Assembly: GCA_022482495.1 (NCBI GenBank)
Contig: JAKVPA010000008.1
Location: 59,406 to 123,405 of the forward strand
DNA length: 64,000 nt
Direction: 5' to 3'
DNA from: Sphaerochaeta sp.
Lineage (GTDB): Bacteria; Spirochaetota; Spirochaetia; Sphaerochaetales; Sphaerochaetaceae
Part shown: positions 1-64,000 of the stretch, piece after piece
Layout: every line of letters starts with the position of its first letter
Position numbering within the stretch: position 1 is the stretch's first letter
Made by a program: the position numbers and the translations under genes
Notes under the pieces: generated by a model
What the model was told of the DNA's origin: nothing
What the model saw: the letters and a program-made list of their open reading frames with translations, nothing else
The model's database searches: none

Positions 1-557
1 CGATCATCGACCGGAGCAAACTGAAAGCCACCGTCCAGATCGATGAGATCGACATGCAGTACGTGAAGCTGGGCATGGAAGCCAAACTGACGTTTGACGC
101 GCTTCCCGGCAAAACGATCACCGCGACGGTCAGTTACATCCCGATGGTCGGCACGTACACCGACGAGGGAATCGGCGTCAAGGACGTCGAGCTGACCATC
201 GACAACCCTCCGGATGAACTCTCTCCGGGATATACGTTCGACGGAACGATCTCGGTGGACGGCTCCGTCCAGCTGGTCTTGATCCCCCAGGCAGCCATCT
301 CCAGCACCCGGGGCGTGACGACGGTGCGGAAAAAGCAGAGTGACGGGACAGTCTCCACCGTGCAGGTTTCGGTGAAGTACCTGGGCGAAGGGGTCAGCCA
401 ACTGGTCAGCGGCGATCTTGCCGTCGGGGATACCGTACTGCTCACCTCCTCCACGACGGAAACAAAGACCACCACGTCGTTGATGGGCATGAGTGGTGGC
501 GGCCCGGGTGGCGGCGGTGGCGCGCCCCCGTCCGGCGGTGGAGGGCCTGGAAGATGA
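1..557 (+). CDS. MacA/HlyD-type periplasmic adaptor, C-terminal part (5' end outside window)
   Basis: The open frame runs in from before base 1 (first full codon at base 3) and stops at 555-557. About 184 residues are visible. They form the beta-barrel and membrane-proximal parts of an HlyD/MacA-type membrane-fusion protein (LGMEAKLTFDALPG, then ISVDG and VLIPQAAI). These adaptors bridge an inner-membrane ABC or RND pump to an outer-membrane channel. The protein ends in a very Gly/Pro-rich tail (about 22 residues, mostly G and P), which is unusual for the family. The next gene starts inside its stop codon (ATGA), so the tripartite MacA-ATPase-permease set is translationally coupled. The family is clear from context. 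The exact substrate cannot be told. Confidence 0.85.
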   Translation, partial: IIDRSKLKATVQIDEIDMQYVKLGMEAKLTFDALPGKTITATVSYIPMVGTYTDEGIGVKDVELTIDNPPDELSPGYTFDGTISVDGSVQLVLIPQAAISSTRGVTTVRKKQSDGTVSTVQVSVKYLGEGVSQLVSGDLAVGDTVLLTSSTTETKTTTSLMGMSGGGPGGGGGAPPSGGGGPGR

Positions 558-1252
558 ACGAGCAGATCATACCCGTCGTCCGCCTGACCGATGTGCGGAA
601 GTACTACGTCATGGGAGACTTCGTCGTCAAGGCGCTGGATGGTGTCACCCTCTCCATCCAGCAGGGGGAGTTCACCTCCATCATGGGTCCGTCCGGTTCG
701 GGCAAATCAACGATGATGAATTTGATCGGTTGTCTGGATACGCCGACCAGCGGCACGATCGCCATCACCGGGGAACCCACCTCGGACATGGATGAAGAAG
801 AGCTGGCAGATCTGAGGAACCGGAAGATTGGATTCGTCTTCCAGCAGTTCAACCTGTTGGGAAAGCTTTCCGCAGTGGAAAACGTCATGACGCCGCTCCT
901 GTACCGGGGAATGCCGGTGGCCGAACGGCGGGAACGGGCGGAGGCCGCGTTGGAGCGCGTCGGGCTGAAAGAGCGGATGCTCCACAAGCCCAACGAACTG
1001 TCCGGCGGACAAAAGCAACGGGTTGCCATCGCCCGTGCGCTGGTGACCGAACCGTCTCTGCTTCTGGCCGACGAGCCAACCGGAGCGCTGGACTCCAAGA
1101 CCGGACTGCAGATCATGGAGATGTTCGAAGGCCTGAACGCCGAAGGACTCACCGTCGTGCTGGTCACCCATGACCAAACCCTGGGCATGCGGTGTCCCCG
1201 GCAGATCCACATCAAGGACGGCCGCCTGGAAGGAGGATCCAATGTTGTTTGA
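554..1252 (+). CDS. MacB/LolD-type ABC transporter ATPase
   Basis: A 232-residue ATP-binding subunit of a type VII ABC system. Walker A GPSGSGKST lies near residue 45, the Q-loop in FVFQQFN, the signature LSGGQKQR, Walker B LLLADEPTGALD and the H-loop VTHD. These are the hallmarks of the LolD/MacB/FtsE group. It starts at ATG 554, which overlaps the adaptor stop by 4 nt. Its 3' end overlaps the permease start by 11 nt. In the MacB family ATP hydrolysis drives a mechanotransmission movement in the permease, pushing substrates from the periplasm through an outer-membrane channel. Substrate (peptide, lipid or drug) is not evident. Confidence 0.93.
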   Translation: MNEQIIPVVRLTDVRKYYVMGDFVVKALDGVTLSIQQGEFTSIMGPSGSGKSTMMNLIGCLDTPTSGTIAITGEPTSDMDEEELADLRNRKIGFVFQQFNLLGKLSAVENVMTPLLYRGMPVAERRERAEAALERVGLKERMLHKPNELSGGQKQRVAIARALVTEPSLLLADEPTGALDSKTGLQIMEMFEGLNAEGLTVVLVTHDQTLGMRCPRQIHIKDGRLEGGSNVV

Positions 1253-2426
1253 AAACCTCAAACTTGCCTTTTCGTCCATGCTGTCCAACAAACTCAGGAC
1301 GTTGCTCTCCCTTCTTGGCATGATGATCGGGGTGGCTGCCGTAGTGACCATCCTGACGCTGGGGGACAGTGCGTCGGGCAGCATCACCCAGTCCATCGCC
1401 TCCGGAGGCCTGAACACCATCACACTGTATCCTACCAGCGGGGAGGCGACCACCAAGGAGTTCACCGACACGTTCGGCGTGACCCTGCAACGGGAAGTGG
1501 CCGGTCTGGAAGCGGTGTTGCCCATCAACACGGCGTCTGCCGTAATCCGCAACGGCCATGAAAGCGGTTCGTACACCGTGATGGGAGTTCCCTCCACCTA
1601 CGCGTCGCTGAACAACTACAGCGTAGGGGAAGGCGCGTTCTTCACCGATCTGGATAACATGAACCGGCAACAGGTCATCGTGCTGGGCTCCGATGTGGCG
1701 GACGACCTGTTCCCCGACGGGAACGCCATCGGAGAGACGGTGAGCATCCTGTACCAGTCCAAAACACGGAGTTACACCGTCGTCGGTGTGATGGACGCCA
1801 AGGACGCCGGTTCCACCGCATCCTACGACACCAGCGTCTTCATTCCATACAACACGTTCGTCCAACGACTGCGCAACCCCCGTGTCGTCACCCAGTATCT
1901 GATCAACGTGGCGGACGGCTACGACACCTTGGAAGTCAGTGACCAGATCACCGCGTATCTGGACAGCATCGTCGGCAGTGACGGCTATCGGCTGTTCTCC
2001 CCGGCGACGCTCGCCCAGATGTCCGAGGAGATCACCGGGACGTTCAGTTCGTTCCTGGCGGCCATCGCCGCCATCTCACTGCTCGTCGGAGGCATCGGCA
2101 TCATGAACATCATGCTGGTTTCCGTGGCGGAACGGACACGGGAGATCGGCATCCGCAAGGCGCTGGGGGCATCCCCCCGGGTGATCCGCGGCCAGTTCCT
2201 CACCGAGGCGGTGGCGCTGACGCTGTTGGGCGGCCTGTTCGGCATCGTGCTGGGCACGATCCTCAGCGTGGTCATCACCCATGTCGTCGGATGGTCCCTC
2301 TCCTTCTCTCCTGCCGGCTATCTGGTGTCGCTGGGCTTTTCCATGGCCATCGGCATCTTCTTCGGCTGGTATCCGGCGATGAAGGCGGCCAAGCTCAATC
2401 CGATCGACGCGCTGAACTGGGAATGA
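1242..2426 (+). CDS. MacB/FtsX-type ABC transporter permease
   Basis: A 394-residue permease. The start is ATG 1242, 5 nt after a perfect AGGAGG (1231-1236); a longer in-frame extension exists but has no such site. It has the MacB fold: one N-terminal membrane helix (residues about 20-45), a large periplasmic domain (about 50-270, MacB_PCD) and three C-terminal helices carrying the FtsX signature (GGIGIMNIMLVSV, TREIGIRKALGA). It completes the adaptor-ATPase-permease efflux set. Its stop is the first half of TGATCA, whose other strand encodes the stop of the facing SDR gene, so the two genes touch with zero spacing. Confidence 0.93.
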   Translation: MLFENLKLAFSSMLSNKLRTLLSLLGMMIGVAAVVTILTLGDSASGSITQSIASGGLNTITLYPTSGEATTKEFTDTFGVTLQREVAGLEAVLPINTASAVIRNGHESGSYTVMGVPSTYASLNNYSVGEGAFFTDLDNMNRQQVIVLGSDVADDLFPDGNAIGETVSILYQSKTRSYTVVGVMDAKDAGSTASYDTSVFIPYNTFVQRLRNPRVVTQYLINVADGYDTLEVSDQITAYLDSIVGSDGYRLFSPATLAQMSEEITGTFSSFLAAIAAISLLVGGIGIMNIMLVSVAERTREIGIRKALGASPRVIRGQFLTEAVALTLLGGLFGIVLGTILSVVITHVVGWSLSFSPAGYLVSLGFSMAIGIFFGWYPAMKAAKLNPIDALNWE

Positions 2427-3143
2427 TCACAGAAGGTGCTCGCCACCGTCGACATGGATCGTCTCCCCGGTGACGTATCCGGCATCCAGCAGGTACCGTA
2501 CGGCGCCCACTACGTCCCGGGGGGAGCCGGTGCGTCCCAGAGGGAGCACGGAGCGCATCTTTTCAAAGTACGCTTCATCCCCGGAAGGGAGGATGCACCC
2601 CGGCGCGACGGCGTTGACCCGAAGGTGCGGAGCAGATGCCTTGGCCAACAGCGTCGTTTCTTTGGCCAGGGACGCTTTCCCCAGCAGGTACGGCACCCTG
2701 CTGCTGTAGCCGGCATCAGCCCGGGTGTCAGTGATGTTCACCACCACACCCTCTCTTCCCTGTCCCTTCAACCAGTGAAAAAACGCCTGGGAAAGCAATA
2801 CAGGACTGGAAGCATGAACATCCAGCATTCTCCGGATATCCGCTTCGGTCATTTCCCCGAAGCGACACGGACTGAACTCAGAAGCGCTGACCACAATCCC
2901 ATCCAATTCCCCGAACCAGGCGACCGCCTGGGAGAACACTTCATCCATCGTCTGGGGACGGGAAAAATCTGCGTACACCATCCCAACCTGGCCAGGAAAA
3001 CGGGAGGCAAGCGCCTCTGCTTCCCCTTTGTCGGTATGCCACGTCACCACGACGCGTGCCCCATCAGTGAGCAGCGATTCACTGATGGCGAGCCCAACTC
3101 GATGGGCTCCTCCAGTCACCATATAGCTCTTTTTCGCATCCAT
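2427..3143 (-). CDS. SDR oxidoreductase, pteridine reductase/FolM-like
   Basis: A 238-residue short-chain dehydrogenase/reductase. It has the NAD(P)-binding TGGAHRVG near the N terminus and a YxxxK active site in PYLLGKASL. The Ser position of the catalytic triad appears to be occupied within VNITD. The R in TGGxxR, the VSASEF stretch and the NITD strand resemble the PTR1/FolM pteridine reductases more than the 3-ketoacyl-ACP reductases, so reduction of a pterin or dihydrofolate with NADPH is a reasonable guess. It ends VTGETIHVDGGE, as most SDRs do. The start is ATG 3143. A TAGAGT box lies 7 nt upstream with no Shine-Dalgarno. The substrate assignment is tentative. Confidence 0.8.
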   Translation of the reverse strand: MDAKKSYMVTGGAHRVGLAISESLLTDGARVVVTWHTDKGEAEALASRFPGQVGMVYADFSRPQTMDEVFSQAVAWFGELDGIVVSASEFSPCRFGEMTEADIRRMLDVHASSPVLLSQAFFHWLKGQGREGVVVNITDTRADAGYSSRVPYLLGKASLAKETTLLAKASAPHLRVNAVAPGCILPSGDEAYFEKMRSVLPLGRTGSPRDVVGAVRYLLDAGYVTGETIHVDGGEHLL

Positions 3144-3179
3144 TGGTTCCACTCTATCACAGATTGGGCCAAGATTCGA

Positions 3180-3208
3180 TTGCCGGCACCCCTGATGCGG
3201 GATATATT
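3180..3208 (+). promoter_or_regulatory. sigma-70-type promoter of ftsH
   Basis: TTGCCG (3180-3185), a 17-bp spacer and TATATT (3203-3208). The expected transcript start is near 3215, giving a short leader with AAGGA (3217-3221) before ATG 3228. Confidence 0.6.
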
Positions 3209-3227
3209 GAATGCATAAGGACAAGAT

Positions 3228-5192
3228 ATGGAAAACAATCAGCAAAACCTGTCTGAATTCGAAAAAGATCAGCAGCACCACAAGCAACCGAAAGAGGAGC
3301 CGGGTATCCATCTCGGTGGACCGGACCCCAACAAACGGAAGAAATTCACCTTTTCGTTCTGGTATTTCTTCATTTTCCTGATGCTGTTGTATCTGATCAA
3401 CAGCATGGCTTTGCAGAATGCGTCCCGTCGCGCGATCACCAAGATTGACTACAACCAGTTCAAGTCTTTGGTGGAGAGCGGGACCATCAAGCGGGTGGAA
3501 ATCACCGACGAACAGTACATCGGATACACCATCACCAAGGAACAGGCACAGACATCCCTGCAATCCAAGGATACGGAATCCATCCAGGACGCGCGCGCCT
3601 ACAGCACGTACATCGTGCAAAACGACAGCGCGTTCATCCCATTGTTGGACTCCAAAGGCGTGGAATACTACGCCACGGCTCCACAGAAACCAGGAATTGT
3701 CTCCACCATCCTCTCCTATGTGCTCCCCTTCATCTTCCTGATCATCATCTGGAGGATCATCTTCTCCAAGATGGGAGGAGCGGAACAGGGAGTGCTTTCC
3801 TTCAACCAGAACAAGGCGAAGATCGTCGCCGAGGGGGATACCGGAGTACGGTTCTCCGATGTGGCCGGCGTGGATGAGAGCAAGCAGGAGCTGGAGGAAG
3901 TGGTTGACTTCCTGAAGAACCCCCAGCGGTACACCGCCATGGGGGCGAAGATACCCAAGGGCGTGTTGCTGGTCGGTCCTCCGGGAACCGGCAAGACGCT
4001 TCTTGCCAAGGCGGTAGCCGGAGAAGCCGGTGTCCCGTTCTTCAAGATGAGCGGCGCGGACTTCGTCGAGATGTTCGTCGGTGTCGGCGCGGCGCGGGTG
4101 CGGGACCTGTTCAAACAGGCCAGGGAGAACAGCCCGTGCATCATCTTCATCGATGAAATCGACGCCATCGGCAGACAGCGGAGCGCCGCGTCCATCGGTG
4201 GCAACGACGAGCGGGAACAGACGCTGAACCAGTTGCTCGTCGAAATGGACGGGTTCGATTCCCGTACCGGCGTCATCATTCTGGCCGCCACCAACCGGCC
4301 GGAGATCCTTGACCCCGCCCTGCTCAGACCGGGCCGGTTCGACCGGCAGGTGCTGGTGGACAAGCCGGATCTGGAAGGCCGTTTCCAGATCCTTCAGATC
4401 CACACCAGGGGCATGAAGCTGGGGCCGGATGTCGACCTGCACAAGATCGCCCAGGCATCCGTCGGGCTTTCCGGAGCTGACCTTGCCAACATCGCCAACG
4501 AAGCGGCTCTGATGGCCGTCCGTGAAAAGCGTGAGCAGATCGCCCAGGTGGACTTCGAGGAAGCCATTGAGAAATCGGTGGCGGGACTGGAGCGGAAGAG
4601 CCGGGTGATGAATCCCGAGGAGCGCAAACGGGTCGCCTACCACGAAACGGGGCACGCCTTGACGGCGTTCATGACCAAAGGCGCAGAACCGGTATCCAAG
4701 ATCTCCATCGTTCCCCGTGGGATGGGAGCGCTGGGCTACACGCTGCAGTATCCGACGGAAGACCGGTTCCTGCTCAGCCAGAGCGAACTGTTGGGCAGCA
4801 TCGATACGATGCTCGGCGGCCGTGCGGCGGAGGAAGTGACCTTCCATGAGATCTCCACCGGAGCGAGCAACGATATTTCCCGTGCTTCCGATCTTGCCCG
4901 CCGGATGATCACCGAGTTCGGCATGAGCGAGAAGTTCCGCAACATCACGCTTCCCAAGACGGACAGCGGCATCCAAGGCGTCGGCGGCAGCCGTGAGTAC
5001 TCCGAGGACACGCAGAAGTACATCGACAACGAGACGGCCAGGATCATCAACGAACGGTACGCCGTGGTGAAGGACCACCTGGAAAAGAACAAGAAGGCAC
5101 TGTCCGACATCGCCGAACTGCTTCTGAAGCAGGAGGTGGTGGAAGGCAACCAGTTCGAAGAAATCGCCAAGAAAGAAGTGGTATTGGCGTAA
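3228..5192 (+). CDS. ftsH: ATP-dependent zinc metalloprotease FtsH
   Basis: A 654-residue membrane-bound AAA+ protease that degrades misfolded membrane proteins and short-lived regulators. There are two membrane helices (about residues 45-62 and 160-180) flanking a small periplasmic domain. The AAA+ module carries Walker A GPPGTGKT, Walker B IIFIDEID, the pore motif [10 protein letters not shown] and the second region of homology ending [13 protein letters not shown]. The M41 protease domain carries the zinc motif HETGH, followed by an Asp-bearing downstream segment. A coiled coil closes the protein. Length and motif order are normal. A sigma-70-type promoter lies just upstream and a hairpin terminator follows, so it is probably monocistronic. 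Confidence 0.97.
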
Positions 5193-5198
5193 CGAATG

Positions 5199-5221
5199 AC
5201 GCCCTCCCCCGCGGAGGGCGT
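5199..5221 (+). terminator. intrinsic terminator after ftsH
   Basis: A perfect 9-bp stem, ACGCCCTCC (5199-5207) with GGAGGGCGT (5213-5221), and a 5-nt loop, followed by a weak pyrimidine run (TCTCTT). It begins 6 nt after the ftsH stop. Confidence 0.75.
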
Positions 5222-5225
5222 TCTC

Positions 5226-5255
5226 TTGCCAAACAGGCCTCCCTCCAACTACAGT
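5226..5255 (+). promoter_or_regulatory. promoter of hslO, placed for a leaderless mRNA
   Basis: TTGCCA (5226-5231), an 18-bp spacer and TACAGT (5250-5255). The -10 box ends 6 nt before ATG 5262, so transcription should begin at or next to the start codon. Confidence 0.5.
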
Positions 5256-5261
5256 AGGGAC

Positions 5262-6209
5262 ATGATCAAACAACGAATCACCGACCCGGCTTTGCTGGAT
5301 CATCTTTCTCATGTGGCCAAAGACGACCGCTATTTTTATATTCTCTGCGACGGACAAGTCCGCCTGACCGCTCTGAGCGGCACGTTGATGCTCAACGAAA
5401 TGCAGGCGAACTTCCATACCGGTACGCTGGAGACCTACGTGTTGGGCAAGGCGTACCTGGCCGGAGCCCTGCTCGCCTCCACCGTCAAAGGCAACGACCG
5501 CATCCAGCTCAGCGTGGAATGCGGAGGGCCGCTGGGCGGCTACTTCGTCGAAGCGTGGGCCTGCGGAGCGGTGCGCGGATACCTGAAGCACAACCCCATC
5601 CCGTTGGACAAACCGCTTCAGAACAGCAATCTTTCCCTGCTGTACGGACCAGGGTTCCTCTCTGTCAGCAAGATTTTGGAAGGAGACAAACAACCCTACA
5701 CCGGGCAAGTGATGCTGGAGTACGGCAACCTTGCCAAAGACTTGGCGTTGTACTACCAGCAGAGCGAACAGACCCCATCGGTGTTCGACCTGTCCGTCCA
5801 GTTCGACCCGGCAGGCCACGTCAGCGGAGCCGGAGCCCTGTTCTTCCAGGTGCTCCCCGGATGCAAACCGGAGGTGCTCGACCAGCTGGAAAAGGTGGTC
5901 TCCACCCTCAAGCCGCTGGGTGCCTACCTGGAGACGGGAAAATCCATGGAGGATTACGTACAGGAATTCCTTTCCGACCTGAAACCGGAAAAGGTGGGTG
6001 GAGGAATCGTCGGCTTCTCCTGCCCCTGCGACCGCAACGGGTTCGCCGGGTATCTGAAGCACTTGCCTTCTTCCCAACGGGAAGATATCCTGCAACACGG
6101 GCCGTTCCCGTTGGAATTGGTCTGCGTCAACTGCGGGAGCGTGTATACGTTCACCAAAGATGAACTTGAAGGGTTGCTGAATGATCCAGCGGCCAAGGAG
6201 AAACAGTAA
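5262..6209 (+). CDS. hslO: redox-regulated chaperone Hsp33
   Basis: A 315-residue holdase that unfolds and dimerises when oxidised and prevents aggregation during oxidative stress. The N-terminal substrate-binding domain is typical (GTLETYVLGKAYLAGALLAST, ECGGPLGGY). The C-terminal switch has the four zinc-binding cysteines as C254-P-C256 and C288-V-N-C291, the family's CxC...CxxC pattern. I chose ATG 5262 because the domain starts there and a -10 box precedes it by 6 nt; an in-frame extension to 5196 would run back through the ftsH terminator. Its stop overlaps the next ATG by one base (TAATG), so it is coupled with rlmKL. Confidence 0.95.
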   Translation: MIKQRITDPALLDHLSHVAKDDRYFYILCDGQVRLTALSGTLMLNEMQANFHTGTLETYVLGKAYLAGALLASTVKGNDRIQLSVECGGPLGGYFVEAWACGAVRGYLKHNPIPLDKPLQNSNLSLLYGPGFLSVSKILEGDKQPYTGQVMLEYGNLAKDLALYYQQSEQTPSVFDLSVQFDPAGHVSGAGALFFQVLPGCKPEVLDQLEKVVSTLKPLGAYLETGKSMEDYVQEFLSDLKPEKVGGGIVGFSCPCDRNGFAGYLKHLPSSQREDILQHGPFPLELVCVNCGSVYTFTKDELEGLLNDPAAKEKQ

Positions 6210-8461
6210 TGGTTTTTTTCGTCACGTCGGCACAATACGTCAATGACATCATCAGCGAGGAGATCGCCAAGGCGGGGGGAACGGACATCAATCCGATCTC
6301 CGGCGGCGTGGAATTCAGCGGAGACCTGAAGGCGGCCTATACGTTCTGCCTGCAAAGTCACGCCGCCACCCGTGTGCTGCTTGGTCTGTACGAAGAAGAT
6401 GGCGTGGAATGTTCCGATGACCTGTACGCGGCATCCGTCGTCCTTCCCTGGGAACAGTGGCTTTCTCCAGAGAAGACGTTCGCCATCACCGAAACGGTCA
6501 AACACGTCGACTGGCTGCGCAATTCCCACTTCGCCGCCATCCGTCTGAAGGACGCCATCGTCGACCGTATCCGGTCCCAGTTCAACGACCAACGGCCCCA
6601 GGTGGATACGGACAACCCGGATGTGGTCTTCCACGTCCATCTGGACGGAGACCACGTCCAGTGGTACGTCGATTTCTCCGGCCGTGCGATGTACAAGCGA
6701 GGCTATCGTCGGGATGAGACGGAAGCCGTCCTGTCCGAATACCTTGCCAGCGCCGTGTTGTACCGCAGCGACTGGTTCAAGGCGATGCGCGCCGAAGGCA
6801 CCGTCCCGGTGCTGTTCGATCCGTTCTGCGGCAGCGGCACGCTTCCCATCGAAGCGGCGTTGTACGCCACCGACACGGCGCCAGGGATCATCAATCCGAA
6901 CCGCACGTTCGCCTTTGAGAAACTGCCGTTCCATGACGCCGCGCTGTGGGAGGGCTGCAAACAGGAAGCCATCGCAAAATCGGAAGAAGGGAAGAAACGC
7001 CCGGTGAAGATCTTTGCCTGGGATGTGGACAAGAACGCCATCAGGATCGCCAAGGAGAACGCCGCAGCGGCCGGCATGGATTCGTTCATCACCTTCGGGG
7101 TGCAGGATTTCACCGACACGCTGGCAGAGGATGTCCCTGCACCTCTGGGATACGTAGTCACCGACCCGCCCTACGGCGTGCGTCTGGACGACAATCCTTC
7201 CGCCCTTCCCCTGCTGTACCAGAAGATGGGGGACATCTTCTCCCAGCTGTTCCTTGGCTGGCACTTGTCTATCCTGTGCGGTGACCAGCGCCTCCTCTCC
7301 AACATCGACATGAAGCCCAACCGGACCAACAGTTTCATCAACGGCGGCATTCCCTGCCAGCTGGCCCACTACTATGTCTTCACCGCCGAAGAAAAGGCTG
7401 AATTGATCGCCAAAGCACAGAAACGCAGGGAGGAACGGCTTTCCCAACCGCTTTCCGAAGGTGCCCAGATGGCGTACAACCGTCTGAAGAAGAACCTGGA
7501 GGCCATCACCCCGCTGATGCAACAGCAAGGGGTCACCTGCTACCGGATCTATGACGCCGACATGCCGGAGTACAGCGCAGCCATCGACCTGTACGAGAAC
7601 ACCTGGATATCCCTGCAGGAGTACGAAGCGCCGGTCAGCATCCCGGAAGAGGACGCCGCACGACGTCTGGATGAATTGATCGACGCCACGGAGCGCGCCA
7701 CCGGCATCGACCGGGAGAAGATCTACATCAAGCGAAGGTCCATCCAGAGCGGCAAGAAGCAGTACATCAGGTTCGCCGACACCAGCAAGTACTACATCGT
7801 CAACGAGAATGGCGCCAAGTACCTGGTCAACTTCACCGACTACCTGGATACCGGACTGTTTTTGGACCATCGTCCCATCCGGGCGAGAATCGCCCAGATG
7901 GCCAACGGAAAACGGTTCTGCAACCTGTTCTGCTACACCGGCAGCGCTACGGTGCAGGCGGCCAAAGGCGGAGCGCTTTCCACCGTCAGCGTGGACAGCT
8001 CGTCCACCTATCTGGATTGGGCCCAGCAGAACATGCGGCTGAACGGATACACGACGATGAACCACTTCTACTATCGCTCCGACTGCATGCAGTTCCTGTA
8101 CGATACGTGGGACCGGTATGACCTGATCTTCTGCGATCCCCCCACCTACTCCAACAGCAAGAGCCGGGGAAGCTTCGACGTCCAGCGTGACCATGTCGAT
8201 CTGATCAAAGCGTGCATGATGCATCTGGATCCCGGTGGGATTTTGATCTTCTCCACCAACTTCCGCAGATTCAAGATGGCGCCGTTCCTGTACGACGACT
8301 GGGACATCCAGGACATCACTCCCGAGACCATCGGGGATGATTTCGCCAGAGATCCGAAGATCCACTTCTGCTATCTGATCCGGAAGAAGGAAGAGGCACA
8401 GGTGGTCAAACCGACGGTCGTACGCAAGGTGGTGCTGAAACAACATGCCGACAAGTCATGA
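6209..8461 (+). CDS. rlmKL: bifunctional 23S rRNA methyltransferase RlmKL
   Basis: A 750-residue two-domain SAM methyltransferase. In the family the N-terminal half (RlmL) makes m2G2445 and the C-terminal half (RlmK) makes m7G2069 in 23S rRNA. The order is: an N-terminal THUMP region, a UPF0020-type methyltransferase with DPFCGSGTLPIEAA and catalytic DPPYG, then a second Rossmann methyltransferase with the SAM loop FCYTGSATVQAA and DPPTYSNSK. Length and order match the fused enterobacterial protein. It is coupled to hslO upstream by a 1-nt overlap and to the CpXC gene downstream by a 17-nt overlap. Confidence 0.93.
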   Translation: MVFFVTSAQYVNDIISEEIAKAGGTDINPISGGVEFSGDLKAAYTFCLQSHAATRVLLGLYEEDGVECSDDLYAASVVLPWEQWLSPEKTFAITETVKHVDWLRNSHFAAIRLKDAIVDRIRSQFNDQRPQVDTDNPDVVFHVHLDGDHVQWYVDFSGRAMYKRGYRRDETEAVLSEYLASAVLYRSDWFKAMRAEGTVPVLFDPFCGSGTLPIEAALYATDTAPGIINPNRTFAFEKLPFHDAALWEGCKQEAIAKSEEGKKRPVKIFAWDVDKNAIRIAKENAAAAGMDSFITFGVQDFTDTLAEDVPAPLGYVVTDPPYGVRLDDNPSALPLLYQKMGDIFSQLFLGWHLSILCGDQRLLSNIDMKPNRTNSFINGGIPCQLAHYYVFTAEEKAELIAKAQKRREERLSQPLSEGAQMAYNRLKKNLEAITPLMQQQGVTCYRIYDADMPEYSAAIDLYENTWISLQEYEAPVSIPEEDAARRLDELIDATERATGIDREKIYIKRRSIQSGKKQYIRFADTSKYYIVNENGAKYLVNFTDYLDTGLFLDHRPIRARIAQMANGKRFCNLFCYTGSATVQAAKGGALSTVSVDSSSTYLDWAQQNMRLNGYTTMNHFYYRSDCMQFLYDTWDRYDLIFCDPPTYSNSKSRGSFDVQRDHVDLIKACMMHLDPGGILIFSTNFRRFKMAPFLYDDWDIQDITPETIGDDFARDPKIHFCYLIRKKEEAQVVKPTVVRKVVLKQHADKS

Positions 8462-9050
8462 CGTAATCACCCTCGCCTGCCCCAATTGTCACACCGAACA
8501 GAAGGTGAAAGCCTACACGGCTATCGACCTGTCCACGGATCCCAAGCTGGAACTTGGGATCCTCACCGACAGCGTGTTCACCCACACCTGCACCCACTGT
8601 GGCGCATCGTTCACCGTGACCAACGAACTGCTCGTCACCAATGCGGAGGTTCCGTTCGCCATACTGCTTGCCCCGGATTACCAACGGGGCGAGCCAAAGG
8701 CGCCGGATTCCCTGAAGGGATATATCAAACGGGTAGTACCGACGATCAACCAGTTGAAGGAAAAGGTGATGATCTTCCAGGCCTTGATGGACGATCGTGC
8801 CGTGGAACTGTGCAAACTGTACCTTTCCCTTCAGGAAGCCAGACAGGATGGGTATTATTTGTTCACCGAACACCGGGACGGGAATCTGAAATTCTCCTGG
8901 TTTGACGCCAACGATACGTTGGTGGATGCCATCCAGGTGCCGGACAGCCTGTACACCATGGTGCTTCCCAAGGCAAAGGGATTTGAAGTGGACGATGGGG
9001 TGTTCACCCCGCTGGACGCACTCTGGGCGCTTGACCGGATCGGCCAGTGA
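8445..9050 (+). CDS. CpXC-domain protein, function unknown
   Basis: A 201-residue soluble protein. The first 60 residues look like the CpXC domain: a CPNC knuckle near residue 13 and CTHC near residue 48 probably bind one zinc, with a beta-rich stretch between them. The remainder is a mixed alpha/beta domain without recognisable catalytic residues. The start ATG 8445 lies inside rlmKL, and the two genes overlap by 17 nt, which suggests co-expression with hslO-rlmKL. Members of this family have no established biochemical role that I know of. Its stop TGA abuts the facing Fic stop in a TGATCA palindrome. Confidence 0.8.
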   Translation: MPTSHDVITLACPNCHTEQKVKAYTAIDLSTDPKLELGILTDSVFTHTCTHCGASFTVTNELLVTNAEVPFAILLAPDYQRGEPKAPDSLKGYIKRVVPTINQLKEKVMIFQALMDDRAVELCKLYLSLQEARQDGYYLFTEHRDGNLKFSWFDANDTLVDAIQVPDSLYTMVLPKAKGFEVDDGVFTPLDALWALDRIGQ

Positions 9051-9800
9051 TCACTCCACCGGAGTGACGATTTCCGTCAGGACGGAGATCAACAGCTGGT
9101 AATCGCCGTCGATGGCGCAGATGTCCGCTTCCAGAAGACGATCGGGATCAGCAGAGCCCCAGTCCGTCTCATAGCCGGCGTACAGCGCCATCAGATAAAA
9201 GAACAGCCGTTCCACCCTGCCGTTGCCGTCATTGAACGGATGGAGCGCTTCCATCTCTCCCATGAAATAGGCCAGTTCATTGACGAATTCTTCTTTTTCC
9301 AATCCTTTGAGATAATGGGCCGTCTGGATGCGAAGGAACAGGTTCTCCCCTTCCTGACGCAGGTAGCGGGGATCGCAGAAGACCGTCCTCCGCTTGATGT
9401 CCACCGTCCTGAGCTGTCCCGCGGAGGGATACACATCCCCGAACAGGCGGGCGTGCAGGTCAAGCAGGGAATCAAATTCAAACGGTGGTTGATGATCCTC
9501 CGAAAGAATCTCCGCCATACGGTAGCAACTGAACAGTGATTCAATCTCCTTCAGTTTTTGTCGGTTCCGCAGAGAAAAGTAATTGACCAGACAATGGGTA
9601 TCCGGATAGTACGCGCTCTCTTCCACCGGTGTGTAATCCGTGGAAAGACCGTGCCGTTCGATATAGTCCTGGATCACCCCATCGGCACTGAGCTTGCCGT
9701 CAAGGATGTCCCGGACAGCGTCCATCTCCTCATCGAGGAACGAGAACCCTTCGGACTGATGACTGAAACGGATGAACCCTTCGGATAGCTTCTCTCTCAT
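9051..9800 (-). CDS. Fic-domain AMP-transferase-like protein with N-terminal inhibitory motif
   Basis: A 249-residue Fic protein. The canonical core HPFNDGNGRVER (residues 187-198) keeps the catalytic His and the phosphate-binding GNGR loop, so it should transfer AMP or another nucleotide monophosphate to a protein hydroxyl. Near the N terminus S13-HQS-E17-G18 fits the [S/T]xxxE[G/N] inhibitory motif, which would make this an autoinhibited class II Fic. I chose ATG 9800, with AGG 7 nt upstream; a TTG two codons earlier is possible but poorly placed. No antitoxin-like small gene is adjacent. The target is unknown. Confidence 0.88.
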   Translation of the reverse strand: MREKLSEGFIRFSHQSEGFSFLDEEMDAVRDILDGKLSADGVIQDYIERHGLSTDYTPVEESAYYPDTHCLVNYFSLRNRQKLKEIESLFSCYRMAEILSEDHQPPFEFDSLLDLHARLFGDVYPSAGQLRTVDIKRRTVFCDPRYLRQEGENLFLRIQTAHYLKGLEKEEFVNELAYFMGEMEALHPFNDGNGRVERLFFYLMALYAGYETDWGSADPDRLLEADICAIDGDYQLLISVLTEIVTPVE

Positions 9801-9863
9801 ACCCAAACCTGTTGCGCTTCATAGTAGAGGATACACGAAAACATGGCAAGGAGCGGACCCAAA

Positions 9864-9889
9864 AAAGAGGGAGCCGACGCTCCCTCTTT
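9864..9889 (-). terminator. intrinsic terminator of the outer-membrane protein gene
   Basis: A perfect 11-bp stem (9864-9874 with 9879-9889) and a 4-nt loop. Read on the minus strand it ends in six U residues (A6 at 9861-9866). It lies 17 nt past the 9907 stop. Confidence 0.85.
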
Positions 9890-9906
9890 GCATTCACGAG
9901 ACATGT

Positions 9907-11010
9907 TTAGAACTGCAACCCCCACAGCAGGGAACCGGAAACGGTCTGGGCATCTTTCACCGTAGCGGGTGCAAGATAATACCGGTACGCGACATCCACT
10001 CCCACGTAGGCATGCTTGGAGTACAGATACGCCATGCTGAGGTGTCCACCCACGCCATAGGTCAACTGGTTCCAATCAATCGCCGATTCCACGGAGGAGG
10101 AAGCGAAGCCACCGCCACCCAAGCGAAGCAGGAACTTGCCAGCCGTAAGGTCGTAATCCAGATAGCCGTTCACCGCGACATCGTGATGAATGTTCTGCCA
10201 GAATACAGGATCAAACACCTGGCTGTAACTCTGCGTCGAGTACGGTTCATACAACCCTTGCAGGGTAAAGCCGATGCCGCTGGACTTTCCAAAACTCACG
10301 ATATGGGAGAAGGAAAGATCCAAACCAGCGGAAACGTTCCACTGTTGTTGGTTGATCAACGTATCTGACAAGCCATACGAAGCGCCACCCATCAGGCCCA
10401 TGGAAAAGGAGAACTTACCCGGGGCTTTTTCTTTTGTCTGGACAGGTTCGGTTTCCGCCACAGGCGCCGGTTCTTCGGAAGCAGGTTCCGTGACAGCCTC
10501 AGGAGTTTCCGTCACAGGCGCAGGCTCTTCGGAAGCAGGTTCCGTAGCTACCTCTTCCGGGGCTTCTTCGGTCGGTGCGGATGCCGCTTCACTGGAAGCA
10601 GGTTCCGTGGCTGCACTTTCCACCGGTGCCGGCTCAGCAGCCACCTCTTGCTGTGCTTCAGGTACTGCCGCTTCCGTGGCATCCGCTCCAGCGGGAGCCT
10701 CTTCTGCAGCAGCGCTCTCCAACGGCTCCGCCGTGGCGGTGGCGCTGGTGCTGAAATTCACGCCATCATACGATTGCTGAAGATACAGGGTATAGCTTTG
10801 CGAACCATCCAAACCTTCGACGGTATACGTCGTCTGATCTGCGTTCACGACGATCCATTTGTCCGGGTCTTCCCCACCGATCTGGTACCGAAATGTGGTA
10901 ACCTGAGGATCATCCACAGACCACTCCCATGTGATGGCGACAGGAACGGCAAACAGCGTAGTGGTTGCAAAAAGCAGCAACAACATGATACTCATAATGC
11001 GTCTGTTCAT
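9907..11010 (-). CDS. outer-membrane beta-barrel protein with fibronectin-III-like domain and Ala/Pro/Glu repeats
   Basis: A 367-residue exported protein. A signal peptide (MNRRIMSIMLLLLFATTTLFA) is followed by a fibronectin-III-like domain (about residues 22-100; WEWSV, YTVEGLDG, YTLYLQQS). A long Ala/Pro/Glu/Thr-rich linker (about 100-200) contains an imperfect 18-residue repeat around TEPASEEPAPV. The C-terminal 170 residues alternate polar and apolar strands and end in WGLQF, an aromatic end typical of beta-barrel outer-membrane proteins. ATG 11010 follows AAGGAG at 6-7 nt. The linker may span periplasm or bind peptidoglycan. It is preceded by a TATATT -10 box (11029-11034) and followed by a strong terminator. 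Function is not known; surface or porin-like. Confidence 0.8.
   Translation of the reverse strand: MNRRIMSIMLLLLFATTTLFAVPVAITWEWSVDDPQVTTFRYQIGGEDPDKWIVVNADQTTYTVEGLDGSQSYTLYLQQSYDGVNFSTSATATAEPLESAAAEEAPAGADATEAAVPEAQQEVAAEPAPVESAATEPASSEAASAPTEEAPEEVATEPASEEPAPVTETPEAVTEPASEEPAPVAETEPVQTKEKAPGKFSFSMGLMGGASYGLSDTLINQQQWNVSAGLDLSFSHIVSFGKSSGIGFTLQGLYEPYSTQSYSQVFDPVFWQNIHHDVAVNGYLDYDLTAGKFLLRLGGGGFASSSVESAIDWNQLTYGVGGHLSMAYLYSKHAYVGVDVAYRYYLAPATVKDAQTVSGSLLWGLQF
10451..10545. repeat. tandem 54-bp repeat inside the outer-membrane protein linker
   Basis: Two copies of a 41-bp core (10451-10491 and 10505-10545) start 54 bp apart and differ at three positions. They encode an 18-residue Pro/Ala/Glu unit. 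A degenerate partial third copy follows near 10590. Confidence 0.8.
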
Positions 11011-11129
11011 CTGATTTCTCCTTCTGGGAATATACAATTAACCTGAATAATAGTACATCTCTCTTTGAAGAATAACAAGTAATCGAAAAAGCGGCTACGT
11101 TTCCCATTTTCTTCTTCCCTGTTTCAGGA

Positions 11130-11135
11130 TATGCT
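11130..11135 (+). promoter_or_regulatory. -10 box 6 nt before the LOG-family start
   Basis: TATGCT at 11130-11135 ends 6 nt before ATG 11142. No convincing -35 is seen and there is no Shine-Dalgarno. This is the same arrangement as other leaderless candidates here. Confidence 0.35.
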
Positions 11136-11141
11136 GTACCC

Positions 11142-11723
11142 ATGCAGATGTTCCATCGATTGACCGTTTTCTGCGCGAGCTCCTTAGGAAACAACCCCTC
11201 ATACCGTACCGCCGTCGTCGCCTTTGGGACGATGATGGCCCAGCATGGCATTGATCTGGTGTACGGAGGCGGAACCCGAGGATTGATGGGGGTGCTGGCC
11301 GACACGCTCCGTCAGGCAGGGAGAGAAGTGACCGGTGTGCTGCCACGGGCGATGAACAAGCCTTCCGTACGGACCCATGCGGCGGAAAGCGCGTTGATCA
11401 TCACGGATGGGATGCACCAACGCAAAGATACGATGTACCGTCTGGGAGACGGGTTCGTCGCACTCCCCGGAGGCATCGGCACGCTGGAAGAGCTGATGGA
11501 AATCTACACCTGGCTGCAATTGGGGTACCACCACAAGCCGATCGGTCTGCTCAACACGAACGATTACTACGGACATCTGGTGGACTTTCTCAAGCACAGC
11601 GAACATGAAGGATTTCTGGGAAAGGAATGCCTGGATGCGCTGTGCGTCGATGATGATCCCGAACGGCTCCTCATCAAAATGGAGGCGTCCGGCACCAATC
11701 TGCCGGACAAGTTGGCACCATGA
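11142..11723 (+). CDS. LOG-family (TIGR00730) nucleoside 5'-monophosphate phosphoribohydrolase
   Basis: A 193-residue Rossmann-like protein. It has the family motifs VYGGGTRGLMG near residue 40, the MHQRKDTM segment and the catalytic/phosphate motif PGGIGTLEE near residue 110. LOG proteins split nucleoside monophosphates (first known from cytokinin riboside monophosphate) into base and ribose 5-phosphate. Bacterial relatives are often linked to nucleotide homeostasis. A second Met lies two codons in. The next gene begins in its stop (ATGA), so the two are coupled. The physiological substrate in this organism is unknown. Confidence 0.9.
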   Translation: MQMFHRLTVFCASSLGNNPSYRTAVVAFGTMMAQHGIDLVYGGGTRGLMGVLADTLRQAGREVTGVLPRAMNKPSVRTHAAESALIITDGMHQRKDTMYRLGDGFVALPGGIGTLEELMEIYTWLQLGYHHKPIGLLNTNDYYGHLVDFLKHSEHEGFLGKECLDALCVDDDPERLLIKMEASGTNLPDKLAP

Positions 11724-12682
11724 CAAAACGACAGTACCGCCTGGTGGAGTACAGCTCCATCATCATTGGTTCGGCGCTCACCGCGCTGGGGATTGCCCTG
11801 TTCACCGCTCCGGCGAAGATCGTCGGAGGAGGGGCGAGCGGCATCGCCACCATCCTGTTCCACCTGAAAGGATGGGACATCGGACTGGTCACGCTGGCCA
11901 TCAACATCCCATTGTTCTTTTTGGGCATGAAGGTGTTCGGAAACACCTACGGTATCCGCTCGTTGATCGGCACCCTTCTGCTTTCCGGATTCATTTCGCT
12001 GTTTGACCGTATTTCCGGATACCAGAGCGCATTGGACCTGAGCAAGAACTCCAACTACCTGCTCTCCGCGCTGTTCGGCGCAGCCTTGCAGGGTGTGGGC
12101 ATCGGACTGGTGATCCGTGGAGGCTCAAACACCGGAGGAACGGACATCATTGCCCAGATCCTGGCCCGGTTCACCTTCCTCACCCAAGGCTTGGCCATGT
12201 TCGTCGTCGACGGCATCATCATCGCCTTCAGTGCCGTATATTTTGGATTGGAATCAGCGTTGTACGGCGTGCTGTGCGCCTACATCAGCACACTGATGAT
12301 TGACAAGATCATCCTCAGTCTGGGAACCAACAAGGAAAAGACCGCGTTCATCATCAGCCAGCACCCCGAAGGCATCGAGGCGGCCATCATGGAGAAACTG
12401 GGTCACGGGGGCACGATCTTCACCGCCCGTGGCATGTACACCAAGACGGAACGCCCGGTGATCATGAGCGTCATCACCAACCATGAAGTGGCCAGCCTGA
12501 CGAAGATCGTCCATCAGGAAGACCCCAAAGCCTTTATGATCATCCAGGACGCCTTTGAAGTCCTCGGTGAGGGATTCACCCCCATCGAGGAAGCCACCTG
12601 GGATGATGAACACGATGTGACGCAGAAACCTATCGCTCCCAAAGCTGGGAAGGATAGTACTTCGCCTCGATCTTCTTCCTGA
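11720..12682 (+). CDS. YitT-family membrane protein (DUF161 plus DUF2179)
   Basis: A 320-residue integral membrane protein. Five or more hydrophobic helices fill residues 10-200 (for example IIIGSALTALGIALFTAP and GLVIRGGSNTGGTDIIAQ, both typical of YitT). A soluble C-terminal DUF2179 domain (about 225-290; TARGMYTKTERPVIM) follows. The family is widespread and usually annotated as a putative transporter, without a settled substrate. The start ATG 11720 overlaps the LOG gene stop by 4 nt. Its last 53 bp overlap the end of the facing nucleotidyltransferase gene, the largest convergent overlap in the window. Confidence 0.9.
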   Translation: MTKRQYRLVEYSSIIIGSALTALGIALFTAPAKIVGGGASGIATILFHLKGWDIGLVTLAINIPLFFLGMKVFGNTYGIRSLIGTLLLSGFISLFDRISGYQSALDLSKNSNYLLSALFGAALQGVGIGLVIRGGSNTGGTDIIAQILARFTFLTQGLAMFVVDGIIIAFSAVYFGLESALYGVLCAYISTLMIDKIILSLGTNKEKTAFIISQHPEGIEAAIMEKLGHGGTIFTARGMYTKTERPVIMSVITNHEVASLTKIVHQEDPKAFMIIQDAFEVLGEGFTPIEEATWDDEHDVTQKPIAPKAGKDSTSPRSSS

Positions 12683-13538
12683 GCTCCGTCCGGACAATCT
12701 CCCGGTCTGCGCTGTAGGTCATGCCGAACCACTTCTCATCGGTGGTGTACATCTTGATGCGTCCTTCCCCACTGGTGACGATCTCACTGGCGCCGTTGGG
12801 AAGCAGGCATTCCGCCTTGGGGGACGTGAGGTTGTCTGCCAGGAACCGCTCCCAGTACCCATGGAAATGCTCGAACGCCTTGGGGGTGAACCCGAAGAAG
12901 TTCATCGACACCCATTCCTTGCCGGTAAGCGGGATGTCTTTTCCCCCAAAGTGGGTGACCGGTTTGCCGTCGACGAATTCGATCTGGGTGTTCTCCACCA
13001 TCTTCTGCAGATATCCGTCGGCATCCACCGTGCAGAGGCCCCGGCTCACCGAACCCTGCAGCGACATGGTGTTTTCCAGCACATAGCCGACCATGCAGTG
13101 CTCCGTACTCTCATTCTTCTCGGTGGAAAGCGGTTTGACGATCGTCTGGAACGCCTTCCTGCCGTAGTAATCATCACTGTTCAGCACGAGGAACGGCGTA
13201 TGGACCTCAGGCTCCGCGCAGAGGAGCGCCTGGATCGTCCCCCACGGTTTCTGCCGCTTCTGCTGGGCGAATTGCTCCGGGGTGAGCAGGCTGTCGATGT
13301 TCTGAAACACATAGGACGCGTCCATGTTCCGGGCGATCCGGTCGAACAACCGTTCGCGGAAATCATGCTCGATATCCTTGCGGATGATGAACACCACTTT
13401 GTCAAATCCACTCAATTTCGCGTCATAAATGCCAAAGTCAAGCAACGTCTCTCCATGCATTCCCACGGAGTCGATCTGCTTCACTCCGCCATAACGGCTC
13501 CCCATGCCAGCCGCAAGCACCACTACTGTCGGTTTCAT
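12630..13538 (-). CDS. sugar-phosphate nucleotidyltransferase family protein
   Basis: A 302-residue NTP-transferase. The N terminus VVLAAGMGSRYGGVKQ is the nucleotide-binding signature of the GlmU/RmlA group, and LNSDDYYG carries the metal-binding Asp pair. ATG 13538 follows GGAGGG at 6 nt. The promoter is TTGCCA (13580-13585) and TATGCT (13556-13561) with an 18-bp spacer. Proteins of this subgroup sit near kinases or phosphotransferases in some genomes, but here the divergent neighbour is a small Cys-rich protein. Which sugar or alcohol phosphate is activated cannot be read from the sequence. Confidence 0.82.
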   Translation of the reverse strand: MKPTVVVLAAGMGSRYGGVKQIDSVGMHGETLLDFGIYDAKLSGFDKVVFIIRKDIEHDFRERLFDRIARNMDASYVFQNIDSLLTPEQFAQQKRQKPWGTIQALLCAEPEVHTPFLVLNSDDYYGRKAFQTIVKPLSTEKNESTEHCMVGYVLENTMSLQGSVSRGLCTVDADGYLQKMVENTQIEFVDGKPVTHFGGKDIPLTGKEWVSMNFFGFTPKAFEHFHGYWERFLADNLTSPKAECLLPNGASEIVTSGEGRIKMYTTDEKWFGMTYSADREIVRTELRKKIEAKYYPSQLWER

Positions 13539-13555
13539 AGCACCCTCCAACGCAG

Positions 13556-13607
13556 AGCATAATCCGTTCGGCGGGAGATTGGCAATCTCCCCCAACCGTC
13601 CTATGAT
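13556..13607. promoter_or_regulatory. divergent promoters sharing a palindrome over both -35 boxes
   Basis: Plus strand: TTGGCA (13579-13584), 17 bp, TATGAT (13602-13607), then 7 nt to ATG 13615. Minus strand: TTGCCA (13585-13580), 18 bp, TATGCT (13561-13556) for the nucleotidyltransferase. The perfect inverted repeat GGGAGATT-GGC-AATCTCCC (13573-13591) covers both -35 boxes, so one regulator could control both genes. Confidence 0.55.
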
Positions 13608-13614
13608 GGGTGAT

Positions 13615-13887
13615 ATGGACAATTGCACATGGTATTCCGATGTGATCCGTTTCTGCCGGCAGAACGACACCTGCCAGCACTGTCCGTACCATCTGGTCAA
13701 CGACACCAAAATCGACGGTACGCTTCCCTGCTTCTCCAGCAAGGAAAACCTTGCTTTGCTTTCTGATTGGCTTGGGCAACCCCATCAGGGACAATCCGTG
13801 CCCGGCGAGGAGATCGAGTCAATGATGGACGAGATCGTCCAGGAAGACGACGAGGACTATCTGATGCATGATCTGGATCACGCCTGA
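13615..13887 (+). CDS. small Cys-rich protein, function unknown
   Basis: A 90-residue soluble protein. Five cysteines are packed in the first half (NCTW, RFC, DTCQHC, LPC), including a CxxC, which suggests a bound zinc or iron-sulfur site. The C terminus is strongly acidic (EEIESMMDEIVQEDDEDY). I do not recognise the family. ATG 13615 is chosen because a TTGGCA-17-TATGAT promoter ends 7 nt upstream; two earlier in-frame ATGs (13603, 13606) overlap the -10 box. Its last 10 bp overlap the end of the facing GH43 gene. Confidence 0.6.
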   Translation: MDNCTWYSDVIRFCRQNDTCQHCPYHLVNDTKIDGTLPCFSSKENLALLSDWLGQPHQGQSVPGEEIESMMDEIVQEDDEDYLMHDLDHA

Positions 13888-15293
13888 AGCGAACGGAAGG
13901 AAACCTCCCCACACTCTGCATACGGTCCCACCAAGACTCCGGTGAACGTCATCGTACGGGTCCCTTCGGCGCAGAGGCCCGCCACACTCAGAGACCCCAA
14001 CAACCGCAGATGTTCCGGGTTGTTTCCCCACCGGAACTGATACGAACGAGGGTCTGACACAATCTCCAGCACCAACGAATCCGGAAGTCCGTCCGGCATC
14101 CACACCGAGGAGACGGGAACCGTCATTCCGTGCAAGCATTGCCAGAGTGACACCCGGTTTGCCCCCGTATCAACACGGATGGCGAGGAACGTGTCGTTGG
14201 AAAGATAGGCGGCAACGCCAAAGACTGCGGAGGACGTCCAATCATGAACCAGCGTCCGCATCCTGCACCCGAACTCCTGTTGCCGGATGCCAAAGAACGA
14301 CGGATTCCCCATTGGCGAGGAAAGCTCCGACCCATTTCCCCTCAGCCGCATGGCTCCATCCTTCCAGATCGGCATCCACTGCGGCACTCGTGGGGAAAGA
14401 TACTCCTCGCGATCGGTCAGAACGATATTCTGGACGCTCTCTTTGAACGTTCCTTCATCCGGCTGGATATGGAACCATCCATCCACGTCAAACACCACCG
14501 TCCCCAGAAATGTTTCCCGTCCCAGAGCATGCAACAACAAACCGGGAAGCGGACGAACACCCAGAAACACCGCCTTCCACCGCCCTTCTCCATCCGGGGT
14601 GAGATCAGCATGGCCCAGGCACTGCACCGGCTCCTCCGGCCTGTCCCGGGAAGAGAGGATCGGATTGTATGGACAGGGCTGGTACGGTCCCCAGAGCGCT
14701 GAGGAACGGAACAGCGTCTCCATATGGCCGTACTCCGTTCCCCCTTCGGCGAGCATCAGGTAATACCACCCATTCATCACATACAGATGCGGTCCTTCCG
14801 GATAGCGGCCGCCGGAACCGGAGGTGAGGAGTCGTGGGGACGCAAGCACGGTTCCCGTATCAAGGTCGACCGGCGCCATGATGATGCCTGCGCCGTTGGT
14901 CAGCAGATACGCCTTCCCATCCCCATCAAAGAACAGCGAGGGATCGATCCCAGGCATGGCGAGGGGAATGGGGTCGGACCACGGGCCTTGGGGATGGTCG
15001 GCGACGAACAGGCAGTTTCCCAGCCGTGTCACGTCGGTGACGGTGACGTACCATTTCCCTTGGTGGGTGCGAATCGTCGCGGCGAACAGGCCGCGGGAGG
15101 CGCGCATCGCCATCCAGCCCAATTGCTCTGGGCGTTCGGCTACGTGTCCCACACACTCCCAATGGACAAGGTCCTCACTGCGGGAGACCGGCAGTCCCGG
15201 AAAAAACTCGAAGGTGGAATTTACCAAATACCAGGCATCCTCTCCCCGGCAGATGCTGGGATCAGGATGGAACCCACGGAGGATCGGACGCAC
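13878..15293 (-). CDS. glycoside hydrolase family 43 (beta-xylosidase / arabinofuranosidase type)
   Basis: A 471-residue cytoplasmic enzyme without signal peptide. The GH43 propeller begins immediately (PILRGFHPDPSI). The catalytic base is Asp11 in HPDPS, the pKa-modulating Asp is D117 in GIDPS, and the general acid is E166 in YPEGPH. A C-terminal beta-sandwich (about 315-471) matches the usual accessory domain of GH43 xylosidases. GTG 15293 is chosen as start because AAGGAG lies 5 nt upstream, and the gene follows the permease stop by 2 nt. It is the last gene of the xylo-oligosaccharide operon, so intracellular release of xylose or arabinose is the likely job. Confidence 0.9.
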   Translation of the reverse strand: MRPILRGFHPDPSICRGEDAWYLVNSTFEFFPGLPVSRSEDLVHWECVGHVAERPEQLGWMAMRASRGLFAATIRTHQGKWYVTVTDVTRLGNCLFVADHPQGPWSDPIPLAMPGIDPSLFFDGDGKAYLLTNGAGIIMAPVDLDTGTVLASPRLLTSGSGGRYPEGPHLYVMNGWYYLMLAEGGTEYGHMETLFRSSALWGPYQPCPYNPILSSRDRPEEPVQCLGHADLTPDGEGRWKAVFLGVRPLPGLLLHALGRETFLGTVVFDVDGWFHIQPDEGTFKESVQNIVLTDREEYLSPRVPQWMPIWKDGAMRLRGNGSELSSPMGNPSFFGIRQQEFGCRMRTLVHDWTSSAVFGVAAYLSNDTFLAIRVDTGANRVSLWQCLHGMTVPVSSVWMPDGLPDSLVLEIVSDPRSYQFRWGNNPEHLRLLGSLSVAGLCAEGTRTMTFTGVLVGPYAECGEVSFRSLQA

Positions 15294-15295
15294 GT

Positions 15296-16135
15296 TCACT
15301 CCTTGATGGCCCCTGCCAGTGTCCCCTGGAGGATCCACCGATGGCCGAACAGGTACATGATGATCGTCGGCGCCATGGAGATGATCACCGCGGCGGCATA
15401 CCGGGGCATTCGGTCAGTACCGTAGGCGTTGAGGAACTGGGAGACACGGAGCTGCATGGTGAACAGTTTCTGGTCATTCAGCATGATCAACGACAGGAAG
15501 TAATCGCTCCAGGCGGAAATGAACACCAGGAGCAAGGCAAGCACCGTCGCAGGATTTGCCAGCGGCAACATGATGCGCGACAAGGTGGCCCAGTGTCCCG
15601 CGCCATCGATGCGCGCCGCATCGGAGAGTTCGTTGGGAAGCGCGGCGAAGAACGAGCGGTAGATCAACGTCCAGAACGGAATGAGGAACGCCGACATCGG
15701 AAGGATCAGGCCGATCAACGTGTTGGACAGGCCGAGCTTGATGTTCAGCTTGTACAGGGGGATCAACCCCATCTGGATCGGGATGAAATAGCCGATCAAA
15801 ATGGCGTAGAACAGGATTTCCGTTGTTTTGGAACGATATTTTGCGAACACATATCCGGCCAGGGCGGAAGACGGGACGGTGACCAGAATCGCCCCCAGAC
15901 TGACGATCAACGTATTGAGCAATCCCTGTCCGATCTGGATCGCTTCCCAGGCATCCTGGAAGTTGGACCACAGGAACTGTTTCGGCCAAGCCCAAGGGTC
16001 GTAGGCGTATTCCAGTTGCGTCTTGAAGACGAACATCCAGGGAAGCAGCATGGGAAGCAAAATGGTCAACGAAAGCAAAATCAGGATGATCGTGATGATC
16101 ACCTCAGGAACTCCGTATCTGACGTGTCTGCCCAT
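15296..16135 (-). CDS. carbohydrate ABC transporter permease, MalG type
   Basis: A 279-residue inner-membrane subunit with six predicted helices. The EAA loop (ELSDAARIDGAGHWATLSRIMLP) that docks on the ATPase is clear. It starts at ATG 16135, overlapping the MalF-type gene's TGA by one base, with GGAGG upstream. It works with the neighbouring MalF-type permease and binding protein. No ATPase gene is in this cluster, so a shared MsmK/UgpC-like ATPase encoded elsewhere is expected. The likely cargo is xylo-oligosaccharide, inferred from the flanking GH52 and GH43. Confidence 0.92.
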   Translation of the reverse strand: MGRHVRYGVPEVIITIILILLSLTILLPMLLPWMFVFKTQLEYAYDPWAWPKQFLWSNFQDAWEAIQIGQGLLNTLIVSLGAILVTVPSSALAGYVFAKYRSKTTEILFYAILIGYFIPIQMGLIPLYKLNIKLGLSNTLIGLILPMSAFLIPFWTLIYRSFFAALPNELSDAARIDGAGHWATLSRIMLPLANPATVLALLLVFISAWSDYFLSLIMLNDQKLFTMQLRVSQFLNAYGTDRMPRYAAAVIISMAPTIIMYLFGHRWILQGTLAGAIKE

Positions 16136-17064
16136 CACTTGCCTCCTTCATCCCCGCCGTGACCGGCGAACTCCAGCACGGTGAACACCAACGAAAGGAT
16201 CAGAATCACCACACCGATGGCCGAGGCCCGTCCGTACTGCCAGTTGATGAATCCCTGCCGGTACAGGCTGATGCCCAGGGTAATCGTCGCGTATCCTGGT
16301 CCTCCGGTAGTCATCATGTAGGGAAGATCAAACAATTTCAGGCTGCCGATGGTGCACAGCACCGCCAGGATCCGGAAGGCTCCTTTCAGATTGGGCAGAA
16401 CGATGTACCAGGCGTACTTCCACCCGGTCACCCCGTCAATCTCCGCCGCTTCCTTCATGTCCTTGGGCATCTGTTCGATCTTGGACATCAGAAAGATGAT
16501 GGGGAAGCCGGTATACGCCCAGGTCGCCACGGCGAACACCGACCAGAAGGCGATGTGCACGTCCCCAAGGAAATCAATGTCTTCAAGCCATTTCCACCCG
16601 GCATTCGCCCCGATGCTGTTCAGGATCCCGTTGGTCGGGGAGAAGACGAACTTGCCCAACATCGCCGTAATGGCCGAGGGCAGAACGTTGGCCAGGTAGA
16701 AGATCGCCCGCATCGGCCGGGTGAACCGGTTGATGTAGAACGTCAGGGAAAAGGCGATGAAAAACGCCAAGGGCAACTGGATGATGATGCTCCAGAACGC
16801 CCAGAGAAACACATGGAGCAGACCTTGCTGGAATTCCTCGCTGGCGAACAGCTTTTTATAGTTCTCCCATCCGATGAACCGGTCCGCTCCAAGCCCGGAG
16901 GACTTCATGAACGACAGGCGGAACGTCTCTGCGATCGGATAATACATGAATACGGCCAAAAACAGAAACGCCGGAAGGATGCAGAAAAAGATGAACCGCC
17001 TCCGGTCCCTTTCCGCCTTCTTCCGAATCTGCCGTGACATGGCCGATAGTTCTCCCGCCTGCAT
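16135..17064 (-). CDS. carbohydrate ABC transporter permease, MalF type
   Basis: A 309-residue membrane protein. After a basic N terminus (RQIRKKAERDRRR) come six helices and the EAA loop (DMKEAAEIDGVTGWKYAWYIVLP). ATG 17064 follows AGGAGG at 7-8 nt. An in-frame extension upstream would cross a G9 tract and lacks a ribosome site, so it is rejected. It pairs with the MalG-type permease, whose start overlaps its stop. Role as for that subunit: import of a sugar delivered by the adjacent binding protein. Confidence 0.92.
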   Translation of the reverse strand: MQAGELSAMSRQIRKKAERDRRRFIFFCILPAFLFLAVFMYYPIAETFRLSFMKSSGLGADRFIGWENYKKLFASEEFQQGLLHVFLWAFWSIIIQLPLAFFIAFSLTFYINRFTRPMRAIFYLANVLPSAITAMLGKFVFSPTNGILNSIGANAGWKWLEDIDFLGDVHIAFWSVFAVATWAYTGFPIIFLMSKIEQMPKDMKEAAEIDGVTGWKYAWYIVLPNLKGAFRILAVLCTIGSLKLFDLPYMMTTGGPGYATITLGISLYRQGFINWQYGRASAIGVVILILSLVFTVLEFAGHGGDEGGK

Positions 17065-17101
17065 GGTTCGTTCCTCCTCTTCCACAAAACCATTGGCGAC
17101 G

Positions 17102-17110
17102 CCCCCCCCC
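17102..17110. repeat. nine-base C (G on coding strand) homopolymer between binding-protein and permease genes
   Basis: A run of nine C at 17102-17110 lies in the 71-bp gap between the binding-protein stop and the MalF-type start, 38 bp upstream of ATG 17064. It is the longest such run noticed in the window. Confidence 0.9.
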
Positions 17111-17135
17111 AACGGAGGCATCGCCGGAATAACCA

Positions 17136-18410
17136 TTATTTCTTCACCGGTCCCACTTCATCCGCGACCAATGCCTCGAACTGGTTCATCGCCGCAGCGA
17201 CATCGCTGCCAGGCAGGAAGAAGTTCTGGATGGTATCGTTCAGCGGGGAAGTGACTGCCGGAGGTAGATCCTGGTCCCACCAGAACTGCACCGTCTTGGA
17301 CTGGGAGAAGAGCTCACTGGCCATACCGGTCAGGTTGTTCTTCGCCGGGACGCCCGGAACAGAGCAGATCCGTCCAGGATCGGCACCGCACGCCTCAACG
17401 CTCATCGCATAGGTGAGGAACCGCACCACGGCGTCTTTCTTCGCCTCAGCCTTCTTGGTGACGATGAATCCGATGTCCGTCTGGCCCATCACATCGGTCA
17501 CCTTGCCCACTCCGCCTTCCAGCACCGGGAACGCGTAGAATCCCAGCTTCTGGTCGGTGAACGTAGGATCGGAGAACTGCGCGCACATCCAGGAACCGGT
17601 GACCATCATCGCGGCTTTGCCGCTGGCCATCTGCTGCTGTGCATCTCCATAGGCATCGCCCAGCGGCTTGGAGCCAAAGTATCCTTTGGTCACCCACTGC
17701 TGGTACTTCTGCGCCGCCTTGATGAACGTCGGATCGTTGAACCCGATCTTCCGGGCCTGGGCGGAACCAAACGCGTCCCCGCCGTACCGGTTGACCAGGT
17801 ACATGTACATGGCAAGCGGAGGCCATTTATCCTTGGCGCCGCAGGCAAACGGCTGCACGCCCTTGGCCAGCAACGTGTCACACACCTTCTCCATCTCGGC
17901 GATGGTCGTCGGCGGCGTCAGCCCGTACTTGGCGAAAATCTCTTCGTTGAGGAAGATGCCGGCCACGGCGAAGAACGGCGCGACGCCGTAAATCTTGCCC
18001 TTCCACGACATGGCATCCTGGGCGGCTTTGCTGCCGGGAATGCTCCCCAGTTCCTTGGTCATGTCCAACAGACGACCGGCATCGGCGTATCCGCCCATCA
18101 CCGAGCCGCCCCAGCTCTGGATGATCTCCGGAAGCTGGTCCACACCGCTTGCCATGGTGATCTTCGTCTTGTCGGCAAGACCGGGATCACCCAATGCGAT
18201 GTAATCCAGTTTGATGTCCGGATTCTGCTTCTGGAAATTCTCCAGAAGGTCATGCATGTAGATATGGTCGGATGACGTATCCGCGATATCCCGTCCCCAG
18301 ATGGTCAACGTGACCGGCCCGCTGGACGCAGTCGCTTCCTTCCCTCCCTGGGCGAACAGGAACGCCGGCAACAGTGCCAGCACCACCAACACCAACAGAT
18401 GTTTCTTCAT
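17136..18410 (-). CDS. sugar ABC transporter substrate-binding protein (family 1)
   Basis: A 424-residue exported binding protein. The signal peptide (MKKHLLVLVVLALLPAFLFA) has no lipobox Cys. It is followed by the family's first strand (TLTIWGRDIAD) and the usual GxxD and W-rich ligand sites (SWGGSVMGGYAD, FWWDQDLPP). Cleavage after FLFA leaves a soluble periplasmic protein. ATG 18410 follows AAGGAGGGG. It lies between GH52 and the permeases in one minus-strand operon, so its ligand is probably a xylo-oligosaccharide. Confidence 0.92.
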   Translation of the reverse strand: MKKHLLVLVVLALLPAFLFAQGGKEATASSGPVTLTIWGRDIADTSSDHIYMHDLLENFQKQNPDIKLDYIALGDPGLADKTKITMASGVDQLPEIIQSWGGSVMGGYADAGRLLDMTKELGSIPGSKAAQDAMSWKGKIYGVAPFFAVAGIFLNEEIFAKYGLTPPTTIAEMEKVCDTLLAKGVQPFACGAKDKWPPLAMYMYLVNRYGGDAFGSAQARKIGFNDPTFIKAAQKYQQWVTKGYFGSKPLGDAYGDAQQQMASGKAAMMVTGSWMCAQFSDPTFTDQKLGFYAFPVLEGGVGKVTDVMGQTDIGFIVTKKAEAKKDAVVRFLTYAMSVEACGADPGRICSVPGVPAKNNLTGMASELFSQSKTVQFWWDQDLPPAVTSPLNDTIQNFFLPGSDVAAAMNQFEALVADEVGPVKK

Positions 18411-18442
18411 GAAAACCCCTCCTTTTGGGTCGTACCCGTATC

Positions 18443-20559
18443 TCAATCCCCGTCCCACCGCTCCTGCGGCAGGCGTAAGGAATCATAGCTGTGATAAGGA
18501 AGCACGGTGAGGATGGATGTCACCAACCGTGGATACAGCCGGCTTCCCAGATCCTTCCCGTCGGACGCGTCCACCTGGTCCGTCATGGAGAAGCGGGATG
18601 TCCCTCCGAACAACCACGAGGCATGGACGTCATCCCGACGGACCAGCACGGGATCCACCCCGAGGATCCGCTCGGCGACGAACTGGTTGAGGAAAATCTT
18701 GCTCAACCAGGTGTTTCTGCTGGTGGAGGAAAGCTTCCATCCTCCCGACGTGGCGTCAATGCACCGCCCCGGTTTGAGCACCGTCAGCAGATGCCGCCGA
18801 AGCATCAGCAGAAGATCGCGGTTCGGGCCATGGGCGGAAAGCGCCTCTGGCGCTCCGCAGAAATAGGGATACACCAGCCCTTCGATGGCCGGAATGATCA
18901 TCGAACGGTTTCCTCGCTCGAACACGGCGGGGATGTACCCCTCGTCGGGAAGGAACCTGCTTTGCACCGTGGCGGAAATGCGATCGGCCATCTGGGATGC
19001 CTTGCGGGCGCTGGAAGGATCCCGCTTGTCCTTGGCGAAGAACGCAGAGAGGGAGACGAACGCCCCCCAGGCTTTCATCGCCAGGTACAGGTTGTTCCTG
19101 GCCTGTCCCAGACTGACATCCAGCGAATCATACGTGGTGATCTCCGCGCCCCGGCCGCACCGGTCGGAATCCACGTCCATCACCCCATCCTTGTTTGCGT
19201 CCCGGGCGATGATGGAGGACAACCCTTCCTGCATCACATCCAGGTTACGCTTCGCCCAATCATCCCCATCCTTCGCGTTGTGGCAGTACAGACAGGCAAG
19301 GAGCAGGAAGTTCAGCGTCTCCTCGTAACTCATGAAGCTGAAGCAATCGGAGAGGTCGGTCAACTCATACGAAGAGTTCCCATCCGGGGTGAACCCATCG
19401 GCCACGCCCTGGTCATGGCAGAACGCGACGCCATACGCGTCACGATACCGGGACCGGGCAAGGAAGAAATCCAGTTCGTTCTCCACCGTCCATGGGGAGT
19501 ACGCAAGTTCCCAGAATGCCTGGTCGACGGTCAGATCCAATGTGTTCATCATCTGGTACTCACCCTCGTTGACAACGAACACCGGTCGTCCCTGGGTGTC
19601 CAGAAGCAGTTCCGAGTTGGCAAGATAGGAATGCACCGCACCGCAGAACAGGAGCCGTTGTGCGGGCGAAACCGGCAGATTTTCGGCAAACCGATCCTGC
19701 TCATCCGCCTGTTTGATCTTTTCCTGCGCCTTCTCCAACGTGAATTCCAGGACATCCTCAAGATTGCGGAACAAGGAGGCATAGTACCGTTGCATCGGCT
19801 CGACCGCGGTGACTACTCCGCTTTCGAACACCCCGGCGGCGACGACGAACGTCCGTTTGACCCCCGCAGGGATGGTGAACCGAAGCCCACCTTCCGAAGA
19901 AAGCCGCCTGAGCACCGGTGTTCCCTCGAACATCGTGGCCAACGGATTCCAGTCCAGCACCTCATCAACGCCATCCTGGGCGAACGCGGCGAAGCCCATA
20001 CCGGGTTCCACGACGCCATTCCCAACAACCTTCCCCCCGTCGCGTCAGAGAATGGCCGCCGCACCCCCTGCATCAAAAAGAAGCCGGAAAGCGGTTCGGC
20101 GGAACCGGTATTGTCAAATGTAAGGGAGAGCACCACCGACGGACAGTACGCGTCCCGGAGCAGATCCGTGCTGGTATGGGAAGGATCCTGCTTGTCCCCG
20201 AAGAACGATGCGATCTGCAGGGTCATCAGACCGGCCTTCCACGTCTCACTGCCCAACGACGTGACCCGGGTGATCTCTTCCTGAGAAAATACGGTATACG
20301 GAGCGGGAGCCGGCGTGTCATCCTTTCCGGTGTACGCCGAACTGCCGAGACCGGCCTGTTCGGTGCCGAGAAACGGAAAGAGACAGGGTGGACAGGATGC
20401 GACACGATAACCGACGTACATACCGGTCTGTGGCGGTTTGACGTCCCCAAGGACGAATCCCGCGCCTTCATTCCGTTTTCCCAGCACCAGGGAAGCGTAC
20501 GCGCCCCACATGCCATGCTGGGTGTAGTAATCGTTCCAACCGTTCGGTGTTTCGTTCAT
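18443..20559 (-). pseudogene. GH52 beta-xylosidase interrupted by a single-base frameshift
   Basis: Two reading frames together give a GH52 protein. The upstream part runs from MNETPNGWNDYY (ATG 20559, GAGGG upstream) to about 20039. The downstream part continues from about 20030 to the stop at 18443. Hallmarks are EEI...ETWKAG, VVNEGEYQMMNTLDLTVDQ (nucleophile Glu in NEGEY) and AEITTYDSLDVSLGQARNN (acid/base Asp in TYDSLD). These are the residues established for the Geobacillus enzyme. The frame changes at a C6 run (20033-20038, G6 on the coding strand). One extra G restores a continuous 705-residue protein, the length of the Geobacillus enzyme. So either the gene is recently broken, phase-variable, or the base is an assembly error. 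Intracellular; it would cut xylose from xylo-oligosaccharides. Confidence 0.88.
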
Positions 20560-20643
20560 GCCAGTCCCTCGATTGACATGATAGCCCGGCTTTTCCCAGG
20601 GGAACATCGGAAGTATCGTCCATTTTTCTGTAGGCAAAAGTTC

Positions 20644-21279
20644 CTACTTCCTGCTGTTCCACGTAGCGGCGAACCGCCTGAGCTCCCCGGCGCTGGACAA
20701 CCCCAGCTTTCCCTTGATGCGTTCCTGGTGGGTGTGCACCGTCTTGACGGACAGGTGGAGGCGCTCGGCGATGTCACTGGCCCCATACCCCTTGCCCAGC
20801 AAGGTGAAGATCTCGAACTCCCGTTCCGTCAAGGCCGCCGCGGGATCGACGGAAAGACCGGAAGCGCAACGCTCGGCAAGCCGTTCCCGGAGGTTGTCAC
20901 TGACCCCCAGCCCTCCGGAGAGAATGGTGCGGATGGCGCCGATCAACACATTGGGCTCTTCGTGTTTCATCACGTACCCCCGAGCCCCCGCTTTGACGGC
21001 CCGTTCCCCATACAGGTTCTCGTCGTGCATCGAGACGACCAGCACCCCCATGCCGGGGCAGAGCGTCCTGCATTCCTTGACGAACGACAATCCATCTTCA
21101 TCCTGCAGGGAGATGTCCACAATGGCGATGTTCGGTTTTCCCTTGGACAGGAGCGCCCTTGCCTCGGCGACGGTGGAAGCCTCCCCGAAACAGTCCAGAC
21201 CCAGTTCCTGATGGATCAACGTCCGGATGCCCATCCGATATAGAGGGTGGTCATCCAACAACAAAAACGTCCCGCGCAT
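20644..21279 (-). CDS. NarL/FixJ-family response regulator
   Basis: A 211-residue two-domain regulator. The receiver has the acidic pair D9-D10, phospho-acceptor D55 in IAIVDISL and a conserved Lys in GYVMKHE. The C-terminal LuxR-type helix-turn-helix (TEREFEIFTLLGKGYGASDIAERLHLSVKTVHTHQERIKGKL) binds DNA. ATG 21279 follows AGGAGC at 5 nt, and the histidine-kinase gene ends 9 bp upstream, so they form one unit. Its position next to GH52 and the ABC importer suggests it activates the xylan-derived sugar operon. Confidence 0.93.
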   Translation of the reverse strand: MRGTFLLLDDHPLYRMGIRTLIHQELGLDCFGEASTVAEARALLSKGKPNIAIVDISLQDEDGLSFVKECRTLCPGMGVLVVSMHDENLYGERAVKAGARGYVMKHEEPNVLIGAIRTILSGGLGVSDNLRERLAERCASGLSVDPAAALTEREFEIFTLLGKGYGASDIAERLHLSVKTVHTHQERIKGKLGLSSAGELRRFAATWNSRK

Positions 21280-21288
21280 ACCACGCTC

Positions 21289-23364
21289 CTATTGGGCCAC
21301 CCTGCAGGTGACGGTGGTCCCTGCAGGAGATGACCGGATGCCAAGTTTCCCTTCGATGAGATTGGCGCGGTACGAAAGGATCCTCAGTCCCATGCCACGC
21401 CCCCGGCTCCGCTCCGCGTCAAACCCGCTTCCGTTGTCCGAAACCTCCACCGTGACCATCCCATGATCCAAAAACATCCCTACGTGGATCGCTCTGGCCT
21501 TGGAATGCCGCACGGCGTTGTTCAACGATTCCTGGATGATCCGGTACAGCTGGAACGCCTTCTCCCGGTTCTGCACGGAGAATCCTTCCTGGACGGTCAG
21601 CTGGATGGGAACGTTCCCCTCCTCCCGGGCGATCAACTGGCGCACCGCATCGACGATGCCGTTCTCCTCCAGATCGGCCGGATACAGGTTGCGGGAGATC
21701 TGCTTCGCCTTGTACGCCGTCGAAAGTGCTGCGTGGGAAAGTTCCCCCGCCATCTTTTTCGCGTCGCTGTGCTCCTCCGGCAGACTGTTCTCCAACGCTG
21801 CGGCCAGCATGCCGATGCCGGCGATATCCTGGCACAGGTCGTCGTGGATGTCCTGCCCGATGCGCGTCATGATGTCGTTGGAGTTGTCCAACAGTTCCCG
21901 TTCCAGCACTTTTCTCCGTGATATCTCTTCCTTCAGATGGCGGTTGGCCATGGACAGCTCCACCGTCCGGCGTTTGACCTGTTCCTCCAACGCCGTCTCC
22001 CGATGCTTTTCCAGCGTCATCACCGACGCCCCTTTCAAACTGGTGGACAAGATGTCCCGGAGGGTGGCGTACACATGGCGGTCGGCGGAATCGGCGGAGC
22101 AGAGCAGGTAGCCGATCTGCTCCTGTCCGAACTGAAGCGGTTCGCACACGTAGGCAAGGGTCTGTGGGGAAAGCCCGCTGGGAAGCAGCAGTGAGGTGGG
22201 GAACCGTACCCCGTACGGCGTGAGGATCCGAATGTCCCCGTCATGGGAGAGCATCAACAGGTCGGACCATTCCGGCGAGGAGGATTTGGTGTCAAACAAC
22301 ACGACGGCGCAACAGGAGATGGCAAGATCCCGGACGCCTTCGGCAAGCTCCCGAAGAATATCCTCCAGGGAGAACGAGCGGACCATCGCCGACTCGATGC
22401 GCCGAAGGAGCGCCGTCCGCTCCTCAGCGGCAACCCGCTTGGAAACCTCCTCCCGAAGCCGCTGCTCCAGCACTTGAAGGGAAAGGGCGTCCAATGCCCC
22501 GACGCACCCGCAGGATTCCCGCACCACGAACGCCGAGGAAAGGTCGGAGACTTCGTCTTCCGGCCTGCCGGAACGAAACCGCATGGCAAGGTAGCGCACC
22601 GCCTGCCGTCCCAACTCGGCCATCGGCTGGTGGATGGTGGTCAGCGGCGGCAGAGACTGCAGACTGTCCGGAATATCGTCAAAACCGGTGACGGAGACCG
22701 CCTCGGGAACGGGAATACCATGCTCGGAGAGTGCCCGGATGGCACCCATGGCCATCTGGTCGTTGGCCGCCACCACGGCGTCGAAGCCCCACCCGGAAGC
22801 GATCAACGCCATCACTTCATGGTATGCCCGCTCCTCCAGAAAATCCCCATAGCGGATCTCCGCCTTGGCTCCCGGAGCGAGCTCTTCGATCATTTCCTTG
22901 AATTCCGCTTCCCGTTGCTCGCTTTCCGGGTGGTTGCGGGGCCCGGCCAAGAACACGAAGCTATGCCGATCATGCACTTTGATCAAATGGGCGACTTCTG
23001 ACCGGATCCCCCCTTTGGTATTGGCCTTGAGAAACGCCACACCGGGGAATTCCACCCCCAGGGAGACCATCGGAATGCCGGAAAACCGCGCCAGATACCC
23101 TGCGATCCGCTGGGTGTCGTACGACGATCCCATCGTGTTGGTCATGATGATCAACCCATCCAGACGAGCCAATGCGGCAAGGGAGAACGCCGTCTCATCC
23201 AACGCCCCGGCCCGCCGCTGTGTCTCGGCGTTGCTGCCCTCAAAGAATACCAACTGGAACGATGAACGGGCCCCTTCCTCCACGGCGCCCTGGAAGACGG
23301 CATGCTGGTATGACTCTTCAAACTGCGTGGCGAGAAATCCAATCCGCAACCGTTCACTGCGCAT
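21289..23364 (-). CDS. cytoplasmic histidine kinase with LacI-type sugar-binding sensor domain
   Basis: A 691-residue fusion. Residues 1-290 form a LacI/GalR-type periplasmic-binding fold (LRIGFLATQFEESYQHAVFQGAVEEGA, AANDQMAMGAIRAL, VSVTGFDD) with neither a helix-turn-helix nor a signal peptide. Residues about 310-450 form a GAF-like region. A coiled coil (450-495) leads to a HisKA_3 dimerisation helix with the phospho-His H507 in GQDIHDDLCQD. The HATPase_c domain has an N-box (ESLNNAVRHS), DNGSGF and GRGMGLRIL. No membrane helices are seen, so it senses an imported sugar in the cytoplasm and phosphorylates the adjacent NarL-type regulator. ATG 23364 follows GGAGGGAC. This design replaces a repressor with a two-component relay. 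Confidence 0.92.
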   Translation of the reverse strand: MRSERLRIGFLATQFEESYQHAVFQGAVEEGARSSFQLVFFEGSNAETQRRAGALDETAFSLAALARLDGLIIMTNTMGSSYDTQRIAGYLARFSGIPMVSLGVEFPGVAFLKANTKGGIRSEVAHLIKVHDRHSFVFLAGPRNHPESEQREAEFKEMIEELAPGAKAEIRYGDFLEERAYHEVMALIASGWGFDAVVAANDQMAMGAIRALSEHGIPVPEAVSVTGFDDIPDSLQSLPPLTTIHQPMAELGRQAVRYLAMRFRSGRPEDEVSDLSSAFVVRESCGCVGALDALSLQVLEQRLREEVSKRVAAEERTALLRRIESAMVRSFSLEDILRELAEGVRDLAISCCAVVLFDTKSSSPEWSDLLMLSHDGDIRILTPYGVRFPTSLLLPSGLSPQTLAYVCEPLQFGQEQIGYLLCSADSADRHVYATLRDILSTSLKGASVMTLEKHRETALEEQVKRRTVELSMANRHLKEEISRRKVLERELLDNSNDIMTRIGQDIHDDLCQDIAGIGMLAAALENSLPEEHSDAKKMAGELSHAALSTAYKAKQISRNLYPADLEENGIVDAVRQLIAREEGNVPIQLTVQEGFSVQNREKAFQLYRIIQESLNNAVRHSKARAIHVGMFLDHGMVTVEVSDNGSGFDAERSRGRGMGLRILSYRANLIEGKLGIRSSPAGTTVTCRVAQ

Positions 23365-23384
23365 ACCGTCCCTCCTTCGGGCTC

Positions 23385-23412
23385 AGTATACACCCATTTC
23401 CCGCTGACGCAA
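23385..23412 (-). promoter_or_regulatory. promoter of the kinase-regulator-xylosidase operon
   Basis: On the minus strand: TTGCGT (23412-23407), 16 bp, TATACT (23390-23385). It is followed by a short leader carrying GAAGGAGGGAC before ATG 23364. Confidence 0.55.
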
Positions 23413-23473
23413 GGAAACAGTCAACGCTCCAAAATTGGGAATACGCAACACAGGAAGAATTCTGCAAGAACCC

Positions 23474-23502
23474 TTGAAAAACTGGGAGCAAACCGTTAGA
23501 GT
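23474..23502 (+). promoter_or_regulatory. promoter of tRNA-Arg
   Basis: TTGAAA (23474-23479), 17 bp, TAGAGT (23497-23502). It lies about 20 bp before the first base of the tRNA. Confidence 0.5.
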
Positions 23503-23522
23503 GTCTGTTGTCCCAAATTGAT

Positions 23523-23597
23523 GGCTCTATAGCTCAATTGGATTAGAGCGTCTCCCTCCGGAGGAGAAGGTCGTGCGTTCGAATCGCACTAGAGTCA
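23523..23597 (+). tRNA. tRNA-Arg, anticodon CCG
   Basis: All four arms fold. Acceptor GGCTCTA pairs with TAGAGTC (one G-T), the D stem is GCTC/GAGC, the anticodon stem TCTCC/GGAGA has loop CTCCGGA (anticodon CCG, reads CGG), and the T stem GTGCG/CGCAC has loop TTCGAAT. The discriminator base is A. The 3' CCA is not encoded and must be added enzymatically. A strong terminator follows immediately. Confidence 0.95.
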
Positions 23598-23600
23598 ACC

Positions 23601-23633
23601 ACAGGCCGCAGAAAACTGCGGCCTGTTTGTTTT
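23601..23633 (+). terminator. intrinsic terminator after tRNA-Arg
   Basis: A perfect 11-bp stem ACAGGCCGCAG (23601-23611) with CTGCGGCCTGT (23616-23626), loop AAAA, followed by TTGTTTT. On the other strand it sits just past the pectinesterase stop but lacks a U run. Confidence 0.9.
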
Positions 23634-24543
23634 ACGGCATCCCAAACGACGTGACCAACGTTGCGGCTTCCGCTTCCGTCAGCTCCCTCGCAGGAGGAAG
23701 ACGCCGCATCGGCTGTACACCGCTGCAATGATACTCTGCGAAGCCGAACCGCTTCTCCGCCTCCCGCCCCTGCCAGCCATGGAACCCATCCGGATGGATC
23801 TGGGCGCCATACGTGCAACGGATGCAGGTCACCTTTCCTTCGGGACGCCATGGGCGCATCAGATAGACCGAACCATCCGGCGCGCCGTCAGACAGAAAAC
23901 GGCAATCAGCAAAGACAAAGCCCCTGTCTCTCCGATTTCCCGAAGGGGCGGCGACATACCCCGGCCCCCGGGAGATGATGTCACAATGGGAGAACAATGC
24001 GTCCGCCCCGCCAAAAATGAAGTCAATGTCCCCGGTGATCACCGAATCGACGACCACCACCTCGCTTTTCAACCGGGGGGCGAACACCCGAGGGCCAAAG
24101 AACCCACGCGGTTCCCTCTCCTTCTGGGGAAGGGGAGCAAGGAACAACGTATCCTGCCACCCTTCCAGTGCCATCTTTTCCAATCTGGCATGCCGGACGT
24201 CCAGATACAATGCCACCGCCTGCCCCACCTCGCTTCCTTTCCCCGCCGTGTTGCGGATGGTCAGGTTCACCAAGCGCAGGCGCTCACCGGAAAAGAACGC
24301 TGTGGAGGAGCGGAACGTCCCCCGTTTGTATCCATCAGAGACCGTTTCCCACGCCCCATCGTCCCAGCTGACCACGGCGCCATCCTCCCCGACCAGCGTC
24401 AGGTCATGTTTGTCACAGAACAGCTTTTCGTGGTATTCACCCTTCTTCACCACCACCCTCGCCGGAATCCGGTACGGAATGGCGTCAAGCGCCTCCTGGA
24501 TGGAGGAGTAGTCCCCTCCTTTTCCCACGGTCAGTTCCACCAT
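23632..24543 (-). CDS. cytoplasmic pectinesterase (CE8)
   Basis: A 303-residue right-handed beta-helix enzyme removing methyl esters from galacturonate residues. Family motifs are present in order: GQAVAL, GWQDTLF (first catalytic Asp in QDT), GDIDFIFG (second catalytic Asp in DFIFG) and the Arg-Trp pair in MRPWRP. There is no signal peptide: the protein starts directly with the first helix strand (VELTVGKGGDYSSIQEALDAI). It would therefore act on imported oligogalacturonides inside the cell. ATG 24543 follows GGAGGGAG. No other pectin genes are adjacent, so the pathway partners must be elsewhere. Confidence 0.92.
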   Translation of the reverse strand: MVELTVGKGGDYSSIQEALDAIPYRIPARVVVKKGEYHEKLFCDKHDLTLVGEDGAVVSWDDGAWETVSDGYKRGTFRSSTAFFSGERLRLVNLTIRNTAGKGSEVGQAVALYLDVRHARLEKMALEGWQDTLFLAPLPQKEREPRGFFGPRVFAPRLKSEVVVVDSVITGDIDFIFGGADALFSHCDIISRGPGYVAAPSGNRRDRGFVFADCRFLSDGAPDGSVYLMRPWRPEGKVTCIRCTYGAQIHPDGFHGWQGREAEKRFGFAEYHCSGVQPMRRLPPARELTEAEAATLVTSFGMP

Positions 24544-24556
24544 GTCTCCCTCCGCC

Positions 24557-24585
24557 TTGAGCATACCCCGTTTCTCCGCTATGCT
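24557..24585 (+). promoter_or_regulatory. promoter of PAP2 gene, placed for a leaderless mRNA
   Basis: TTGAGC (24557-24562), 17 bp, TATGCT (24580-24585). The -10 box ends 6 nt before ATG 24592 and no Shine-Dalgarno is present. Confidence 0.5.
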
Positions 24586-24591
24586 TCCAGT

Positions 24592-25386
24592 ATGCGCGCA
24601 CATCATATTCCGTTGTTGTTGCTTTGCCTGGTGCTCGGCACCTCCTCCCTCACCGCCCAGCCGTTTCGGCTCTCTCCGCTGACAGACGGCATCTTTACCG
24701 GCTCCGCTCTTACGGCAAACGGCACGGCATGGCTGTTGGAAACCACCTACACAAAACCTGTAGCAGGTACACTCTCGCTGGATTCAGTCAATCCGTTTGA
24801 CCGGATGCTGGTCTATTCGTACAACGAAACGCTGGACCATGTGGGAACGGCGCTGGAAGTGGCAAGCCTGGGGACGGTCGCCGCGCTCTCGGCCACGGAC
24901 AGCGGACAGTGGGGCACCATCGCCGTGATGTACGCTGAGAGTGTGCTACTCTCCAACGGACTGAAGAACATCGCCAAGGCGACGATCACCCGGGCGCGGC
25001 CATACCGGTACTTTGATTCCGCACCAGAGGCGGATGACCAAGACAGCAGTTTCTTCTCCGGCCACACCACGCTGGCGTTCACCGGAGCGACCTTCACCAG
25101 CTACGTGTTCAGCGCCTATTTCCCCGATTCCCCATGGAAGATTCCCGTCATCGCGGCAAGCTACGCCCTTGCCACGGCGACGGCCGCCAGCAGGATCGCC
25201 AGCGGCTCACACTTCCTCTCTGATGTCCTGGTCGGAGCGGCCGTCGGCTCGCTCTCCGGATTCCTTGTGCCGTTCCTTCACCGGACGTTTCCCCAGCCGA
25301 AGGAATCGGAGAAACCGATTCCCAAACAGTTCTACCTTACCGCGTCCCTTGTGCCTGACGGATTCTGGGTACGATGCGATTTCTGA
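24592..25386 (+). CDS. PAP2-family membrane-associated phosphatase
   Basis: A 264-residue exported protein. A signal peptide (MRAHHIPLLLLCLVLGTSSLTAQ) precedes the three acid-phosphatase motifs: KATITRARP (KxxxxxxRP), FSGHT (PSGH-like with the catalytic His) and SRIASGSHFLSDV (SRxxxxxHxxxD). Such enzymes dephosphorylate lipid carriers such as undecaprenyl-pyrophosphate, phosphatidic acid or lipid A precursors on the periplasmic side. The start is ATG 24592, next to a -10 box. Its last 50 bp overlap the end of the facing znuB gene. The substrate is not determined. Confidence 0.88.
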   Translation: MRAHHIPLLLLCLVLGTSSLTAQPFRLSPLTDGIFTGSALTANGTAWLLETTYTKPVAGTLSLDSVNPFDRMLVYSYNETLDHVGTALEVASLGTVAALSATDSGQWGTIAVMYAESVLLSNGLKNIAKATITRARPYRYFDSAPEADDQDSSFFSGHTTLAFTGATFTSYVFSAYFPDSPWKIPVIAASYALATATAASRIASGSHFLSDVLVGAAVGSLSGFLVPFLHRTFPQPKESEKPIPKQFYLTASLVPDGFWVRCDF

Positions 25387-26173
25387 ACAGGGAAAGCACG
25401 AAGTAGCAGACTACAGCCACGATGACAATCGTCGCGCCGCTGGAAAGATCCAGCGTGTAACTCAACGCAAGCCCCGCGAAGCAGTAGGCAAGACAGAAGC
25501 CCATGGCGGCCAGCATGCGGCTGGCAAGTCTCCGGGTGAACAACGCGGCGGTTGCGGCGGGCGCGGAGAGCAGGGCGATGACCATGATGATGCCAACCAG
25601 CCTGATCAACACGACGACGGACAGGGCGATGAGAATCTGCAGCGCGTATTCCAGGAACCGGGTATTCAGCCCGGAGACGTAGGCGAACTCTTCATCGAAC
25701 AGATATGTTTTCCAATCCTGGAACAACAGGAAAACGGTCGCCAGCACAACGATGGAAAGTACCAGCATCAGATACAAGTCAGCGGTGACGACAGAGAGGA
25801 TGTTCCCGAACAGATACGAACTCAGGTCGGGGGGATAGCCAGGCATCAAGGAGACGAACAGCACGCCCAACGCCATGCCCAGCGACCAGAACAGCGCGAT
25901 GGCCACGTCGCTCTTCATCTTTCCGCTTCTGCGGACGTATCCGATGCCCACCGCCGCCGTTACGGAGAACAGCGCTGCGCCCAGCATCGGGGAGAAACCA
26001 CAGAGGTATCCCAGCCCCACGCCGCCGTAGGCCGTATGGGCGATACCACCGCTCATCATCACTAATTTCTTCTCCACGATGATCACGCCGATGACGCCAC
26101 AGACGACGGAAGCCATCAGGCTGGCAAGCACGGCGTGCCGGAGAAACTGATAGGAAACCAACGCCTCAAACAT
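25337..26173 (-). CDS. znuB: zinc-type ABC transporter permease (ZnuB family)
   Basis: A 278-residue membrane protein of the ABC-3 family with eight or more helices. Typical segments are GVIIVEKKLVMMSGGIAHTAYGGVGLGYL and RLVGIIMVIALLSAPAATA. It starts at ATG 26173 within the ATPase gene (8-nt overlap), with GGGAGGG upstream, and is the last gene of the fur/zur-znuA-znuC-znuB set. It imports a divalent metal, most likely zinc. Specificity is inferred from the linked regulator and operator rather than from the permease itself. Confidence 0.9.
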   Translation of the reverse strand: MFEALVSYQFLRHAVLASLMASVVCGVIGVIIVEKKLVMMSGGIAHTAYGGVGLGYLCGFSPMLGAALFSVTAAVGIGYVRRSGKMKSDVAIALFWSLGMALGVLFVSLMPGYPPDLSSYLFGNILSVVTADLYLMLVLSIVVLATVFLLFQDWKTYLFDEEFAYVSGLNTRFLEYALQILIALSVVVLIRLVGIIMVIALLSAPAATAALFTRRLASRMLAAMGFCLAYCFAGLALSYTLDLSSGATIVIVAVVCYFVLSLFRNRIVPRIRQAQGTR

Positions 26174-26813
26174 CCAGCACCCTCCCGTCCAGACGAACGA
26201 TGTGATCGACCTTTCCCTGGATCCCCTCCACATCATGGGTAACCAGCACGATGGTCATCCCTTCCCGATGAAGTCCTTCCAACACGCGATAGACGTGCTC
26301 CCGGCTCTCCGGATCAATGCTTGCCGTCGGCTCATCCAACAGCAGCATCTTCGGCTGGACGGCCAGGCACCGGGCGATGAGAAGCCGCTGGAACTGCCCG
26401 CCGGACAACTCCCCCACCAGGCGAGCCCCCAGGTCGGAGATTCCGACCAGTTCCATCATGCGCCGTGCGATGTCCGTCCTCCGGTGACGGTGAAACGGAT
26501 GCAGGCCCCCACCATCGGCACCGCTTTCCGCAACTTCCGTCACGGTGATGGGGAAAGACCGCTCCATCGTCCCGTACTGGGGGACGTATCCCACCAACCG
26601 GGTGCGGGGATCATACGGCTTTCCGAAGACGGAAACCGTACCGCTGGAAGCCGGGCACAGCCCGAGCACCGCCTTCAGAAGGGTGGATTTCCCACCCCCG
26701 TTCGGCCCGACGATTCCCACCAGCTCCCCCTGAGCAACGGAAAGGGAGACGCCTCGGAGCGCCTCCACTTCCTCGTAGCGGACACAGAGGTCCTTCACTT
26801 CCAGCGCGTTCAT
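26166..26813 (-). CDS. znuC: zinc-type ABC transporter ATPase (ZnuC family)
   Basis: A 215-residue ATP-binding subunit. Walker A is GPNGGGKST, the Q-loop lies in YVPQYG, the signature is LSGGQFQR, Walker B is LLLDEPTASID and the switch His is in VTHD. The YVPQ element is typical of metal-uptake ATPases. ATG 26813 overlaps the znuA stop by 4 nt and its own stop overlaps znuB, so all three transporter parts are coupled. It powers uptake of the metal bound by ZnuA. Confidence 0.92.
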   Translation of the reverse strand: MNALEVKDLCVRYEEVEALRGVSLSVAQGELVGIVGPNGGGKSTLLKAVLGLCPASSGTVSVFGKPYDPRTRLVGYVPQYGTMERSFPITVTEVAESGADGGGLHPFHRHRRTDIARRMMELVGISDLGARLVGELSGGQFQRLLIARCLAVQPKMLLLDEPTASIDPESREHVYRVLEGLHREGMTIVLVTHDVEGIQGKVDHIVRLDGRVLDV

Positions 26814-27664
26814 GTGGCCGCGTCCCGGAAGGCCTCAGCCATCCTGTGCAAGTTATCCAGATAATCCGCGGCAAGCGGTTCCAGTTTGACCGTCACCCCT
26901 CCGATCTCCTCGGCGAACGCGACGCTCTGGCGATTGTCCACTTCCGCCTGGTAGAAGATCACCTTGGCCCCATCCTTCCGGGCGAGATCAACCATTTCCC
27001 GCATGTGTTTCGGGGTCGCTTCCTTTCCCTCTTCCTCCAAGGCGTACTGGGTCAAGCCGTATTCATCGGCGAAGTACCCGAAGGCGGGATGGAACACGAT
27101 GAAGCTTTTTCCCTGCATGCCGGAGAGACTTGCACGGATTTCCGCGTCGGCATCAGAGAGCTGTTGCGTGAAGGCTTCAGCGTTTTTCTGGAACTCCGCT
27201 GCCTTCTGTGGCATCAGGCGGGACGCCTCCGCCTGGATGGCATCGACCATCACCTTCACCCGACGGACGGACAACCAGATGTGGGGATCCCGCTCCCCCC
27301 CCAGCTTGAGGTCCGGATACTGCTCCCGCACCTTGTCCTGCAGCTTGACCACCGGAATGGTCACCGACGGTAACACGGCGTTCTCCGCAGGAACCCCGAT
27401 GGCCAGGTAGAGGTCAGCCTTTTCCAAGGCAGCTTTCTGCTTCACCGTAGGCTCATAGGTTTCCGGGCTCGCGCCGGGAGGGATCATCAGAAGCACGTCA
27501 AACGCGTCTCCACAGACCGCCTTGACGAAGGTCTCTTCGGGAACGATGGATACGGAGATGACCGGTTTCCCATCCGTTTTCGTTTCGTTTGTTCCTGCCG
27601 CCATGACAGGAAGCGTGCACAACAGACACGCGATCAGGACCAATCCTTGCGGGAATCGTTTCAT
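26810..27664 (-). CDS. znuA: zinc-type ABC transporter binding protein (ZnuA family)
   Basis: A 284-residue exported cluster-A-I binding protein. The signal peptide is MKRFPQGLVLIACLLCTLPVMAAG. Expected metal ligands include H128 (RDPHIW), H192 (FHPAFGYF) and an acidic residue near 241-243 (QAEVDN). The position that is often His in PPGxxPHxYEP is Glu68 here (GASPETYEP), a substitution that may change metal preference or be compensated elsewhere. There is no His-rich loop. It has its own promoter and a Fur/Zur-type operator right upstream (27676-27730), with AAAGGA as ribosome site. Confidence 0.9.
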   Translation of the reverse strand: MKRFPQGLVLIACLLCTLPVMAAGTNETKTDGKPVISVSIVPEETFVKAVCGDAFDVLLMIPPGASPETYEPTVKQKAALEKADLYLAIGVPAENAVLPSVTIPVVKLQDKVREQYPDLKLGGERDPHIWLSVRRVKVMVDAIQAEASRLMPQKAAEFQKNAEAFTQQLSDADAEIRASLSGMQGKSFIVFHPAFGYFADEYGLTQYALEEEGKEATPKHMREMVDLARKDGAKVIFYQAEVDNRQSVAFAEEIGGVTVKLEPLAADYLDNLHRMAEAFRDAAT

Positions 27665-27675
27665 ATCATTCCTTT

Positions 27676-27698
27676 AATTTGCAAATTATTTGCAAATT
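27676..27698. promoter_or_regulatory. Fur/Zur-type operator upstream of znuA
   Basis: Two perfect palindromes ATTTGCAAAT (27677-27686 and 27688-27697) are separated by one T. Centrally they read as the inverted repeat TGCAAAT-T-ATTTGCA, the 7-1-7 layout of Fur-family boxes. The site lies just downstream of the znuA -10 box, over the transcript start, so bound repressor would block the znuACB promoter. Confidence 0.75.
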
Positions 27699-27700
27699 GG

Positions 27701-27730
27701 AATATAGCATCACGCCTGTGGGAAAGTCAA
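27701..27730 (-). promoter_or_regulatory. znuA promoter
   Basis: On the minus strand: TTGACT (27730-27725), 18 bp, TATATT (27706-27701). The -35 overlaps the stop codon of the upstream fur/zur gene, so znuACB can be expressed independently of it. Confidence 0.65.
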
Positions 27731-28134
27731 TGGCTTGTGTGCTGTTTCTTCATGCAATCCTTGCAGATTCCGTACAGCACGGTATCGTCATAGGAAAGCG
27801 TGAAACCATGCTTGGTCTTGATATGGTCGGTGAATTCCTGCATCTGGGCGCAATCAAGGTGGATCACCTTGCCGCAGACGGTGCACTTCAGATGGAGATG
27901 GTGGTGGCACCCTTCTTCCAAGGGAAGCTGGTAGCTCGGTTTGCCGCCACCGGTACCGGCGAACTGCAACAGCGTTCCCTCCTCAACCATCCGCTCGACG
28001 TTGCGGTAGATGGTGGAAAGATCGATGTCGGAAAGCGCCGCGTGGATTTCATCCACCGTCACTGCCCGGGAGCTCTCCTTGAGGAAATCCATCATCCGCA
28101 TCCGTGTTTTGGTCTGGTATTCACCCTTTGCCAT
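27727..28134 (-). CDS. zur: Fur-family metalloregulator, probably Zur
   Basis: A 135-residue repressor. The N-terminal winged helix has the family helix STIYRNVERMVEEG (about residues 40-53). The dimerisation domain carries a His-rich site CHHHLHLKC and two structural zinc pairs, C84-x-x-C87 and C124-x-x-C127. Linkage to znuACB and a Fur-type box over the znuA start make zinc sensing the best guess; Fur or PerR function cannot be excluded from sequence. ATG 28134 lies 6 nt after a TACAGT -10 box (28146-28141) with no Shine-Dalgarno. Confidence 0.88.
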   Translation of the reverse strand: MAKGEYQTKTRMRMMDFLKESSRAVTVDEIHAALSDIDLSTIYRNVERMVEEGTLLQFAGTGGGKPSYQLPLEEGCHHHLHLKCTVCGKVIHLDCAQMQEFTDHIKTKHGFTLSYDDTVLYGICKDCMKKQHTSH

Positions 28135-28140
28135 AGCCCT

Positions 28141-28196
28141 ACTGTACCACGTTCCGTTTCAGCTGTCTTGCCGTCACGCCGCTTTTTCTTTACTCT
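28141..28196. promoter_or_regulatory. divergent overlapping promoters of zur and the YmdB-like gene
   Basis: Minus: AAGACA (28169-28164), 17 bp, TACAGT (28146-28141), 6 nt to ATG 28134. Plus: TTGCCG (28168-28173), 17 bp, TACTCT (28191-28196), 6 nt to ATG 28203. The -35 boxes overlap, so the two polymerases should compete. Both transcripts are predicted to be leaderless. Confidence 0.55.
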
Positions 28197-28202
28197 AAGA
28201 GT

Positions 28203-29015
28203 ATGAACGTGTTGTTTTTGGGTGAGATCGTCGGCAAACCGGGAATCTTCACCATCAAGCACTTGAAGCAACTCAGGCAGGAGAAGGCCATCGATCTGGT
28301 CATCGCCAACGCCGAAGGAACGACCAATGGCTTCGGTCTGGGCAAGGCCCACGCCATGCAGCTTTCCAAACTGGGCGTGGACATCCTGACCGGGGGAGAA
28401 AAGATCTACTACAAGCTGGATATGGTGGACTTCCTGGCCAAGGCGTCCTGGATCCTCCGCCCGGCAAACTATCCGTTGGGAGACCCGGGAAGGGGAATCC
28501 GCACGATGGAGATCGGAGGGAAGACGGTGGTCATCATCAACCTGTTGGGGACCAGCGGCTTTTCCAAGGTGCACCTGAACAACCCGTTTGGTCTTGCCAA
28601 CGTGCTGGTGGACAAAGCGCGTGCCGAAACGAAGGATCCGATCATCCTCGTCCAGTTCCACGCGGCGACGAGCGCCGAGAAACAGACGATGGGTTACCTG
28701 CTTGACGGCAAGGTGGCCGCGGTGATCGGCACCCATTCCAAGGTGCTGTCCGCCGACCCCCATCTGCTTCCCGCTGGTACGGCGTACCTTACGGACAACG
28801 GCCGTTGCGGTTCCACCCTTTCCATCGGCGGATTCGCAAACGACGTGGAACTGCGCAAATACATGACCGGCATTCCCGAGCGATCCCATGAAAATTGGGA
28901 CGGTCTGGAGATCCAAGGAGCACTGGTTTCCATCGGCGATGACGGCAAGGCGACAAGTGTGGAAACGATCCGGTATCCGGTAACGGAGACCGAGGAGGAA
29001 AAACAAAGCGTATGA
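28203..29015 (+). CDS. YmdB-like (TIGR00282) metallophosphoesterase-fold protein, altered metal site
   Basis: A 270-residue protein aligned by eye with the YmdB/DR1281 family (2',3'-cAMP phosphodiesterase and RNA-linked functions). Family landmarks are NAEG near residue 38, ILRPANYP, the FHAATSAEK segment and VIGTHSKV. Several usual metal ligands differ: the first Asp is Glu8, NAEN is NAEG, GNHxxD is GGEKIYY, and GTHTHV is GTHSKV. The fold is kept but the dinuclear centre may be lost or changed. The downstream RseC-like gene starts in its stop codon. Predicted leaderless. Confidence 0.75.
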   Translation: MNVLFLGEIVGKPGIFTIKHLKQLRQEKAIDLVIANAEGTTNGFGLGKAHAMQLSKLGVDILTGGEKIYYKLDMVDFLAKASWILRPANYPLGDPGRGIRTMEIGGKTVVIINLLGTSGFSKVHLNNPFGLANVLVDKARAETKDPIILVQFHAATSAEKQTMGYLLDGKVAAVIGTHSKVLSADPHLLPAGTAYLTDNGRCGSTLSIGGFANDVELRKYMTGIPERSHENWDGLEIQGALVSIGDDGKATSVETIRYPVTETEEEKQSV

Positions 29016-29413
29016 ACGAACATGTCATTGTGGAAAAAGTGCTTTCCCCCACCCGTGTGACGGTGGTGTGCTCCACCACGGCCTGTGTGGGATGCAAAGG
29101 TGAGATGTTCTGCACCAACAAAGGACGGAGTTTTGAGGCGTCAAAACCTCTTTTCATGAACCTCAAGCCGGGTGATCCGGTGGATGTGCATCTGAAGACC
29201 GGCAGGACCATCGCCAGCTCCTTCATCACCCTGATCATCCCGCTCTTGTTCTTCCCTGTGGTGTTCTTCATCCTCAGCAAGGTGGGGGCTTCGGAGATGG
29301 TCTCCCTGTTTGGGGGTCTGGGAGGCATCGGACTCGGCTTTCTGATCGTCTGGGCGTACTTCCGCTCAGCCCATGACAAGTACCTGCCGTCCGTCACCCC
29401 GGCAGAGGACTGA
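29012..29413 (+). CDS. RseC/MucC-family membrane protein
   Basis: A 133-residue protein. The N-terminal 65 residues carry cysteines (C20, C25, C28 and C34 in STTACVGCKGEMFC), as in RseC. Two membrane helices follow (about 68-90 and 95-115), and the C terminus is cytoplasmic. RseC proteins belong to the SoxR-reducing/Rnf-associated or envelope-stress systems, and many genomes carry one near Rnf genes; none are here. The start overlaps the YmdB-like stop by 4 nt. The exact role is uncertain. Confidence 0.75.
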   Translation: MNEHVIVEKVLSPTRVTVVCSTTACVGCKGEMFCTNKGRSFEASKPLFMNLKPGDPVDVHLKTGRTIASSFITLIIPLLFFPVVFFILSKVGASEMVSLFGGLGGIGLGFLIVWAYFRSAHDKYLPSVTPAED

Positions 29414-29420
29414 ATTTTGC

Positions 29421-29450
29421 TGGACGCACCTTTCCGTTCGCCACTATACT
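29421..29450 (+). promoter_or_regulatory. promoter of the lptC operon, placed for a leaderless mRNA
   Basis: TGGACG (29421-29426), 18 bp, TATACT (29445-29450), ending 7 nt before ATG 29458. No Shine-Dalgarno is present. Confidence 0.45.
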
Positions 29451-29457
29451 GGTAGCC

Positions 29458-29997
29458 ATGAAACGGTGCATCCTGGCATTCCTTCCCCTGTTGCTTCTCC
29501 TCTCCTGTTCCTCAGGCACTACGCCTGAAGCCCAGGAGACGAAGGACGCGGTGGAACAGCCTTCCATGATCCTCCGGGATGTCACCTACGTCACCTCGTG
29601 GGATGCAGGAGAACCCTTGACCATCACGGCATCCACCATCACGCTGGACGACAAGACCAACGAAGCGGTCATCCAGGATTTCTCGTTCTCCCGCACCGAC
29701 GGAGAGGGGAAAACCGACCTGTGGGGCAGCGCAAAAACGGCCACCGTCAATACCCAGACCCATGATGCGACCCTCAGCGGAGACGTGGTGGTCCACAAGG
29801 AAACAGACCAGTTTGCAATCCATGCGCCGAATCTCCGCTGGAATGACGCAGAGCAACTTCTGTCCACTGGGGAGCAGGATCTGGCGGATATTTGTTTTCA
29901 TGAAGGGGACGCCATCACCGGCCGGGGATTCTCCGGAGACCTGAAGACCAACACCTTCGAATTCGTCCAACTGGTACAAGGGGTGGTGCAGCAATGA
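29458..29997 (+). CDS. lptC: LptC-like lipoprotein of the LPS/glycolipid transport bridge
   Basis: A 179-residue protein. A lipoprotein signal peptide ends in LLLLSC (lipobox Cys17). The following beta-rich region (DVTYVTSWDAGEPLTITASTITLDD, ATVNTQTHDATLSGDVVVH) has the repeating jelly-roll strands of LptC/LptA. In E. coli LptC is held by a membrane helix; here a lipid anchor replaces it. The order lptC-lptA-lptB-rpoN with 4-8-nt overlaps supports the call. Function: pass lipid from the inner-membrane LptBFG extractor to LptA. Confidence 0.82.
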   Translation: MKRCILAFLPLLLLLSCSSGTTPEAQETKDAVEQPSMILRDVTYVTSWDAGEPLTITASTITLDDKTNEAVIQDFSFSRTDGEGKTDLWGSAKTATVNTQTHDATLSGDVVVHKETDQFAIHAPNLRWNDAEQLLSTGEQDLADICFHEGDAITGRGFSGDLKTNTFEFVQLVQGVVQQ

Positions 29998-30614
29998 AAC
30001 GTGTTTCTCTTTTTCTGTCCATCCTCCTTCTCACCCTTCCCCTTTCTGCCGAAGCCATCTCGTTCAAAGGGGGATACACCAAGGTCCGGATGCAGGACGG
30101 GAAAAAGGAAATCGTGCTCAGCGGCGGCGCACAGGTACAGACCGGCTCGTTGTCCCTCTCCGCAAAGACGATCACGCTGAGCGGGGATGATTATGACCGC
30201 ATTTCCCTTTCCGGTGATGTGACGGTCGTCGACACCGAGCAAGGCCTGACGATGCAGAGCCCGGCCGTCGGATACGTCCGTTCCACCGGAGTCCTGTCCG
30301 TCCAAAGCTGGGTGGAGATCGACGACACCACCAACGAGATTTCCGCTTCGGCGGGAAGCCTTTCGTTCAACCGGCAGACCGGGCTGATGCAATTGGAAGG
30401 ACAGGTACGGCTCCTCAGGGCGGCAAGCAAAGGCATCATGCGTTGCACCAGCGACACGTTGACATACGACCGGGACCACAAACGGCTCCAGTTGGCGGGT
30501 GACGCCGTCATCACCTGGAACGGGGACGTCTACCAGGCGCACGTCATCACGGTGGACCTGGACAGTGAGGAGATCCAGCTGGAAGGATCCATCAAGGGGA
30601 CGGTCCATGGCTAG
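29994..30614 (+). CDS. lptA: LptA/OstA-like periplasmic bridge protein
   Basis: A 206-residue exported protein. The signal peptide (MKRVSLFLSILLLTLPLSAEA) is followed by repeating beta strands of the OstA fold (EIVLSGGAQVQTGSLSLSAKTITLSGDDYDRISLSGDVTVVDTEQGLTMQSP, LQLAGDAVITWNGDVYQAHVITVDLD). In the Lpt machine these form the periplasmic bridge for lipopolysaccharide or a related glycolipid. The start overlaps lptC by 4 nt and the end overlaps lptB by 8 nt. Slightly longer than E. coli LptA. Confidence 0.85.
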   Translation: MKRVSLFLSILLLTLPLSAEAISFKGGYTKVRMQDGKKEIVLSGGAQVQTGSLSLSAKTITLSGDDYDRISLSGDVTVVDTEQGLTMQSPAVGYVRSTGVLSVQSWVEIDDTTNEISASAGSLSFNRQTGLMQLEGQVRLLRAASKGIMRCTSDTLTYDRDHKRLQLAGDAVITWNGDVYQAHVITVDLDSEEIQLEGSIKGTVHG

Positions 30615-31338
30615 CAGATTGGAAATGCTTCATCTTGCCAAAACGTACGGCAAGAAACAGGTGGTCAAGGACATCTCCTTCGCCATGGATGCAGGGGAGA
30701 TCGTCGGACTCCTCGGTCCCAACGGGGCGGGAAAAACCACCACGTTTTACATGATCGTCGGCTTCATCCACGGAAACGGGGGAAGAATCATTCTGGACGG
30801 CAGGGATGTCACCCGGCTGCCGATGTACCAGCGCTCCCGCCTTGGCCTCTCCTATCTTCCCCAGGAGCCATCCGTTTTCCGCAAACTCTCCGTACAGGAC
30901 AACATCCGCCTGGTCGTCCAGACACGGCGCGACCTGGACAAAAACGCCCAACAGCAGGAGACGGAGAAACTGATGGATGAATTCGGGCTGACGGCGCTTC
31001 GGAACCAGCGGGGATACACGCTCTCCGGCGGCGAGCGCCGGCGGACGGAGATCGCCCGGGCGTTGGGCACCGCACCGAAGTTTCTGCTCCTGGACGAACC
31101 GTTCGCCGGCATCGACCCCAAGGCGGTGTATGAGATCAAACAGTTGATCAAACAGCTTGCCGCCAAAGGAATCGGCGTGCTCCTCACCGACCACAACGTC
31201 CGCGACACACTTGCCATCACCGACCGTTCCTATCTGATCAACGAAGGCACCATTCTGGTCTCCGGCACCAAGGAAGAACTCATCGCCAACAAGGCGGCAC
31301 GGGACATCTACTTCGGTGACGAGTTCGGGGAGGATTGA
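30607..31338 (+). CDS. lptB: LPS-export ABC ATPase LptB
   Basis: A 243-residue ATPase. Walker A is in LGPNGAGKTTTFYMIVG, the signature is LSGGERRRTEIARAL and Walker B is FLLLDEPFAGIDP. The switch region LLTDHNVRDTLAITDRSYLI is highly diagnostic of LptB. ATG 30607 is chosen because the protein start MASRLEMLHLAKTYG fits the family and it overlaps lptA by 8 nt. It energises LptFG-driven extraction of lipid from the inner membrane. rpoN follows after 1 nt, a conserved linkage. Confidence 0.95.
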   Translation: MASRLEMLHLAKTYGKKQVVKDISFAMDAGEIVGLLGPNGAGKTTTFYMIVGFIHGNGGRIILDGRDVTRLPMYQRSRLGLSYLPQEPSVFRKLSVQDNIRLVVQTRRDLDKNAQQQETEKLMDEFGLTALRNQRGYTLSGGERRRTEIARALGTAPKFLLLDEPFAGIDPKAVYEIKQLIKQLAAKGIGVLLTDHNVRDTLAITDRSYLINEGTILVSGTKEELIANKAARDIYFGDEFGED

Positions 31339-31339
31339 G

Positions 31340-32686
31340 ATGGGTCTTTCCCTAATCCTTGAACAGAAACAACAACTCAAACTCAGCCCTCAATTGATCC
31401 AGAGCTTTGAACTGATGGCCCTCCCCCTGACGGAACTCCAGGCGAAAATCCAGGCGGCCATTGAAACCAACCCGACGCTGGAGATTCCCGACGCCAAGGA
31501 GTATTCGCTGGACTCCGTTCCGGATTACGACGGAAAGAAGGACCAGAGCGACTACGACGAGGGAGGCCAAGGATACGACAGCGAGGCGAGCGACCGGGCC
31601 CAGCAGTTCATGGAGAACACCTTGACGGAAAAGGAGACGCTGCAGGAACACCTCTTGGGTCAGTTGGGATGCGTTTCCCTGACCGACGAGGAATACCAGA
31701 CCGGCGAAGCCTTGATCTCCAACATGGACGACAACGGATTCTTCCGGGATGATCCCGCCGTCTTCCTCAAGCCGAACCAGCTTCCGTTCAAGGACAAGCT
31801 GGTGGCCATCATCCAAGGGTTCGATCCTTCCGGCGTCGGCGTGCGGGACTGGAAGGAATCGGTGATCCTCCAGGCCAAACAGAAAGGGCTCAAACCGGAA
31901 GAGTTCACGGTGTTCACCGCGATGGTGGATCATGAACTGGAGTCGATACGCGCGGGAAAAACCGATCAAGTGGCAAAGAACCTCGGAGTTGACTCGGAAG
32001 AAGTCGAGGCGTTGTACGCGTTCCTCAAGACGTTGACGCCGTACCCCGGCCAAGGGTTCGCCTCCGGTCCGGACCAGTTCGTCATCCCGGATCTCTCCAT
32101 CCACCAGAAGGACGGAAAGCTGGTGATGCAGATGAACAGCGACGCCATCCCGACACTGACCATCAGTCCGGAATACCAGCAGATGGCCGAGCAGATCGAC
32201 GACAAGAAGACCAAGCAGTACATCAAGGAACAAATATCCCAGGCAAACCAGTTGATCACCCAGATCGACATGCGCAACGACACCCTGAGGAAAGTCGCCC
32301 AAGTGGTGCTTGCCGAGCAGAGCGAGTTCTTCCTCAAAGGACCGAAATTCCTCAAGCCACTGACCCAGAAAGAAGTGGCGGAGAAAATCGGGGTGCATGA
32401 GACGACGGTCAGCAGGATCGCCAACGCCAAATACGTGGACACCGACTGGGGGATCATCCCGATCAAGAACCTGTTCTCCAACGCCGTCGGGGACGGGAAC
32501 CAGTCAAAGAACTCCGTCAAGGAGATCATCCGGGAGATCATCCAGGAACATCAGGGCGAAAAAGCGTTGTCTGATCAAAAAATCACCGATCTCCTTGTGG
32601 GAAAAGGAATCAATGTGGCCCGCCGCACCGTGGCGAAATACCGCAAGGAACTGAACATCGACTCGTCGTTCGTCAGGGGTTCGTGA
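31340..32686 (+). CDS. rpoN: RNA polymerase sigma-54 factor
   Basis: A 448-residue sigma-54. The Gln-rich region I (LEQKQQLKLSPQLIQSFELMALPLTELQ) contacts activators. An acidic linker follows (about 60-95). The core-binding region, the helix-turn-helix (KEVAEKIGVHETTVSRIANAKYVDTDWG) and the RpoN box ARRTVAKYRKEL close the protein. ATG 31340 follows GGGGAGG. It recognises -24/-12 promoters; none was found in this window by eye. The last 14 bp overlap the end of the facing dioxygenase gene. Confidence 0.96.
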   Translation: MGLSLILEQKQQLKLSPQLIQSFELMALPLTELQAKIQAAIETNPTLEIPDAKEYSLDSVPDYDGKKDQSDYDEGGQGYDSEASDRAQQFMENTLTEKETLQEHLLGQLGCVSLTDEEYQTGEALISNMDDNGFFRDDPAVFLKPNQLPFKDKLVAIIQGFDPSGVGVRDWKESVILQAKQKGLKPEEFTVFTAMVDHELESIRAGKTDQVAKNLGVDSEEVEALYAFLKTLTPYPGQGFASGPDQFVIPDLSIHQKDGKLVMQMNSDAIPTLTISPEYQQMAEQIDDKKTKQYIKEQISQANQLITQIDMRNDTLRKVAQVVLAEQSEFFLKGPKFLKPLTQKEVAEKIGVHETTVSRIANAKYVDTDWGIIPIKNLFSNAVGDGNQSKNSVKEIIREIIQEHQGEKALSDQKITDLLVGKGINVARRTVAKYRKELNIDSSFVRGS

Positions 32687-33452
32687 TTCCGATCAGATAG
32701 CTGGTCATGGAGAGCGCGCCCATCACGCACTGGCGATTGAACACCGTCACCTTCTCTCCCGGCTGGGCGGCGCCCAGCACCGGCAGGATCGGCAGGAAAT
32801 GATCCGGGGTGAAGAACGCGTATTCGGCGCACTCCCCCGCCTTGCGGTAATCGACCACCGCCTGGTAGTCTCCCCGAAGGATGGCGTCATGGACGTATCC
32901 GTCAAACTCCTCCGCCCAAGGGAACCCGCCGGGATTATCCCAGTCCACCAGGGAAAGATTGTGCACCACGTCCCCGCTACCGACGATCAACACGCCTTCA
33001 TCCCGAAGGGAGGCCAGCGTCCTGCCCAAGGCGAAATGCTTCTCGGGCGGCGCGTCCCGGTTGACGGACAATTGGAAGAACGGGATATCCGCCTTCGGAT
33101 ACATCCGGCGGAGCACGCTCCATGCGCCGTGGTCGCATCCCCAGCTGTCATCCACCTTGGCGCCGGTCATCTTGGCGACGCGGCCAGCCAGCTCGGGATC
33201 TCCCGGAGCAGGCCAGGTGATCTGGTACAGCTCTTCCGGAAAGCCGTACATGTCATAGATCTGTTTGGGTTTGGGGCTGTTGTTCACCCGTAGCCCATGG
33301 GTGAACCAGTGGGCCGAGATACAGAGGATCGCCTTTGGAGTGGGGATCTTCTTCGAAATCTCCGTCCATCCGGCGGAGAACTGGTTGTCTTCCATGGCGT
33401 TCATCGGAGAACCGTGGCCGACGAACAGCACGGGCATCGTTTGGTTTGTCAT
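32673..33452 (-). CDS. class III extradiol dioxygenase, 4,5-DOPA dioxygenase-like (YgiD family)
   Basis: A 259-residue LigB-fold enzyme. Metal-site His residues are visible in FVGHGSP and ISAHWF, with a further His in DHFLPIL. VGSGDVVHNL is characteristic of the YgiD/DODA family. Family members bind zinc or iron; the E. coli protein opens the ring of L-DOPA in vitro, but the natural substrate is unclear. ATG 33452 is chosen because a TATCTT -10 box ends 6 nt upstream; an earlier in-frame ATG (33467) is less well placed. Confidence 0.87.
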   Translation of the reverse strand: MTNQTMPVLFVGHGSPMNAMEDNQFSAGWTEISKKIPTPKAILCISAHWFTHGLRVNNSPKPKQIYDMYGFPEELYQITWPAPGDPELAGRVAKMTGAKVDDSWGCDHGAWSVLRRMYPKADIPFFQLSVNRDAPPEKHFALGRTLASLRDEGVLIVGSGDVVHNLSLVDWDNPGGFPWAEEFDGYVHDAILRGDYQAVVDYRKAGECAEYAFFTPDHFLPILPVLGAAQPGEKVTVFNRQCVMGALSMTSYLIGITNP

Positions 33453-33458
33453 GTTCCA

Positions 33459-33487
33459 AAGATACATGCAAACGAACAAAACGTCAT
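33459..33487 (-). promoter_or_regulatory. promoter of the dioxygenase gene, placed for a leaderless mRNA
   Basis: On the minus strand: ATGACG (33487-33482), 17 bp, TATCTT (33464-33459), 6 nt to ATG 33452. Confidence 0.45.
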
Positions 33488-33503
33488 CTCACCCCCACAA
33501 AGC

Positions 33504-33527
33504 AAAAAAGGGCGGCCGAAGCCGCCC
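33504..33527 (-). terminator. intrinsic terminator of hpf
   Basis: Stem GGGCGGC (33510-33516) with GCCGCCC (33521-33527), loop CGAA. On the minus strand it is followed by six U residues (A6 at 33504-33509). It lies 19 nt past the hpf stop. Confidence 0.88.
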
Positions 33528-33546
33528 TCCCGAAGATTCCCGTTGT

Positions 33547-33843
33547 TCAGTGCTCCTTCACCTTTTCCTTTTCCTTGCGAGCGGCTGATTCGATCTTGTC
33601 GGCGATCAACTCAATCCCTTCGAACAGCTCGATGCAGTCATAGCTGACCACTTTGACCGTTCCCCAGGAAAAATGTAATTTTGCGTCGATGTGGTACCCT
33701 TGGCCCAGCGTCTGTCTGGTAATGACAATTTCCAGATCATGCAGGTAGTCCTCCGCAAATGACAGTTTCGCCAGTTTCTTGTCGAGAAACGCCCTTGTCT
33801 CATCACTTGGATTGTAATGCACACCTCTGACAGTGAGATTCAT
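33547..33843 (-). CDS. hpf: ribosome hibernation promoting factor (short HPF/RaiA family)
   Basis: A 98-residue protein of the beta-alpha-beta-beta-beta-alpha HPF fold. MNLTVRGVHYNPSDETRAFLDKKLAKL begins it, and the second helix (FEGIELIADKIESAARKEKEKVKEH) ends it. It binds the decoding centre of idle ribosomes. It lacks the long C-terminal dimerisation domain, so it is the short form. In many bacteria it follows lptB-rpoN directly; here it is on the opposite strand with the dioxygenase gene between. ATG 33843 follows AGGAGGA. Confidence 0.92.
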   Translation of the reverse strand: MNLTVRGVHYNPSDETRAFLDKKLAKLSFAEDYLHDLEIVITRQTLGQGYHIDAKLHFSWGTVKVVSYDCIELFEGIELIADKIESAARKEKEKVKEH

Positions 33844-33892
33844 AGATCCTCCTCAGTCTTTGATACTTCTATGGTAACGCACCTTTTCCCTG

Positions 33893-33920
33893 TTGTCTTC
33901 CCCAAAAAACATGCTAACCT
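33893..33920 (+). promoter_or_regulatory. promoter of the Gfo/Idh/MocA-like gene, placed for a leaderless mRNA
   Basis: TTGTCT (33893-33898), 16 bp, TAACCT (33915-33920), 6 nt to ATG 33927. Confidence 0.4.
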
Positions 33921-33926
33921 TAAGCT

Positions 33927-34862
33927 ATGATTGATTTCGTTCTGTTGGGAAGCGGTTGGCGGTCGTTGTTCTACGCCCGTCTTTCCGTACGGTTCCCCCA
34001 TGAATTCCGTCTGACCGGCTGGATGGTCCACGATCCCGCGAAACGGATCGCCTACGCCCAGGAATACCATACTTTCACCTCGCATGCCTTGGACGAGGTG
34101 CTGGAACGTCCCCATGATCTGGTCGTTCTCTGCGTGCCGGACACGTTGCAGCATGACCTGCTCGTCACCCTGGCCGAACGCGGGGAACCGGTGCTCACCG
34201 AGACTTCGTTTCTCCGGCAAAACGAGGCATCATTGAAGGATATCCTTGTCCGTTGCCAAGGGAAAACGGTGGAGGTCGCCGAACAGTACCCGTTGCTCCC
34301 CTACTACCAGCAGGTTTCCGACCTGCAGCCCCGGTTGGGGAAGATCTGGGAATGCACCGTGGCATCCTGTCATTTCCACCATGCCGCAGCCTTGACCAGG
34401 CACTTCCTGGAAGAAGAAGAGGCCGCTTGCACCATCTCCGCCCAGACAGCCATCCGTCGCATTGCACAGACGGGAAGCCGGTACGGCTACCATGCCGACG
34501 GAACGACGAAAGAGATCACCCGAACCGTTGCTGTCCTGCGCTTTCCCGATGGGAAGACGGGGTGGTACGCGTTCACTGGGGAGGAATACCACAGCACGAT
34601 CCTTTCCGGCCACTTCGCCCTGAGGGGGGAGCGTGGGGAAATCTTTGACCGGACGGCACGCTATCTGGATGACGCCAACCAAACCATCATCCGGTCGCTG
34701 GAGGAAAACAAGGACGACGAGGAAGGCATCGCGGAATGCCTTCGCCGCTTCGGCCACGGTTACTCCCTGAGGAACGGCATCATTGACGCGCTTGTCGGAC
34801 AGGCCATCCAGGAAGCGGCAAAAACGGGAAAACCGATCTCGTTTCTCCCCCCGAACCGTTGA
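33927..34862 (+). CDS. Gfo/Idh/MocA-like oxidoreductase, catalytic Lys motif altered
   Basis: A 311-residue protein. It has the N-terminal Rossmann motif DFVLLGSGWRSLFYA and the CVPDTLQHDLL strand-helix typical of Gfo/Idh/MocA dehydrogenases. The usual EKP (catalytic Lys) is TETSF here, so the conserved Lys is missing. It may be a non-classical member or have lost redox activity. The C-terminal alpha/beta domain is normal in size, with HHAAALTRHFLEE and GYSLRNGIIDALVGQAI. The neighbours (a Cys-rich protein, then hprK) give no substrate hint. Confidence 0.72.
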   Translation: MIDFVLLGSGWRSLFYARLSVRFPHEFRLTGWMVHDPAKRIAYAQEYHTFTSHALDEVLERPHDLVVLCVPDTLQHDLLVTLAERGEPVLTETSFLRQNEASLKDILVRCQGKTVEVAEQYPLLPYYQQVSDLQPRLGKIWECTVASCHFHHAAALTRHFLEEEEAACTISAQTAIRRIAQTGSRYGYHADGTTKEITRTVAVLRFPDGKTGWYAFTGEEYHSTILSGHFALRGERGEIFDRTARYLDDANQTIIRSLEENKDDEEGIAECLRRFGHGYSLRNGIIDALVGQAIQEAAKTGKPISFLPPNR

Positions 34863-34894
34863 GCAAACCTCCAAAACATGGTAGGACAAAGGAA

Positions 34895-35260
34895 ATGAGT
34901 GACCAGACATTTGACCTGCTCAGTGAAGAATTCATCTTTATGTTGGCCAGCAACGTCGACCTCCCTTCCAATCCGTGCCTGCTTTGCCGCAAAGCGGATG
35001 GCAGTTCGATTTGTCCTGACGCGGTGGATTGCCAGCGCTTCATCCATTACCAGCAGTACAAGCGGGACAAGAAACAACGTTGGGAGAACGGCCGTTCGGC
35101 ACACGACGGCGGAGCCTGTGAGGAATGCCCGGTGAAGGACGCTTGTCCCGTCTCCTTCAGCGCCACGGTTTCCTGGTGCAGGGTGAAGATGGATGCGCTT
35201 GGCGTCATCGACACCACCCATCACAAACGTCGTTCGTCCCGAAAAATGCATCACAGGTAG
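34895..35260 (+). CDS. Cys-rich protein of unknown function
   Basis: A 121-residue soluble protein. ATG 34895 follows AAAGGAA. Nine cysteines occur in clusters: PCLLC, ICPDAVDC, ACEECPVKDAC and WC. The spacing suggests bound zinc or an iron-sulfur cluster. The C-terminal tail is basic (HHKRRSSRKMHHR). No known family is recognised. It lies between the Gfo/Idh-like gene (32-bp gap) and the hprK operon promoter, and may be co-transcribed with the former. Confidence 0.6.
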   Translation: MSDQTFDLLSEEFIFMLASNVDLPSNPCLLCRKADGSSICPDAVDCQRFIHYQQYKRDKKQRWENGRSAHDGGACEECPVKDACPVSFSATVSWCRVKMDALGVIDTTHHKRRSSRKMHHR

Positions 35261-35270
35261 GAATTTACAT

Positions 35271-35299
35271 TTGTGTAGGTAAAGATTATCTGCTATACT
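35271..35299 (+). promoter_or_regulatory. promoter of the hprK-ptsH-lexA-holA operon
   Basis: TTGTGT (35271-35276), 17 bp, TATACT (35294-35299), then GAGGAG before ATG 35318. The imperfect context includes TTTAC-N10-GTAAA (35264-35283) across the -35 box, a possible repressor site. Confidence 0.55.
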
Positions 35300-35317
35300 C
35301 ACGTCGAGGAGCGACGT

Positions 35318-36298
35318 ATGGCGGATATCTCAGTGCTTGATTTGCTGGATCTTGACCTGAAAGAGCACAATATTCTGGGTTTGAGCTGCATTGCGGGCAG
35401 GAGTGGATTGTCCCAGAAGATCAAAACCAGCAAGATATCCCGGCCAGGGCTGCCATTGTCCGGCTTCTTCGTCGAATTCAGCGCCACCAGCATCCAGGTC
35501 TTTGGCCGCGGCGAACAGGAATACCTGTTGTTGCTGGAGAAAGACAAGAACTACGCAAACGTACAGAAACTCCTCTCCTACCACGTCCCCTGCTGCGTCT
35601 TCTGCGACGGGGGGAAACCCACCGCCAGCTTCATTGAACTCGCCGAGGCGAACAGCACCGCCATTCTGACCACGCCGTTGATCAGCTCGGACTTTTCCCG
35701 GCGCCTGTACCAGACGCTGGACGAGGTGTTCGCACCCACCCAGACCATCCACGGCGTATTCGTCGAGGTATACGGCATCGGCGTGTTGATCACCGGAGAA
35801 AGCGGCGTGGGCAAGAGCGAGACGGCGCTGGAACTGATCGAACGGGGACACCGGTTGATCAGCGACGACACGGTGCGGCTGAAGAACATCAACGATTCGT
35901 TTTTGGTCGGCATGGGGGAGAACCCGATGCTTGCCCACCACATGGAGATCCGGGGGTTGGGGATCATCAACCTGGCCAACCTGTTCGGCGTCGGAGCCAT
36001 CCGTGACCGCAAGCAGGTACAGCTTTCCGTCCATCTGGAAGAATGGGATTCGACAAAAAACTATGATCGTATCGGCGGTGACATGACGGACACCTACCTG
36101 GGGATATCCATCCCCAAGGTGGTCATTCCCGTCAAACCAGGCCGGAACGTCCCGGTGATCATCGAGACGGCGGCGCGCAACGAGCGGCTGAAAAAGCTGG
36201 GCTTCTACAGCGCCAAGGAATTTGACCAGAACGTGCTGAAGTGGCTGGAGAGCGAGACGGCACGCCGGACGTACTACATCGATGAGGAGAACGTGTGA
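35318..36298 (+). CDS. hprK: HPr kinase/phosphorylase
   Basis: A 326-residue enzyme that phosphorylates and dephosphorylates Ser46 of HPr in response to energy status. The N-terminal domain is typical. The catalytic domain has the P-loop GESGVGKSE near residue 160 and the HprK signature EIRGLGIINLANLFG. ATG 35318 follows GAGGAG. The next gene encodes its substrate HPr, with a 1-nt overlap (TGATG). No PTS permease is in the window, so the pair may be purely regulatory. Confidence 0.96.
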   Translation: MADISVLDLLDLDLKEHNILGLSCIAGRSGLSQKIKTSKISRPGLPLSGFFVEFSATSIQVFGRGEQEYLLLLEKDKNYANVQKLLSYHVPCCVFCDGGKPTASFIELAEANSTAILTTPLISSDFSRRLYQTLDEVFAPTQTIHGVFVEVYGIGVLITGESGVGKSETALELIERGHRLISDDTVRLKNINDSFLVGMGENPMLAHHMEIRGLGIINLANLFGVGAIRDRKQVQLSVHLEEWDSTKNYDRIGGDMTDTYLGISIPKVVIPVKPGRNVPVIIETAARNERLKKLGFYSAKEFDQNVLKWLESETARRTYYIDEENV

Positions 36299-36561
36299 TG
36301 GTGGAACGGGAACTGACCATCCTGAACCGGGCGGGGATTCATGCCCGACCGGCGGCGTCCATCGTCAAGGTGGCCAATGGATACAAAAGTGAACTGACGT
36401 TCATCAAGGATACGATGGAGGTCAACGGCAAGTCGATCATGGGGATCATCACGCTGGGGGCGCCGTATCAGACCAAAGTCCTGATGCGGACCGAAGGCCC
36501 GGATGAAGTGGAATTGGCTGATGCGATCCAGCATCTGTTCGAGAACAGATTTGAGGAGTGA
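36298..36561 (+). CDS. ptsH: phosphocarrier protein HPr
   Basis: An 87-residue HPr. His15 lies in NRAGIHARPAA (the site phosphorylated by enzyme I) and Ser46 in NGKSIMGI (the HprK site); both are intact. ATG 36298 overlaps the hprK stop, with GAGGAG about 9 nt upstream. It could also start one codon earlier with GTG. Followed by lexA after 3 nt. Confidence 0.96.
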   Translation: MVERELTILNRAGIHARPAASIVKVANGYKSELTFIKDTMEVNGKSIMGIITLGAPYQTKVLMRTEGPDEVELADAIQHLFENRFEE

Positions 36562-36564
36562 GGT

Positions 36565-37188
36565 ATGAAAGGAATTACGGACAGACAAAAAGAAGTCGCC
36601 GAATACATTTCGCTGTTCATCACCGAGAACGGATACGCCCCTTCGGTACGGGACATCGCTGATCATTTCGGCTTCTCGGTGAAAGCGGCGCATGATCACC
36701 TTCGGGCATTGGAGAAGAAGGAGATCATCCGCACGGCACGGGGTATTTCCCGTTCCATCGAACTGCTGGATGAATCCTACAGCCAGAAGTCGGAGACCAT
36801 CCAGGTGCCGCTCCTTGGCACCATCGCCGCCGGCAAGCCGATCCTCTCCGAAGAGAACATCGAGACCAACCTGACCATTCCCGTGACGATGCTTGCCGGA
36901 GCGCGGAACACCTACTTCGCCCTTCGGGTCCGCGGAGAGTCGATGATCGAGGCGGGGATCAACGATGGGGACATCGCCGTGCTGAAATCATGCAAGACGG
37001 CGGAACGGGGCGAGATTGTCGCCGCATCGGTGGAAGATGACGATATGGGCGGCATCACGCTGAAGAAGTTCTACCCCTCCTCGGATCACGTGGAACTCAG
37101 GCCGGCCAACTCCACCATGGGACCGATCATCACCCGGGCATGCCACATCCACGGCATCCTCCAGTTGATCATCCGCTCGTACCTGTGA
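36565..37188 (+). CDS. lexA: SOS repressor LexA
   Basis: A 207-residue repressor. The winged helix-turn-helix (PSVRDIADHFGFSVKAAHDHLRALEKK) is at residues 26-52. The self-cleavage site is A89-G90, and the Ser-Lys dyad is S126 in GESM and K167 in ITLKKF. After RecA-stimulated cleavage it releases DNA-damage genes. It has no promoter of its own: it is the third gene of hprK-ptsH-lexA-holA, 3 nt after ptsH, so any autoregulation must act at the hprK promoter. Confidence 0.95.
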   Translation: MKGITDRQKEVAEYISLFITENGYAPSVRDIADHFGFSVKAAHDHLRALEKKEIIRTARGISRSIELLDESYSQKSETIQVPLLGTIAAGKPILSEENIETNLTIPVTMLAGARNTYFALRVRGESMIEAGINDGDIAVLKSCKTAERGEIVAASVEDDDMGGITLKKFYPSSDHVELRPANSTMGPIITRACHIHGILQLIIRSYL

Positions 37189-38219
37189 TGGCTACCCCGG
37201 CATACCTTCTGCTCGGTCCGGAAAACGGAGCCAAGCAGGAACGACTCCAGCAGATCACCGATAACCTCAAACGAACGGTAGGCAGCCAACCGGAAACATA
37301 CCGGTTCCATGCCTCCGATCTGGACGGAGACACGTTGTACACCACGCTGGACAACAATTCGTTCTTCAGCGACCATCGTCTGGTGATCATCAGCGACATC
37401 GATGTCATCTCCTCCTCCATGGCGGCGGTCATCGGGAAATACCTGGAGCATCCTTCCGACCAAACCACCCTGGTGATGGAAAGCGACAATACGTTCGTCA
37501 AACTGCCTCAGATCACCAAGCACATCCCCAAGGACGCGACCATCATCTTCTGGGAACTGTTCGACAACCAAAAGGAGGATTGGGTACGGAATTTCTTCCG
37601 TAACCAAGGCGTCACCATCACGAGCGACGCCATCTCCACCCTCCTTGAGTTGATCGACAACGACACGGCGGAAATGCGGACAGTCTGCAGCCAGCTCGCC
37701 CTGTTCTGGCAGACGGGCAAAAAGAAAGGCGCCATTGACTCCGACGCAGTGGAAACCTATGTGGCCCACACCAAGAACGAGAACGGATACACGCTGTTTC
37801 CCGCCATCGCAAGCCGGGATCTGAAACAGGCCCTGCGGATCCTCGGCGCCATTCTGGACGCCGGGGACAGCGGCACCAGCTTCAGCCTGCACAGCCAGCT
37901 TCTCTGGCAGTTCCGACGGCTCCGCTCCGTCATCCGGGTCTGGCAGGAAACCCACAACGAAGCGACGGCGTTCGCCCAAGCCTCGATTTTGGGCACCCCA
38001 TACCCCATCCGGAGCCTCCGGGAAAAAAACTCCTACCGCGCAGGCATCCGAGCCTACACGGAAGCGGAGGTGACTTCCGCCCTGATGGCCTTGGAAGACG
38101 CCGACATCCCGATCAAATCCGCCGGGGACATGACCCGGCTGGAATGGGAACGCCTGTTGTTCTCCCTCATCACGCAAAGCGGAAAGCAACCTGAGCAACC
38201 AACGTTTCTTACAGTGTAA
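37188..38219 (+). CDS. holA: DNA polymerase III delta subunit
   Basis: A 343-residue clamp-loader subunit. The AAA-like first domain (YLLLGPENGAKQERLQQI), the middle region with DATIIFWELFDNQ and the helical C-terminal collar domain fit HolA. It opens the beta clamp within the clamp loader. Starts at ATG 37188, overlapping the lexA stop by one base. Its last 11 bp overlap the end of the facing uvrC. Sequence is divergent, as is common for HolA outside model species. Confidence 0.85.
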   Translation: MATPAYLLLGPENGAKQERLQQITDNLKRTVGSQPETYRFHASDLDGDTLYTTLDNNSFFSDHRLVIISDIDVISSSMAAVIGKYLEHPSDQTTLVMESDNTFVKLPQITKHIPKDATIIFWELFDNQKEDWVRNFFRNQGVTITSDAISTLLELIDNDTAEMRTVCSQLALFWQTGKKKGAIDSDAVETYVAHTKNENGYTLFPAIASRDLKQALRILGAILDAGDSGTSFSLHSQLLWQFRRLRSVIRVWQETHNEATAFAQASILGTPYPIRSLREKNSYRAGIRAYTEAEVTSALMALEDADIPIKSAGDMTRLEWERLLFSLITQSGKQPEQPTFLTV

Positions 38220-40032
38220 GGGTACGGAGGATCCGCTCCGCCACGATTTCGGGGATGTGGACATCCTTGGCGATCTGGGCGGCATCGTGGTGCATCACCT
38301 CTTCCAGACTGCCATAGTGTTCCAACAGCCGCTGGGCCCGTTTCTCGCCCACGCCATCGATGGACTGGAGTACTTTGAACGTCGCGTCCTGGGAACGCAT
38401 CGCCTGGTTGGCGCTGGTGGCGAACCGGTGGCATTCGTCCCGGATGGCGATCAGGATCCGAAGCCCCTCGTCGGACGGATCCAAAAGGAGCGGCGGACGG
38501 TCATCATCGAAGACGATCTCTTCCACATCCTTTGCCAAGCCGACCACCGGAATATCGTTTAATGAAAGACTGTCCAAGATTTCCCGTACGGCATTGACCT
38601 GTCCCTTGCCGCCATCCACCATCACCAGTCCGGGGCGCTCCAGATTTTCATTGAGCACCCGGGTGTACCGCCGGGCGGCCACTTCCCGCATGCTCTCGAA
38701 ATCATCGATCTTCCCATCCAGGCTCCGGATGTTGAACCGTCGGTAATGGGAACGGTCAGGGTTCCCGTCCCGGAAGGAGATCAACGACGCGACAGTGTAT
38801 TTGCCGGACAGCTGGGCGATATCATACCCTTCGATCAACGACGGAGGAGCGGTGAGCCCCAATTCCTTCTGCAGGGTGGCCAACGCCGCCGTATTGTCCC
38901 GGTTCTTCAACCGTTTCTCCACATCACTGCGGGCGTTCTCCATCGCCATGCGGAGGATCCGGTAATGCTTGCCGTCCGTCGGTACGGTGACCTCCAGCTG
39001 GCCATGCAGCTGCTCGGAGAAGAACCGCTGGATCAGGCTGACATCAATCTCATGGGAAAGGTACAGGTAGTGAGGAAGTTTCTTACCGTCGGCATAGTAC
39101 TGCACCAGGAACCCCAACAGCGTTTCCGTCTCATCACCGAATGTCTCGGCGCGGTACAGCGCCCGACCGATCAGCCGGCCGTCCCGCATCTGCATCAGAC
39201 TGATGGTGCACAGTGAGGCGCGCATCTCAATGGCGGCGTAATCCCTCGCCTCCTGGACGAAGTCCTGCACCTCCTGTTCCTTCTCCACCGACTGGACGGC
39301 CTGCAGCAGATCACGCTTTTTCGCCGCTTCCTCGAACTTCAGGTCCTTGGATGCCTGGAGCATCTCTTTGCGGAGCCGTTCCTCCAGCCCCTGGCTGGAA
39401 CCGTTGAGAAACTTCTTCACCTCTTCGATGTACCCCTGGTAGGTCTCTTCGGAGACCAAGCCGGCGCAAGGACCAGAGCACAAGCCGATGTGGTAGTACA
39501 GGCAGGGCTTCTGCAGCTTTTTCAATGGAATGCCACACCGTCGCAAGGGGAACAGCTTCTGGATCAGATCGAGGAACAGATCCAGCTTTCCGGCATCCGG
39601 ATACGGGCCGAAGTACAACGACCCGTCGTTGATCAACCTCCGGGTCTTGAACACCTTGGGGAACGGCTCGGCTGTGATGCGGATCACCGGATAGCTCTTG
39701 CCATCCTTCAGCGAGATGTTGTAGTGGGGGTTGTACTTCTTGATCAGATTGTTCTCAAGCACCAACGCTTCGTACTCGTTGCCGGTGATGATGTGGTCGA
39801 TGTGATGGATCTTCCGGACAAGAGCAGCCGTCTTGGCGTTCCGTCCGGAGAGGAAATAGCTGGTAACCCTGCGACGCAGGTCTTTCGCCTTCCCTACGTA
39901 GATGATCGTGCCCGACTGGTCACGCATCAGGTAGACGCCGCTGTTGTGCGGCAGCGCCTTGGCCTGCTGGGCCGGCGTCAGGTCGTCATGTACCTCCAGC
40001 CCCAGATCCTCCACATCCCCTTGGTATTCCAT
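38209..40032 (-). CDS. uvrC: excinuclease ABC subunit C
   Basis: A 607-residue repair nuclease making both incisions around bulky lesions. The N-terminal GIY-YIG domain (SGVYLMRDQSGTIIYVGKAKDLRRRV), the Cys-bearing CLYYHIGLCSGPC, the UVR motif (FEEAAKKRDLL), the RNase H-like domain (EGYDIAQLSGKYTVAS, MVDGGKGQ) and the C-terminal helix-hairpin-helix (IDGVGEKRAQRLLEHYGS) are all present. ATG 40032 is chosen because TTGCCT-17-TATGAT ends 7 nt upstream; ATGs at 40041 and 40044 overlap the -10 box. Confidence 0.94.
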   Translation of the reverse strand: MEYQGDVEDLGLEVHDDLTPAQQAKALPHNSGVYLMRDQSGTIIYVGKAKDLRRRVTSYFLSGRNAKTAALVRKIHHIDHIITGNEYEALVLENNLIKKYNPHYNISLKDGKSYPVIRITAEPFPKVFKTRRLINDGSLYFGPYPDAGKLDLFLDLIQKLFPLRRCGIPLKKLQKPCLYYHIGLCSGPCAGLVSEETYQGYIEEVKKFLNGSSQGLEERLRKEMLQASKDLKFEEAAKKRDLLQAVQSVEKEQEVQDFVQEARDYAAIEMRASLCTISLMQMRDGRLIGRALYRAETFGDETETLLGFLVQYYADGKKLPHYLYLSHEIDVSLIQRFFSEQLHGQLEVTVPTDGKHYRILRMAMENARSDVEKRLKNRDNTAALATLQKELGLTAPPSLIEGYDIAQLSGKYTVASLISFRDGNPDRSHYRRFNIRSLDGKIDDFESMREVAARRYTRVLNENLERPGLVMVDGGKGQVNAVREILDSLSLNDIPVVGLAKDVEEIVFDDDRPPLLLDPSDEGLRILIAIRDECHRFATSANQAMRSQDATFKVLQSIDGVGEKRAQRLLEHYGSLEEVMHHDAAQIAKDVHIPEIVAERILRTLTL

Positions 40033-40039
40033 ACCTACC

Positions 40040-40085
40040 ATCATACGAACAGACGGTTGCAAAGGCAACGCCGACGACCTAGGAT
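40040..40085. promoter_or_regulatory. back-to-back promoters of uvrC and the SPL-like gene
   Basis: Minus (uvrC): TTGCCT (40068-40063), 17 bp, TATGAT (40045-40040), 7 nt to ATG 40032. Plus (SPL-like): TTGCAA (40057-40062), 17 bp, TAGGAT (40080-40085), 7 nt to ATG 40093. The two -35 boxes are adjacent and account for the short palindrome GTTGC-AAAG-GCAAC. Both mRNAs should be leaderless. Confidence 0.6.
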
Positions 40086-40092
40086 AGCGGGT

Positions 40093-41286
40093 ATGGACAG
40101 TCTTGAGGAATTGGAACGGACCTATCATTTCACCCGGCAAGAACGGCTGTTGTTGGAACAGGCGGAAGCGGACCTCTCCATGTGGGGGATGGGGCACGTC
40201 ACCCGGTTCATCGACTTGAATGACGTCTCCCGGCTGAGCAGTGGACAGCAGGGCAAACGAATCCTGGAACAGGTACGCCAGGGTATGGAGGCGGAACGGA
40301 GGAAACCCACCGACTACACCGGTTTCCGCCCCCTCTGGAACCCTCCGGCAAAGACAAAAGATTCGTTTGTCAGCGAAGATGTCCTGTGGGGACGCTGTCC
40401 CTGCCCCACCGATGGCAAACAGACACGGTGCTGCAACCTCCGGACGCTGGACGCCGTCCAAGGGTGCATGTTTGACTGCGCCTACTGCGCCGTCCAGTCA
40501 TTCTACCAGCAAGGCGAAGTGCGGTTCGTGGACAACCTGGCCCAGCGGCTTTCCGACATCCGGCTTCCCGAAGAAGTGTGGCACATCGGCACCGGGCAAT
40601 CCAGCGACTCGCTGGCCTGGGGGGATGACCACGGCACGCTTGCCGCGTTGAGGATTCTGGCCCGCCGCTATCCGGAGAAGGTGATCGAACTGAAGACAAA
40701 ATCCGCCCGCACCGACTGGATCACCGACGACTGGCCCCGAAACATCATCGCCACCTGGTCGCTGAACGCCCCGGTCATCCAGCAGGCGGAAGAACATTTC
40801 ACCGCATCCATCGCTGAGCGCATCAAAGCGGCACGGATCGCCGCCGACCATCACATTCTGGTGGGCTTCCACTTCCATCCGATGGTGTGGTTCGACGGTT
40901 GGCAGGAAGGATACCGCCAAGTGGTGGAGATGGTCACTTCCAGTTTCCGTCCGGAAGAAGTCGCCCTTGTCTCTTTCGGCACGCTGACGTTCACCAAATC
41001 GGTGCTGAAGACGCTCCGTGAGGCAGGCCGGCCATCCCGGATCCTGGACATGGATCTGGTACCGTTCGCCGGTAAATTCTCCTATCCCTGGGAGACCAAA
41101 CGAGATCTGTTTTGCAACGTCTGGAACGCGTTTCCCGCCAGCTGGAAGACCGGCTCCCCGTTCTTCTACCTGTGCTTCGAAGATCCCACCCTGTGGCAGC
41201 CGGTCTTCGGCCACAGCTATGCTTCCAACGAGGAGTTCGAAGCAGCAATGAAAAAGAGCTATCTTTCGGCCATCCACCGCCGATGA
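40093..41286 (+). CDS. radical-SAM protein resembling spore photoproduct lyase
   Basis: A 397-residue protein. The cluster motif CMFDCAYC (Cx3Cx2C) near residue 125 and the downstream IGTGQSSDSLA, LKTKSA and LVGFHFHPMVWFDGW stretches follow the SplB family, which splits the spore thymine dimer. This organism shows no sign of sporulation, so another radical reaction on DNA or nucleotides is likely. It is divergent from uvrC, sharing a compact promoter region, which supports a DNA-repair link. The start is predicted to be leaderless. Confidence 0.82.
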   Translation: MDSLEELERTYHFTRQERLLLEQAEADLSMWGMGHVTRFIDLNDVSRLSSGQQGKRILEQVRQGMEAERRKPTDYTGFRPLWNPPAKTKDSFVSEDVLWGRCPCPTDGKQTRCCNLRTLDAVQGCMFDCAYCAVQSFYQQGEVRFVDNLAQRLSDIRLPEEVWHIGTGQSSDSLAWGDDHGTLAALRILARRYPEKVIELKTKSARTDWITDDWPRNIIATWSLNAPVIQQAEEHFTASIAERIKAARIAADHHILVGFHFHPMVWFDGWQEGYRQVVEMVTSSFRPEEVALVSFGTLTFTKSVLKTLREAGRPSRILDMDLVPFAGKFSYPWETKRDLFCNVWNAFPASWKTGSPFFYLCFEDPTLWQPVFGHSYASNEEFEAAMKKSYLSAIHRR

Positions 41287-41293
41287 GAAGGTA

Positions 41294-41323
41294 TTGGAAC
41301 AAATCCATGCGCTGGGATATACT
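41294..41323 (+). promoter_or_regulatory. promoter of the acyltransferase-fold gene
   Basis: TTGGAA (41294-41299, within the last bases after the SPL-like stop), 18 bp, TATACT (41318-41323). A GAGGAC ribosome site precedes ATG 41348. Confidence 0.5.
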
Positions 41324-41347
41324 TGTCCCCAGCGAAGAGGACAACCT

Positions 41348-42259
41348 ATGGGAAGAAACGACGCAAAACGGGTATGGGACATCCCGACCCTGATCCAGAT
41401 TTATCCATTCATGATGAAACGCCGCTGTGACAGCATGGTGTTCCAGACGGTCACCATCGATGTCACCAACATCCTGACGTTCATCAAGGATCACACCTCA
41501 TCACAAGGCAAGAAGTACCGGATGTTCGAGGTGGTGCTCGGGGCGATGGTGCGCCTGATGGCCGAACGTCCCGAACTGAACCGTTTCATCGCCGGAAAAC
41601 GGTATTGGCAGCGGAATGAGATTTCCGTCAACTTCGTCGTCAAGGAAAACCTGGCGGACGACGCTCCGGAACACAGCACCCCGCTGTACTTCACCCCGGA
41701 GATGAGTTTTGACGAAGTGGCGTGCAAGATCGAGGATACCATCATCGCCGGCCAGACGCCCCACAGCGAAGGCTACACCGACCGGGCCATCGGGTTCTTC
41801 CTCCACTTCCCCACCTGGTTCATCAGCATGGTGGTGGGGATCGCCGGATGGATGGACCGCCATGGGATCGCCCCGAAGGCGCTCCGTGACGCCGACGGTC
41901 TGCACACCTCCGCGTTCGTCAGCAACATGGGTTCCATCGGACTGGACGGAACCAGCCCCCACCATCACCTGTACGAGTGGGGCACGACCAGCATTTTCAT
42001 GACGATGGGAATGATGAAGCGCACCAAGCTTCCTGACGGCACATGGAGAGCATCCATGGAATTCGGCTTTACCGTCGATGAGCGCATCACCGACGGTTGG
42101 TACTTCACCCAGAGCCTCAGAGTGTTCGAAAAATACCTGCAGGAGCCGGAACTGCTGCTCCAGCCGGCGAAGCTTCCCCCGCCGCTCCTGTCCAAGAAAC
42201 AGTATCAGGCGAAACTCCGGGCGGAGCGCAAACAGGCCAAAGCGGCCAAGCGAAGCTGA
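41348..42259 (+). CDS. chloramphenicol-acetyltransferase-fold (2-oxoacid dehydrogenase E2-like) protein without catalytic His
   Basis: A 303-residue protein. The fold is indicated by FEVVLGAMVRLMAERPELNRFIAGKRYWQRNEISVNFVVKE and by the DG motif near residue 250 (VDERITDGWYF). In CAT and E2 enzymes this motif is HHxxxDG or DHRxxDG with a catalytic His; here that position is Glu, so classical acyl transfer is unlikely. A lipoyl domain is absent. The C terminus is a Lys/Ala-rich tail. Its role is unknown, though a non-acyltransferase function is suggested. Ends 1 nt before the facing thyX. Confidence 0.7.
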   Translation: MGRNDAKRVWDIPTLIQIYPFMMKRRCDSMVFQTVTIDVTNILTFIKDHTSSQGKKYRMFEVVLGAMVRLMAERPELNRFIAGKRYWQRNEISVNFVVKENLADDAPEHSTPLYFTPEMSFDEVACKIEDTIIAGQTPHSEGYTDRAIGFFLHFPTWFISMVVGIAGWMDRHGIAPKALRDADGLHTSAFVSNMGSIGLDGTSPHHHLYEWGTTSIFMTMGMMKRTKLPDGTWRASMEFGFTVDERITDGWYFTQSLRVFEKYLQEPELLLQPAKLPPPLLSKKQYQAKLRAERKQAKAAKRS

Positions 42260-42260
42260 C

Positions 42261-43082
42261 CTACTTCAGCTTCGCCTCAAACAGCTCTTTGCTCCGTCCT
42301 TTCAGCGGATTCTCCATACCGGCCAGCATGGCCTTCAGGGCGACCATTTCACTGCCGCTGAAGGTCACCCCGTTTTTCCGATGGTTCTCAAACGCCTCGG
42401 TGGCGATGGGGCAGACCAGCCTGACCAGTTCAAGAATCTGCTGGGCGTACACCCGGATCTCCCACTGGGCGTGGGGATCCAGACGAAGCTGCAGGAAGTG
42501 GAACAGGTTATGGAGATCCATGTTCCAGTACCATTCCGTGTACAGGGAAAGAGGCAGGTCGATCCGTGAGACCTCACGTGCGATACCCATGTCCACCAGC
42601 TTGCGGTAGTTCTCATAGGCCCGCTTCTGGTCCTCATCCATGATGGCAAGCACCTGTTTTGCCACCTCATCGGAAACCGGTTCATCGGCCCGTCCCTGCC
42701 GGTTGACCTCGCTCTGCATGTTGATGTGGGCGGGATCGGGCTGATACATCTCATCCTTCATGATGGAATACCTGCCGCTGATCTCATTGACCCGTCCGGT
42801 CCGGTGACGGATCCACTGCCGCGCCACGAAGATCGGCATCTTGACGTGGAACGTGAAGTTCACCTGCTCGAACGGCGAGGTATGATCGTTCCTCATCAGG
42901 TAGTTGATCAACCCTTTGTCCTCACGATACGTCTTGGTGCCTTCTCCATAGGAGACACGGGCGCTCTGGACGATCCGCTGGTCACTGCCCAGATAATCGA
43001 CCAATCGTACGAATCCGTGATCAAGCACGGGAAATTCCTTATCCAATACCGCTTCCGCTTCCGGAACCACACAATGTGCCAT
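42261..43082 (-). CDS. thyX: flavin-dependent thymidylate synthase ThyX
   Basis: A 273-residue enzyme making dTMP from dUMP with FAD and methylene-THF, yielding THF rather than DHF. The ThyX signature RHRTGRVNEIS (RHRx7S) is present, along with flanking SPFEQVNFTFHVKMPIFVARQW and SGRYSIM. ATG 43082 follows GGAGAGG. No thyA or folA was seen in the window. The rsmE and malQ genes lie upstream on the same strand and may be co-transcribed. Confidence 0.96.
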   Translation of the reverse strand: MAHCVVPEAEAVLDKEFPVLDHGFVRLVDYLGSDQRIVQSARVSYGEGTKTYREDKGLINYLMRNDHTSPFEQVNFTFHVKMPIFVARQWIRHRTGRVNEISGRYSIMKDEMYQPDPAHINMQSEVNRQGRADEPVSDEVAKQVLAIMDEDQKRAYENYRKLVDMGIAREVSRIDLPLSLYTEWYWNMDLHNLFHFLQLRLDPHAQWEIRVYAQQILELVRLVCPIATEAFENHRKNGVTFSGSEMVALKAMLAGMENPLKGRSKELFEAKLK

Positions 43083-43104
43083 GGCAAACCTCTCCTTCAA
43101 TCAA

Positions 43105-43821
43105 TTACAAACCCATTCTTCCCAACAGCATGGCCGTAGCCGCGCTGCATGCCGTCTCCGTCCGGAGTATCCGGCGGCCCAAAAGCAACGGCTGATAACC
43201 ATCATCCAGAAACAATTGGCGTTCATGATCGGTGAACCCCCGTTCCGGTCCGATGGCCATGACGACCCGCTTTCCCGTGATGGACACCGAAGCCAGACGC
43301 TCCTTGCCGATCACATTGTCCAGAAGCAGCTTCTGGGCGCCGGAAGGCACCATGCGAAGCGCATCCGCCACGCTGGGGGCGAACCGCACTTCACTGACTC
43401 CGGTCTCACCGCTCTGCATCGCCCCATCCAACAGAATGGAACGGTACTCGCCGCTGGTGTACAACTTGGCTTCCAGGTACGACTTTTCCGTCAGTTCGCA
43501 CCCGGACAGTACTATGGTTTCCACCCCCAGGTCAACCGCTTCACGGAGGATCCTCCGCATGCAGATGGGCCGCACCTGGCCGACCAGCAAGGTCACCGGA
43601 TACAACGTTCCCGAGGTGGGATCCGTCACGGTGAACGTGAACCGGATGCCTGACGGATCCACATCCGTGATGACCGCCTTCCCTTTGGCGCCGCCCACCA
43701 CTCCCATCTGGAACGCGTCCCCCACCCCCAGGTGGAGGATCTCGGTGATGTGCTGGTAGCGGTAATCGTCCTTGGGGATCAGATTCCCCTCGGGCATCCG
43801 CTCAAACAGGATGATGTTCAT
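43105..43821 (-). CDS. rsmE: 16S rRNA m3U1498 methyltransferase RsmE
   Basis: A 238-residue SPOUT methyltransferase. The N-terminal PUA-like domain (residues 1-70) is followed by the trefoil knot, with the SAM-binding motifs AIGPERGFTDHE and LLLGRRILRTETA, which are diagnostic for RsmE. It methylates U1498 of 16S rRNA in the mature 30S subunit. ATG 43821 lies 6 nt after the malQ stop, with GAGGAC as ribosome site, so it is expressed with malQ. Confidence 0.95.
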   Translation of the reverse strand: MNIILFERMPEGNLIPKDDYRYQHITEILHLGVGDAFQMGVVGGAKGKAVITDVDPSGIRFTFTVTDPTSGTLYPVTLLVGQVRPICMRRILREAVDLGVETIVLSGCELTEKSYLEAKLYTSGEYRSILLDGAMQSGETGVSEVRFAPSVADALRMVPSGAQKLLLDNVIGKERLASVSITGKRVVMAIGPERGFTDHERQLFLDDGYQPLLLGRRILRTETACSAATAMLLGRMGL

Positions 43822-43827
43822 ACGTCC

Positions 43828-45363
43828 TCACGAGCGGGTTGCCGGCTGGCGACCGTACAGGTCCACCATGTCGCGCAAACGATCGACCCTCCAGGAAGGA
43901 ACATCCAAGCTGTCCAGACGCCAGGACCAGTTGCTCGTCCCACAGGTGGCAGGCACGTTCATCCGGGCGTCCGCCCCCAGCCCGAGCCAATCCTGCATGG
44001 GGAAGATTGCGTCCTGACAAACGGACATCAGGGCGGCTCGGACCATCTGCCAGACCACCTGGTCGTCCGGGCATTCCAGATACCGTCGCACTTTGTCCTT
44101 CACCGCGCCATCCAACGTATCGTACCACCCTTGGGTGGTGTTGTTGTCGTGGGTGCCGGTGTAGATGACGCTTCTTTCCGTACAATTGTGGGGAAGATAC
44201 GCATTGGTGGAGTCCAGTCGGCCCTGGCCATCAAGGCCAAATGCAAACTGCAGCACTTTCATGCCAGGGAAGCCATTGCCGTCCCTCAGTTCCTCCACAT
44301 CCGGAGTGATGACCCCCAGGTCCTCGGCGATGACCGGCATCTGGGCGCCGAACACCTTGTGGAGGTGGTCGAACAGCTTTTGTCCTGGAGCGGCAACCCA
44401 ACTCCCGTGGATCGCCGTCTTCTCTCCGGCAGGGACCTCCCAATAGGCGGAGAACCCGCGGAAATGATCGATCCGGACGATATCACAGGTGGAAAGCACA
44501 TGCTTCAACCGGGCCGTCCACCAAGCGAAATGGGTCTTCTCATGCTCCGGCCAATCGTACAGCGGGTTGCCCCACAGCTGTCCATCAGCGGAGAACGCAT
44601 CCGGCGGAACACCGCTGGACGCCGTCTGGTTTCCCTCCGCATCCAGCTTGAACAACGAACGGTTGGTCCATACATCCACCGAATCCCCTGCGACGAAGAT
44701 CGGAATGTCCCCCACCAGGGAGACGCCGTTGGCATGGGCGTAGGAGATCAAGGAAGCCAGCTGGCTGGCGAAAAAGAACTGAATCACCTTGGTCCGTTCG
44801 ATCTCCTTCCTATACTGCTTCGTCGCCTTCTCCACCGCCTGAGGATGACGCATCTTCAGTTCTTCCGGCCACTGGCTGAACCAGCGGGAATCGCCGTAGG
44901 CGTCGCACAAGGCGACGTACAGGGCGTAATCATCCAGCCAGTATCCTTCCGCGGAGCAGAACTGCTGGTACTTTGCCTTGTCCGCAGCACTTGCCGTGGC
45001 GAGGAACGTATCGGCCGCCTTGTACAACAACGGCATCTTGAACGCGCGCACCACGCCGTAATCGATCCGATAGGAATCAAACGAAGGCGGATTGAGGACA
45101 TCGGTGATCTCCAGGTACCCATCATAGGCAAGCGTTTTCAGGTCAACCAGCAATTCGTTGCCGGCAAACGTGGAACGAGCGGCGTACGGGCTGTCCCCAT
45201 AGCCGGTCGGGCCGAGGGGCAGCATCTGCCATAACGAGATATGGGCCGAGGCAAGCAGGTCGACGAACCGCTTCGCCTCATCCCCCAGCGTACCGATACC
45301 CAACGACGAGGGCAAGGATGTGGGATGCAGCAAAATACCGCACCTTCTCTGTGTCTTTTTCAT
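43828..45363 (-). CDS. malQ: 4-alpha-glucanotransferase (amylomaltase, GH77)
   Basis: A 511-residue GH77 enzyme transferring glucan segments between maltodextrins. Family landmarks are CGILLHPTSLPSSLGIGTLG at the N terminus, the nucleophile Asp in VRIDHFRGF, the acid/base Glu in IAEDLG and the THDNNTT motif. ATG 45363 lies 8 nt after a TATGAT box (45377-45372) with no Shine-Dalgarno. It is probably the first gene of malQ-rsmE-thyX. The divergent neighbour is cdnL. Confidence 0.95.
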   Translation of the reverse strand: MKKTQRRCGILLHPTSLPSSLGIGTLGDEAKRFVDLLASAHISLWQMLPLGPTGYGDSPYAARSTFAGNELLVDLKTLAYDGYLEITDVLNPPSFDSYRIDYGVVRAFKMPLLYKAADTFLATASAADKAKYQQFCSAEGYWLDDYALYVALCDAYGDSRWFSQWPEELKMRHPQAVEKATKQYRKEIERTKVIQFFFASQLASLISYAHANGVSLVGDIPIFVAGDSVDVWTNRSLFKLDAEGNQTASSGVPPDAFSADGQLWGNPLYDWPEHEKTHFAWWTARLKHVLSTCDIVRIDHFRGFSAYWEVPAGEKTAIHGSWVAAPGQKLFDHLHKVFGAQMPVIAEDLGVITPDVEELRDGNGFPGMKVLQFAFGLDGQGRLDSTNAYLPHNCTERSVIYTGTHDNNTTQGWYDTLDGAVKDKVRRYLECPDDQVVWQMVRAALMSVCQDAIFPMQDWLGLGADARMNVPATCGTSNWSWRLDSLDVPSWRVDRLRDMVDLYGRQPATRS

Positions 45364-45371
45364 GATGTCTC

Positions 45372-45377
45372 ATCATA
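45372..45377 (-). promoter_or_regulatory. -10 box 8 nt before malQ
   Basis: TATGAT on the minus strand (45377-45372). No convincing -35 at the expected distance. Confidence 0.3.
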
Positions 45378-45422
45378 TCGCAGAAGGAGATATTTGCATA
45401 GTTTCCCCATTTCCGCAATTCA

Positions 45423-45451
45423 TTGTTTTTCTCCGTTTTATCGTGTATAAT
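45423..45451 (+). promoter_or_regulatory. promoter of cdnL, placed for a leaderless mRNA
   Basis: TTGTTT (45423-45428), 17 bp, consensus TATAAT (45446-45451), 6 nt to ATG 45458. This is the best -10 box in the window and has no ribosome site behind it. Confidence 0.65.
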
Positions 45452-45457
45452 GACGGT

Positions 45458-45958
45458 ATGAGTTCAGAGAAAAAGTCCATTGAGTTCCAGGTTGGCGAAC
45501 ACATCGTCTACCCATTGCAAGGCGTCGGTGTCGTCAAACGTATCGAGGAGCGAACCTTCAATGGTACCCCCACCACATACTATGTCATTTATCTGAATTC
45601 ATCCGACATGACGGTCATGGTTCCGGTAGACAAATCCAAGGAGATCGGGGTGCGTCCCATCGTCCCGCCTGAGGAAGCGTTGGCGGCGATCAACTCCATC
45701 TCGGAGAAATTCGAGCAGATGCCTGTGGATTGGAAAGACCGGTACCGGATGAATGTCGAGTTGCTCAAGCAGGGATCCATCGCGTCCTTCGCCAAAGTGG
45801 TCCAGTCACTGTACCACCGCAGCAAGGTGAAGGAACTCCCCGTCCAGGAACGCAAACTGTACGACAACGCGTTGAACCTGCTGATCGATGAATCCTCCTA
45901 CGCATTGAAAAAGGATCCGTCGGAGATCAAAAAGTTGATCTTCTCAAAACTGGAGTAG
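45458..45958 (+). CDS. cdnL: CarD/CdnL-type RNA polymerase-binding regulator
   Basis: A 166-residue protein. The N-terminal Tudor-like RNA-polymerase interaction domain (FQVGEHIVYPLQGVGVVKRIEERTFNG) and the helical C-terminal DNA-binding domain (residues about 70-160) match CdnL/CarD. These proteins stabilise open promoter complexes, notably at rRNA promoters. I start at ATG 45458, right after a TATAAT box; a longer in-frame extension would run through the promoter. ispD follows after 1 nt, as in other spirochaetes. Confidence 0.92.
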   Translation: MSSEKKSIEFQVGEHIVYPLQGVGVVKRIEERTFNGTPTTYYVIYLNSSDMTVMVPVDKSKEIGVRPIVPPEEALAAINSISEKFEQMPVDWKDRYRMNVELLKQGSIASFAKVVQSLYHRSKVKELPVQERKLYDNALNLLIDESSYALKKDPSEIKKLIFSKLE

Positions 45959-45959
45959 C

Positions 45960-46751
45960 ATGCAGATTCCTACCTTTGCCACCATCATCACCGCTGCGGG
46001 CAAAAGCGAACGCTTCTCGTCCCAGGGGGTGAAAAAAGAGTATCTGTCCATCGACGGGCAGACCGTCCTGCAACGGGCCACCGCCCCGTTCCTGTCCGTA
46101 CCCAATTGCCAGCTGGTCATCGTCACCTGCCCCAAAGGGGAAGAGAACGAATGTGGCGTCGCGCTGGGCGACCTGTATGAACACCAGAGCGTACCGGTCA
46201 TTCTCTGCGACGGAGGCGAGAGCAGGAAGGAAAGCGTCCGGAACGCCCTGACGCTCCTGAAGCACCTCGGAGTACCCGTCCAGTACGTCGCCATCCACGA
46301 TGGGGCACGATGCTTCATCACCACCGATCTGATCATCCAGACGCTTGCCACCGCCACGATGTATGGTGGTGCCGCGCCCGCCCTTCCCGTCACCGATTCG
46401 CTGAAGACGATCACCGATGACGGCGTGATCACCGCAAGCATCCCCCGCCACGGAACGGTGGCGGTGCAGACCCCGCAGATCTTCCGCTGGCCGGACATCT
46501 ACCTTGCCCACCAGGCAGTGGCGGATGACGGGAAAACCTACACGGACGACACGGAAATCTGGGTAGCGGCAGGAAAAGAAGCAGGAGTCTGTCCGGGGGA
46601 CCGGAAGAACCGGAAGATCACCTACATGGAAGAGATTCCTGACGCCCAGCAGCAGATCGACGCCTACCTTGCCGCCCGCAAGGAAGGAGAACGTCTGGAG
46701 AAAGCGGACAAAGCGCTCCGCACCGCCATCCAGGAGGCCAAGCAGTCATGA
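45960..46751 (+). CDS. ispD: 2-C-methyl-D-erythritol 4-phosphate cytidylyltransferase
   Basis: A 263-residue MEP-pathway enzyme joining CTP and MEP. The CTP loop ITAAGKSERFSSQGVKKEYLSIDGQ is present, along with HDGARCFI and the IPRHGTVAVQTPQIF segment. The C-terminal 25 residues (about 235-263) form a charged helix beyond the usual end of the protein. ATG 45960 is 1 nt after the cdnL stop; ispF begins in its stop codon. Isoprenoid precursor synthesis, cytoplasmic. Confidence 0.94.
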   Translation: MQIPTFATIITAAGKSERFSSQGVKKEYLSIDGQTVLQRATAPFLSVPNCQLVIVTCPKGEENECGVALGDLYEHQSVPVILCDGGESRKESVRNALTLLKHLGVPVQYVAIHDGARCFITTDLIIQTLATATMYGGAAPALPVTDSLKTITDDGVITASIPRHGTVAVQTPQIFRWPDIYLAHQAVADDGKTYTDDTEIWVAAGKEAGVCPGDRKNRKITYMEEIPDAQQQIDAYLAARKEGERLEKADKALRTAIQEAKQS

Positions 46752-47197
46752 GGATCGGCTCCGGTTGGGACCTGCATCGCCTGAGCCCGGGACGAGCCCT
46801 CGTCCTGGGAGGCGTGACGATCCCCTCTCCATTCGGTGAAGAAGCGCACAGTGACGGGGACGTACTGGTCCACGCCATCATTGACGCGCTGTTCGGCGCC
46901 ATCTGCGACGGGGACATCGGCAGCCACTACCCCGATTCCGACCCCCGCTACCAGGACATCTCCAGCATCACGTTGCTGAAGGACGCCCTGACCCATCTGG
47001 GGGAACACACCATCAGCAACATTGACTGCACCATCGTGCTGGACGAACCCAAACTCCGGCCATACATCGATACGATCCGGACCCATCTGGCAGAAGCTCT
47101 GCAGATCGATCCCGACCAACTCTCCATCAAAGCAAAAACAAGCGAGCGCACCGCACCGGCGGTCATCACCGCCCAAGCGGTCCTGTTGCTCGACTGA
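46748..47197 (+). CDS. ispF: 2-C-methyl-D-erythritol 2,4-cyclodiphosphate synthase, altered C-terminal loop
   Basis: A 149-residue trimeric enzyme. Metal ligands D8 and H10 (GWDLHR) and a third His in AHSDGDVLVHAI are present, together with DIGSHYPDSDPRY. The usual C-terminal TTTExLGFxGRGEGIAxxAV is replaced by KTSERTAPAVITAQAV: about four residues and the Gly/Arg loop that contacts the nucleotide are missing, while the T-x-E stays. It could still be active with changed CMP contacts. Four-nt overlap with ispD. Confidence 0.9.
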   Translation: MRIGSGWDLHRLSPGRALVLGGVTIPSPFGEEAHSDGDVLVHAIIDALFGAICDGDIGSHYPDSDPRYQDISSITLLKDALTHLGEHTISNIDCTIVLDEPKLRPYIDTIRTHLAEALQIDPDQLSIKAKTSERTAPAVITAQAVLLLD

Positions 47198-47211
47198 CAT
47201 CGAGGTGTCTT

Positions 47212-47754
47212 ATGCAACCCACCATGATCATCTACTACGGTTCTCCCCGTACATTTGGCAATTCCGCCACCCTTGCTGACGCGTTCGCCGTGGCGGCGTC
47301 CCACAGCTGTCACGTGAAGAAAGTCAAGCTGAACGCTGCGGTCATCCATCCCTGCCAGGGATGCGACCACTGCAAGGAGGAAGAGGGTTCCTGCATCTGG
47401 GATGACGACATGATTCCCCTTGCCAAGGATTTCGCCGCGGCGGATGCCGTCTGCTTCGCCACCAGCGTCTACTGGTGGGGCATCACCGCACAGACCAAGC
47501 TGTTCATTGATCGTCTGTATCTGTTACCGAAAGCAGCGTTCACCGGCAAGCACCTGTACGTCATCGCCGTCGGAGAGGACGCGGTGAACGGCATCCAGTA
47601 TTCGTTGATCGACCGGCAGTTCAAGGAGATCGCAACCTACACCGGCATGTCGTACGACGGCTTCCTTCCCGTCAGCGCCGATGACGACCACCTTGCGGCG
47701 GACAACATGGAAGCGATGGAACAGGCAAAGCGCCTGTTCAAGGGAATCGAGTAA
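47212..47754 (+). CDS. flavodoxin-fold NAD(P)H-dependent FMN reductase family protein
   Basis: A 180-residue flavoprotein. The FMN phosphate loop is YYGSPRTFGNSATLA. The Cys cluster HPCQGCDHCKEEEGSCIWDDDM and ATSVYWWGITAQTKLFIDR are typical of the iron-sulfur flavoprotein/NADPH-FMN-reductase branch. Whether a cluster is bound is unclear. ATG 47212 follows GAGGTG, 14 bp after ispF, so it may be the last gene of that operon. Its end overlaps the facing HAD gene by 17 bp. Confidence 0.85.
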   Translation: MQPTMIIYYGSPRTFGNSATLADAFAVAASHSCHVKKVKLNAAVIHPCQGCDHCKEEEGSCIWDDDMIPLAKDFAAADAVCFATSVYWWGITAQTKLFIDRLYLLPKAAFTGKHLYVIAVGEDAVNGIQYSLIDRQFKEIATYTGMSYDGFLPVSADDDHLAADNMEAMEQAKRLFKGIE

Positions 47755-48379
47755 GCAACTCCTGGGGGGAAGCGACGCTTCCCTGGGGCGCGGAGATTCG
47801 GGAAAACCCGAATCCGTAGGTGACCGGGACGAACCCCACCCCGGCGACGTTCGCGCCGTTCTGGTCGTGGGTGGTATCCCCGACCAACACTGCTTCCTCC
47901 GGCTTCACATGGGTGTCTGAGAGTACCAGACGGAGTACATCCGCCTTGGTCCTCCCCCCAGCGAGGGTGGAGAAGTCCCCGTGGATCGAAACGAAATACG
48001 GCGCCAGCGCGTAATGGCGCATCATGTTCACCGCAGTGGATTCGTTCTTCAGCGTCCCGACGGCAAGAAGATATCCCCGCTCCTTCAACGTCTTCAGCAC
48101 CATCTGCATCCCGGGATAGACCAACGCCTGGTACTGGCCATCGGAAACATACCGCTTCTTGTAGATGGCCAACGCGTCATCCAAATACTGGTCGGGAAGA
48201 TCATAGACCACCTTGAAGCACTGGGCGATGGGAGGCCCGATGAACTTGCGCATCTGTTCCTCGGGAACATCCGGGGAAAGCCCCAGACGACGCATCGTGT
48301 ACTTCGCCGTGGCGAAGATCCCCGGGGAAGTGTCCAGCAACGTCCCGTCCAGATCGAAAATTACCAAGCGGGGCTTCAC
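47738..48379 (-). CDS. HAD-superfamily phosphatase (phosphoglycolate phosphatase-like)
   Basis: A 213-residue HAD hydrolase. Motif I FDLDGTLLDT contains the nucleophile Asp. Motif II Thr is in VGTLKNES, motif III Lys is in GRTKADVL, and motif IV is VGDTTHDQNGA. A helical cap lies between motifs I and II (about residues 20-90). GTG 48379 overlaps the stop of the upstream inositol-phosphatase-like gene (GTGA), with GGAGAC as ribosome site. Substrate unknown; Gph-like by length and cap. Confidence 0.88.
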   Translation of the reverse strand: MKPRLVIFDLDGTLLDTSPGIFATAKYTMRRLGLSPDVPEEQMRKFIGPPIAQCFKVVYDLPDQYLDDALAIYKKRYVSDGQYQALVYPGMQMVLKTLKERGYLLAVGTLKNESTAVNMMRHYALAPYFVSIHGDFSTLAGGRTKADVLRLVLSDTHVKPEEAVLVGDTTHDQNGANVAGVGFVPVTYGFGFSRISAPQGSVASPQELLTRFP

Positions 48380-49155
48380 TGTGCCGTCTCCCAAAGCCAC
48401 TCCTGGATCTTCCCGTTGGACGCCACCAGGTCACACCGCAACGCTTCCCGCTCTCCAAGAAACTGGAGCACTCCCCCCGCTTCACGGAGGATCGCCCAAC
48501 CGGCGGCAAGGTCATAGTAGCAGAGGAACCGTTCAAAATAGCCATCCAGACGTCCGGCGGCGATGTAGGCCAGCTCCAGCGCGCAGGAGCCGAACGAACG
48601 GATATCACTGCAGGCGGAGAAGATCCGCTGCTCCGCATGGAAGTACGCATCCGCCGCTTCATGATAGCGGTGTGGCGGCACGCAGACGATGACGGACTTG
48701 GAAGGATCAACCGTCCGGGAGACGGAGATCGGTTTGCCATTCAGATGTGCCCCCTCCCCCCGTACCGCGGTGAACAGCTCATCCTGACGGACAACATACA
48801 CCACACCAATGAGCGGGTCGAACGGTTCGGTTTCCCATGCGATGCTGATCGTCCAGTCGGGAATCCCATGCATGTAGTTGGTCGTCCCGTCGATCGGATC
48901 GATCACCCACCGGCCTGCCAAAGTTCCATGGTGGGTTCCGCTCTCCTCCCCGAAAATCTCCTCATCGGGAAACGTTTCTTTGATCGCCCGGATGATCAGA
49001 TCCTCACACGCCTTGTCGGCGTTGGTGACAAAATCATTGACGTGCTTCTCCGAGATCAGAAGATTCCCCTTCTCCGCCAGGGATACGGCCAAAGCGCCGG
49101 CCTTGCGGGCGGCATCCACCGCCACGGCAAGGTGTGCCTGAAGCACCTCGCTCAT
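48376..49155 (-). CDS. inositol monophosphatase-family phosphatase
   Basis: A 259-residue Mg-dependent sugar-phosphatase of the SuhB/CysQ group. Metal motifs are EEIFGEESG and WVIDPIDGTTNYMHG, with YYDLAAGWAILREAGG at the C-terminal side. It could act on inositol-phosphate, a nucleotidase substrate (pAp) or fructose-bisphosphate. ATG 49155 overlaps the stop of the 888-residue gene (ATGA), with AAGGAAG upstream, so the three genes 888-IMPase-HAD are translationally linked. Confidence 0.92.
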   Translation of the reverse strand: MSEVLQAHLAVAVDAARKAGALAVSLAEKGNLLISEKHVNDFVTNADKACEDLIIRAIKETFPDEEIFGEESGTHHGTLAGRWVIDPIDGTTNYMHGIPDWTISIAWETEPFDPLIGVVYVVRQDELFTAVRGEGAHLNGKPISVSRTVDPSKSVIVCVPPHRYHEAADAYFHAEQRIFSACSDIRSFGSCALELAYIAAGRLDGYFERFLCYYDLAAGWAILREAGGVLQFLGEREALRCDLVASNGKIQEWLWETAQ

Positions 49156-51818
49156 GCTTTCTTCCTTTTGGCCAGAAGCCGCTCCCCGATGGTGGAGACG
49201 TACTTCCAATCCCCTGCGGAATAGCTCTGCCGCTTGATTTCTTCCTCAGACGCTTTGATCAGATGCCCTTCCCGGTCATACTCCAACGTGACGCATCCCC
49301 AGTCATCCTTCTTGTCGGCGTACATGATGGCTCCGATGTTGGCCCTGCGGTCAAACGTACTGACCTGGTCATCCCTGCCGGCGGAAAGGATCACGGTGAG
49401 TCCGAACGGACTGATGGTGAACATCTTGTCCTTCCCATCCATCCGCTGGGCATCCAGCGCCTTGTCGATCAACGAAGCGGACGCGGAAAGCAGCGAAGGG
49501 TCTCCTTCCTTGCACCACGTGAAAAAGCGCCCCTCATGGGTCTTCAGCATCACCAGCGCGTCCCGAAGACGGGAGGGAATCTGCTTGCCATCCAACAGTG
49601 CATCCACCACTTCCGGTTCCTTGGGTGTCTCTTCCACCAGGGTTTCCGGTGCGGGTGCAGGATGGTCGGATGGAATTGTTTCTTCTGAAGAAGTGGCAGG
49701 AGTTTCCTGTACGGGCACCTCGGATGGAATCACATCATGACCGACCGGAGGCGCCACAGGAGATTCCTCTTTTGCTTCCGGTACAGCTTCCGTACCCGGT
49801 ATTTTCTCCACAGAAACCTCTTGCGTAGGTTCTCCCGTTGCTTCGGCCTGGGCGGCTGGAACGGGTTGTTCCTCTTCTGGTTCCGTTGGAGGTGTGACGT
49901 CCGCTTCCGTCTTGTCCTCCACGGTTTCCGCGGCCGCTTCCAGAATATCCTCCCTGCCTTGGAAGAGATCAGGTTGGATGTCTTCGGTCGCAGGTTTCGC
50001 CGGCCAATCGGGATGATTTCCCTCCTGGGGCGGATTCTCCGGCTTCTCCGGCTTCTCCTCCCTTCCTCCGGCAATCTCGGAGAGCAACGTGAAGAACGAA
50101 TACGGCTTGTTGGTCTCCTCGTGTTTCTCCTGAGGCGGCAACTCGTCGTCGTCATGGGGATCGATCATCTCTTTGGTGTCGTCCTCGTCCAACTCGTCAT
50201 CCGTATGCTTTTCCTCCACCTGGTCTTCATCCACCGTCTCTCCGTTCAGGATGGAGAAATCAGGATCATCCGGTTCGTCTGGTTCATCAGGCTCCCCTTC
50301 GTCCTCCACCGGCACATCCTCGTCGGGTTCCGATTCATCCCGGAGAATCGATTCCGCCGTATCCAGTTCGTCGTCATCTTCCTGCCGGGGCGGAACCAGC
50401 CCCAACGCCTCTTTGCAGGCACGCAGCGTATCGGGATCCTGGGAAAGCCCTGCGAGTTGGGGGAACGAAAGGAACAGCACGTTGTCCACCAAGTCGGTGG
50501 GATAGTCATCCACATGGTTCTCATCCACGATGATCACCGGGGTGCGCTGTGTCTTCGCCCGCGCGATGGTCTGTCTTCCCTGGGAGAAGGCAAGGAGCGA
50601 TGCGCGGCCATCCAGCAGAGGATCGACAGGAAGCGGAGGCAGGACGTTCAGTCCTACCTGGGTATCGGAGAAATCAAACAGGGCGTCAAACCCTGACGTA
50701 TTCCGCACGAATCCGGTGGAGCCGAACAACGCGTGGATCATCGTCACCGGCTGCATCACCTGCTGTTCCCGTTCAATCTTCTCCCATTCTTCTGCGGAGA
50801 GCACCCCTTTGGCGAGCACCTGTTCCTTGACGATCCGGGGAAGGTCATCCAGCAGATGGTTGGTGTCAAAACAGAAGAAGTGGCCGGCTGCTTCAAGGAA
50901 CGGCCGACTTGCCGAGACCCGGTCATCCATCGGATACAGGCTGGCGTCGCTCTCATCGGAACACAACGGCACGGAGAGCAACGCAAGGTCTTCCGGGGCC
51001 AAGGATGCGTACCGTGTCACTTCGTACAGGTCGTATCCGTCACGGCGACCCAACAGGGACCGCACCCGCTCCTCCCAATGCTCACGACGCACCACTTGGT
51101 CGACCAGCTCCTTCTCCTCGGCATAGGTGTCCGTGAGCGCACGGAGTTCCTTCAGCTTCTGCTCCATGTCCTTCTTGTAGACACGACTGTCCGCTTCCAA
51201 GGTGTCCAGTCCCGTCCTGCCCTGGGTGACCAACGCGGAGAACGCGGTGAGCAACCCATCCAGACCTCCGGTGAACGTCTGGGAAATGGCATCGTTGAAC
51301 GGCTGCAGGGAGAGCCGCAACGAGCGCACATGCCGGGGGATCTCATCCAATTCCATCGGGGTGGGGAAACAGAACTCCATGACGGAATCCTGGTAGGCGG
51401 ACAACACGCTTCCTTTGACGCCACCCGCGGCGTTCCGCGCCGCCAAACAGGTGTTGTCGATGTACCGGCAACATCTGCGGAACAGATCCTCAAAAAGTTC
51501 AGTCAACCGCCGATACTCTTTGGGAGGGATATTGCGGTCCGTAGCTGGCCCCATCCCGGCAAGACAGTAGGCGTTCTGCAGGAACCGCACCAAGGCGCTT
51601 GCCAGGCGGATCTCTTCATCACTCCCCGAGGAGAGTACCCGATGCTCCTCCCAACAGGCAAGTTTGAGCATTTCCAACGGGGCGTATCGGCTGAGGATCG
51701 CCACCATCTGACGGATGTCGTTGTCCAGATACACCGTCACTTCTCGGATGTTCCGTTGGATCTTGTCGGTGGGAATATCCCCGACATTGCTGAAATCCCA
51801 ATTCTGACTGCTTTTCAC
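49152..51818 (-). CDS. unrecognised 888-residue protein with acidic central region
   Basis: No known family was recognised. Residues 1-470 are mainly helical, with a likely coiled coil about 205-260 (YKKDMEQKLKELRALTDTYAEEKELVDQVV) and a globular part with FFCFDTNHLLDDLPRIVKE and PVIIVDENHVDDYPTDLVDNVLFLSF. Residues about 476-736 are low-complexity and very acidic (runs of E, D and P). A compact domain (about 736-888) ends with TISPFGLTVILSAG, WGCVTLEYDREGHLIKASEEE and a basic tail. There is no signal peptide or membrane helix. GTG 51818 follows AGGTGG. It is coupled to the inositol-phosphatase-like gene by a 4-nt overlap. Confidence 0.75.
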   Translation of the reverse strand: MKSSQNWDFSNVGDIPTDKIQRNIREVTVYLDNDIRQMVAILSRYAPLEMLKLACWEEHRVLSSGSDEEIRLASALVRFLQNAYCLAGMGPATDRNIPPKEYRRLTELFEDLFRRCCRYIDNTCLAARNAAGGVKGSVLSAYQDSVMEFCFPTPMELDEIPRHVRSLRLSLQPFNDAISQTFTGGLDGLLTAFSALVTQGRTGLDTLEADSRVYKKDMEQKLKELRALTDTYAEEKELVDQVVRREHWEERVRSLLGRRDGYDLYEVTRYASLAPEDLALLSVPLCSDESDASLYPMDDRVSASRPFLEAAGHFFCFDTNHLLDDLPRIVKEQVLAKGVLSAEEWEKIEREQQVMQPVTMIHALFGSTGFVRNTSGFDALFDFSDTQVGLNVLPPLPVDPLLDGRASLLAFSQGRQTIARAKTQRTPVIIVDENHVDDYPTDLVDNVLFLSFPQLAGLSQDPDTLRACKEALGLVPPRQEDDDELDTAESILRDESEPDEDVPVEDEGEPDEPDEPDDPDFSILNGETVDEDQVEEKHTDDELDEDDTKEMIDPHDDDELPPQEKHEETNKPYSFFTLLSEIAGGREEKPEKPENPPQEGNHPDWPAKPATEDIQPDLFQGREDILEAAAETVEDKTEADVTPPTEPEEEQPVPAAQAEATGEPTQEVSVEKIPGTEAVPEAKEESPVAPPVGHDVIPSEVPVQETPATSSEETIPSDHPAPAPETLVEETPKEPEVVDALLDGKQIPSRLRDALVMLKTHEGRFFTWCKEGDPSLLSASASLIDKALDAQRMDGKDKMFTISPFGLTVILSAGRDDQVSTFDRRANIGAIMYADKKDDWGCVTLEYDREGHLIKASEEEIKRQSYSAGDWKYVSTIGERLLAKRKKA

Positions 51819-51852
51819 CGCCTGCCACCTACTTGTATAGTATCATCACCTT

Positions 51853-52998
51853 TCACGTTTCCTCAACCGTTTGCAGTCGTGCTTTCAGCACAACGAACAA
51901 AACGGCGGAAAGCGCCGCGGGAAGAGCGTACCACAGGAACATTGCGCGGTATCCGACCGCCTGGATCAACAGACCGCAGGCGAACTCCCCGACCATTCCT
52001 CCCAGTCCGCTCCCCAACGACTGGCACAGGGAGAGCCCCTGGGCGGTATGATCCTTGTGGACGTGAAGCGTGACGAACCGAACCATGGCAGGCTGGAAGA
52101 ACCCGAAGCAGAGGCTGTGGAAGCATTGCCCGATCATCACGCCGGCGACGGAAGGGATCAGGGCGTAGCAGATCTGCCGGACGATGCATCCCACCGAAGC
52201 AAGGAACAGCAACGTAACCGGCTGTACGGATTTCTTCTGCATCAGATACCCTGCGGCAAGCATGGCGACGAATTCCGAGGCGGTGGAAGCGACCTGCAGC
52301 ATCGTCACCCGGTCATAGCCCAACTCCTCGATGGCGTACAGGGGAAGGAACCGGACGGTGGCCAGGGAAAAACGGGAGAGGAAAATGCATCCGATGGCAA
52401 GGACGAACGACGTGTCAAACCACCTGTCCCGAGAGCGGGGTGCGTCCTTCGGTTTCACCCGAGGCGTGTCCCGGCCCATGACCAGCAACGTGGGGATGTA
52501 CAGCAGGGAACCGAAGGCAAGAAAACGGAAGATATCCTGGTTGTCCGACGCCACCGGACGAGCCATCAGTGCGTACACCAAGCTGAAAAAGGTACAGCCG
52601 ATGGTTCCGGCGGAACGGATGATGCTGTAGACATCCGGCTGTCCCTTGCCGAACTGGTTCGCCGACGCGTCCTGCAACGTGAGGGACGAATTGAGGAAAA
52701 ACCCCAGCAGGACAAGCAGCAACAATCCCGGAAGGAATGCTCCCGTCCGGATGAGAAGCGCCATGGCGCCGACGGTGACGGCCATGCACACCAGTTGGGT
52801 CAGCCGCATTTTTCCCGTCCGGTCGACAAACCAACCGGTGGCAACCTGCCCGCCCATCCCGGAGAGCTCGAAGACGGCGAACATCACCCCGATCATCGCA
52901 TAGGAGAACCCTTGGTTCTTCAATACCACCTGCAGGTACATGTTGGTGATGGTGAAGACCGCCTGCAGGAGGAAAAACGAAACACTCTGGGAGACCAT
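51853..52998 (-). CDS. MFS transporter (LacY/NHS-like, 12 helices)
   Basis: A 381-residue membrane protein with about 12 hydrophobic helices (for example GVMFAVFELSGMGGQVATGWFVDRTGKMRLTQ, the family's loop 2-3 motif). The GxxxDRxGk-like motif and the overall layout fit the major facilitator superfamily, perhaps the nucleoside/sugar branch. I prefer ATG 52998 because a TACCAT box ends 7 nt upstream; an in-frame ATG at 53025 is also possible. It follows the radical-SAM gene. Substrate unknown. Confidence 0.85.
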   Translation of the reverse strand: MVSQSVSFFLLQAVFTITNMYLQVVLKNQGFSYAMIGVMFAVFELSGMGGQVATGWFVDRTGKMRLTQLVCMAVTVGAMALLIRTGAFLPGLLLLVLLGFFLNSSLTLQDASANQFGKGQPDVYSIIRSAGTIGCTFFSLVYALMARPVASDNQDIFRFLAFGSLLYIPTLLVMGRDTPRVKPKDAPRSRDRWFDTSFVLAIGCIFLSRFSLATVRFLPLYAIEELGYDRVTMLQVASTASEFVAMLAAGYLMQKKSVQPVTLLFLASVGCIVRQICYALIPSVAGVMIGQCFHSLCFGFFQPAMVRFVTLHVHKDHTAQGLSLCQSLGSGLGGMVGEFACGLLIQAVGYRAMFLWYALPAALSAVLFVVLKARLQTVEET

Positions 52999-53031
52999 GC
53001 CCCCTATGGTATCGGGAAGCGGCATTTGATG

Positions 53032-54195
53032 CTACAGGATCAGGAAGCCTTTGCTGCGCGCTTTTGCGAATTGGGGAAGCGGAAGGGCGTCCAACGAACC
53101 GAACGAGCAGGATTTCCGCAGGTTCACGATCCGCTTGGCGTACTGCGGACCGATGCCCGGGACACGGAGCAATTGGTCCAAACTCGCCGTGCGTACGGAA
53201 ACGGGATAAAACTCAGGATGCGCCTCGGCCCAGACCAGTTTAGGATCCTTGTCCAATGACAGGTTGCCATCCGGTCCGAACAGGATCTCGTCACTGGAGA
53301 AATGGTACTTGCGAAGCAGGAAATCCGTCTGGTACAACCGATGTTCCCGAAGAAGGGACGCCTGTGCGGAGACATCCGTCCCGAACAGCTCTCCATCCTT
53401 GCGCACCACTACCGGAGCCTGGCGCTCTCCGGGAAGATCCGCATCCCCCAACCCCCGCTGGTAGGCGGAAAAGTACAACCGCTCCATGTGAAGGTCCTGG
53501 TACATTGCGCCACAGTACGAGACGATCTCCCGATCCGATTCGTCCCCTGCCCCGACGATGAACTGGCTGGTCGTCTTCACCCGGGGATGGGCGGTTCCCC
53601 TGCCGGTGTGGGAAGCGATGTATTTCAGCGGTTCAATGATGTCCTTGTGGTAATCCTTTCGCTCGGTGAGCAGACGAAAATGGGATGCACCGGGCGTCTC
53701 AATGTTCAGCGAGACGGCAGAAGCGTACCGGAGCGCGGCATCAATGCTTGCGGGAGACGCCCCGGGGATCACCTTCAGATGGATGTACCCTTTGTACTGG
53801 TATTTGGCCCGGAGAATCCGCGCCGTATCGACCAGCATCTGCATCGTCTTTTCCCCATCCCCCATCACCGCCGAGGAAAGAAACAGCCCCAACAACGGGC
53901 GGTGCAATTGGAACTGATAGAAAAAAGAAGCCATCTCAACCGGAGAGACGGCAACCGGCCGGAAATCATTCTGCCGGCGAAGCGGGCAGTATTTGCAGTC
54001 ATTGACGCACCGGTTTCCCAAGAGGGTCTTCAGGATGATGCCCGCCCCGCCACTGGCGGTGGTCATCGGGTACAGCCACCCTTCCCCCGTCTGGTTCCGG
54101 ACACGGTGTTCCCGCGGGTCCTTCGTCCCGCATGCACAGGAAAGATCATATTGGGCATCCCGGGAAAGGATGTCCAGCTTCGCTTGGGTATCCAT
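53032..54195 (-). CDS. putative DNA modification/repair radical-SAM protein (TIGR03916-like)
   Basis: A 387-residue protein. The radical-SAM cysteines lie in CVNDCKYC (Cx3Cx2C) near residue 60, preceded by the Cys-bearing LSCACGTKD. The C terminus is a helix-hairpin-helix DNA-binding region (RVPGIGPQYAKRIVNLRKS). These features match the family called putative DNA modification/repair radical-SAM, whose reaction is not established. Its usual DUF4130 partner is not here. ATG 54195 overlaps one arm of a perfect 9-bp inverted repeat, a likely operator. Confidence 0.88.
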   Translation of the reverse strand: MDTQAKLDILSRDAQYDLSCACGTKDPREHRVRNQTGEGWLYPMTTASGGAGIILKTLLGNRCVNDCKYCPLRRQNDFRPVAVSPVEMASFFYQFQLHRPLLGLFLSSAVMGDGEKTMQMLVDTARILRAKYQYKGYIHLKVIPGASPASIDAALRYASAVSLNIETPGASHFRLLTERKDYHKDIIEPLKYIASHTGRGTAHPRVKTTSQFIVGAGDESDREIVSYCGAMYQDLHMERLYFSAYQRGLGDADLPGERQAPVVVRKDGELFGTDVSAQASLLREHRLYQTDFLLRKYHFSSDEILFGPDGNLSLDKDPKLVWAEAHPEFYPVSVRTASLDQLLRVPGIGPQYAKRIVNLRKSCSFGSLDALPLPQFAKARSKGFLIL

Positions 54196-54219
54196 ACAAA
54201 TGGATACTATCATTTGTAT
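54194..54219. promoter_or_regulatory. inverted repeat over the radical-SAM gene start
   Basis: Perfect arms ATACAAATG (54194-54202) and CATTTGTAT (54211-54219) separated by 8 bp. The site overlaps the start codon and the presumed -10 region (TAGTAT 8 nt before ATG 54195), so bound protein would block expression. The 9-8-9 layout fits a dimeric repressor; LexA is a candidate. Confidence 0.55.
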
Positions 54220-54244
54220 AGGTGTTCTGCAAGATTTTTTGCCG

Positions 54245-55267
54245 TCAAAATGAAGTCGCTTTGGGTTGTCCCCCGAATCGGGAAAGCAGGCCCGGTAACT
54301 TCGTATACGGCAACACGGTATCCGTTCCGTTCACCCCGGCCAACGAACTGGAAGACGCGGCGACGCCCATGGCGATTCCTTCATCCAATGGCTTGCCCTG
54401 CCACGCGGTGTACAACAACCCGGCCAGAAACGCGTCCCCCGCCCCTGTTTTTCCTTTGATGAAACTTTGGGGAAGATCCAACGTAGGCATCTTCAAAAAC
54501 CTGCCGCTCTGTACATCCAACCCATAACAGTACAACGGCATGTGGATGACCACCCATTGGGCGACCCCCATGTTCCGCATGGCGCCCAACACCTTTTTCA
54601 CCGCCGATTCGTCCACACCTCCCTCATGGACGAACGAAATTCCCGTGGCGGCTTCCGCCTCGATCTCGTTGATGGCACAAATATCCGCGTAGGCGAACGC
54701 GTCACGGCAGATCCGCGCGGCTTCAGGTCCCGGATGGGAGACAAGGTCGACCGCGGTGCGCATGCCTTTCTGACGGGCATGATGCAGGATCCGGGCGGCA
54801 TCAGTGCCGTACTCAGGATCCCTTCCATCCATCGCCAAACCCATCAACAGATATTCCAACAGGAAGATGTCACCACCAATGCGATCCCACGGGAGGGTGG
54901 CGTCCGCCATCCGCTCTGCAGAACCTTTCAAAGAAAGAAACGTACGTTCCCTGCTGTCCAGCGAATCGATGATGACGGTAAAGGAGTTCTCCCCTTCCTC
55001 AACCAGCCAATCCAAGGACACATTGGGAAAACGCGTCCGTACCGTATCCTTGAGGAACCTTCCATTGGCGTCGTTGCCAAGAAAACCGGTGACATGAAGC
55101 GGCATGGTTCCATCCAGCCGGGACAAGGATCCAACCACATTTCCCGCCCCACCCATATCACGGGATGTGGCGGTGATCAACGACAGCGTCCCTTCCTTGG
55201 GATACCGCTCCACAGCGTAATGCTGGTCGACGATCAATGGCCCCGCGACAACGATTCCGTTCTGCAT
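54245..55267 (-). CDS. PfkB-family sugar kinase
   Basis: A 340-residue ribokinase-fold kinase. The N-terminal GGAGNVVGSLSRL motif binds substrate and the C-terminal GAGDAFLAG motif holds the catalytic Asp. ATG 55267 follows GAGGGA, 6 nt after the aldolase stop. The pairing suggests phosphorylation of a ketose or ketose-1-phosphate that the aldolase then cleaves (tagatose- or fructose-phosphate type). The C-terminal 20 residues (SSSLAGVNGTDTVLPYTKLPG) follow the usual anion-hole region. Confidence 0.88.
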   Translation of the reverse strand: MQNGIVVAGPLIVDQHYAVERYPKEGTLSLITATSRDMGGAGNVVGSLSRLDGTMPLHVTGFLGNDANGRFLKDTVRTRFPNVSLDWLVEEGENSFTVIIDSLDSRERTFLSLKGSAERMADATLPWDRIGGDIFLLEYLLMGLAMDGRDPEYGTDAARILHHARQKGMRTAVDLVSHPGPEAARICRDAFAYADICAINEIEAEAATGISFVHEGGVDESAVKKVLGAMRNMGVAQWVVIHMPLYCYGLDVQSGRFLKMPTLDLPQSFIKGKTGAGDAFLAGLLYTAWQGKPLDEGIAMGVAASSSSLAGVNGTDTVLPYTKLPGLLSRFGGQPKATSF

Positions 55268-55273
55268 ATTCCC

Positions 55274-56131
55274 TCAGATTTCCAACGCGAAGGTCAGAAT
55301 TGCCGTCTTGACGCATTCCTGCATTGCCTTGACGGCAACATCCGGAATGTCATGGAAGAAAATATGATCGCCAGGATGTTTGGTATCCATCGCTTTTTTG
55401 ACCGCTTCCCCGCCTGCCAGACTCATGTACGTATAGAAGTTGATCTTCCGGATGCCGTTCCGTACCGCCGTCTGGAATTCCTCCTTGGAAAGACCCGAGC
55501 CACCGTGCATCACATACGGCATGTCCTTCGCCTGCCGACATAGGGTGATCCGGTTCAGATCCAGAACGGGCTTTCCCAGATACAGTCCATGGGCGGTCCC
55601 GAAGGAAATGGCCAAGGCGTCGACACCGGTCAGGTCGGCGAACTTCTTCGCTTCCTGGGGATGGGTGTACGTCTGATCCTTGTTCACCGTCTCTGCCGTC
55701 TGTCCGTGCTCCTGGGAGAGAATGTGCCCCAGTTCCGCCTCCACTCCGACCCCCAAAGCGTGCGCTTCATGCACCACTTCCTTGGTGATGGCCACATTCT
55801 CGTCAAACGGCTTGGAGGATGCATCGATCATCACGCCGGTGAAGCCCAGATGCATCGCCTTGGTACAGGACTCGAACGATGAGCCGTGATCCAGATTCAG
55901 GCAGACCGGCACAGACGCTCTTCCGCCATAGAACAGCATCAGATTGATGGCTTCTTCCATCGAGATGTAGGGCGCATGTACTTCCGCCCAATTAAGGATG
56001 ACCGGTTTTTTCGTCTCTTCGGCCGCACCAATGATGGCACGAATCGATTCCATATTGGTGACATTGAACGCCCCGACGGCAATGCCTTTCTGTTGGGCGA
56101 ACTGCAAGACACTCTGCAAGGAAACAATCAT
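55274..56131 (-). CDS. class II ketose-bisphosphate aldolase (FbaA/GatY/KbaY family)
   Basis: A 285-residue zinc aldolase cleaving a ketose bisphosphate into DHAP and an aldehyde phosphate. Zinc ligands are the His of NLDHGSS, AISFGTAHG and VMHGGSG; the catalytic Asp is in the LDHGSS region. VEAELGHILS matches the family's Glu/Gly stretch. ATG 56131 follows GGAGGCG at 8 nt. FbaA versus tagatose-bisphosphate aldolase cannot be separated by eye; the adjacent PfkB kinase favours a sugar-specific route. Confidence 0.9.
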   Translation of the reverse strand: MIVSLQSVLQFAQQKGIAVGAFNVTNMESIRAIIGAAEETKKPVILNWAEVHAPYISMEEAINLMLFYGGRASVPVCLNLDHGSSFESCTKAMHLGFTGVMIDASSKPFDENVAITKEVVHEAHALGVGVEAELGHILSQEHGQTAETVNKDQTYTHPQEAKKFADLTGVDALAISFGTAHGLYLGKPVLDLNRITLCRQAKDMPYVMHGGSGLSKEEFQTAVRNGIRKINFYTYMSLAGGEAVKKAMDTKHPGDHIFFHDIPDVAVKAMQECVKTAILTFALEI

Positions 56132-56152
56132 CCGGCGCCTCCTGGACAGAGG

Positions 56153-56170
56153 GCATGGCAAAAGCCATGC
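56153..56170. other. hairpin in the leader of the aldolase-kinase operon
   Basis: A perfect 7-bp stem GCATGGC (56153-56159) with GCCATGC (56164-56170), loop AAAA. It lies between the promoter and the aldolase start. A further GCATGGC at 56201-56207, partly overlapping the -35 box, could not be in the transcript. Confidence 0.5.
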
Positions 56171-56182
56171 GCCTCGTCTTTC

Positions 56183-56211
56183 AGTTTACCACCGAAATAG
56201 GCATGGCGCAA
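56183..56211 (-). promoter_or_regulatory. promoter of the aldolase-kinase operon
   Basis: On the minus strand: TTGCGC (56211-56206), 17 bp, TAAACT (56188-56183). The leader to ATG 56131 is about 45 nt and contains the hairpin at 56153-56170. Confidence 0.6.
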
Positions 56212-56227
56212 TTTTTAATGAAGGTGA

Positions 56228-57148
56228 TCAAGATGCGGTGTGTACTGTCCGCTTACGGAATGGCAACCTCACCTCGCTGACCGCCAGCCCCAACAACGTC
56301 AGGACGGTACCCCAGATGGCCAGCGGGGTGATCACCTCACCAAGCCAGATGGCCGAGCATACCATGGTGATCACCGGACAGAGGTAAATATAGAACGATC
56401 CCGTAATCGCCCCCAACGCCAGAAGGGAATAGTTCCAGGTGACGAAGCACATGCCGGAGGCCACCACACCCAGAAACAGCAGGTGCTTCAGGTACGGCCA
56501 GCTGAACAGCTGGGCCGTCTGCAGGGGCGCGGGATGGATCAAATTGGCCAGAAGAATCAACACCAGGCCGGGAAGGAACATCAGGCGGGTGGCAGGGATG
56601 ACGGCGTATCCCTTCTCCGTGATCTTCCGGGCGAAGACGGAATAGCCGCCCCACGTCGCGGCGGCGCCAAGGGCAAGGATATCCCCCAGGGGGTTGAGCT
56701 TCAGATTGGTGGATTCGTTGAATGAGATCAACGCGATGCCGGCGATTGCCACGACGAATCCGATGAAGTACTGCTTCTTCAACGGTTGGTGGAACGCCAC
56801 GGAACAACAGAGCACGGTGAATACCGGCGCGATGCTGACGATCACCCCGACGTTGCTTGCGTAGCTGAACGTCAACGCGGTGTTTTCCAGAAAATAGTAC
56901 AGGAACACCCCGAGCGATCCCGCTCCGACAAACAGCCAGATATCCTTGGAATCCTTCAGGCGTATCCGATGCGGCTGGACGACCCACAAGGCCAGGTATC
57001 CGACGAACATCCGGCCGAACAACAGCTGTTCCGGAGTGAGGATATCAAGAAGCACCTTCGAAGAAACGAACGTCACCCCCCACACGAAGACGGTGAACAG
57101 GGCGGAAAGGTGCCCTGCCGCCTTCATGTCCCGGGGACCTTCGATCAT
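56228..57148 (-). CDS. EamA/DMT-superfamily transporter
   Basis: A 306-residue membrane protein with ten helices in two EamA repeats (for example LSALFTVFVWGVTFVSSKVLLDILTPEQLLFGRMF, and WNYSLLALGAITGSFYIYLCPVITMVCSAIWLGE). These proteins usually export amino acids or small metabolites. ATG 57148 overlaps the stop of the aminotransferase gene by 4 nt; a second Met (57127) is possible. The coupling suggests a substrate related to amino-acid metabolism. Confidence 0.9.
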   Translation of the reverse strand: MIEGPRDMKAAGHLSALFTVFVWGVTFVSSKVLLDILTPEQLLFGRMFVGYLALWVVQPHRIRLKDSKDIWLFVGAGSLGVFLYYFLENTALTFSYASNVGVIVSIAPVFTVLCCSVAFHQPLKKQYFIGFVVAIAGIALISFNESTNLKLNPLGDILALGAAATWGGYSVFARKITEKGYAVIPATRLMFLPGLVLILLANLIHPAPLQTAQLFSWPYLKHLLFLGVVASGMCFVTWNYSLLALGAITGSFYIYLCPVITMVCSAIWLGEVITPLAIWGTVLTLLGLAVSEVRLPFRKRTVHTAS

Positions 57149-58354
57149 GCGTCAACCTTCATCACGTTCTTGCGGTATGCTTTCAACCCCGCATCCAGAC
57201 ATCTGAGGGAATGACGGAGCGCCTCCGGGTTGATCACATAGGCAAGGCGCACCTGCCTGCGACCGATCCCCTTGGTCACGTAGAAATCCTCGCACGGAGC
57301 AAGCATCACCGTCTCCCCATCCAACGAGAAATCCTTCAGCATGAAGATGGAGAACTTCTCCGCGTCGTCCACCGGAAGTTCGGCGACCAGGTAGAACGCG
57401 CCTTTGGGACACTGGCACTTGACGTTCTCGATCTTGTTCAACCCCTCTACCAGAATATCCCGGCGAAGCTGATATTCGGCACGTACCTCGGCGATGTAGG
57501 AATCATCCGTATCCAACGCGGCCAAGGCTGCGACCTGCTCGATATCCGGCGGGCAAAGCCGCGCCTGGGAAAGCTTCAACGCAGACTCCAGCACCTCACG
57601 GTTCTTGGAAACCAATGCTCCGATCCGGGAACCGCACATGCTGTAGCGCTTGGAGAAACTGTCGATGCAGATCACCCGGTCGGCATACTCCGGGAAGCTG
57701 AGGATCGAGGTGAACTGTTTGCCATCGTAGCAGAACTCCCGGTACACCTCATCGACGATCAGGAAGATGTCGTGTTCCTTGACCAGCTTGAGCAACGCCA
57801 GCAACTCATTCCTGGTATACACGTGCCCGGTGGGGTTGTTGGGGGAGCAGAGCAGAATCGCCCCTGTCTTGCGGGTGATCTTCTTGGCGAACTCGCTGAT
57901 CGGAGGCAGGGCGAACCCGTCCTCAAACTTGCTGGTCACCGGCACCAGGTTGACCATGGCGACCTTGGCGAACGAATCGACGTTGGTGTAGTACGGCTCA
58001 GGGGATGATCACCTCGTCGTACGGATCACACAGCGTCATGAAGGCGAACTGGATGGCTTCCGAACCACCGGTGGTGATCAAAATATCATCCGGCTCCACG
58101 GAAAGGCCGTATTTGGCGTAATACTTGGGAAGTCCCTCCCGCAACGCCTCCAACCCTTCACTGGCGCCATAGGCGATGGTCTGTTCGCTGTAGCCGTGGA
58201 TGGCGTCCAGCACCTGGGGCGGGGTCTTGATATCGGGCTGTCCGATATTCAAATGATAGACGTGCTTTCCCTCCAGCTCGGCCAGCCTGGCATATGGGGA
58301 CAACCTTCTGATGGGGGAACATTGGAAACCAGTAATACGACGAGACATTTGCAT
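57145..58354 (-). pseudogene. class I aminotransferase (AspC-like) interrupted by a one-base frameshift
   Basis: Two frames join into an intact PLP enzyme. The first part (58354 to 57998) has MSRRITGFQCSPIRRLSPYARLAE, NIGQPDI and TTGGSEAIQFAFM. The second (about 58000 to 57145) has CSPNNPTG, VDEVYREFCYDG, SFSKRYSMCGSRIG (PLP Lys) and the C-terminal domain RRQVRLAYVI. They meet at a G4 run (58001-58004): removing one base turns the stop into VIIPEPYYTNVD, the expected sequence. So either a true frameshift mutation or an assembly error. AGGAGT precedes ATG 58354. The last base pairs overlap the EamA gene. Confidence 0.85.
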
Positions 58355-58432
58355 AACGCTACACTCCTGAAATCCGCATAGGAAAAAGCATCATGGGCCG
58401 TACGTCAACGACGTGGTCCATGAAGTGGAATG

Positions 58433-58468
58433 ACCCGGATCATGCCGATCACTCAGCGTGATCCGGGT
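58433..58468. other. inverted repeat around the prs stop codon
   Basis: Perfect arms ACCCGGATCA (58433-58442) and TGATCCGGGT (58459-58468) with a 16-nt loop containing the prs stop. It could be a weak terminator or mRNA 3' stabiliser for prs; there is no U run. Confidence 0.5.
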
Positions 58469-59747
58469 TCGTAGCGCTCGCTGCCTCATCAGCGGCCGGG
58501 GCGGTTCCCTGTTGGCTGTTATCAATGAGAATCTGAATGAATTTACGGTTGTCCAGCAACGGACTGATCGACCGGCCATGGTGCAGACGGCTGATGATCC
58601 GGGCGAACAATTCGGTGATGTCCGCCTGCACGTACCACTCCTTGTCCAGGAGGTCGTGCCCATGGTAGACGGCGTTGGTCCCGATGATCCGGTAGAACAC
58701 CCCTTCCTTGTACGCCTGGTCGAACGTATCCACCGCGCCGGCGTTGAAGAACGGCAGGCTGATCATACAGATGATCTTCTTCGCCCCAAGGTTCTTCAGC
58801 TCGCGCATGGCCAGCAGCATCGTGCCACCGGTGGCGATCATGTCGTCGGCCATCAGCACCGTCTTGCCACGCACATCCCCCAGCAGGTTGATGCTCTTGA
58901 TGTTGCTCGTCTTTGCGCTGGTGGAGACGACGGAATAATCCCGCTCCTTGTACAGCATGGCCAATGGGCGATGCAACGCCTGGGCGTAGAACTTGTTGCG
59001 GGAAACGGCTCCGGTATCCGGAGAGACGACCACCAGGTCGGGGTCGTTGAAATCGATGATCTTGTGCAGGGCGATCAACGTCTGGTACGAACCGTGGAGG
59101 TTCTCCAGCTTCAGATGGGTGAAACTGTTCTCGATCTCCCTGCTGTGGATGTCCAGCGTGATGATCCGCTCCACACCGAGCATCTCGCACATATGGCCGA
59201 ACATGCTGGCCGTCAACGCCTCGCGTGACGCCTTCTTGTGCTGGCGGGCGTACGGATAGGTGGGAAGCACCAACGTGATGGAATCAGCGCCGGCCAACTG
59301 CACGGCATTGACCGTAGTGAACAGGAACATCAGATGATCGTTGACGGAGAGCTTGACCGGTTGGTCACACCCCGCCACCTGGATCGGTTCCTCGTTGGCC
59401 ATATCGTAGATGATGTAGACCCTCAGTCCTCTGACCGGATCCAGAATCTCCGCCTTCTCCTCCCCATTGGCGAACTTGGTGTACTTCACCTTGACGGTAA
59501 AATCGGGAACCTGGAATGTCGTCGGGCACTTGGATTTGGGGATGCTCTTGCTGTTCAGGTCATCCATCAGGGTGACCGTCTTGAGGATCTCCTCCTCCGT
59601 CATGCCATGGCGGCGCGCCAGCGCGGCGGAAAGCTTCTCATACCGCTCCAGATACAAGCGGCGCAGGTGCTTTACCACCTTTCCGGTGAAATACTCACTG
59701 CCGGGGCCGGCGATGACACCAAGTTTATGGGGCTTAATGATACTCAT
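58449..59747 (-). CDS. prs: ribose-phosphate pyrophosphokinase, long form
   Basis: A 432-residue PRPP synthase, over 100 residues longer than the E. coli enzyme. The ATP-binding region and catalytic stretch (PTYPYARQHKKAS) are present, as are the ribose-phosphate loop VLMADDMIATGGTM and DIHSRE. Extra residues sit in the N-terminal third (LYLERYEKLSAALARRHGMTEEEILK) and in a C-terminal tail. Long Prs proteins occur in spirochaetes. ATG 59747 has only a poor ribosome site; the promoter is about 50 nt upstream. Confidence 0.93.
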   Translation of the reverse strand: MSIIKPHKLGVIAGPGSEYFTGKVVKHLRRLYLERYEKLSAALARRHGMTEEEILKTVTLMDDLNSKSIPKSKCPTTFQVPDFTVKVKYTKFANGEEKAEILDPVRGLRVYIIYDMANEEPIQVAGCDQPVKLSVNDHLMFLFTTVNAVQLAGADSITLVLPTYPYARQHKKASREALTASMFGHMCEMLGVERIITLDIHSREIENSFTHLKLENLHGSYQTLIALHKIIDFNDPDLVVVSPDTGAVSRNKFYAQALHRPLAMLYKERDYSVVSTSAKTSNIKSINLLGDVRGKTVLMADDMIATGGTMLLAMRELKNLGAKKIICMISLPFFNAGAVDTFDQAYKEGVFYRIIGTNAVYHGHDLLDKEWYVQADITELFARIISRLHHGRSISPLLDNRKFIQILIDNSQQGTAPAADEAASATNPDHAE

Positions 59748-59805
59748 TTATCTTATTTCTCCGTAGAGGTTTACGTTCACTATAAGAACAAAGGCGCTAT
59801 CATCT

Positions 59806-59834
59806 AGCATACCCCACCTCCCAAAGAATGTCTA
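59806..59834 (-). promoter_or_regulatory. promoter of prs
   Basis: On the minus strand: TAGACA (59834-59829), 17 bp, TATGCT (59811-59806). The leader to ATG 59747 is about 50 nt. Confidence 0.5.
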
Positions 59835-59851
59835 GAGGAGTGAAGAAGAGG

Positions 59852-60757
59852 TCAGGCGAAAGGATCCGGCACCAGTGCCGTCTGGATATCCACATCACTT
59901 ACCCCAAGGTACAGCCGGATCCGGGAACCTGCGTTCTCCATCCCTCCGGGGAACAACACATCCGCAAGATCCGGACGCTTGGCAGGTCCAGGAAGCAACT
60001 CTCTCCGCTCGATGAGGATCCGAGGTTCGACGACCAAGGAAGCACTGCGGGGGTCCAACGTAAAAGCCATGGGATAGTAGTGCCGGGCTCCATCCGGAGA
60101 GAAGCACGCGATATGCCCCAGCACCCCGATCGTCCCATCTTTCAGCAACACCGCCTGGTTGACGCCACCCCACTCATCCGGATCAAACAGCCCAAGAAGC
60201 GGAGCCTGGGAAATCGTCTCAGGAACCGCATCCAACGAGGGAGCGACGGTGAACCCGATCTGCCCCCGGCCCCCCACCGCGCCTTGCGGACGGGAGAACA
60301 CCGCCACACGTCCCTCAGGCAACGGGCAAAGCCGGATATCCTTCATTCCTTTCGGACCGGAGAACCAGAGCTTCAACGTGGTGATCGTCCGACCAATCAA
60401 AAAGTCTGTCCGCCATCCCAGTACCGTTCCGGACGGAGAGAAGTCCACATGGACGCCACCGAACACCAGTTTTTCTCCGATCCGGCACCAGAACGGGTCC
60501 TGCAACCGGAAGGCAGGAAGATCATCCGCCACCTTCCAACTGCCATCCGTTTGCCTGGCAAGAAACCGAACGTGGGAATCTTCGCTCGAACGAGGCTCCA
60601 CGCGGACCGGCAACAGACATTTTCCCCCGATTAGCAACGGACGGGCGGGATTGTACGCATCCGCACCATCCAGCCCCTGCACGTGCATCCTCTGGATGGA
60701 GGAGATCTCCGAGGATGCACGGTGGGCGGAAAGCAACGAAGCGACGCGGTACGTCAC
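59852..60757 (-). CDS. DUF1861 beta-propeller protein, probable glycoside-active enzyme
   Basis: A 301-residue cytoplasmic protein matching DUF1861, which adopts a five-bladed propeller like GH43/GH130 enzymes. Conserved blocks are VQGLDGADAYNPARP, LPVRVEPRSSEDS, RLQDPF, MKDIRL, SRPQGAVGGRGQIGF, EWGGVNQAVL, GHIACF and KRPDLADVLFPGG. Its activity is not established to my knowledge. GTG 60757 overlaps the GH130 stop by 4 nt (GTGA), so it works with the phosphorylase in handling imported oligosaccharides. Confidence 0.82.
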   Translation of the reverse strand: MTYRVASLLSAHRASSEISSIQRMHVQGLDGADAYNPARPLLIGGKCLLPVRVEPRSSEDSHVRFLARQTDGSWKVADDLPAFRLQDPFWCRIGEKLVFGGVHVDFSPSGTVLGWRTDFLIGRTITTLKLWFSGPKGMKDIRLCPLPEGRVAVFSRPQGAVGGRGQIGFTVAPSLDAVPETISQAPLLGLFDPDEWGGVNQAVLLKDGTIGVLGHIACFSPDGARHYYPMAFTLDPRSASLVVEPRILIERRELLPGPAKRPDLADVLFPGGMENAGSRIRLYLGVSDVDIQTALVPDPFA

Positions 60758-61827
60758 AGCGCGCGCCTCCCATACACCAACGAATCCATGATATCGGAAA
60801 GCGACAGGCGGGCACCACAGACACAGCTGTCTGCTCCGCCGTAGTACGTCACCACCTCGTCACCTTCAATCCATGCCGCGCAGGGAAAAACGGTGTTGGA
60901 GAAGAATCCATTGCGCTCATAGGGTTCTTCCGGCTGGAAGATGGGTTGTGGAGTACGGGCCAACACGCTCCTCGGATCCTGTTTATCCAACAGCAACGCC
61001 CCAACCCGGTAGTGCTCCTTCTCATCCACCCCGTGGTACAGCACCAGCCAACCGGCATCCACCTCCATCGGGTGCGCCCCCGCCCCGATCTTCCGCATCT
61101 CCCACGGCTGTCCGGTACGGCATCCGGCAAGATGTTGGTGGCCACCCCAGTGGACCAGGTCGGAAGATGAGGCGATCCAGATGTCCGAAGCGCCCAAACC
61201 ATCCAGGATCGGGCGGTGAAGCATCCACCACGTTCCATCAATCTTCTTGGGGAAAATCACCGTATCCTTGTTTGCCGGCGGGAGGATCATCCCTTGGCGG
61301 TTCCAGGTGACCAAATCGTCACTCAATGCAAGCGACACCCCCACTCCGTTACGGCTCACCGACGAATAGGTCATGGCGTACTGCCCATCCTCAAGCCGTG
61401 TGATCCTGGGATCCTCGGCACCCCATTCCTCGCTTCGGGGATCCAACGGGAACAACGGCGTATCATCGCAGACGAAATGGACACCATCCGGCGCAAACGC
61501 CCTGCGCAAACTGGACATGCTGGAAAGGGCCGCCACCCGTCTTCCATCCCGTTCCACGATTGCCCGTGGATCGGTAAAATCATAGCGCGGGTCGCTCCGG
61601 TTGAACTCCATTGCGCCAATTGTACCACCCGTTTCGACATGGGGGATCCGGATGACACCATCCCCACGGTCAGAGCACATCTCGGCGACTCTGCAGACCA
61701 ACGTCACCCCTTCTTCCGTACGTACCCCACCGCAGTTGAACACCCCGACCACGGTAAAATCGGGGCGGGACGGCTTCACGTCGGCACAGACAAGCAAGGG
61801 ATTTTCCTTCATTCGCATCACACACAT
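60754..61827 (-). CDS. GH130 mannoside phosphorylase
   Basis: A 357-residue five-bladed-propeller phosphorylase. Family motifs: VFNCGGV, the general acid Asp in EWGAEDPRIT, KDTVIFPKKIDGTWWMLHRP (phosphate-binding basic residues), GAGAHPME and NGFFSNTVFPCAAW. GH130 enzymes split beta-mannosides with phosphate, releasing mannose 1-phosphate. ATG 61827 follows AGAGG. Linked to the ABC importer, whose cargo is therefore likely a beta-manno-oligosaccharide. The exact linkage preference cannot be told. Confidence 0.9.
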   Translation of the reverse strand: MCVMRMKENPLLVCADVKPSRPDFTVVGVFNCGGVRTEEGVTLVCRVAEMCSDRGDGVIRIPHVETGGTIGAMEFNRSDPRYDFTDPRAIVERDGRRVAALSSMSSLRRAFAPDGVHFVCDDTPLFPLDPRSEEWGAEDPRITRLEDGQYAMTYSSVSRNGVGVSLALSDDLVTWNRQGMILPPANKDTVIFPKKIDGTWWMLHRPILDGLGASDIWIASSSDLVHWGGHQHLAGCRTGQPWEMRKIGAGAHPMEVDAGWLVLYHGVDEKEHYRVGALLLDKQDPRSVLARTPQPIFQPEEPYERNGFFSNTVFPCAAWIEGDEVVTYYGGADSCVCGARLSLSDIMDSLVYGRRAL

Positions 61828-61840
61828 GGACAGACCTCTT

Positions 61841-62665
61841 TTATTTAAACTGCATGGCGATCCCCTCCTTGAAATTGCGGGAGAAGATCAGGAACAAGAC
61901 AACCACAGGAGTGGTCAGAATCACCGAAGCGGCATACATCGGCCCGGGCAGGTTGCCCATGGGCTTGAACTGGGTGGTCATCAACACGTTCAGCGTCTGC
62001 ATCTTCACATCCGGGGCCATCAGCATATCCCACATCAGTTCCGACCAACGCCCTAGGAATACGGAAAGGAAGACGATCACGGACAAGGAACGACAGACAG
62101 GAAACGCAATGGAAAAGGCGATGCGCAGTTCGCTCGCTCCATCAATCCTGGCCGACTCGAACATGTCGGAAGCAAGCGTACGGAAGTAATTGTAGTACAT
62201 CAGGACGGCCCACAGGGAAACGATGTACGGGATGATCATTCCGGCATATGTATTGACCAATGGTTTCAGCAACATGTACTGCGGAACCAACAGGATGATG
62301 GTCGGGAAGAACATCTGGAACAACAGGATCTCATACAACGCATGGGCAGCGGCAAAACGGATCTTCGTCATGGCGTAGGCGGTCAAAAGACCGGTCGCCA
62401 CGGAAAAACAGGTGGAGACGATGCTGACAAGCAAGGAGTTGGCCATGGCCCGCAACCACATCATCCGGTTCCCACTGCCACCGTTGGTCATCAGATAGCG
62501 ATAACTGTCCATGGTGAACCCGGAAGGCAATACGGATGCGTCGACCTGCTTCCAAGGAGTCAGCGACTGCATCACCATGTAGTAGTAGGGAAATAGCGCC
62601 ACAAACGCCAAGAGAAGCGCAATGACCAACGCCACCCATTTCGTTTTTGTTTTCTTTCGTGCCAT
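61841..62665 (-). CDS. carbohydrate ABC transporter permease, MalG type (second locus)
   Basis: A 274-residue membrane protein with six helices. The EAA loop is SDMFESARIDGASELRIAFSIAFP. A basic N terminus (MARKKTKTKW) precedes helix 1. It starts 2 nt after the MalF-type gene stop and is followed by GH130 after 13 bp. No ATPase gene is adjacent, as in the other sugar locus, so a shared ATPase is expected. Probably imports manno-oligosaccharides. Confidence 0.92.
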   Translation of the reverse strand: MARKKTKTKWVALVIALLLAFVALFPYYYMVMQSLTPWKQVDASVLPSGFTMDSYRYLMTNGGSGNRMMWLRAMANSLLVSIVSTCFSVATGLLTAYAMTKIRFAAAHALYEILLFQMFFPTIILLVPQYMLLKPLVNTYAGMIIPYIVSLWAVLMYYNYFRTLASDMFESARIDGASELRIAFSIAFPVCRSLSVIVFLSVFLGRWSELMWDMLMAPDVKMQTLNVLMTTQFKPMGNLPGPMYAASVILTTPVVVLFLIFSRNFKEGIAMQFK

Positions 62666-62667
62666 CT

Positions 62668-63549
62668 TTACCTCTCCACATCAACGAACCGGTTGGTCAC
62701 GCCAACCACAATCCGAAGCGTCACAAAAATACACAGTCCCAGAAGAATGGCGATCATCGCACCATAGCCAGAGCGGAAACCGACGAATGACGTGTTATAC
62801 AGGAGCAACTGCCAGGAGAGCGTCGCCTTCTGCGGTCCTCCCCCGGTGAGCAAATATGGTTCGCTGAAGATGCTGTACACCAGACCGGTCGCCAGCATGA
62901 TGACGCTCTGCATCGATGAAGCAATCATGGGAAGTGTCACCTTGAAAAACCGTTTCAATCCTGTGGCTCCATCAATCTCCGCAGCCTCTCCAATCTCAGG
63001 CGGGATCGACTCCAACGAGGAGAACAGGAACAACGCGTAATAGCCGGACACCTTCCAGACGATGATGAAAACGATCACCCAGAAGGCGGTATGAGGATTA
63101 GTGAACCATTGGACCGTCAGTCCGAACCGCGTACGGAGCCAGACGTTCAACGAAGAACTGTAACTCAGGAAATAGCGGACAAACACACTGGTGGCGACGC
63201 CACTGGTCAGATACGGGATGAAGAAAATCACGGAGAAGATCCCTTTTACCTGGGATGGGAGATGATGCAGCACCTCGGCGACCAGCATGCCGATGACACA
63301 AACCAACGGCACGATGGCCACCAGGTACTTCAATCCGTTGACAAACACCTTGTGCACATTCGCGTCACGCAGCGCCGTCTTGAGATTGGCAAGCCCCACC
63401 CAATTCCAGGAAAGGGACATCAGGTTCCAGTCAGTTCCCGCCAACCATACCGCCCAGACGAGCGGTATGGCAAACAGCACGAAGAGATTGAGAAGAAACG
63501 GAACGGAAAAGAGCCATCCCGTCCTGCTGGACTGTCTGTCTGTTTTCAT
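62668..63549 (-). CDS. carbohydrate ABC transporter permease, MalF type (second locus)
   Basis: A 293-residue membrane protein with six helices. EAA loop: PEIGEAAEIDGATGLKRFFKVTLP. ATG 63549 follows GGGAGG and lies 25 bp after the binding-protein stop. It forms the channel together with the MalG-type permease. Regulation is not visible because the operon promoter lies beyond the window. Confidence 0.92.
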   Translation of the reverse strand: MKTDRQSSRTGWLFSVPFLLNLFVLFAIPLVWAVWLAGTDWNLMSLSWNWVGLANLKTALRDANVHKVFVNGLKYLVAIVPLVCVIGMLVAEVLHHLPSQVKGIFSVIFFIPYLTSGVATSVFVRYFLSYSSSLNVWLRTRFGLTVQWFTNPHTAFWVIVFIIVWKVSGYYALFLFSSLESIPPEIGEAAEIDGATGLKRFFKVTLPMIASSMQSVIMLATGLVYSIFSEPYLLTGGGPQKATLSWQLLLYNTSFVGFRSGYGAMIAILLGLCIFVTLRIVVGVTNRFVDVER

Positions 63550-63574
63550 GCGGGAACCTCCCGGGACCAATCGA

Positions 63575-64000
63575 TCATTGCAGCGATCCCGCCGTTTTCA
63601 TCGCTTCCATCATACCCTGTACGTACGTTGTGGCATCCAGGGGAACAAGCGACGTGTTCTTGGTGGAATCGGAAACGTATTGGGAAAGGCCGCCTTCTCC
63701 CATTGCGGTGAGGATTTCGGAAATATGGGCATCCGCCATCGCCGGAATGGAGTTCTTCACCATCTCCGCCTCATCCTGCAACACCTGCTTCTGGCCGATG
63801 TACTGGGCAAGGACGGGATTGTCCATCGTGTCTCCGCGTACCGGGAGCATTCCGGTCGTCTTGTACCAGTCAAGGTCCGTCTGGGCGTTGTTCTCCTTGC
63901 CCCACACCCAAGAGATGAACGTGACCGCGGCGCGATGCTGCTCTTCCGTCACGTTGCCGCCTTTGTAGAACACCAACCCTTTGGAATCAGCGAACGTGTA
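63575..64000 (-). CDS. sugar ABC transporter substrate-binding protein, C-terminal part (5' end outside window)
   Basis: The open frame enters from beyond base 64000 and stops at 63575; about 141 residues are visible. WVWGKENNAQTDLDWYKTTGMLPVRGD is the typical C-terminal region of family-1 sugar-binding proteins, where helices close over the ligand. It precedes the two permeases, so it is the first visible gene of this importer. The signal peptide and first domain lie outside the window. Confidence 0.88.
   Translation of the reverse strand, partial: YTFADSKGLVFYKGGNVTEEQHRAAVTFISWVWGKENNAQTDLDWYKTTGMLPVRGDTMDNPVLAQYIGQKQVLQDEAEMVKNSIPAMADAHISEILTAMGEGGLSQYVSDSTKNTSLVPLDATTYVQGMMEAMKTAGSLQ

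What the first reader, a model, noticed from the sequence alone, without database searches (positions are those of the whole stretch)
3143..53011. Many genes have a -10 box 6-8 nt before the ATG and no Shine-Dalgarno: predicted leaderless transcription
Fifteen starts share the layout TAnnnT - 6 to 8 nt - ATG: SDR 3143 (TAGAGT), hslO 5262 (TACAGT), LOG 11142 (TATGCT), Cys-rich 13615 (TATGAT), PAP2 24592 (TATGCT), zur 28134 (TACAGT), YmdB-like 28203 (TACTCT), lptC 29458 (TATACT), dioxygenase 33452 (TATCTT), Gfo/Idh 33927 (TAACCT), uvrC 40032 (TATGAT), SPL-like 40093 (TAGGAT), malQ 45363 (TATGAT), cdnL 45458 (TATAAT), MFS 52998 (TACCAT). Most also have TTGnnn or a near match 16-18 bp upstream. 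Chance for TAnnnT in a three-position window is only about 5 percent per gene. Genes with ordinary leaders and AGGAGG sites coexist (ftsH, hprK, ZnuA, hpf). TAnnnT-before-ATG promoters are known from Deinococcus and some other phyla; I am not aware that this is described for this kind of organism. It also settles several start codons (uvrC, 13615, PAP2).
Basis: partly seen in the sequence, partly recalled or inferred. Interest (0 to 1): 0.72.

Follow-up and report, generated by a model that had tools for sequence, protein, structure and literature searches.

The report
Promoters abutting start codons: leaderless genes
In this spirochaete an estimated one gene in ten has its promoter so close to the start codon that its messenger RNA is predicted to begin at the start codon itself, an arrangement already known from other bacteria; the gene cdnL shows it in most of the related genomes examined, and its promoter keeps its distance even where the start codon has moved.

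Summary
All 15 hexamers lie 6-8 nt before the named ATGs. In 864 kb (38%) of the genome, with starts called without any upstream motif, TAnnnT begins at -13/-12 in 46 of 331 first-in-unit ATG genes, against 3 of 226 operon-internal genes and 60 of 5741 internal ATGs. A TTG box, not used in the search, sits 16-18 bp upstream of 26 of these 46. Promoter-to-ATG distances are bimodal: 33 at 6-9 nt, 1 at 10-16, 31 at 17-30. SD-like motifs accompany 3 of 33 near promoters against 50 of 65 distant ones. Leaderless transcription is the best reading, for about 10% of genes (hand estimate). The kind is known: Zheng 2011 described this TANNNT signal and listed 6 of 18 Spirochaetes genomes; Leptospira has mapped leaderless mRNAs. 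The added result is cdnL: TAnnnT 6-8 nt before an in-frame ATG in 53 of 72 genomes of the class (42 with TTG at 16-18 bp), following shifted ATGs, and in 0 of 14 loci read outside the class. Pooled samples of other family members show little signal. No transcript data were available.

The parts
45423..45457 (+). cdnL (CarD-type regulator) predicted leaderless promoter: -35 TTGTTT 45423-45428, spacer 17, -10 TATAAT 45446-45451, 6 nt, ATG 45458
   Evidence: Pfam CarD_C and CarD_TRCF_RID; layout in 53 of 72 class genomes
40033..40068 (-). uvrC predicted leaderless promoter: -35 TTGCCT 40063-40068, spacer 17, -10 TATGAT 40040-40045, 7 nt, ATG 40032
   Evidence: both boxes kept in G001 and G002; uvrC by NCBIfam
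40057..40092 (+). SPL-like gene predicted leaderless promoter: -35 TTGCAA 40057-40062 (abuts uvrC's -35), spacer 17, -10 TAGGAT 40080-40085, 7 nt, ATG 40093
   Evidence: the start model called it SD because of AGGAT, but G001 and G002 have TATCAT at 6 nt with TTGCCT 18 bp upstream; Pfam SPL
28168..28202 (+). YmdB-like metallophosphoesterase (TIGR00282) predicted leaderless promoter: -35 TTGCCG 28168-28173, -10 TACTCT 28191-28196, 6 nt, ATG 28203
   Evidence: TAnnnT at 6-8 nt in 16 of 17 family loci read, this one included (counted by eye)
28135..28146 (-).
   Evidence: (0.96); divergent from YmdB, 68 bp between the starts
5226..5261 (+). hslO (Hsp33): -35 TTGCCA 5226-5231, spacer 18, -10 TACAGT 5250-5255, 6 nt, ATG 5262
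   Evidence: (0.97); the one orthologue read (G004) lacks the layout
11130..11141 (+). LOG-family gene: -10 TATGCT 11130-11135, 6 nt, ATG 11142; -35 only TTTTCT
   Evidence: (0.96); TAnnnT in G004 (8 nt) and G024 (7 nt)
13579..13614 (+). 90-aa Cys-rich ORF: -35 TTGGCA 13579-13584, -10 TATGAT 13602-13607, 7 nt, ATG 13615
   Evidence: (0.83); no Pfam or NCBIfam hit
24557..24591 (+). PAP2 phosphatase: -35 TTGAGC 24557-24562, -10 TATGCT 24580-24585, 6 nt, ATG 24592
   Evidence: (0.97); N-terminus reads like a signal peptide (by eye)
29445..29457 (+). lptC: -10 TATACT 29445-29450, 7 nt, ATG 29458; -35 2 of 3 letters
   Evidence: (0.99)
33453..33464 (-). LigB-type extradiol dioxygenase: -10 TATCTT 33459-33464, 6 nt, ATG 33452; weak
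   Evidence: (0.50)
33893..33926 (+). Gfo/Idh-like gene: -35 TTGTCT 33893-33898, spacer 16, -10 TAACCT 33915-33920, 6 nt, ATG 33927
   Evidence: (0.77); Pfam match just under its cut-off
45364..45377 (-). malQ: -10 TATGAT 45372-45377, 8 nt, ATG 45363; -35 2 of 3 letters
   Evidence: the start model preferred a TTG 10 codons on, but TAnnnT stands 6-7 nt before the matching ATG in 4 of 5 orthologues (two more cut by locus edges)
52999..53011 (-). MFS transporter: -10 TACCAT 53006-53011, 7 nt, ATG 52998; no TTG
   Evidence: (0.95)
3144..3156 (-). SDR gene: -10 TAGAGT 3151-3156, 7 nt, ATG 3143; weakest of the 15
   Evidence: missed by the gene caller, so untested by the start model

Best explanation
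An estimated one in ten genes of this spirochaete, mainly first genes of likely transcription units, carry a sigma-70-like promoter (TTG, 16-18 bp, TAnnnT) whose -10 box ends 6-7 nt before the ATG, so RNA polymerase is predicted to start the mRNA at or within a base or two of the A of ATG and translation would begin on a leaderless mRNA without a Shine-Dalgarno site. Shown in the sequence: both boxes, their distance to the ATG, the scarcity of SD motifs there, the nearly empty zone at 10-16 nt, the contrast of first and inner genes in this genome, and conservation of several starts in relatives. Inferred: the transcript start, and initiation by 70S ribosomes with initiator tRNA on the 5'-terminal AUG (established for leaderless mRNAs elsewhere; recalled). 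Most operon-internal genes and most genes with promoters 17 nt or more away have ordinary SD sites in the same genome.
For: Position spike with motif-free starts: 46 of 331 first genes against 3 of 226 inner genes and 60 of 5741 internal ATGs. The -35 was not used in the model, yet appears 17 bp up (T 0.73, T 0.55, G 0.52): TTG at spacer 16-18 in 26 of 46, at 13-15 and 19-21 in 0 of 46 (motif-free starts; with modelled starts 44 of 83 at 16-18, 0 at 13-15 and 19-20, 3 at 21). Strict promoters to ATG in 331 first genes: 2 at 0-5 nt, 33 at 6-9, 1 at 10-16, 31 at 17-30. SD-like motif with 3 of 33 near and 50 of 65 far promoters, P 6e-11. Footprints: YmdB 6 of 6, LOG 2 of 2, malQ 4 of 5, uvrC and SPL in both congeners. 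cdnL: TAnnnT 6-8 nt before an in-frame ATG in 33 of 36 family and 20 of 36 other class genomes, 0 of 14 outside; the ATG lies from 4 to 15 codons before the conserved domain in the clear cases, yet the box keeps its distance.
Against: No transcript 5' ends were available for this genome. With upstream regions shuffled (which also destroys SD sites) the start model still-56 of 729 genes leaderless against 98 observed, so single calls are fallible. Pooled samples of up to 20 kb of 20 other family genomes show 10 of 142 first and 7 of 151 inner genes at -13/-12, no contrast, with about 3.6 per position upstream; in 20 other families 17 of 120 first and 5 of 94 inner, but -16 and -15 hold 9 and 7 as well; G004 6 of 45 against 1 of 36, G023 4 of 55 against 1 of 23, G031 0 of 28 against 0 of 31. 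hslO in G004 lacks the layout. The -10 box occupies part of the stretch scanned for SD, which lowers the near-promoter SD count by construction; first genes without a strict promoter have an SD-like motif in only 94 of 233.
Confidence: 0.92

Rival explanations
1. The boxes are real but secondary promoters: the main transcript starts further upstream and has a leader; the start-proximal promoter only adds a minor leaderless form.
For: Strict matching misses weak promoters, so a distant main promoter cannot be excluded gene by gene (one search counts strict matches only).
Against: Only 1 of 33 near-promoter genes also has a strict distant promoter, and SD-like motifs are scarce at these genes (3 of 33), so a leadered form would mostly lack a ribosome site; most cdnL loci of the class show no SD motif.
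Confidence: 0.05
2. Many start codons are misplaced: translation starts at a downstream codon, and these are ordinary promoters with short leaders.
Against: Misplaced starts would not give a fixed distance of 6-7 nt with 10-16 nt nearly empty; in cdnL the box follows the ATG.
Confidence: 0.02
3. TAnnnT is an A/T-rich translation signal, as proposed for some other phyla, not a promoter.
For: AT-rich upstream biases at non-SD genes are described (PMC5397173, passages read).
Against: A TTG box at 16-18 bp with none at 13-15 and 19-21 in the motif-free set is a promoter hallmark; in this genome the signal is nearly confined to first genes (3 of 226 inner genes).
Confidence: 0.01

Closest known systems
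TA-led leaderless genes of bacteria (Zheng et al. 2011, PMC3160421; passages read)
   Same: Same TANNNT hexamer about 12 bp before the start, same reading as a -10 box; proximal rather than distal genes; Spirochaetes already in its table
   Different: The estimated share here (about 10% of genes) is above the 1.8-6.9% given for six Spirochaetes genomes; the methods differ, so the comparison is loose
Leaderless mRNAs of Leptospira interrogans (PMC5243855; abstract and passages read)
   Same: Same phylum; about 440 transcripts with leaders under 10 nt, mapped by dRNA-seq
   Different: Motif discovery there found no general -10/-35 motif (apart from sigma-54 sites), and a sigma-70 scan was judged unreliable; here both boxes are clear
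Leaderless genes of Deinococcus deserti and Mycobacterium tuberculosis (as cited in PMC5243855, passage read; details recalled)
   Same: Many leaderless mRNAs beside leadered ones
   Different: Other phyla; 1174 and 505 leaderless mRNAs reported there

Membership tests
Bacterial TA-led leaderless genes | TANNNT about 12 bp before the start, in excess over controls | tested here: met
   46 of 331 first genes at -13/-12; 60 of 5741 internal ATGs
Bacterial TA-led leaderless genes | Box belongs to a promoter with a -35 at 16-18 bp | tested here: met
   26 of 46, none at spacers 13-15 and 19-21
Bacterial TA-led leaderless genes | No SD at these starts | tested here: met
   3 of 33 against 50 of 65; partly favoured by construction
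Bacterial TA-led leaderless genes | Operon-proximal genes | tested here: met
   3 of 226 genes with a same-strand gap under 30 bp in this genome; not seen in the pooled family sample, 7 of 151 inner genes
Bacterial TA-led leaderless genes | Transcript starts at the start codon | not testable with these tools
   no RNA data for this genome
Bacterial TA-led leaderless genes | Translated from a 5'-terminal AUG | not testable with these tools
   needs reporters or proteomics

The most novel reading that the evidence does not exclude
A leaderless promoter on cdnL is an ancestral, selected trait of the class Spirochaetia: the mRNA of the RNA-polymerase-binding regulator CdnL is translated SD-independently, so its output follows ribosome and initiation-factor status and closes a feedback loop from ribosome state to transcription initiation, with loss in Borrelia-like genomes.
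Probability: 0.15. Interest if true: 0.72.

Novelty: new member of a known kind. Interest (0 to 1): 0.45.

Why it matters
If true, it fixes start codons that tools built on SD sites can miss, adds a lineage of spirochaetes to the users of leaderless genes, and offers a single-gene marker (cdnL) whose leaderless layout has been kept while its N-terminus changed, which makes the question of why leaderless genes persist directly testable.

Tried and rejected
Per-genome tests on single stretches of up to 20 kb of 40 relatives were too small to rank genomes; only pooled counts are used, and the family pool is weak. A shared-geometry idea for divergent pairs (two face-to-face leaderless promoters giving a fixed gap near 66 bp) was checked: of 104 divergent pairs, those with at least one leaderless member have shorter gaps (median 107.5, n 44, against 215, n 59; one overlapping pair dropped; P 3e-4), but there is no sharp peak, so it is not claimed. 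The idea that the 90-aa ORF at 13615 has leaderless paralogues was dropped after reading three other short products. A whole-genome pattern count was judged too noisy and not run. A first cdnL count (26 of 30 family, 14 of 26 other class) missed some start codons and was replaced (26 of 30, 15 of 26) and, with the 16 class loci still unread, (33 of 36, 20 of 36). Paper searches: leaderless with spirochete (14 papers), Sphaerochaeta (0), CdnL (2), CarD and promoter (45, 12 listed), spirochaetes (9), GeneMarkS-2 (58, 15 listed), leaderless mRNA with Treponema (1), and a four-term search (152, 15 listed). In these listings, and in the passages read of the two CdnL papers (where leaderless stands only in the reference lists), I saw no statement that cdnL is leaderless. 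Supplementary tables could not be read.

Full report
Identity. The window is G000:C8:59406-123405 of a 2.25-Mb genome in 14 contigs. The nearest named records are Spirochaetales/Spirochaetaceae MAGs (SUG1938, RUG023, Spiro_02; uvrC identity 77, 76, 72%) and the same search returns Bullifex porci; NCBI places Bullifex in Spirochaetia. That the family is the Sphaerochaeta one, and the class Spirochaetia, is my inference; kinship labels (genus, family, class) are those of the genome search.

Observation. An exact TTG is found 16-18 bp upstream in 8 of 15, two of three letters in 6, one in zur. The named genes were checked: uvrC, malQ, LOG (TIGR00730), LptC and the extradiol dioxygenase are over an NCBIfam cut-off; HslO, the YmdB-like protein and the Fur-type regulator are below theirs; SDR, PAP2, SPL-like, MFS and CarD are over Pfam cut-offs; Gfo/Idh is just under; the 90-aa ORF at 13615 has no hit.

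Genome test. I took 40 stretches of 20 kb plus the window (864 kb), called 729 genes with codon statistics and start codons without any upstream motif, and kept ATG genes that are divergent from, or at least 60 bp behind, their upstream neighbour (331 first genes). TAnnnT begins at -13 in 13 and at -12 in 33, 46 of 331 together; two-position bins from -60 to -17 average 10.7 and peak at 22 (P 2e-6 against the peak). Controls: 3 of 226 genes with a same-strand gap under 30 bp, and 60 of 5741 internal in-frame ATGs. The window holds 7 of 26, the rest 39 of 305.

Promoter nature. A two-signal start model converged on spacing 6 (58%) and 7 (24%), hexamer TA[TC][AGC][CA]T, with 98 leaderless, 505 SD and 126 unassigned of 729; 56 of 208 divergent genes and 12 of 256 genes with same-strand gaps under 30 bp were leaderless. 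The model knew nothing of a -35, yet T, T, G, C, C stand out 17 bp up. With motif-free starts TTG is at spacer 16, 17, 18 in 3, 18, 5 of 46, and in 0 of 46 at each of 13, 14, 15, 19, 20, 21; with modelled starts it is 6, 29, 9 of 83, and 3 of 83 at 21. The distance from a strict promoter to the ATG is bimodal: 2 at 0-5 nt, 33 at 6-9, 1 at 10-16, 31 at 17-30, 24 at 31-60, 15 at 61-100. First genes with a near promoter have an SD-like motif in 3 of 33, those with a distant one in 50 of 65, those with neither in 94 of 233. So promoters mostly either end at the ATG or leave room for an SD site.

Share. From 26 of 46 motif-free and 48 of 93 modelled genes with TTG at 16-18 bp I estimate by hand about 70 true leaderless genes of 729, near 10%; 5-13% is a fair range. 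Against this, shuffled upstream regions still give 36-56 calls, though shuffling also removes SD sites.

Relatives. Orthologues in syntenic stretches keep the layout for YmdB in 6 of 6, LOG 2 of 2, malQ 4 of 5, and for uvrC and SPL in both congeners, where the two promoters stand back to back with TTGCC boxes; hslO in G004 does not. For SPL this outweighs the model's SD call. Apart from cdnL, treated below, the other window genes had no readable orthologue start there. Pooled samples: in 20 family genomes 10 of 142 first and 7 of 151 inner genes at -13/-12, no contrast; in 20 other families of the class 17 of 120 first and 5 of 94 inner genes, with 9 and 7 also at -16 and -15; single genomes with larger samples: G004 6 of 45, G023 4 of 55, G031 0 of 28 first genes. 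Strict promoters at 6-9 / 10-16 / 17-30 nt: 9 / 2 / 19 among 242 first genes of 22 family genomes, and 13 / 4 / 10 among 148 of 21 others. The signal is thus weaker or harder to see outside this genome.

cdnL. cdnL was found in 60 of 61 relatives and 100 of 120 genomes drawn from the phylum. I read the start regions of all 72 class genomes with a match (36 of the family, 36 of other families) and 14 of the 83 matches outside the class. TAnnnT 6-8 nt before an in-frame ATG: 33 of 36, 20 of 36, 0 of 14; with TTG at 16-18 bp: 27, 15, 0. Eight further class genomes have a strict promoter only at 9-11 nt; 11 have neither. The same count at other three-position spacings gives TAnnnT in at most 8 of 36 family loci and at most 11 of 36 other class loci, the latter at 9-11 nt, and outside 6-11 nt a strict promoter in at most 1 and 2 of 36. 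Two family cases (G014, G046) rest on ATGs 37-40 codons before the domain without TTG and may be chance. The SD-motif scan rang in 5 of the 72 class loci (3 of them one Borrelia-like genus at a plausible start, one inside the promoter of G009, one far upstream in G055) and in 8 of 14 outside loci. In the clear cases the ATG lies from 4 to 15 codons before the conserved domain, yet the box keeps its distance to it. By contrast YmdB has the layout in 16 of 17 family but 2 of 13 other class loci (counted by eye). These genomes are related and are not independent trials.

Functions. Of the 48 leaderless calls with TTG at 16-18 bp, 41 lie outside the window; 29 of these 41 were scanned. Pfam shows RNase HII, ScpA, an HhH-GPD protein, RNase H, MnmE, QueH, an AP_endonuc_2 protein, Lgt, BacA, adenosine deaminase, Rpe, an AraC-type regulator and others; several have no hit. 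No enrichment test was made.

Known or new. Zheng 2011 gives exactly this signal and reading from 953 bacterial genomes and lists Spirochaetes; Leptospira dRNA-seq shows about 440 short-leader mRNAs; the StartLink paper cites 21.6% of bacterial species as predicted users of leaderless transcription (passages read). The finding is therefore a new member of a known kind. The class-wide cdnL case did not appear in the searches named under Tried and rejected.

Noticed in passing
window 40033-40092: uvrC and an SPL-like gene are divergent with 60 bp between them and abutting -35 boxes; two congeners keep the pair and both promoters, which suggests joint control of two likely DNA-repair genes.
   Followed up: partly
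G000 sample (logo): The -35 element here tends to TTGCC/TTGCAA rather than TTGACA; cdnL mostly has TTGTT in its own family and TTGACT in other families of the class.
   Followed up: partly
L106:18977-19249 and L118:8686-8955: Two short ORFs behind clear leaderless promoters look like cut-off N-terminal pieces of longer enzymes (by eye, recalled); they may be frameshifted genes or assembly errors.
   Followed up: no
L297, L298, L328 (G054, G162, G157): Three Borrelia-like genomes of one genus have an SD-led cdnL, unlike most of the class.
   Followed up: partly
window 23522-23601: The only tRNA gene found in the window, tRNA-Arg (CCG), lies about 30 bp from the 3' end of the minus-strand gene 23632-24564.
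   Followed up: no
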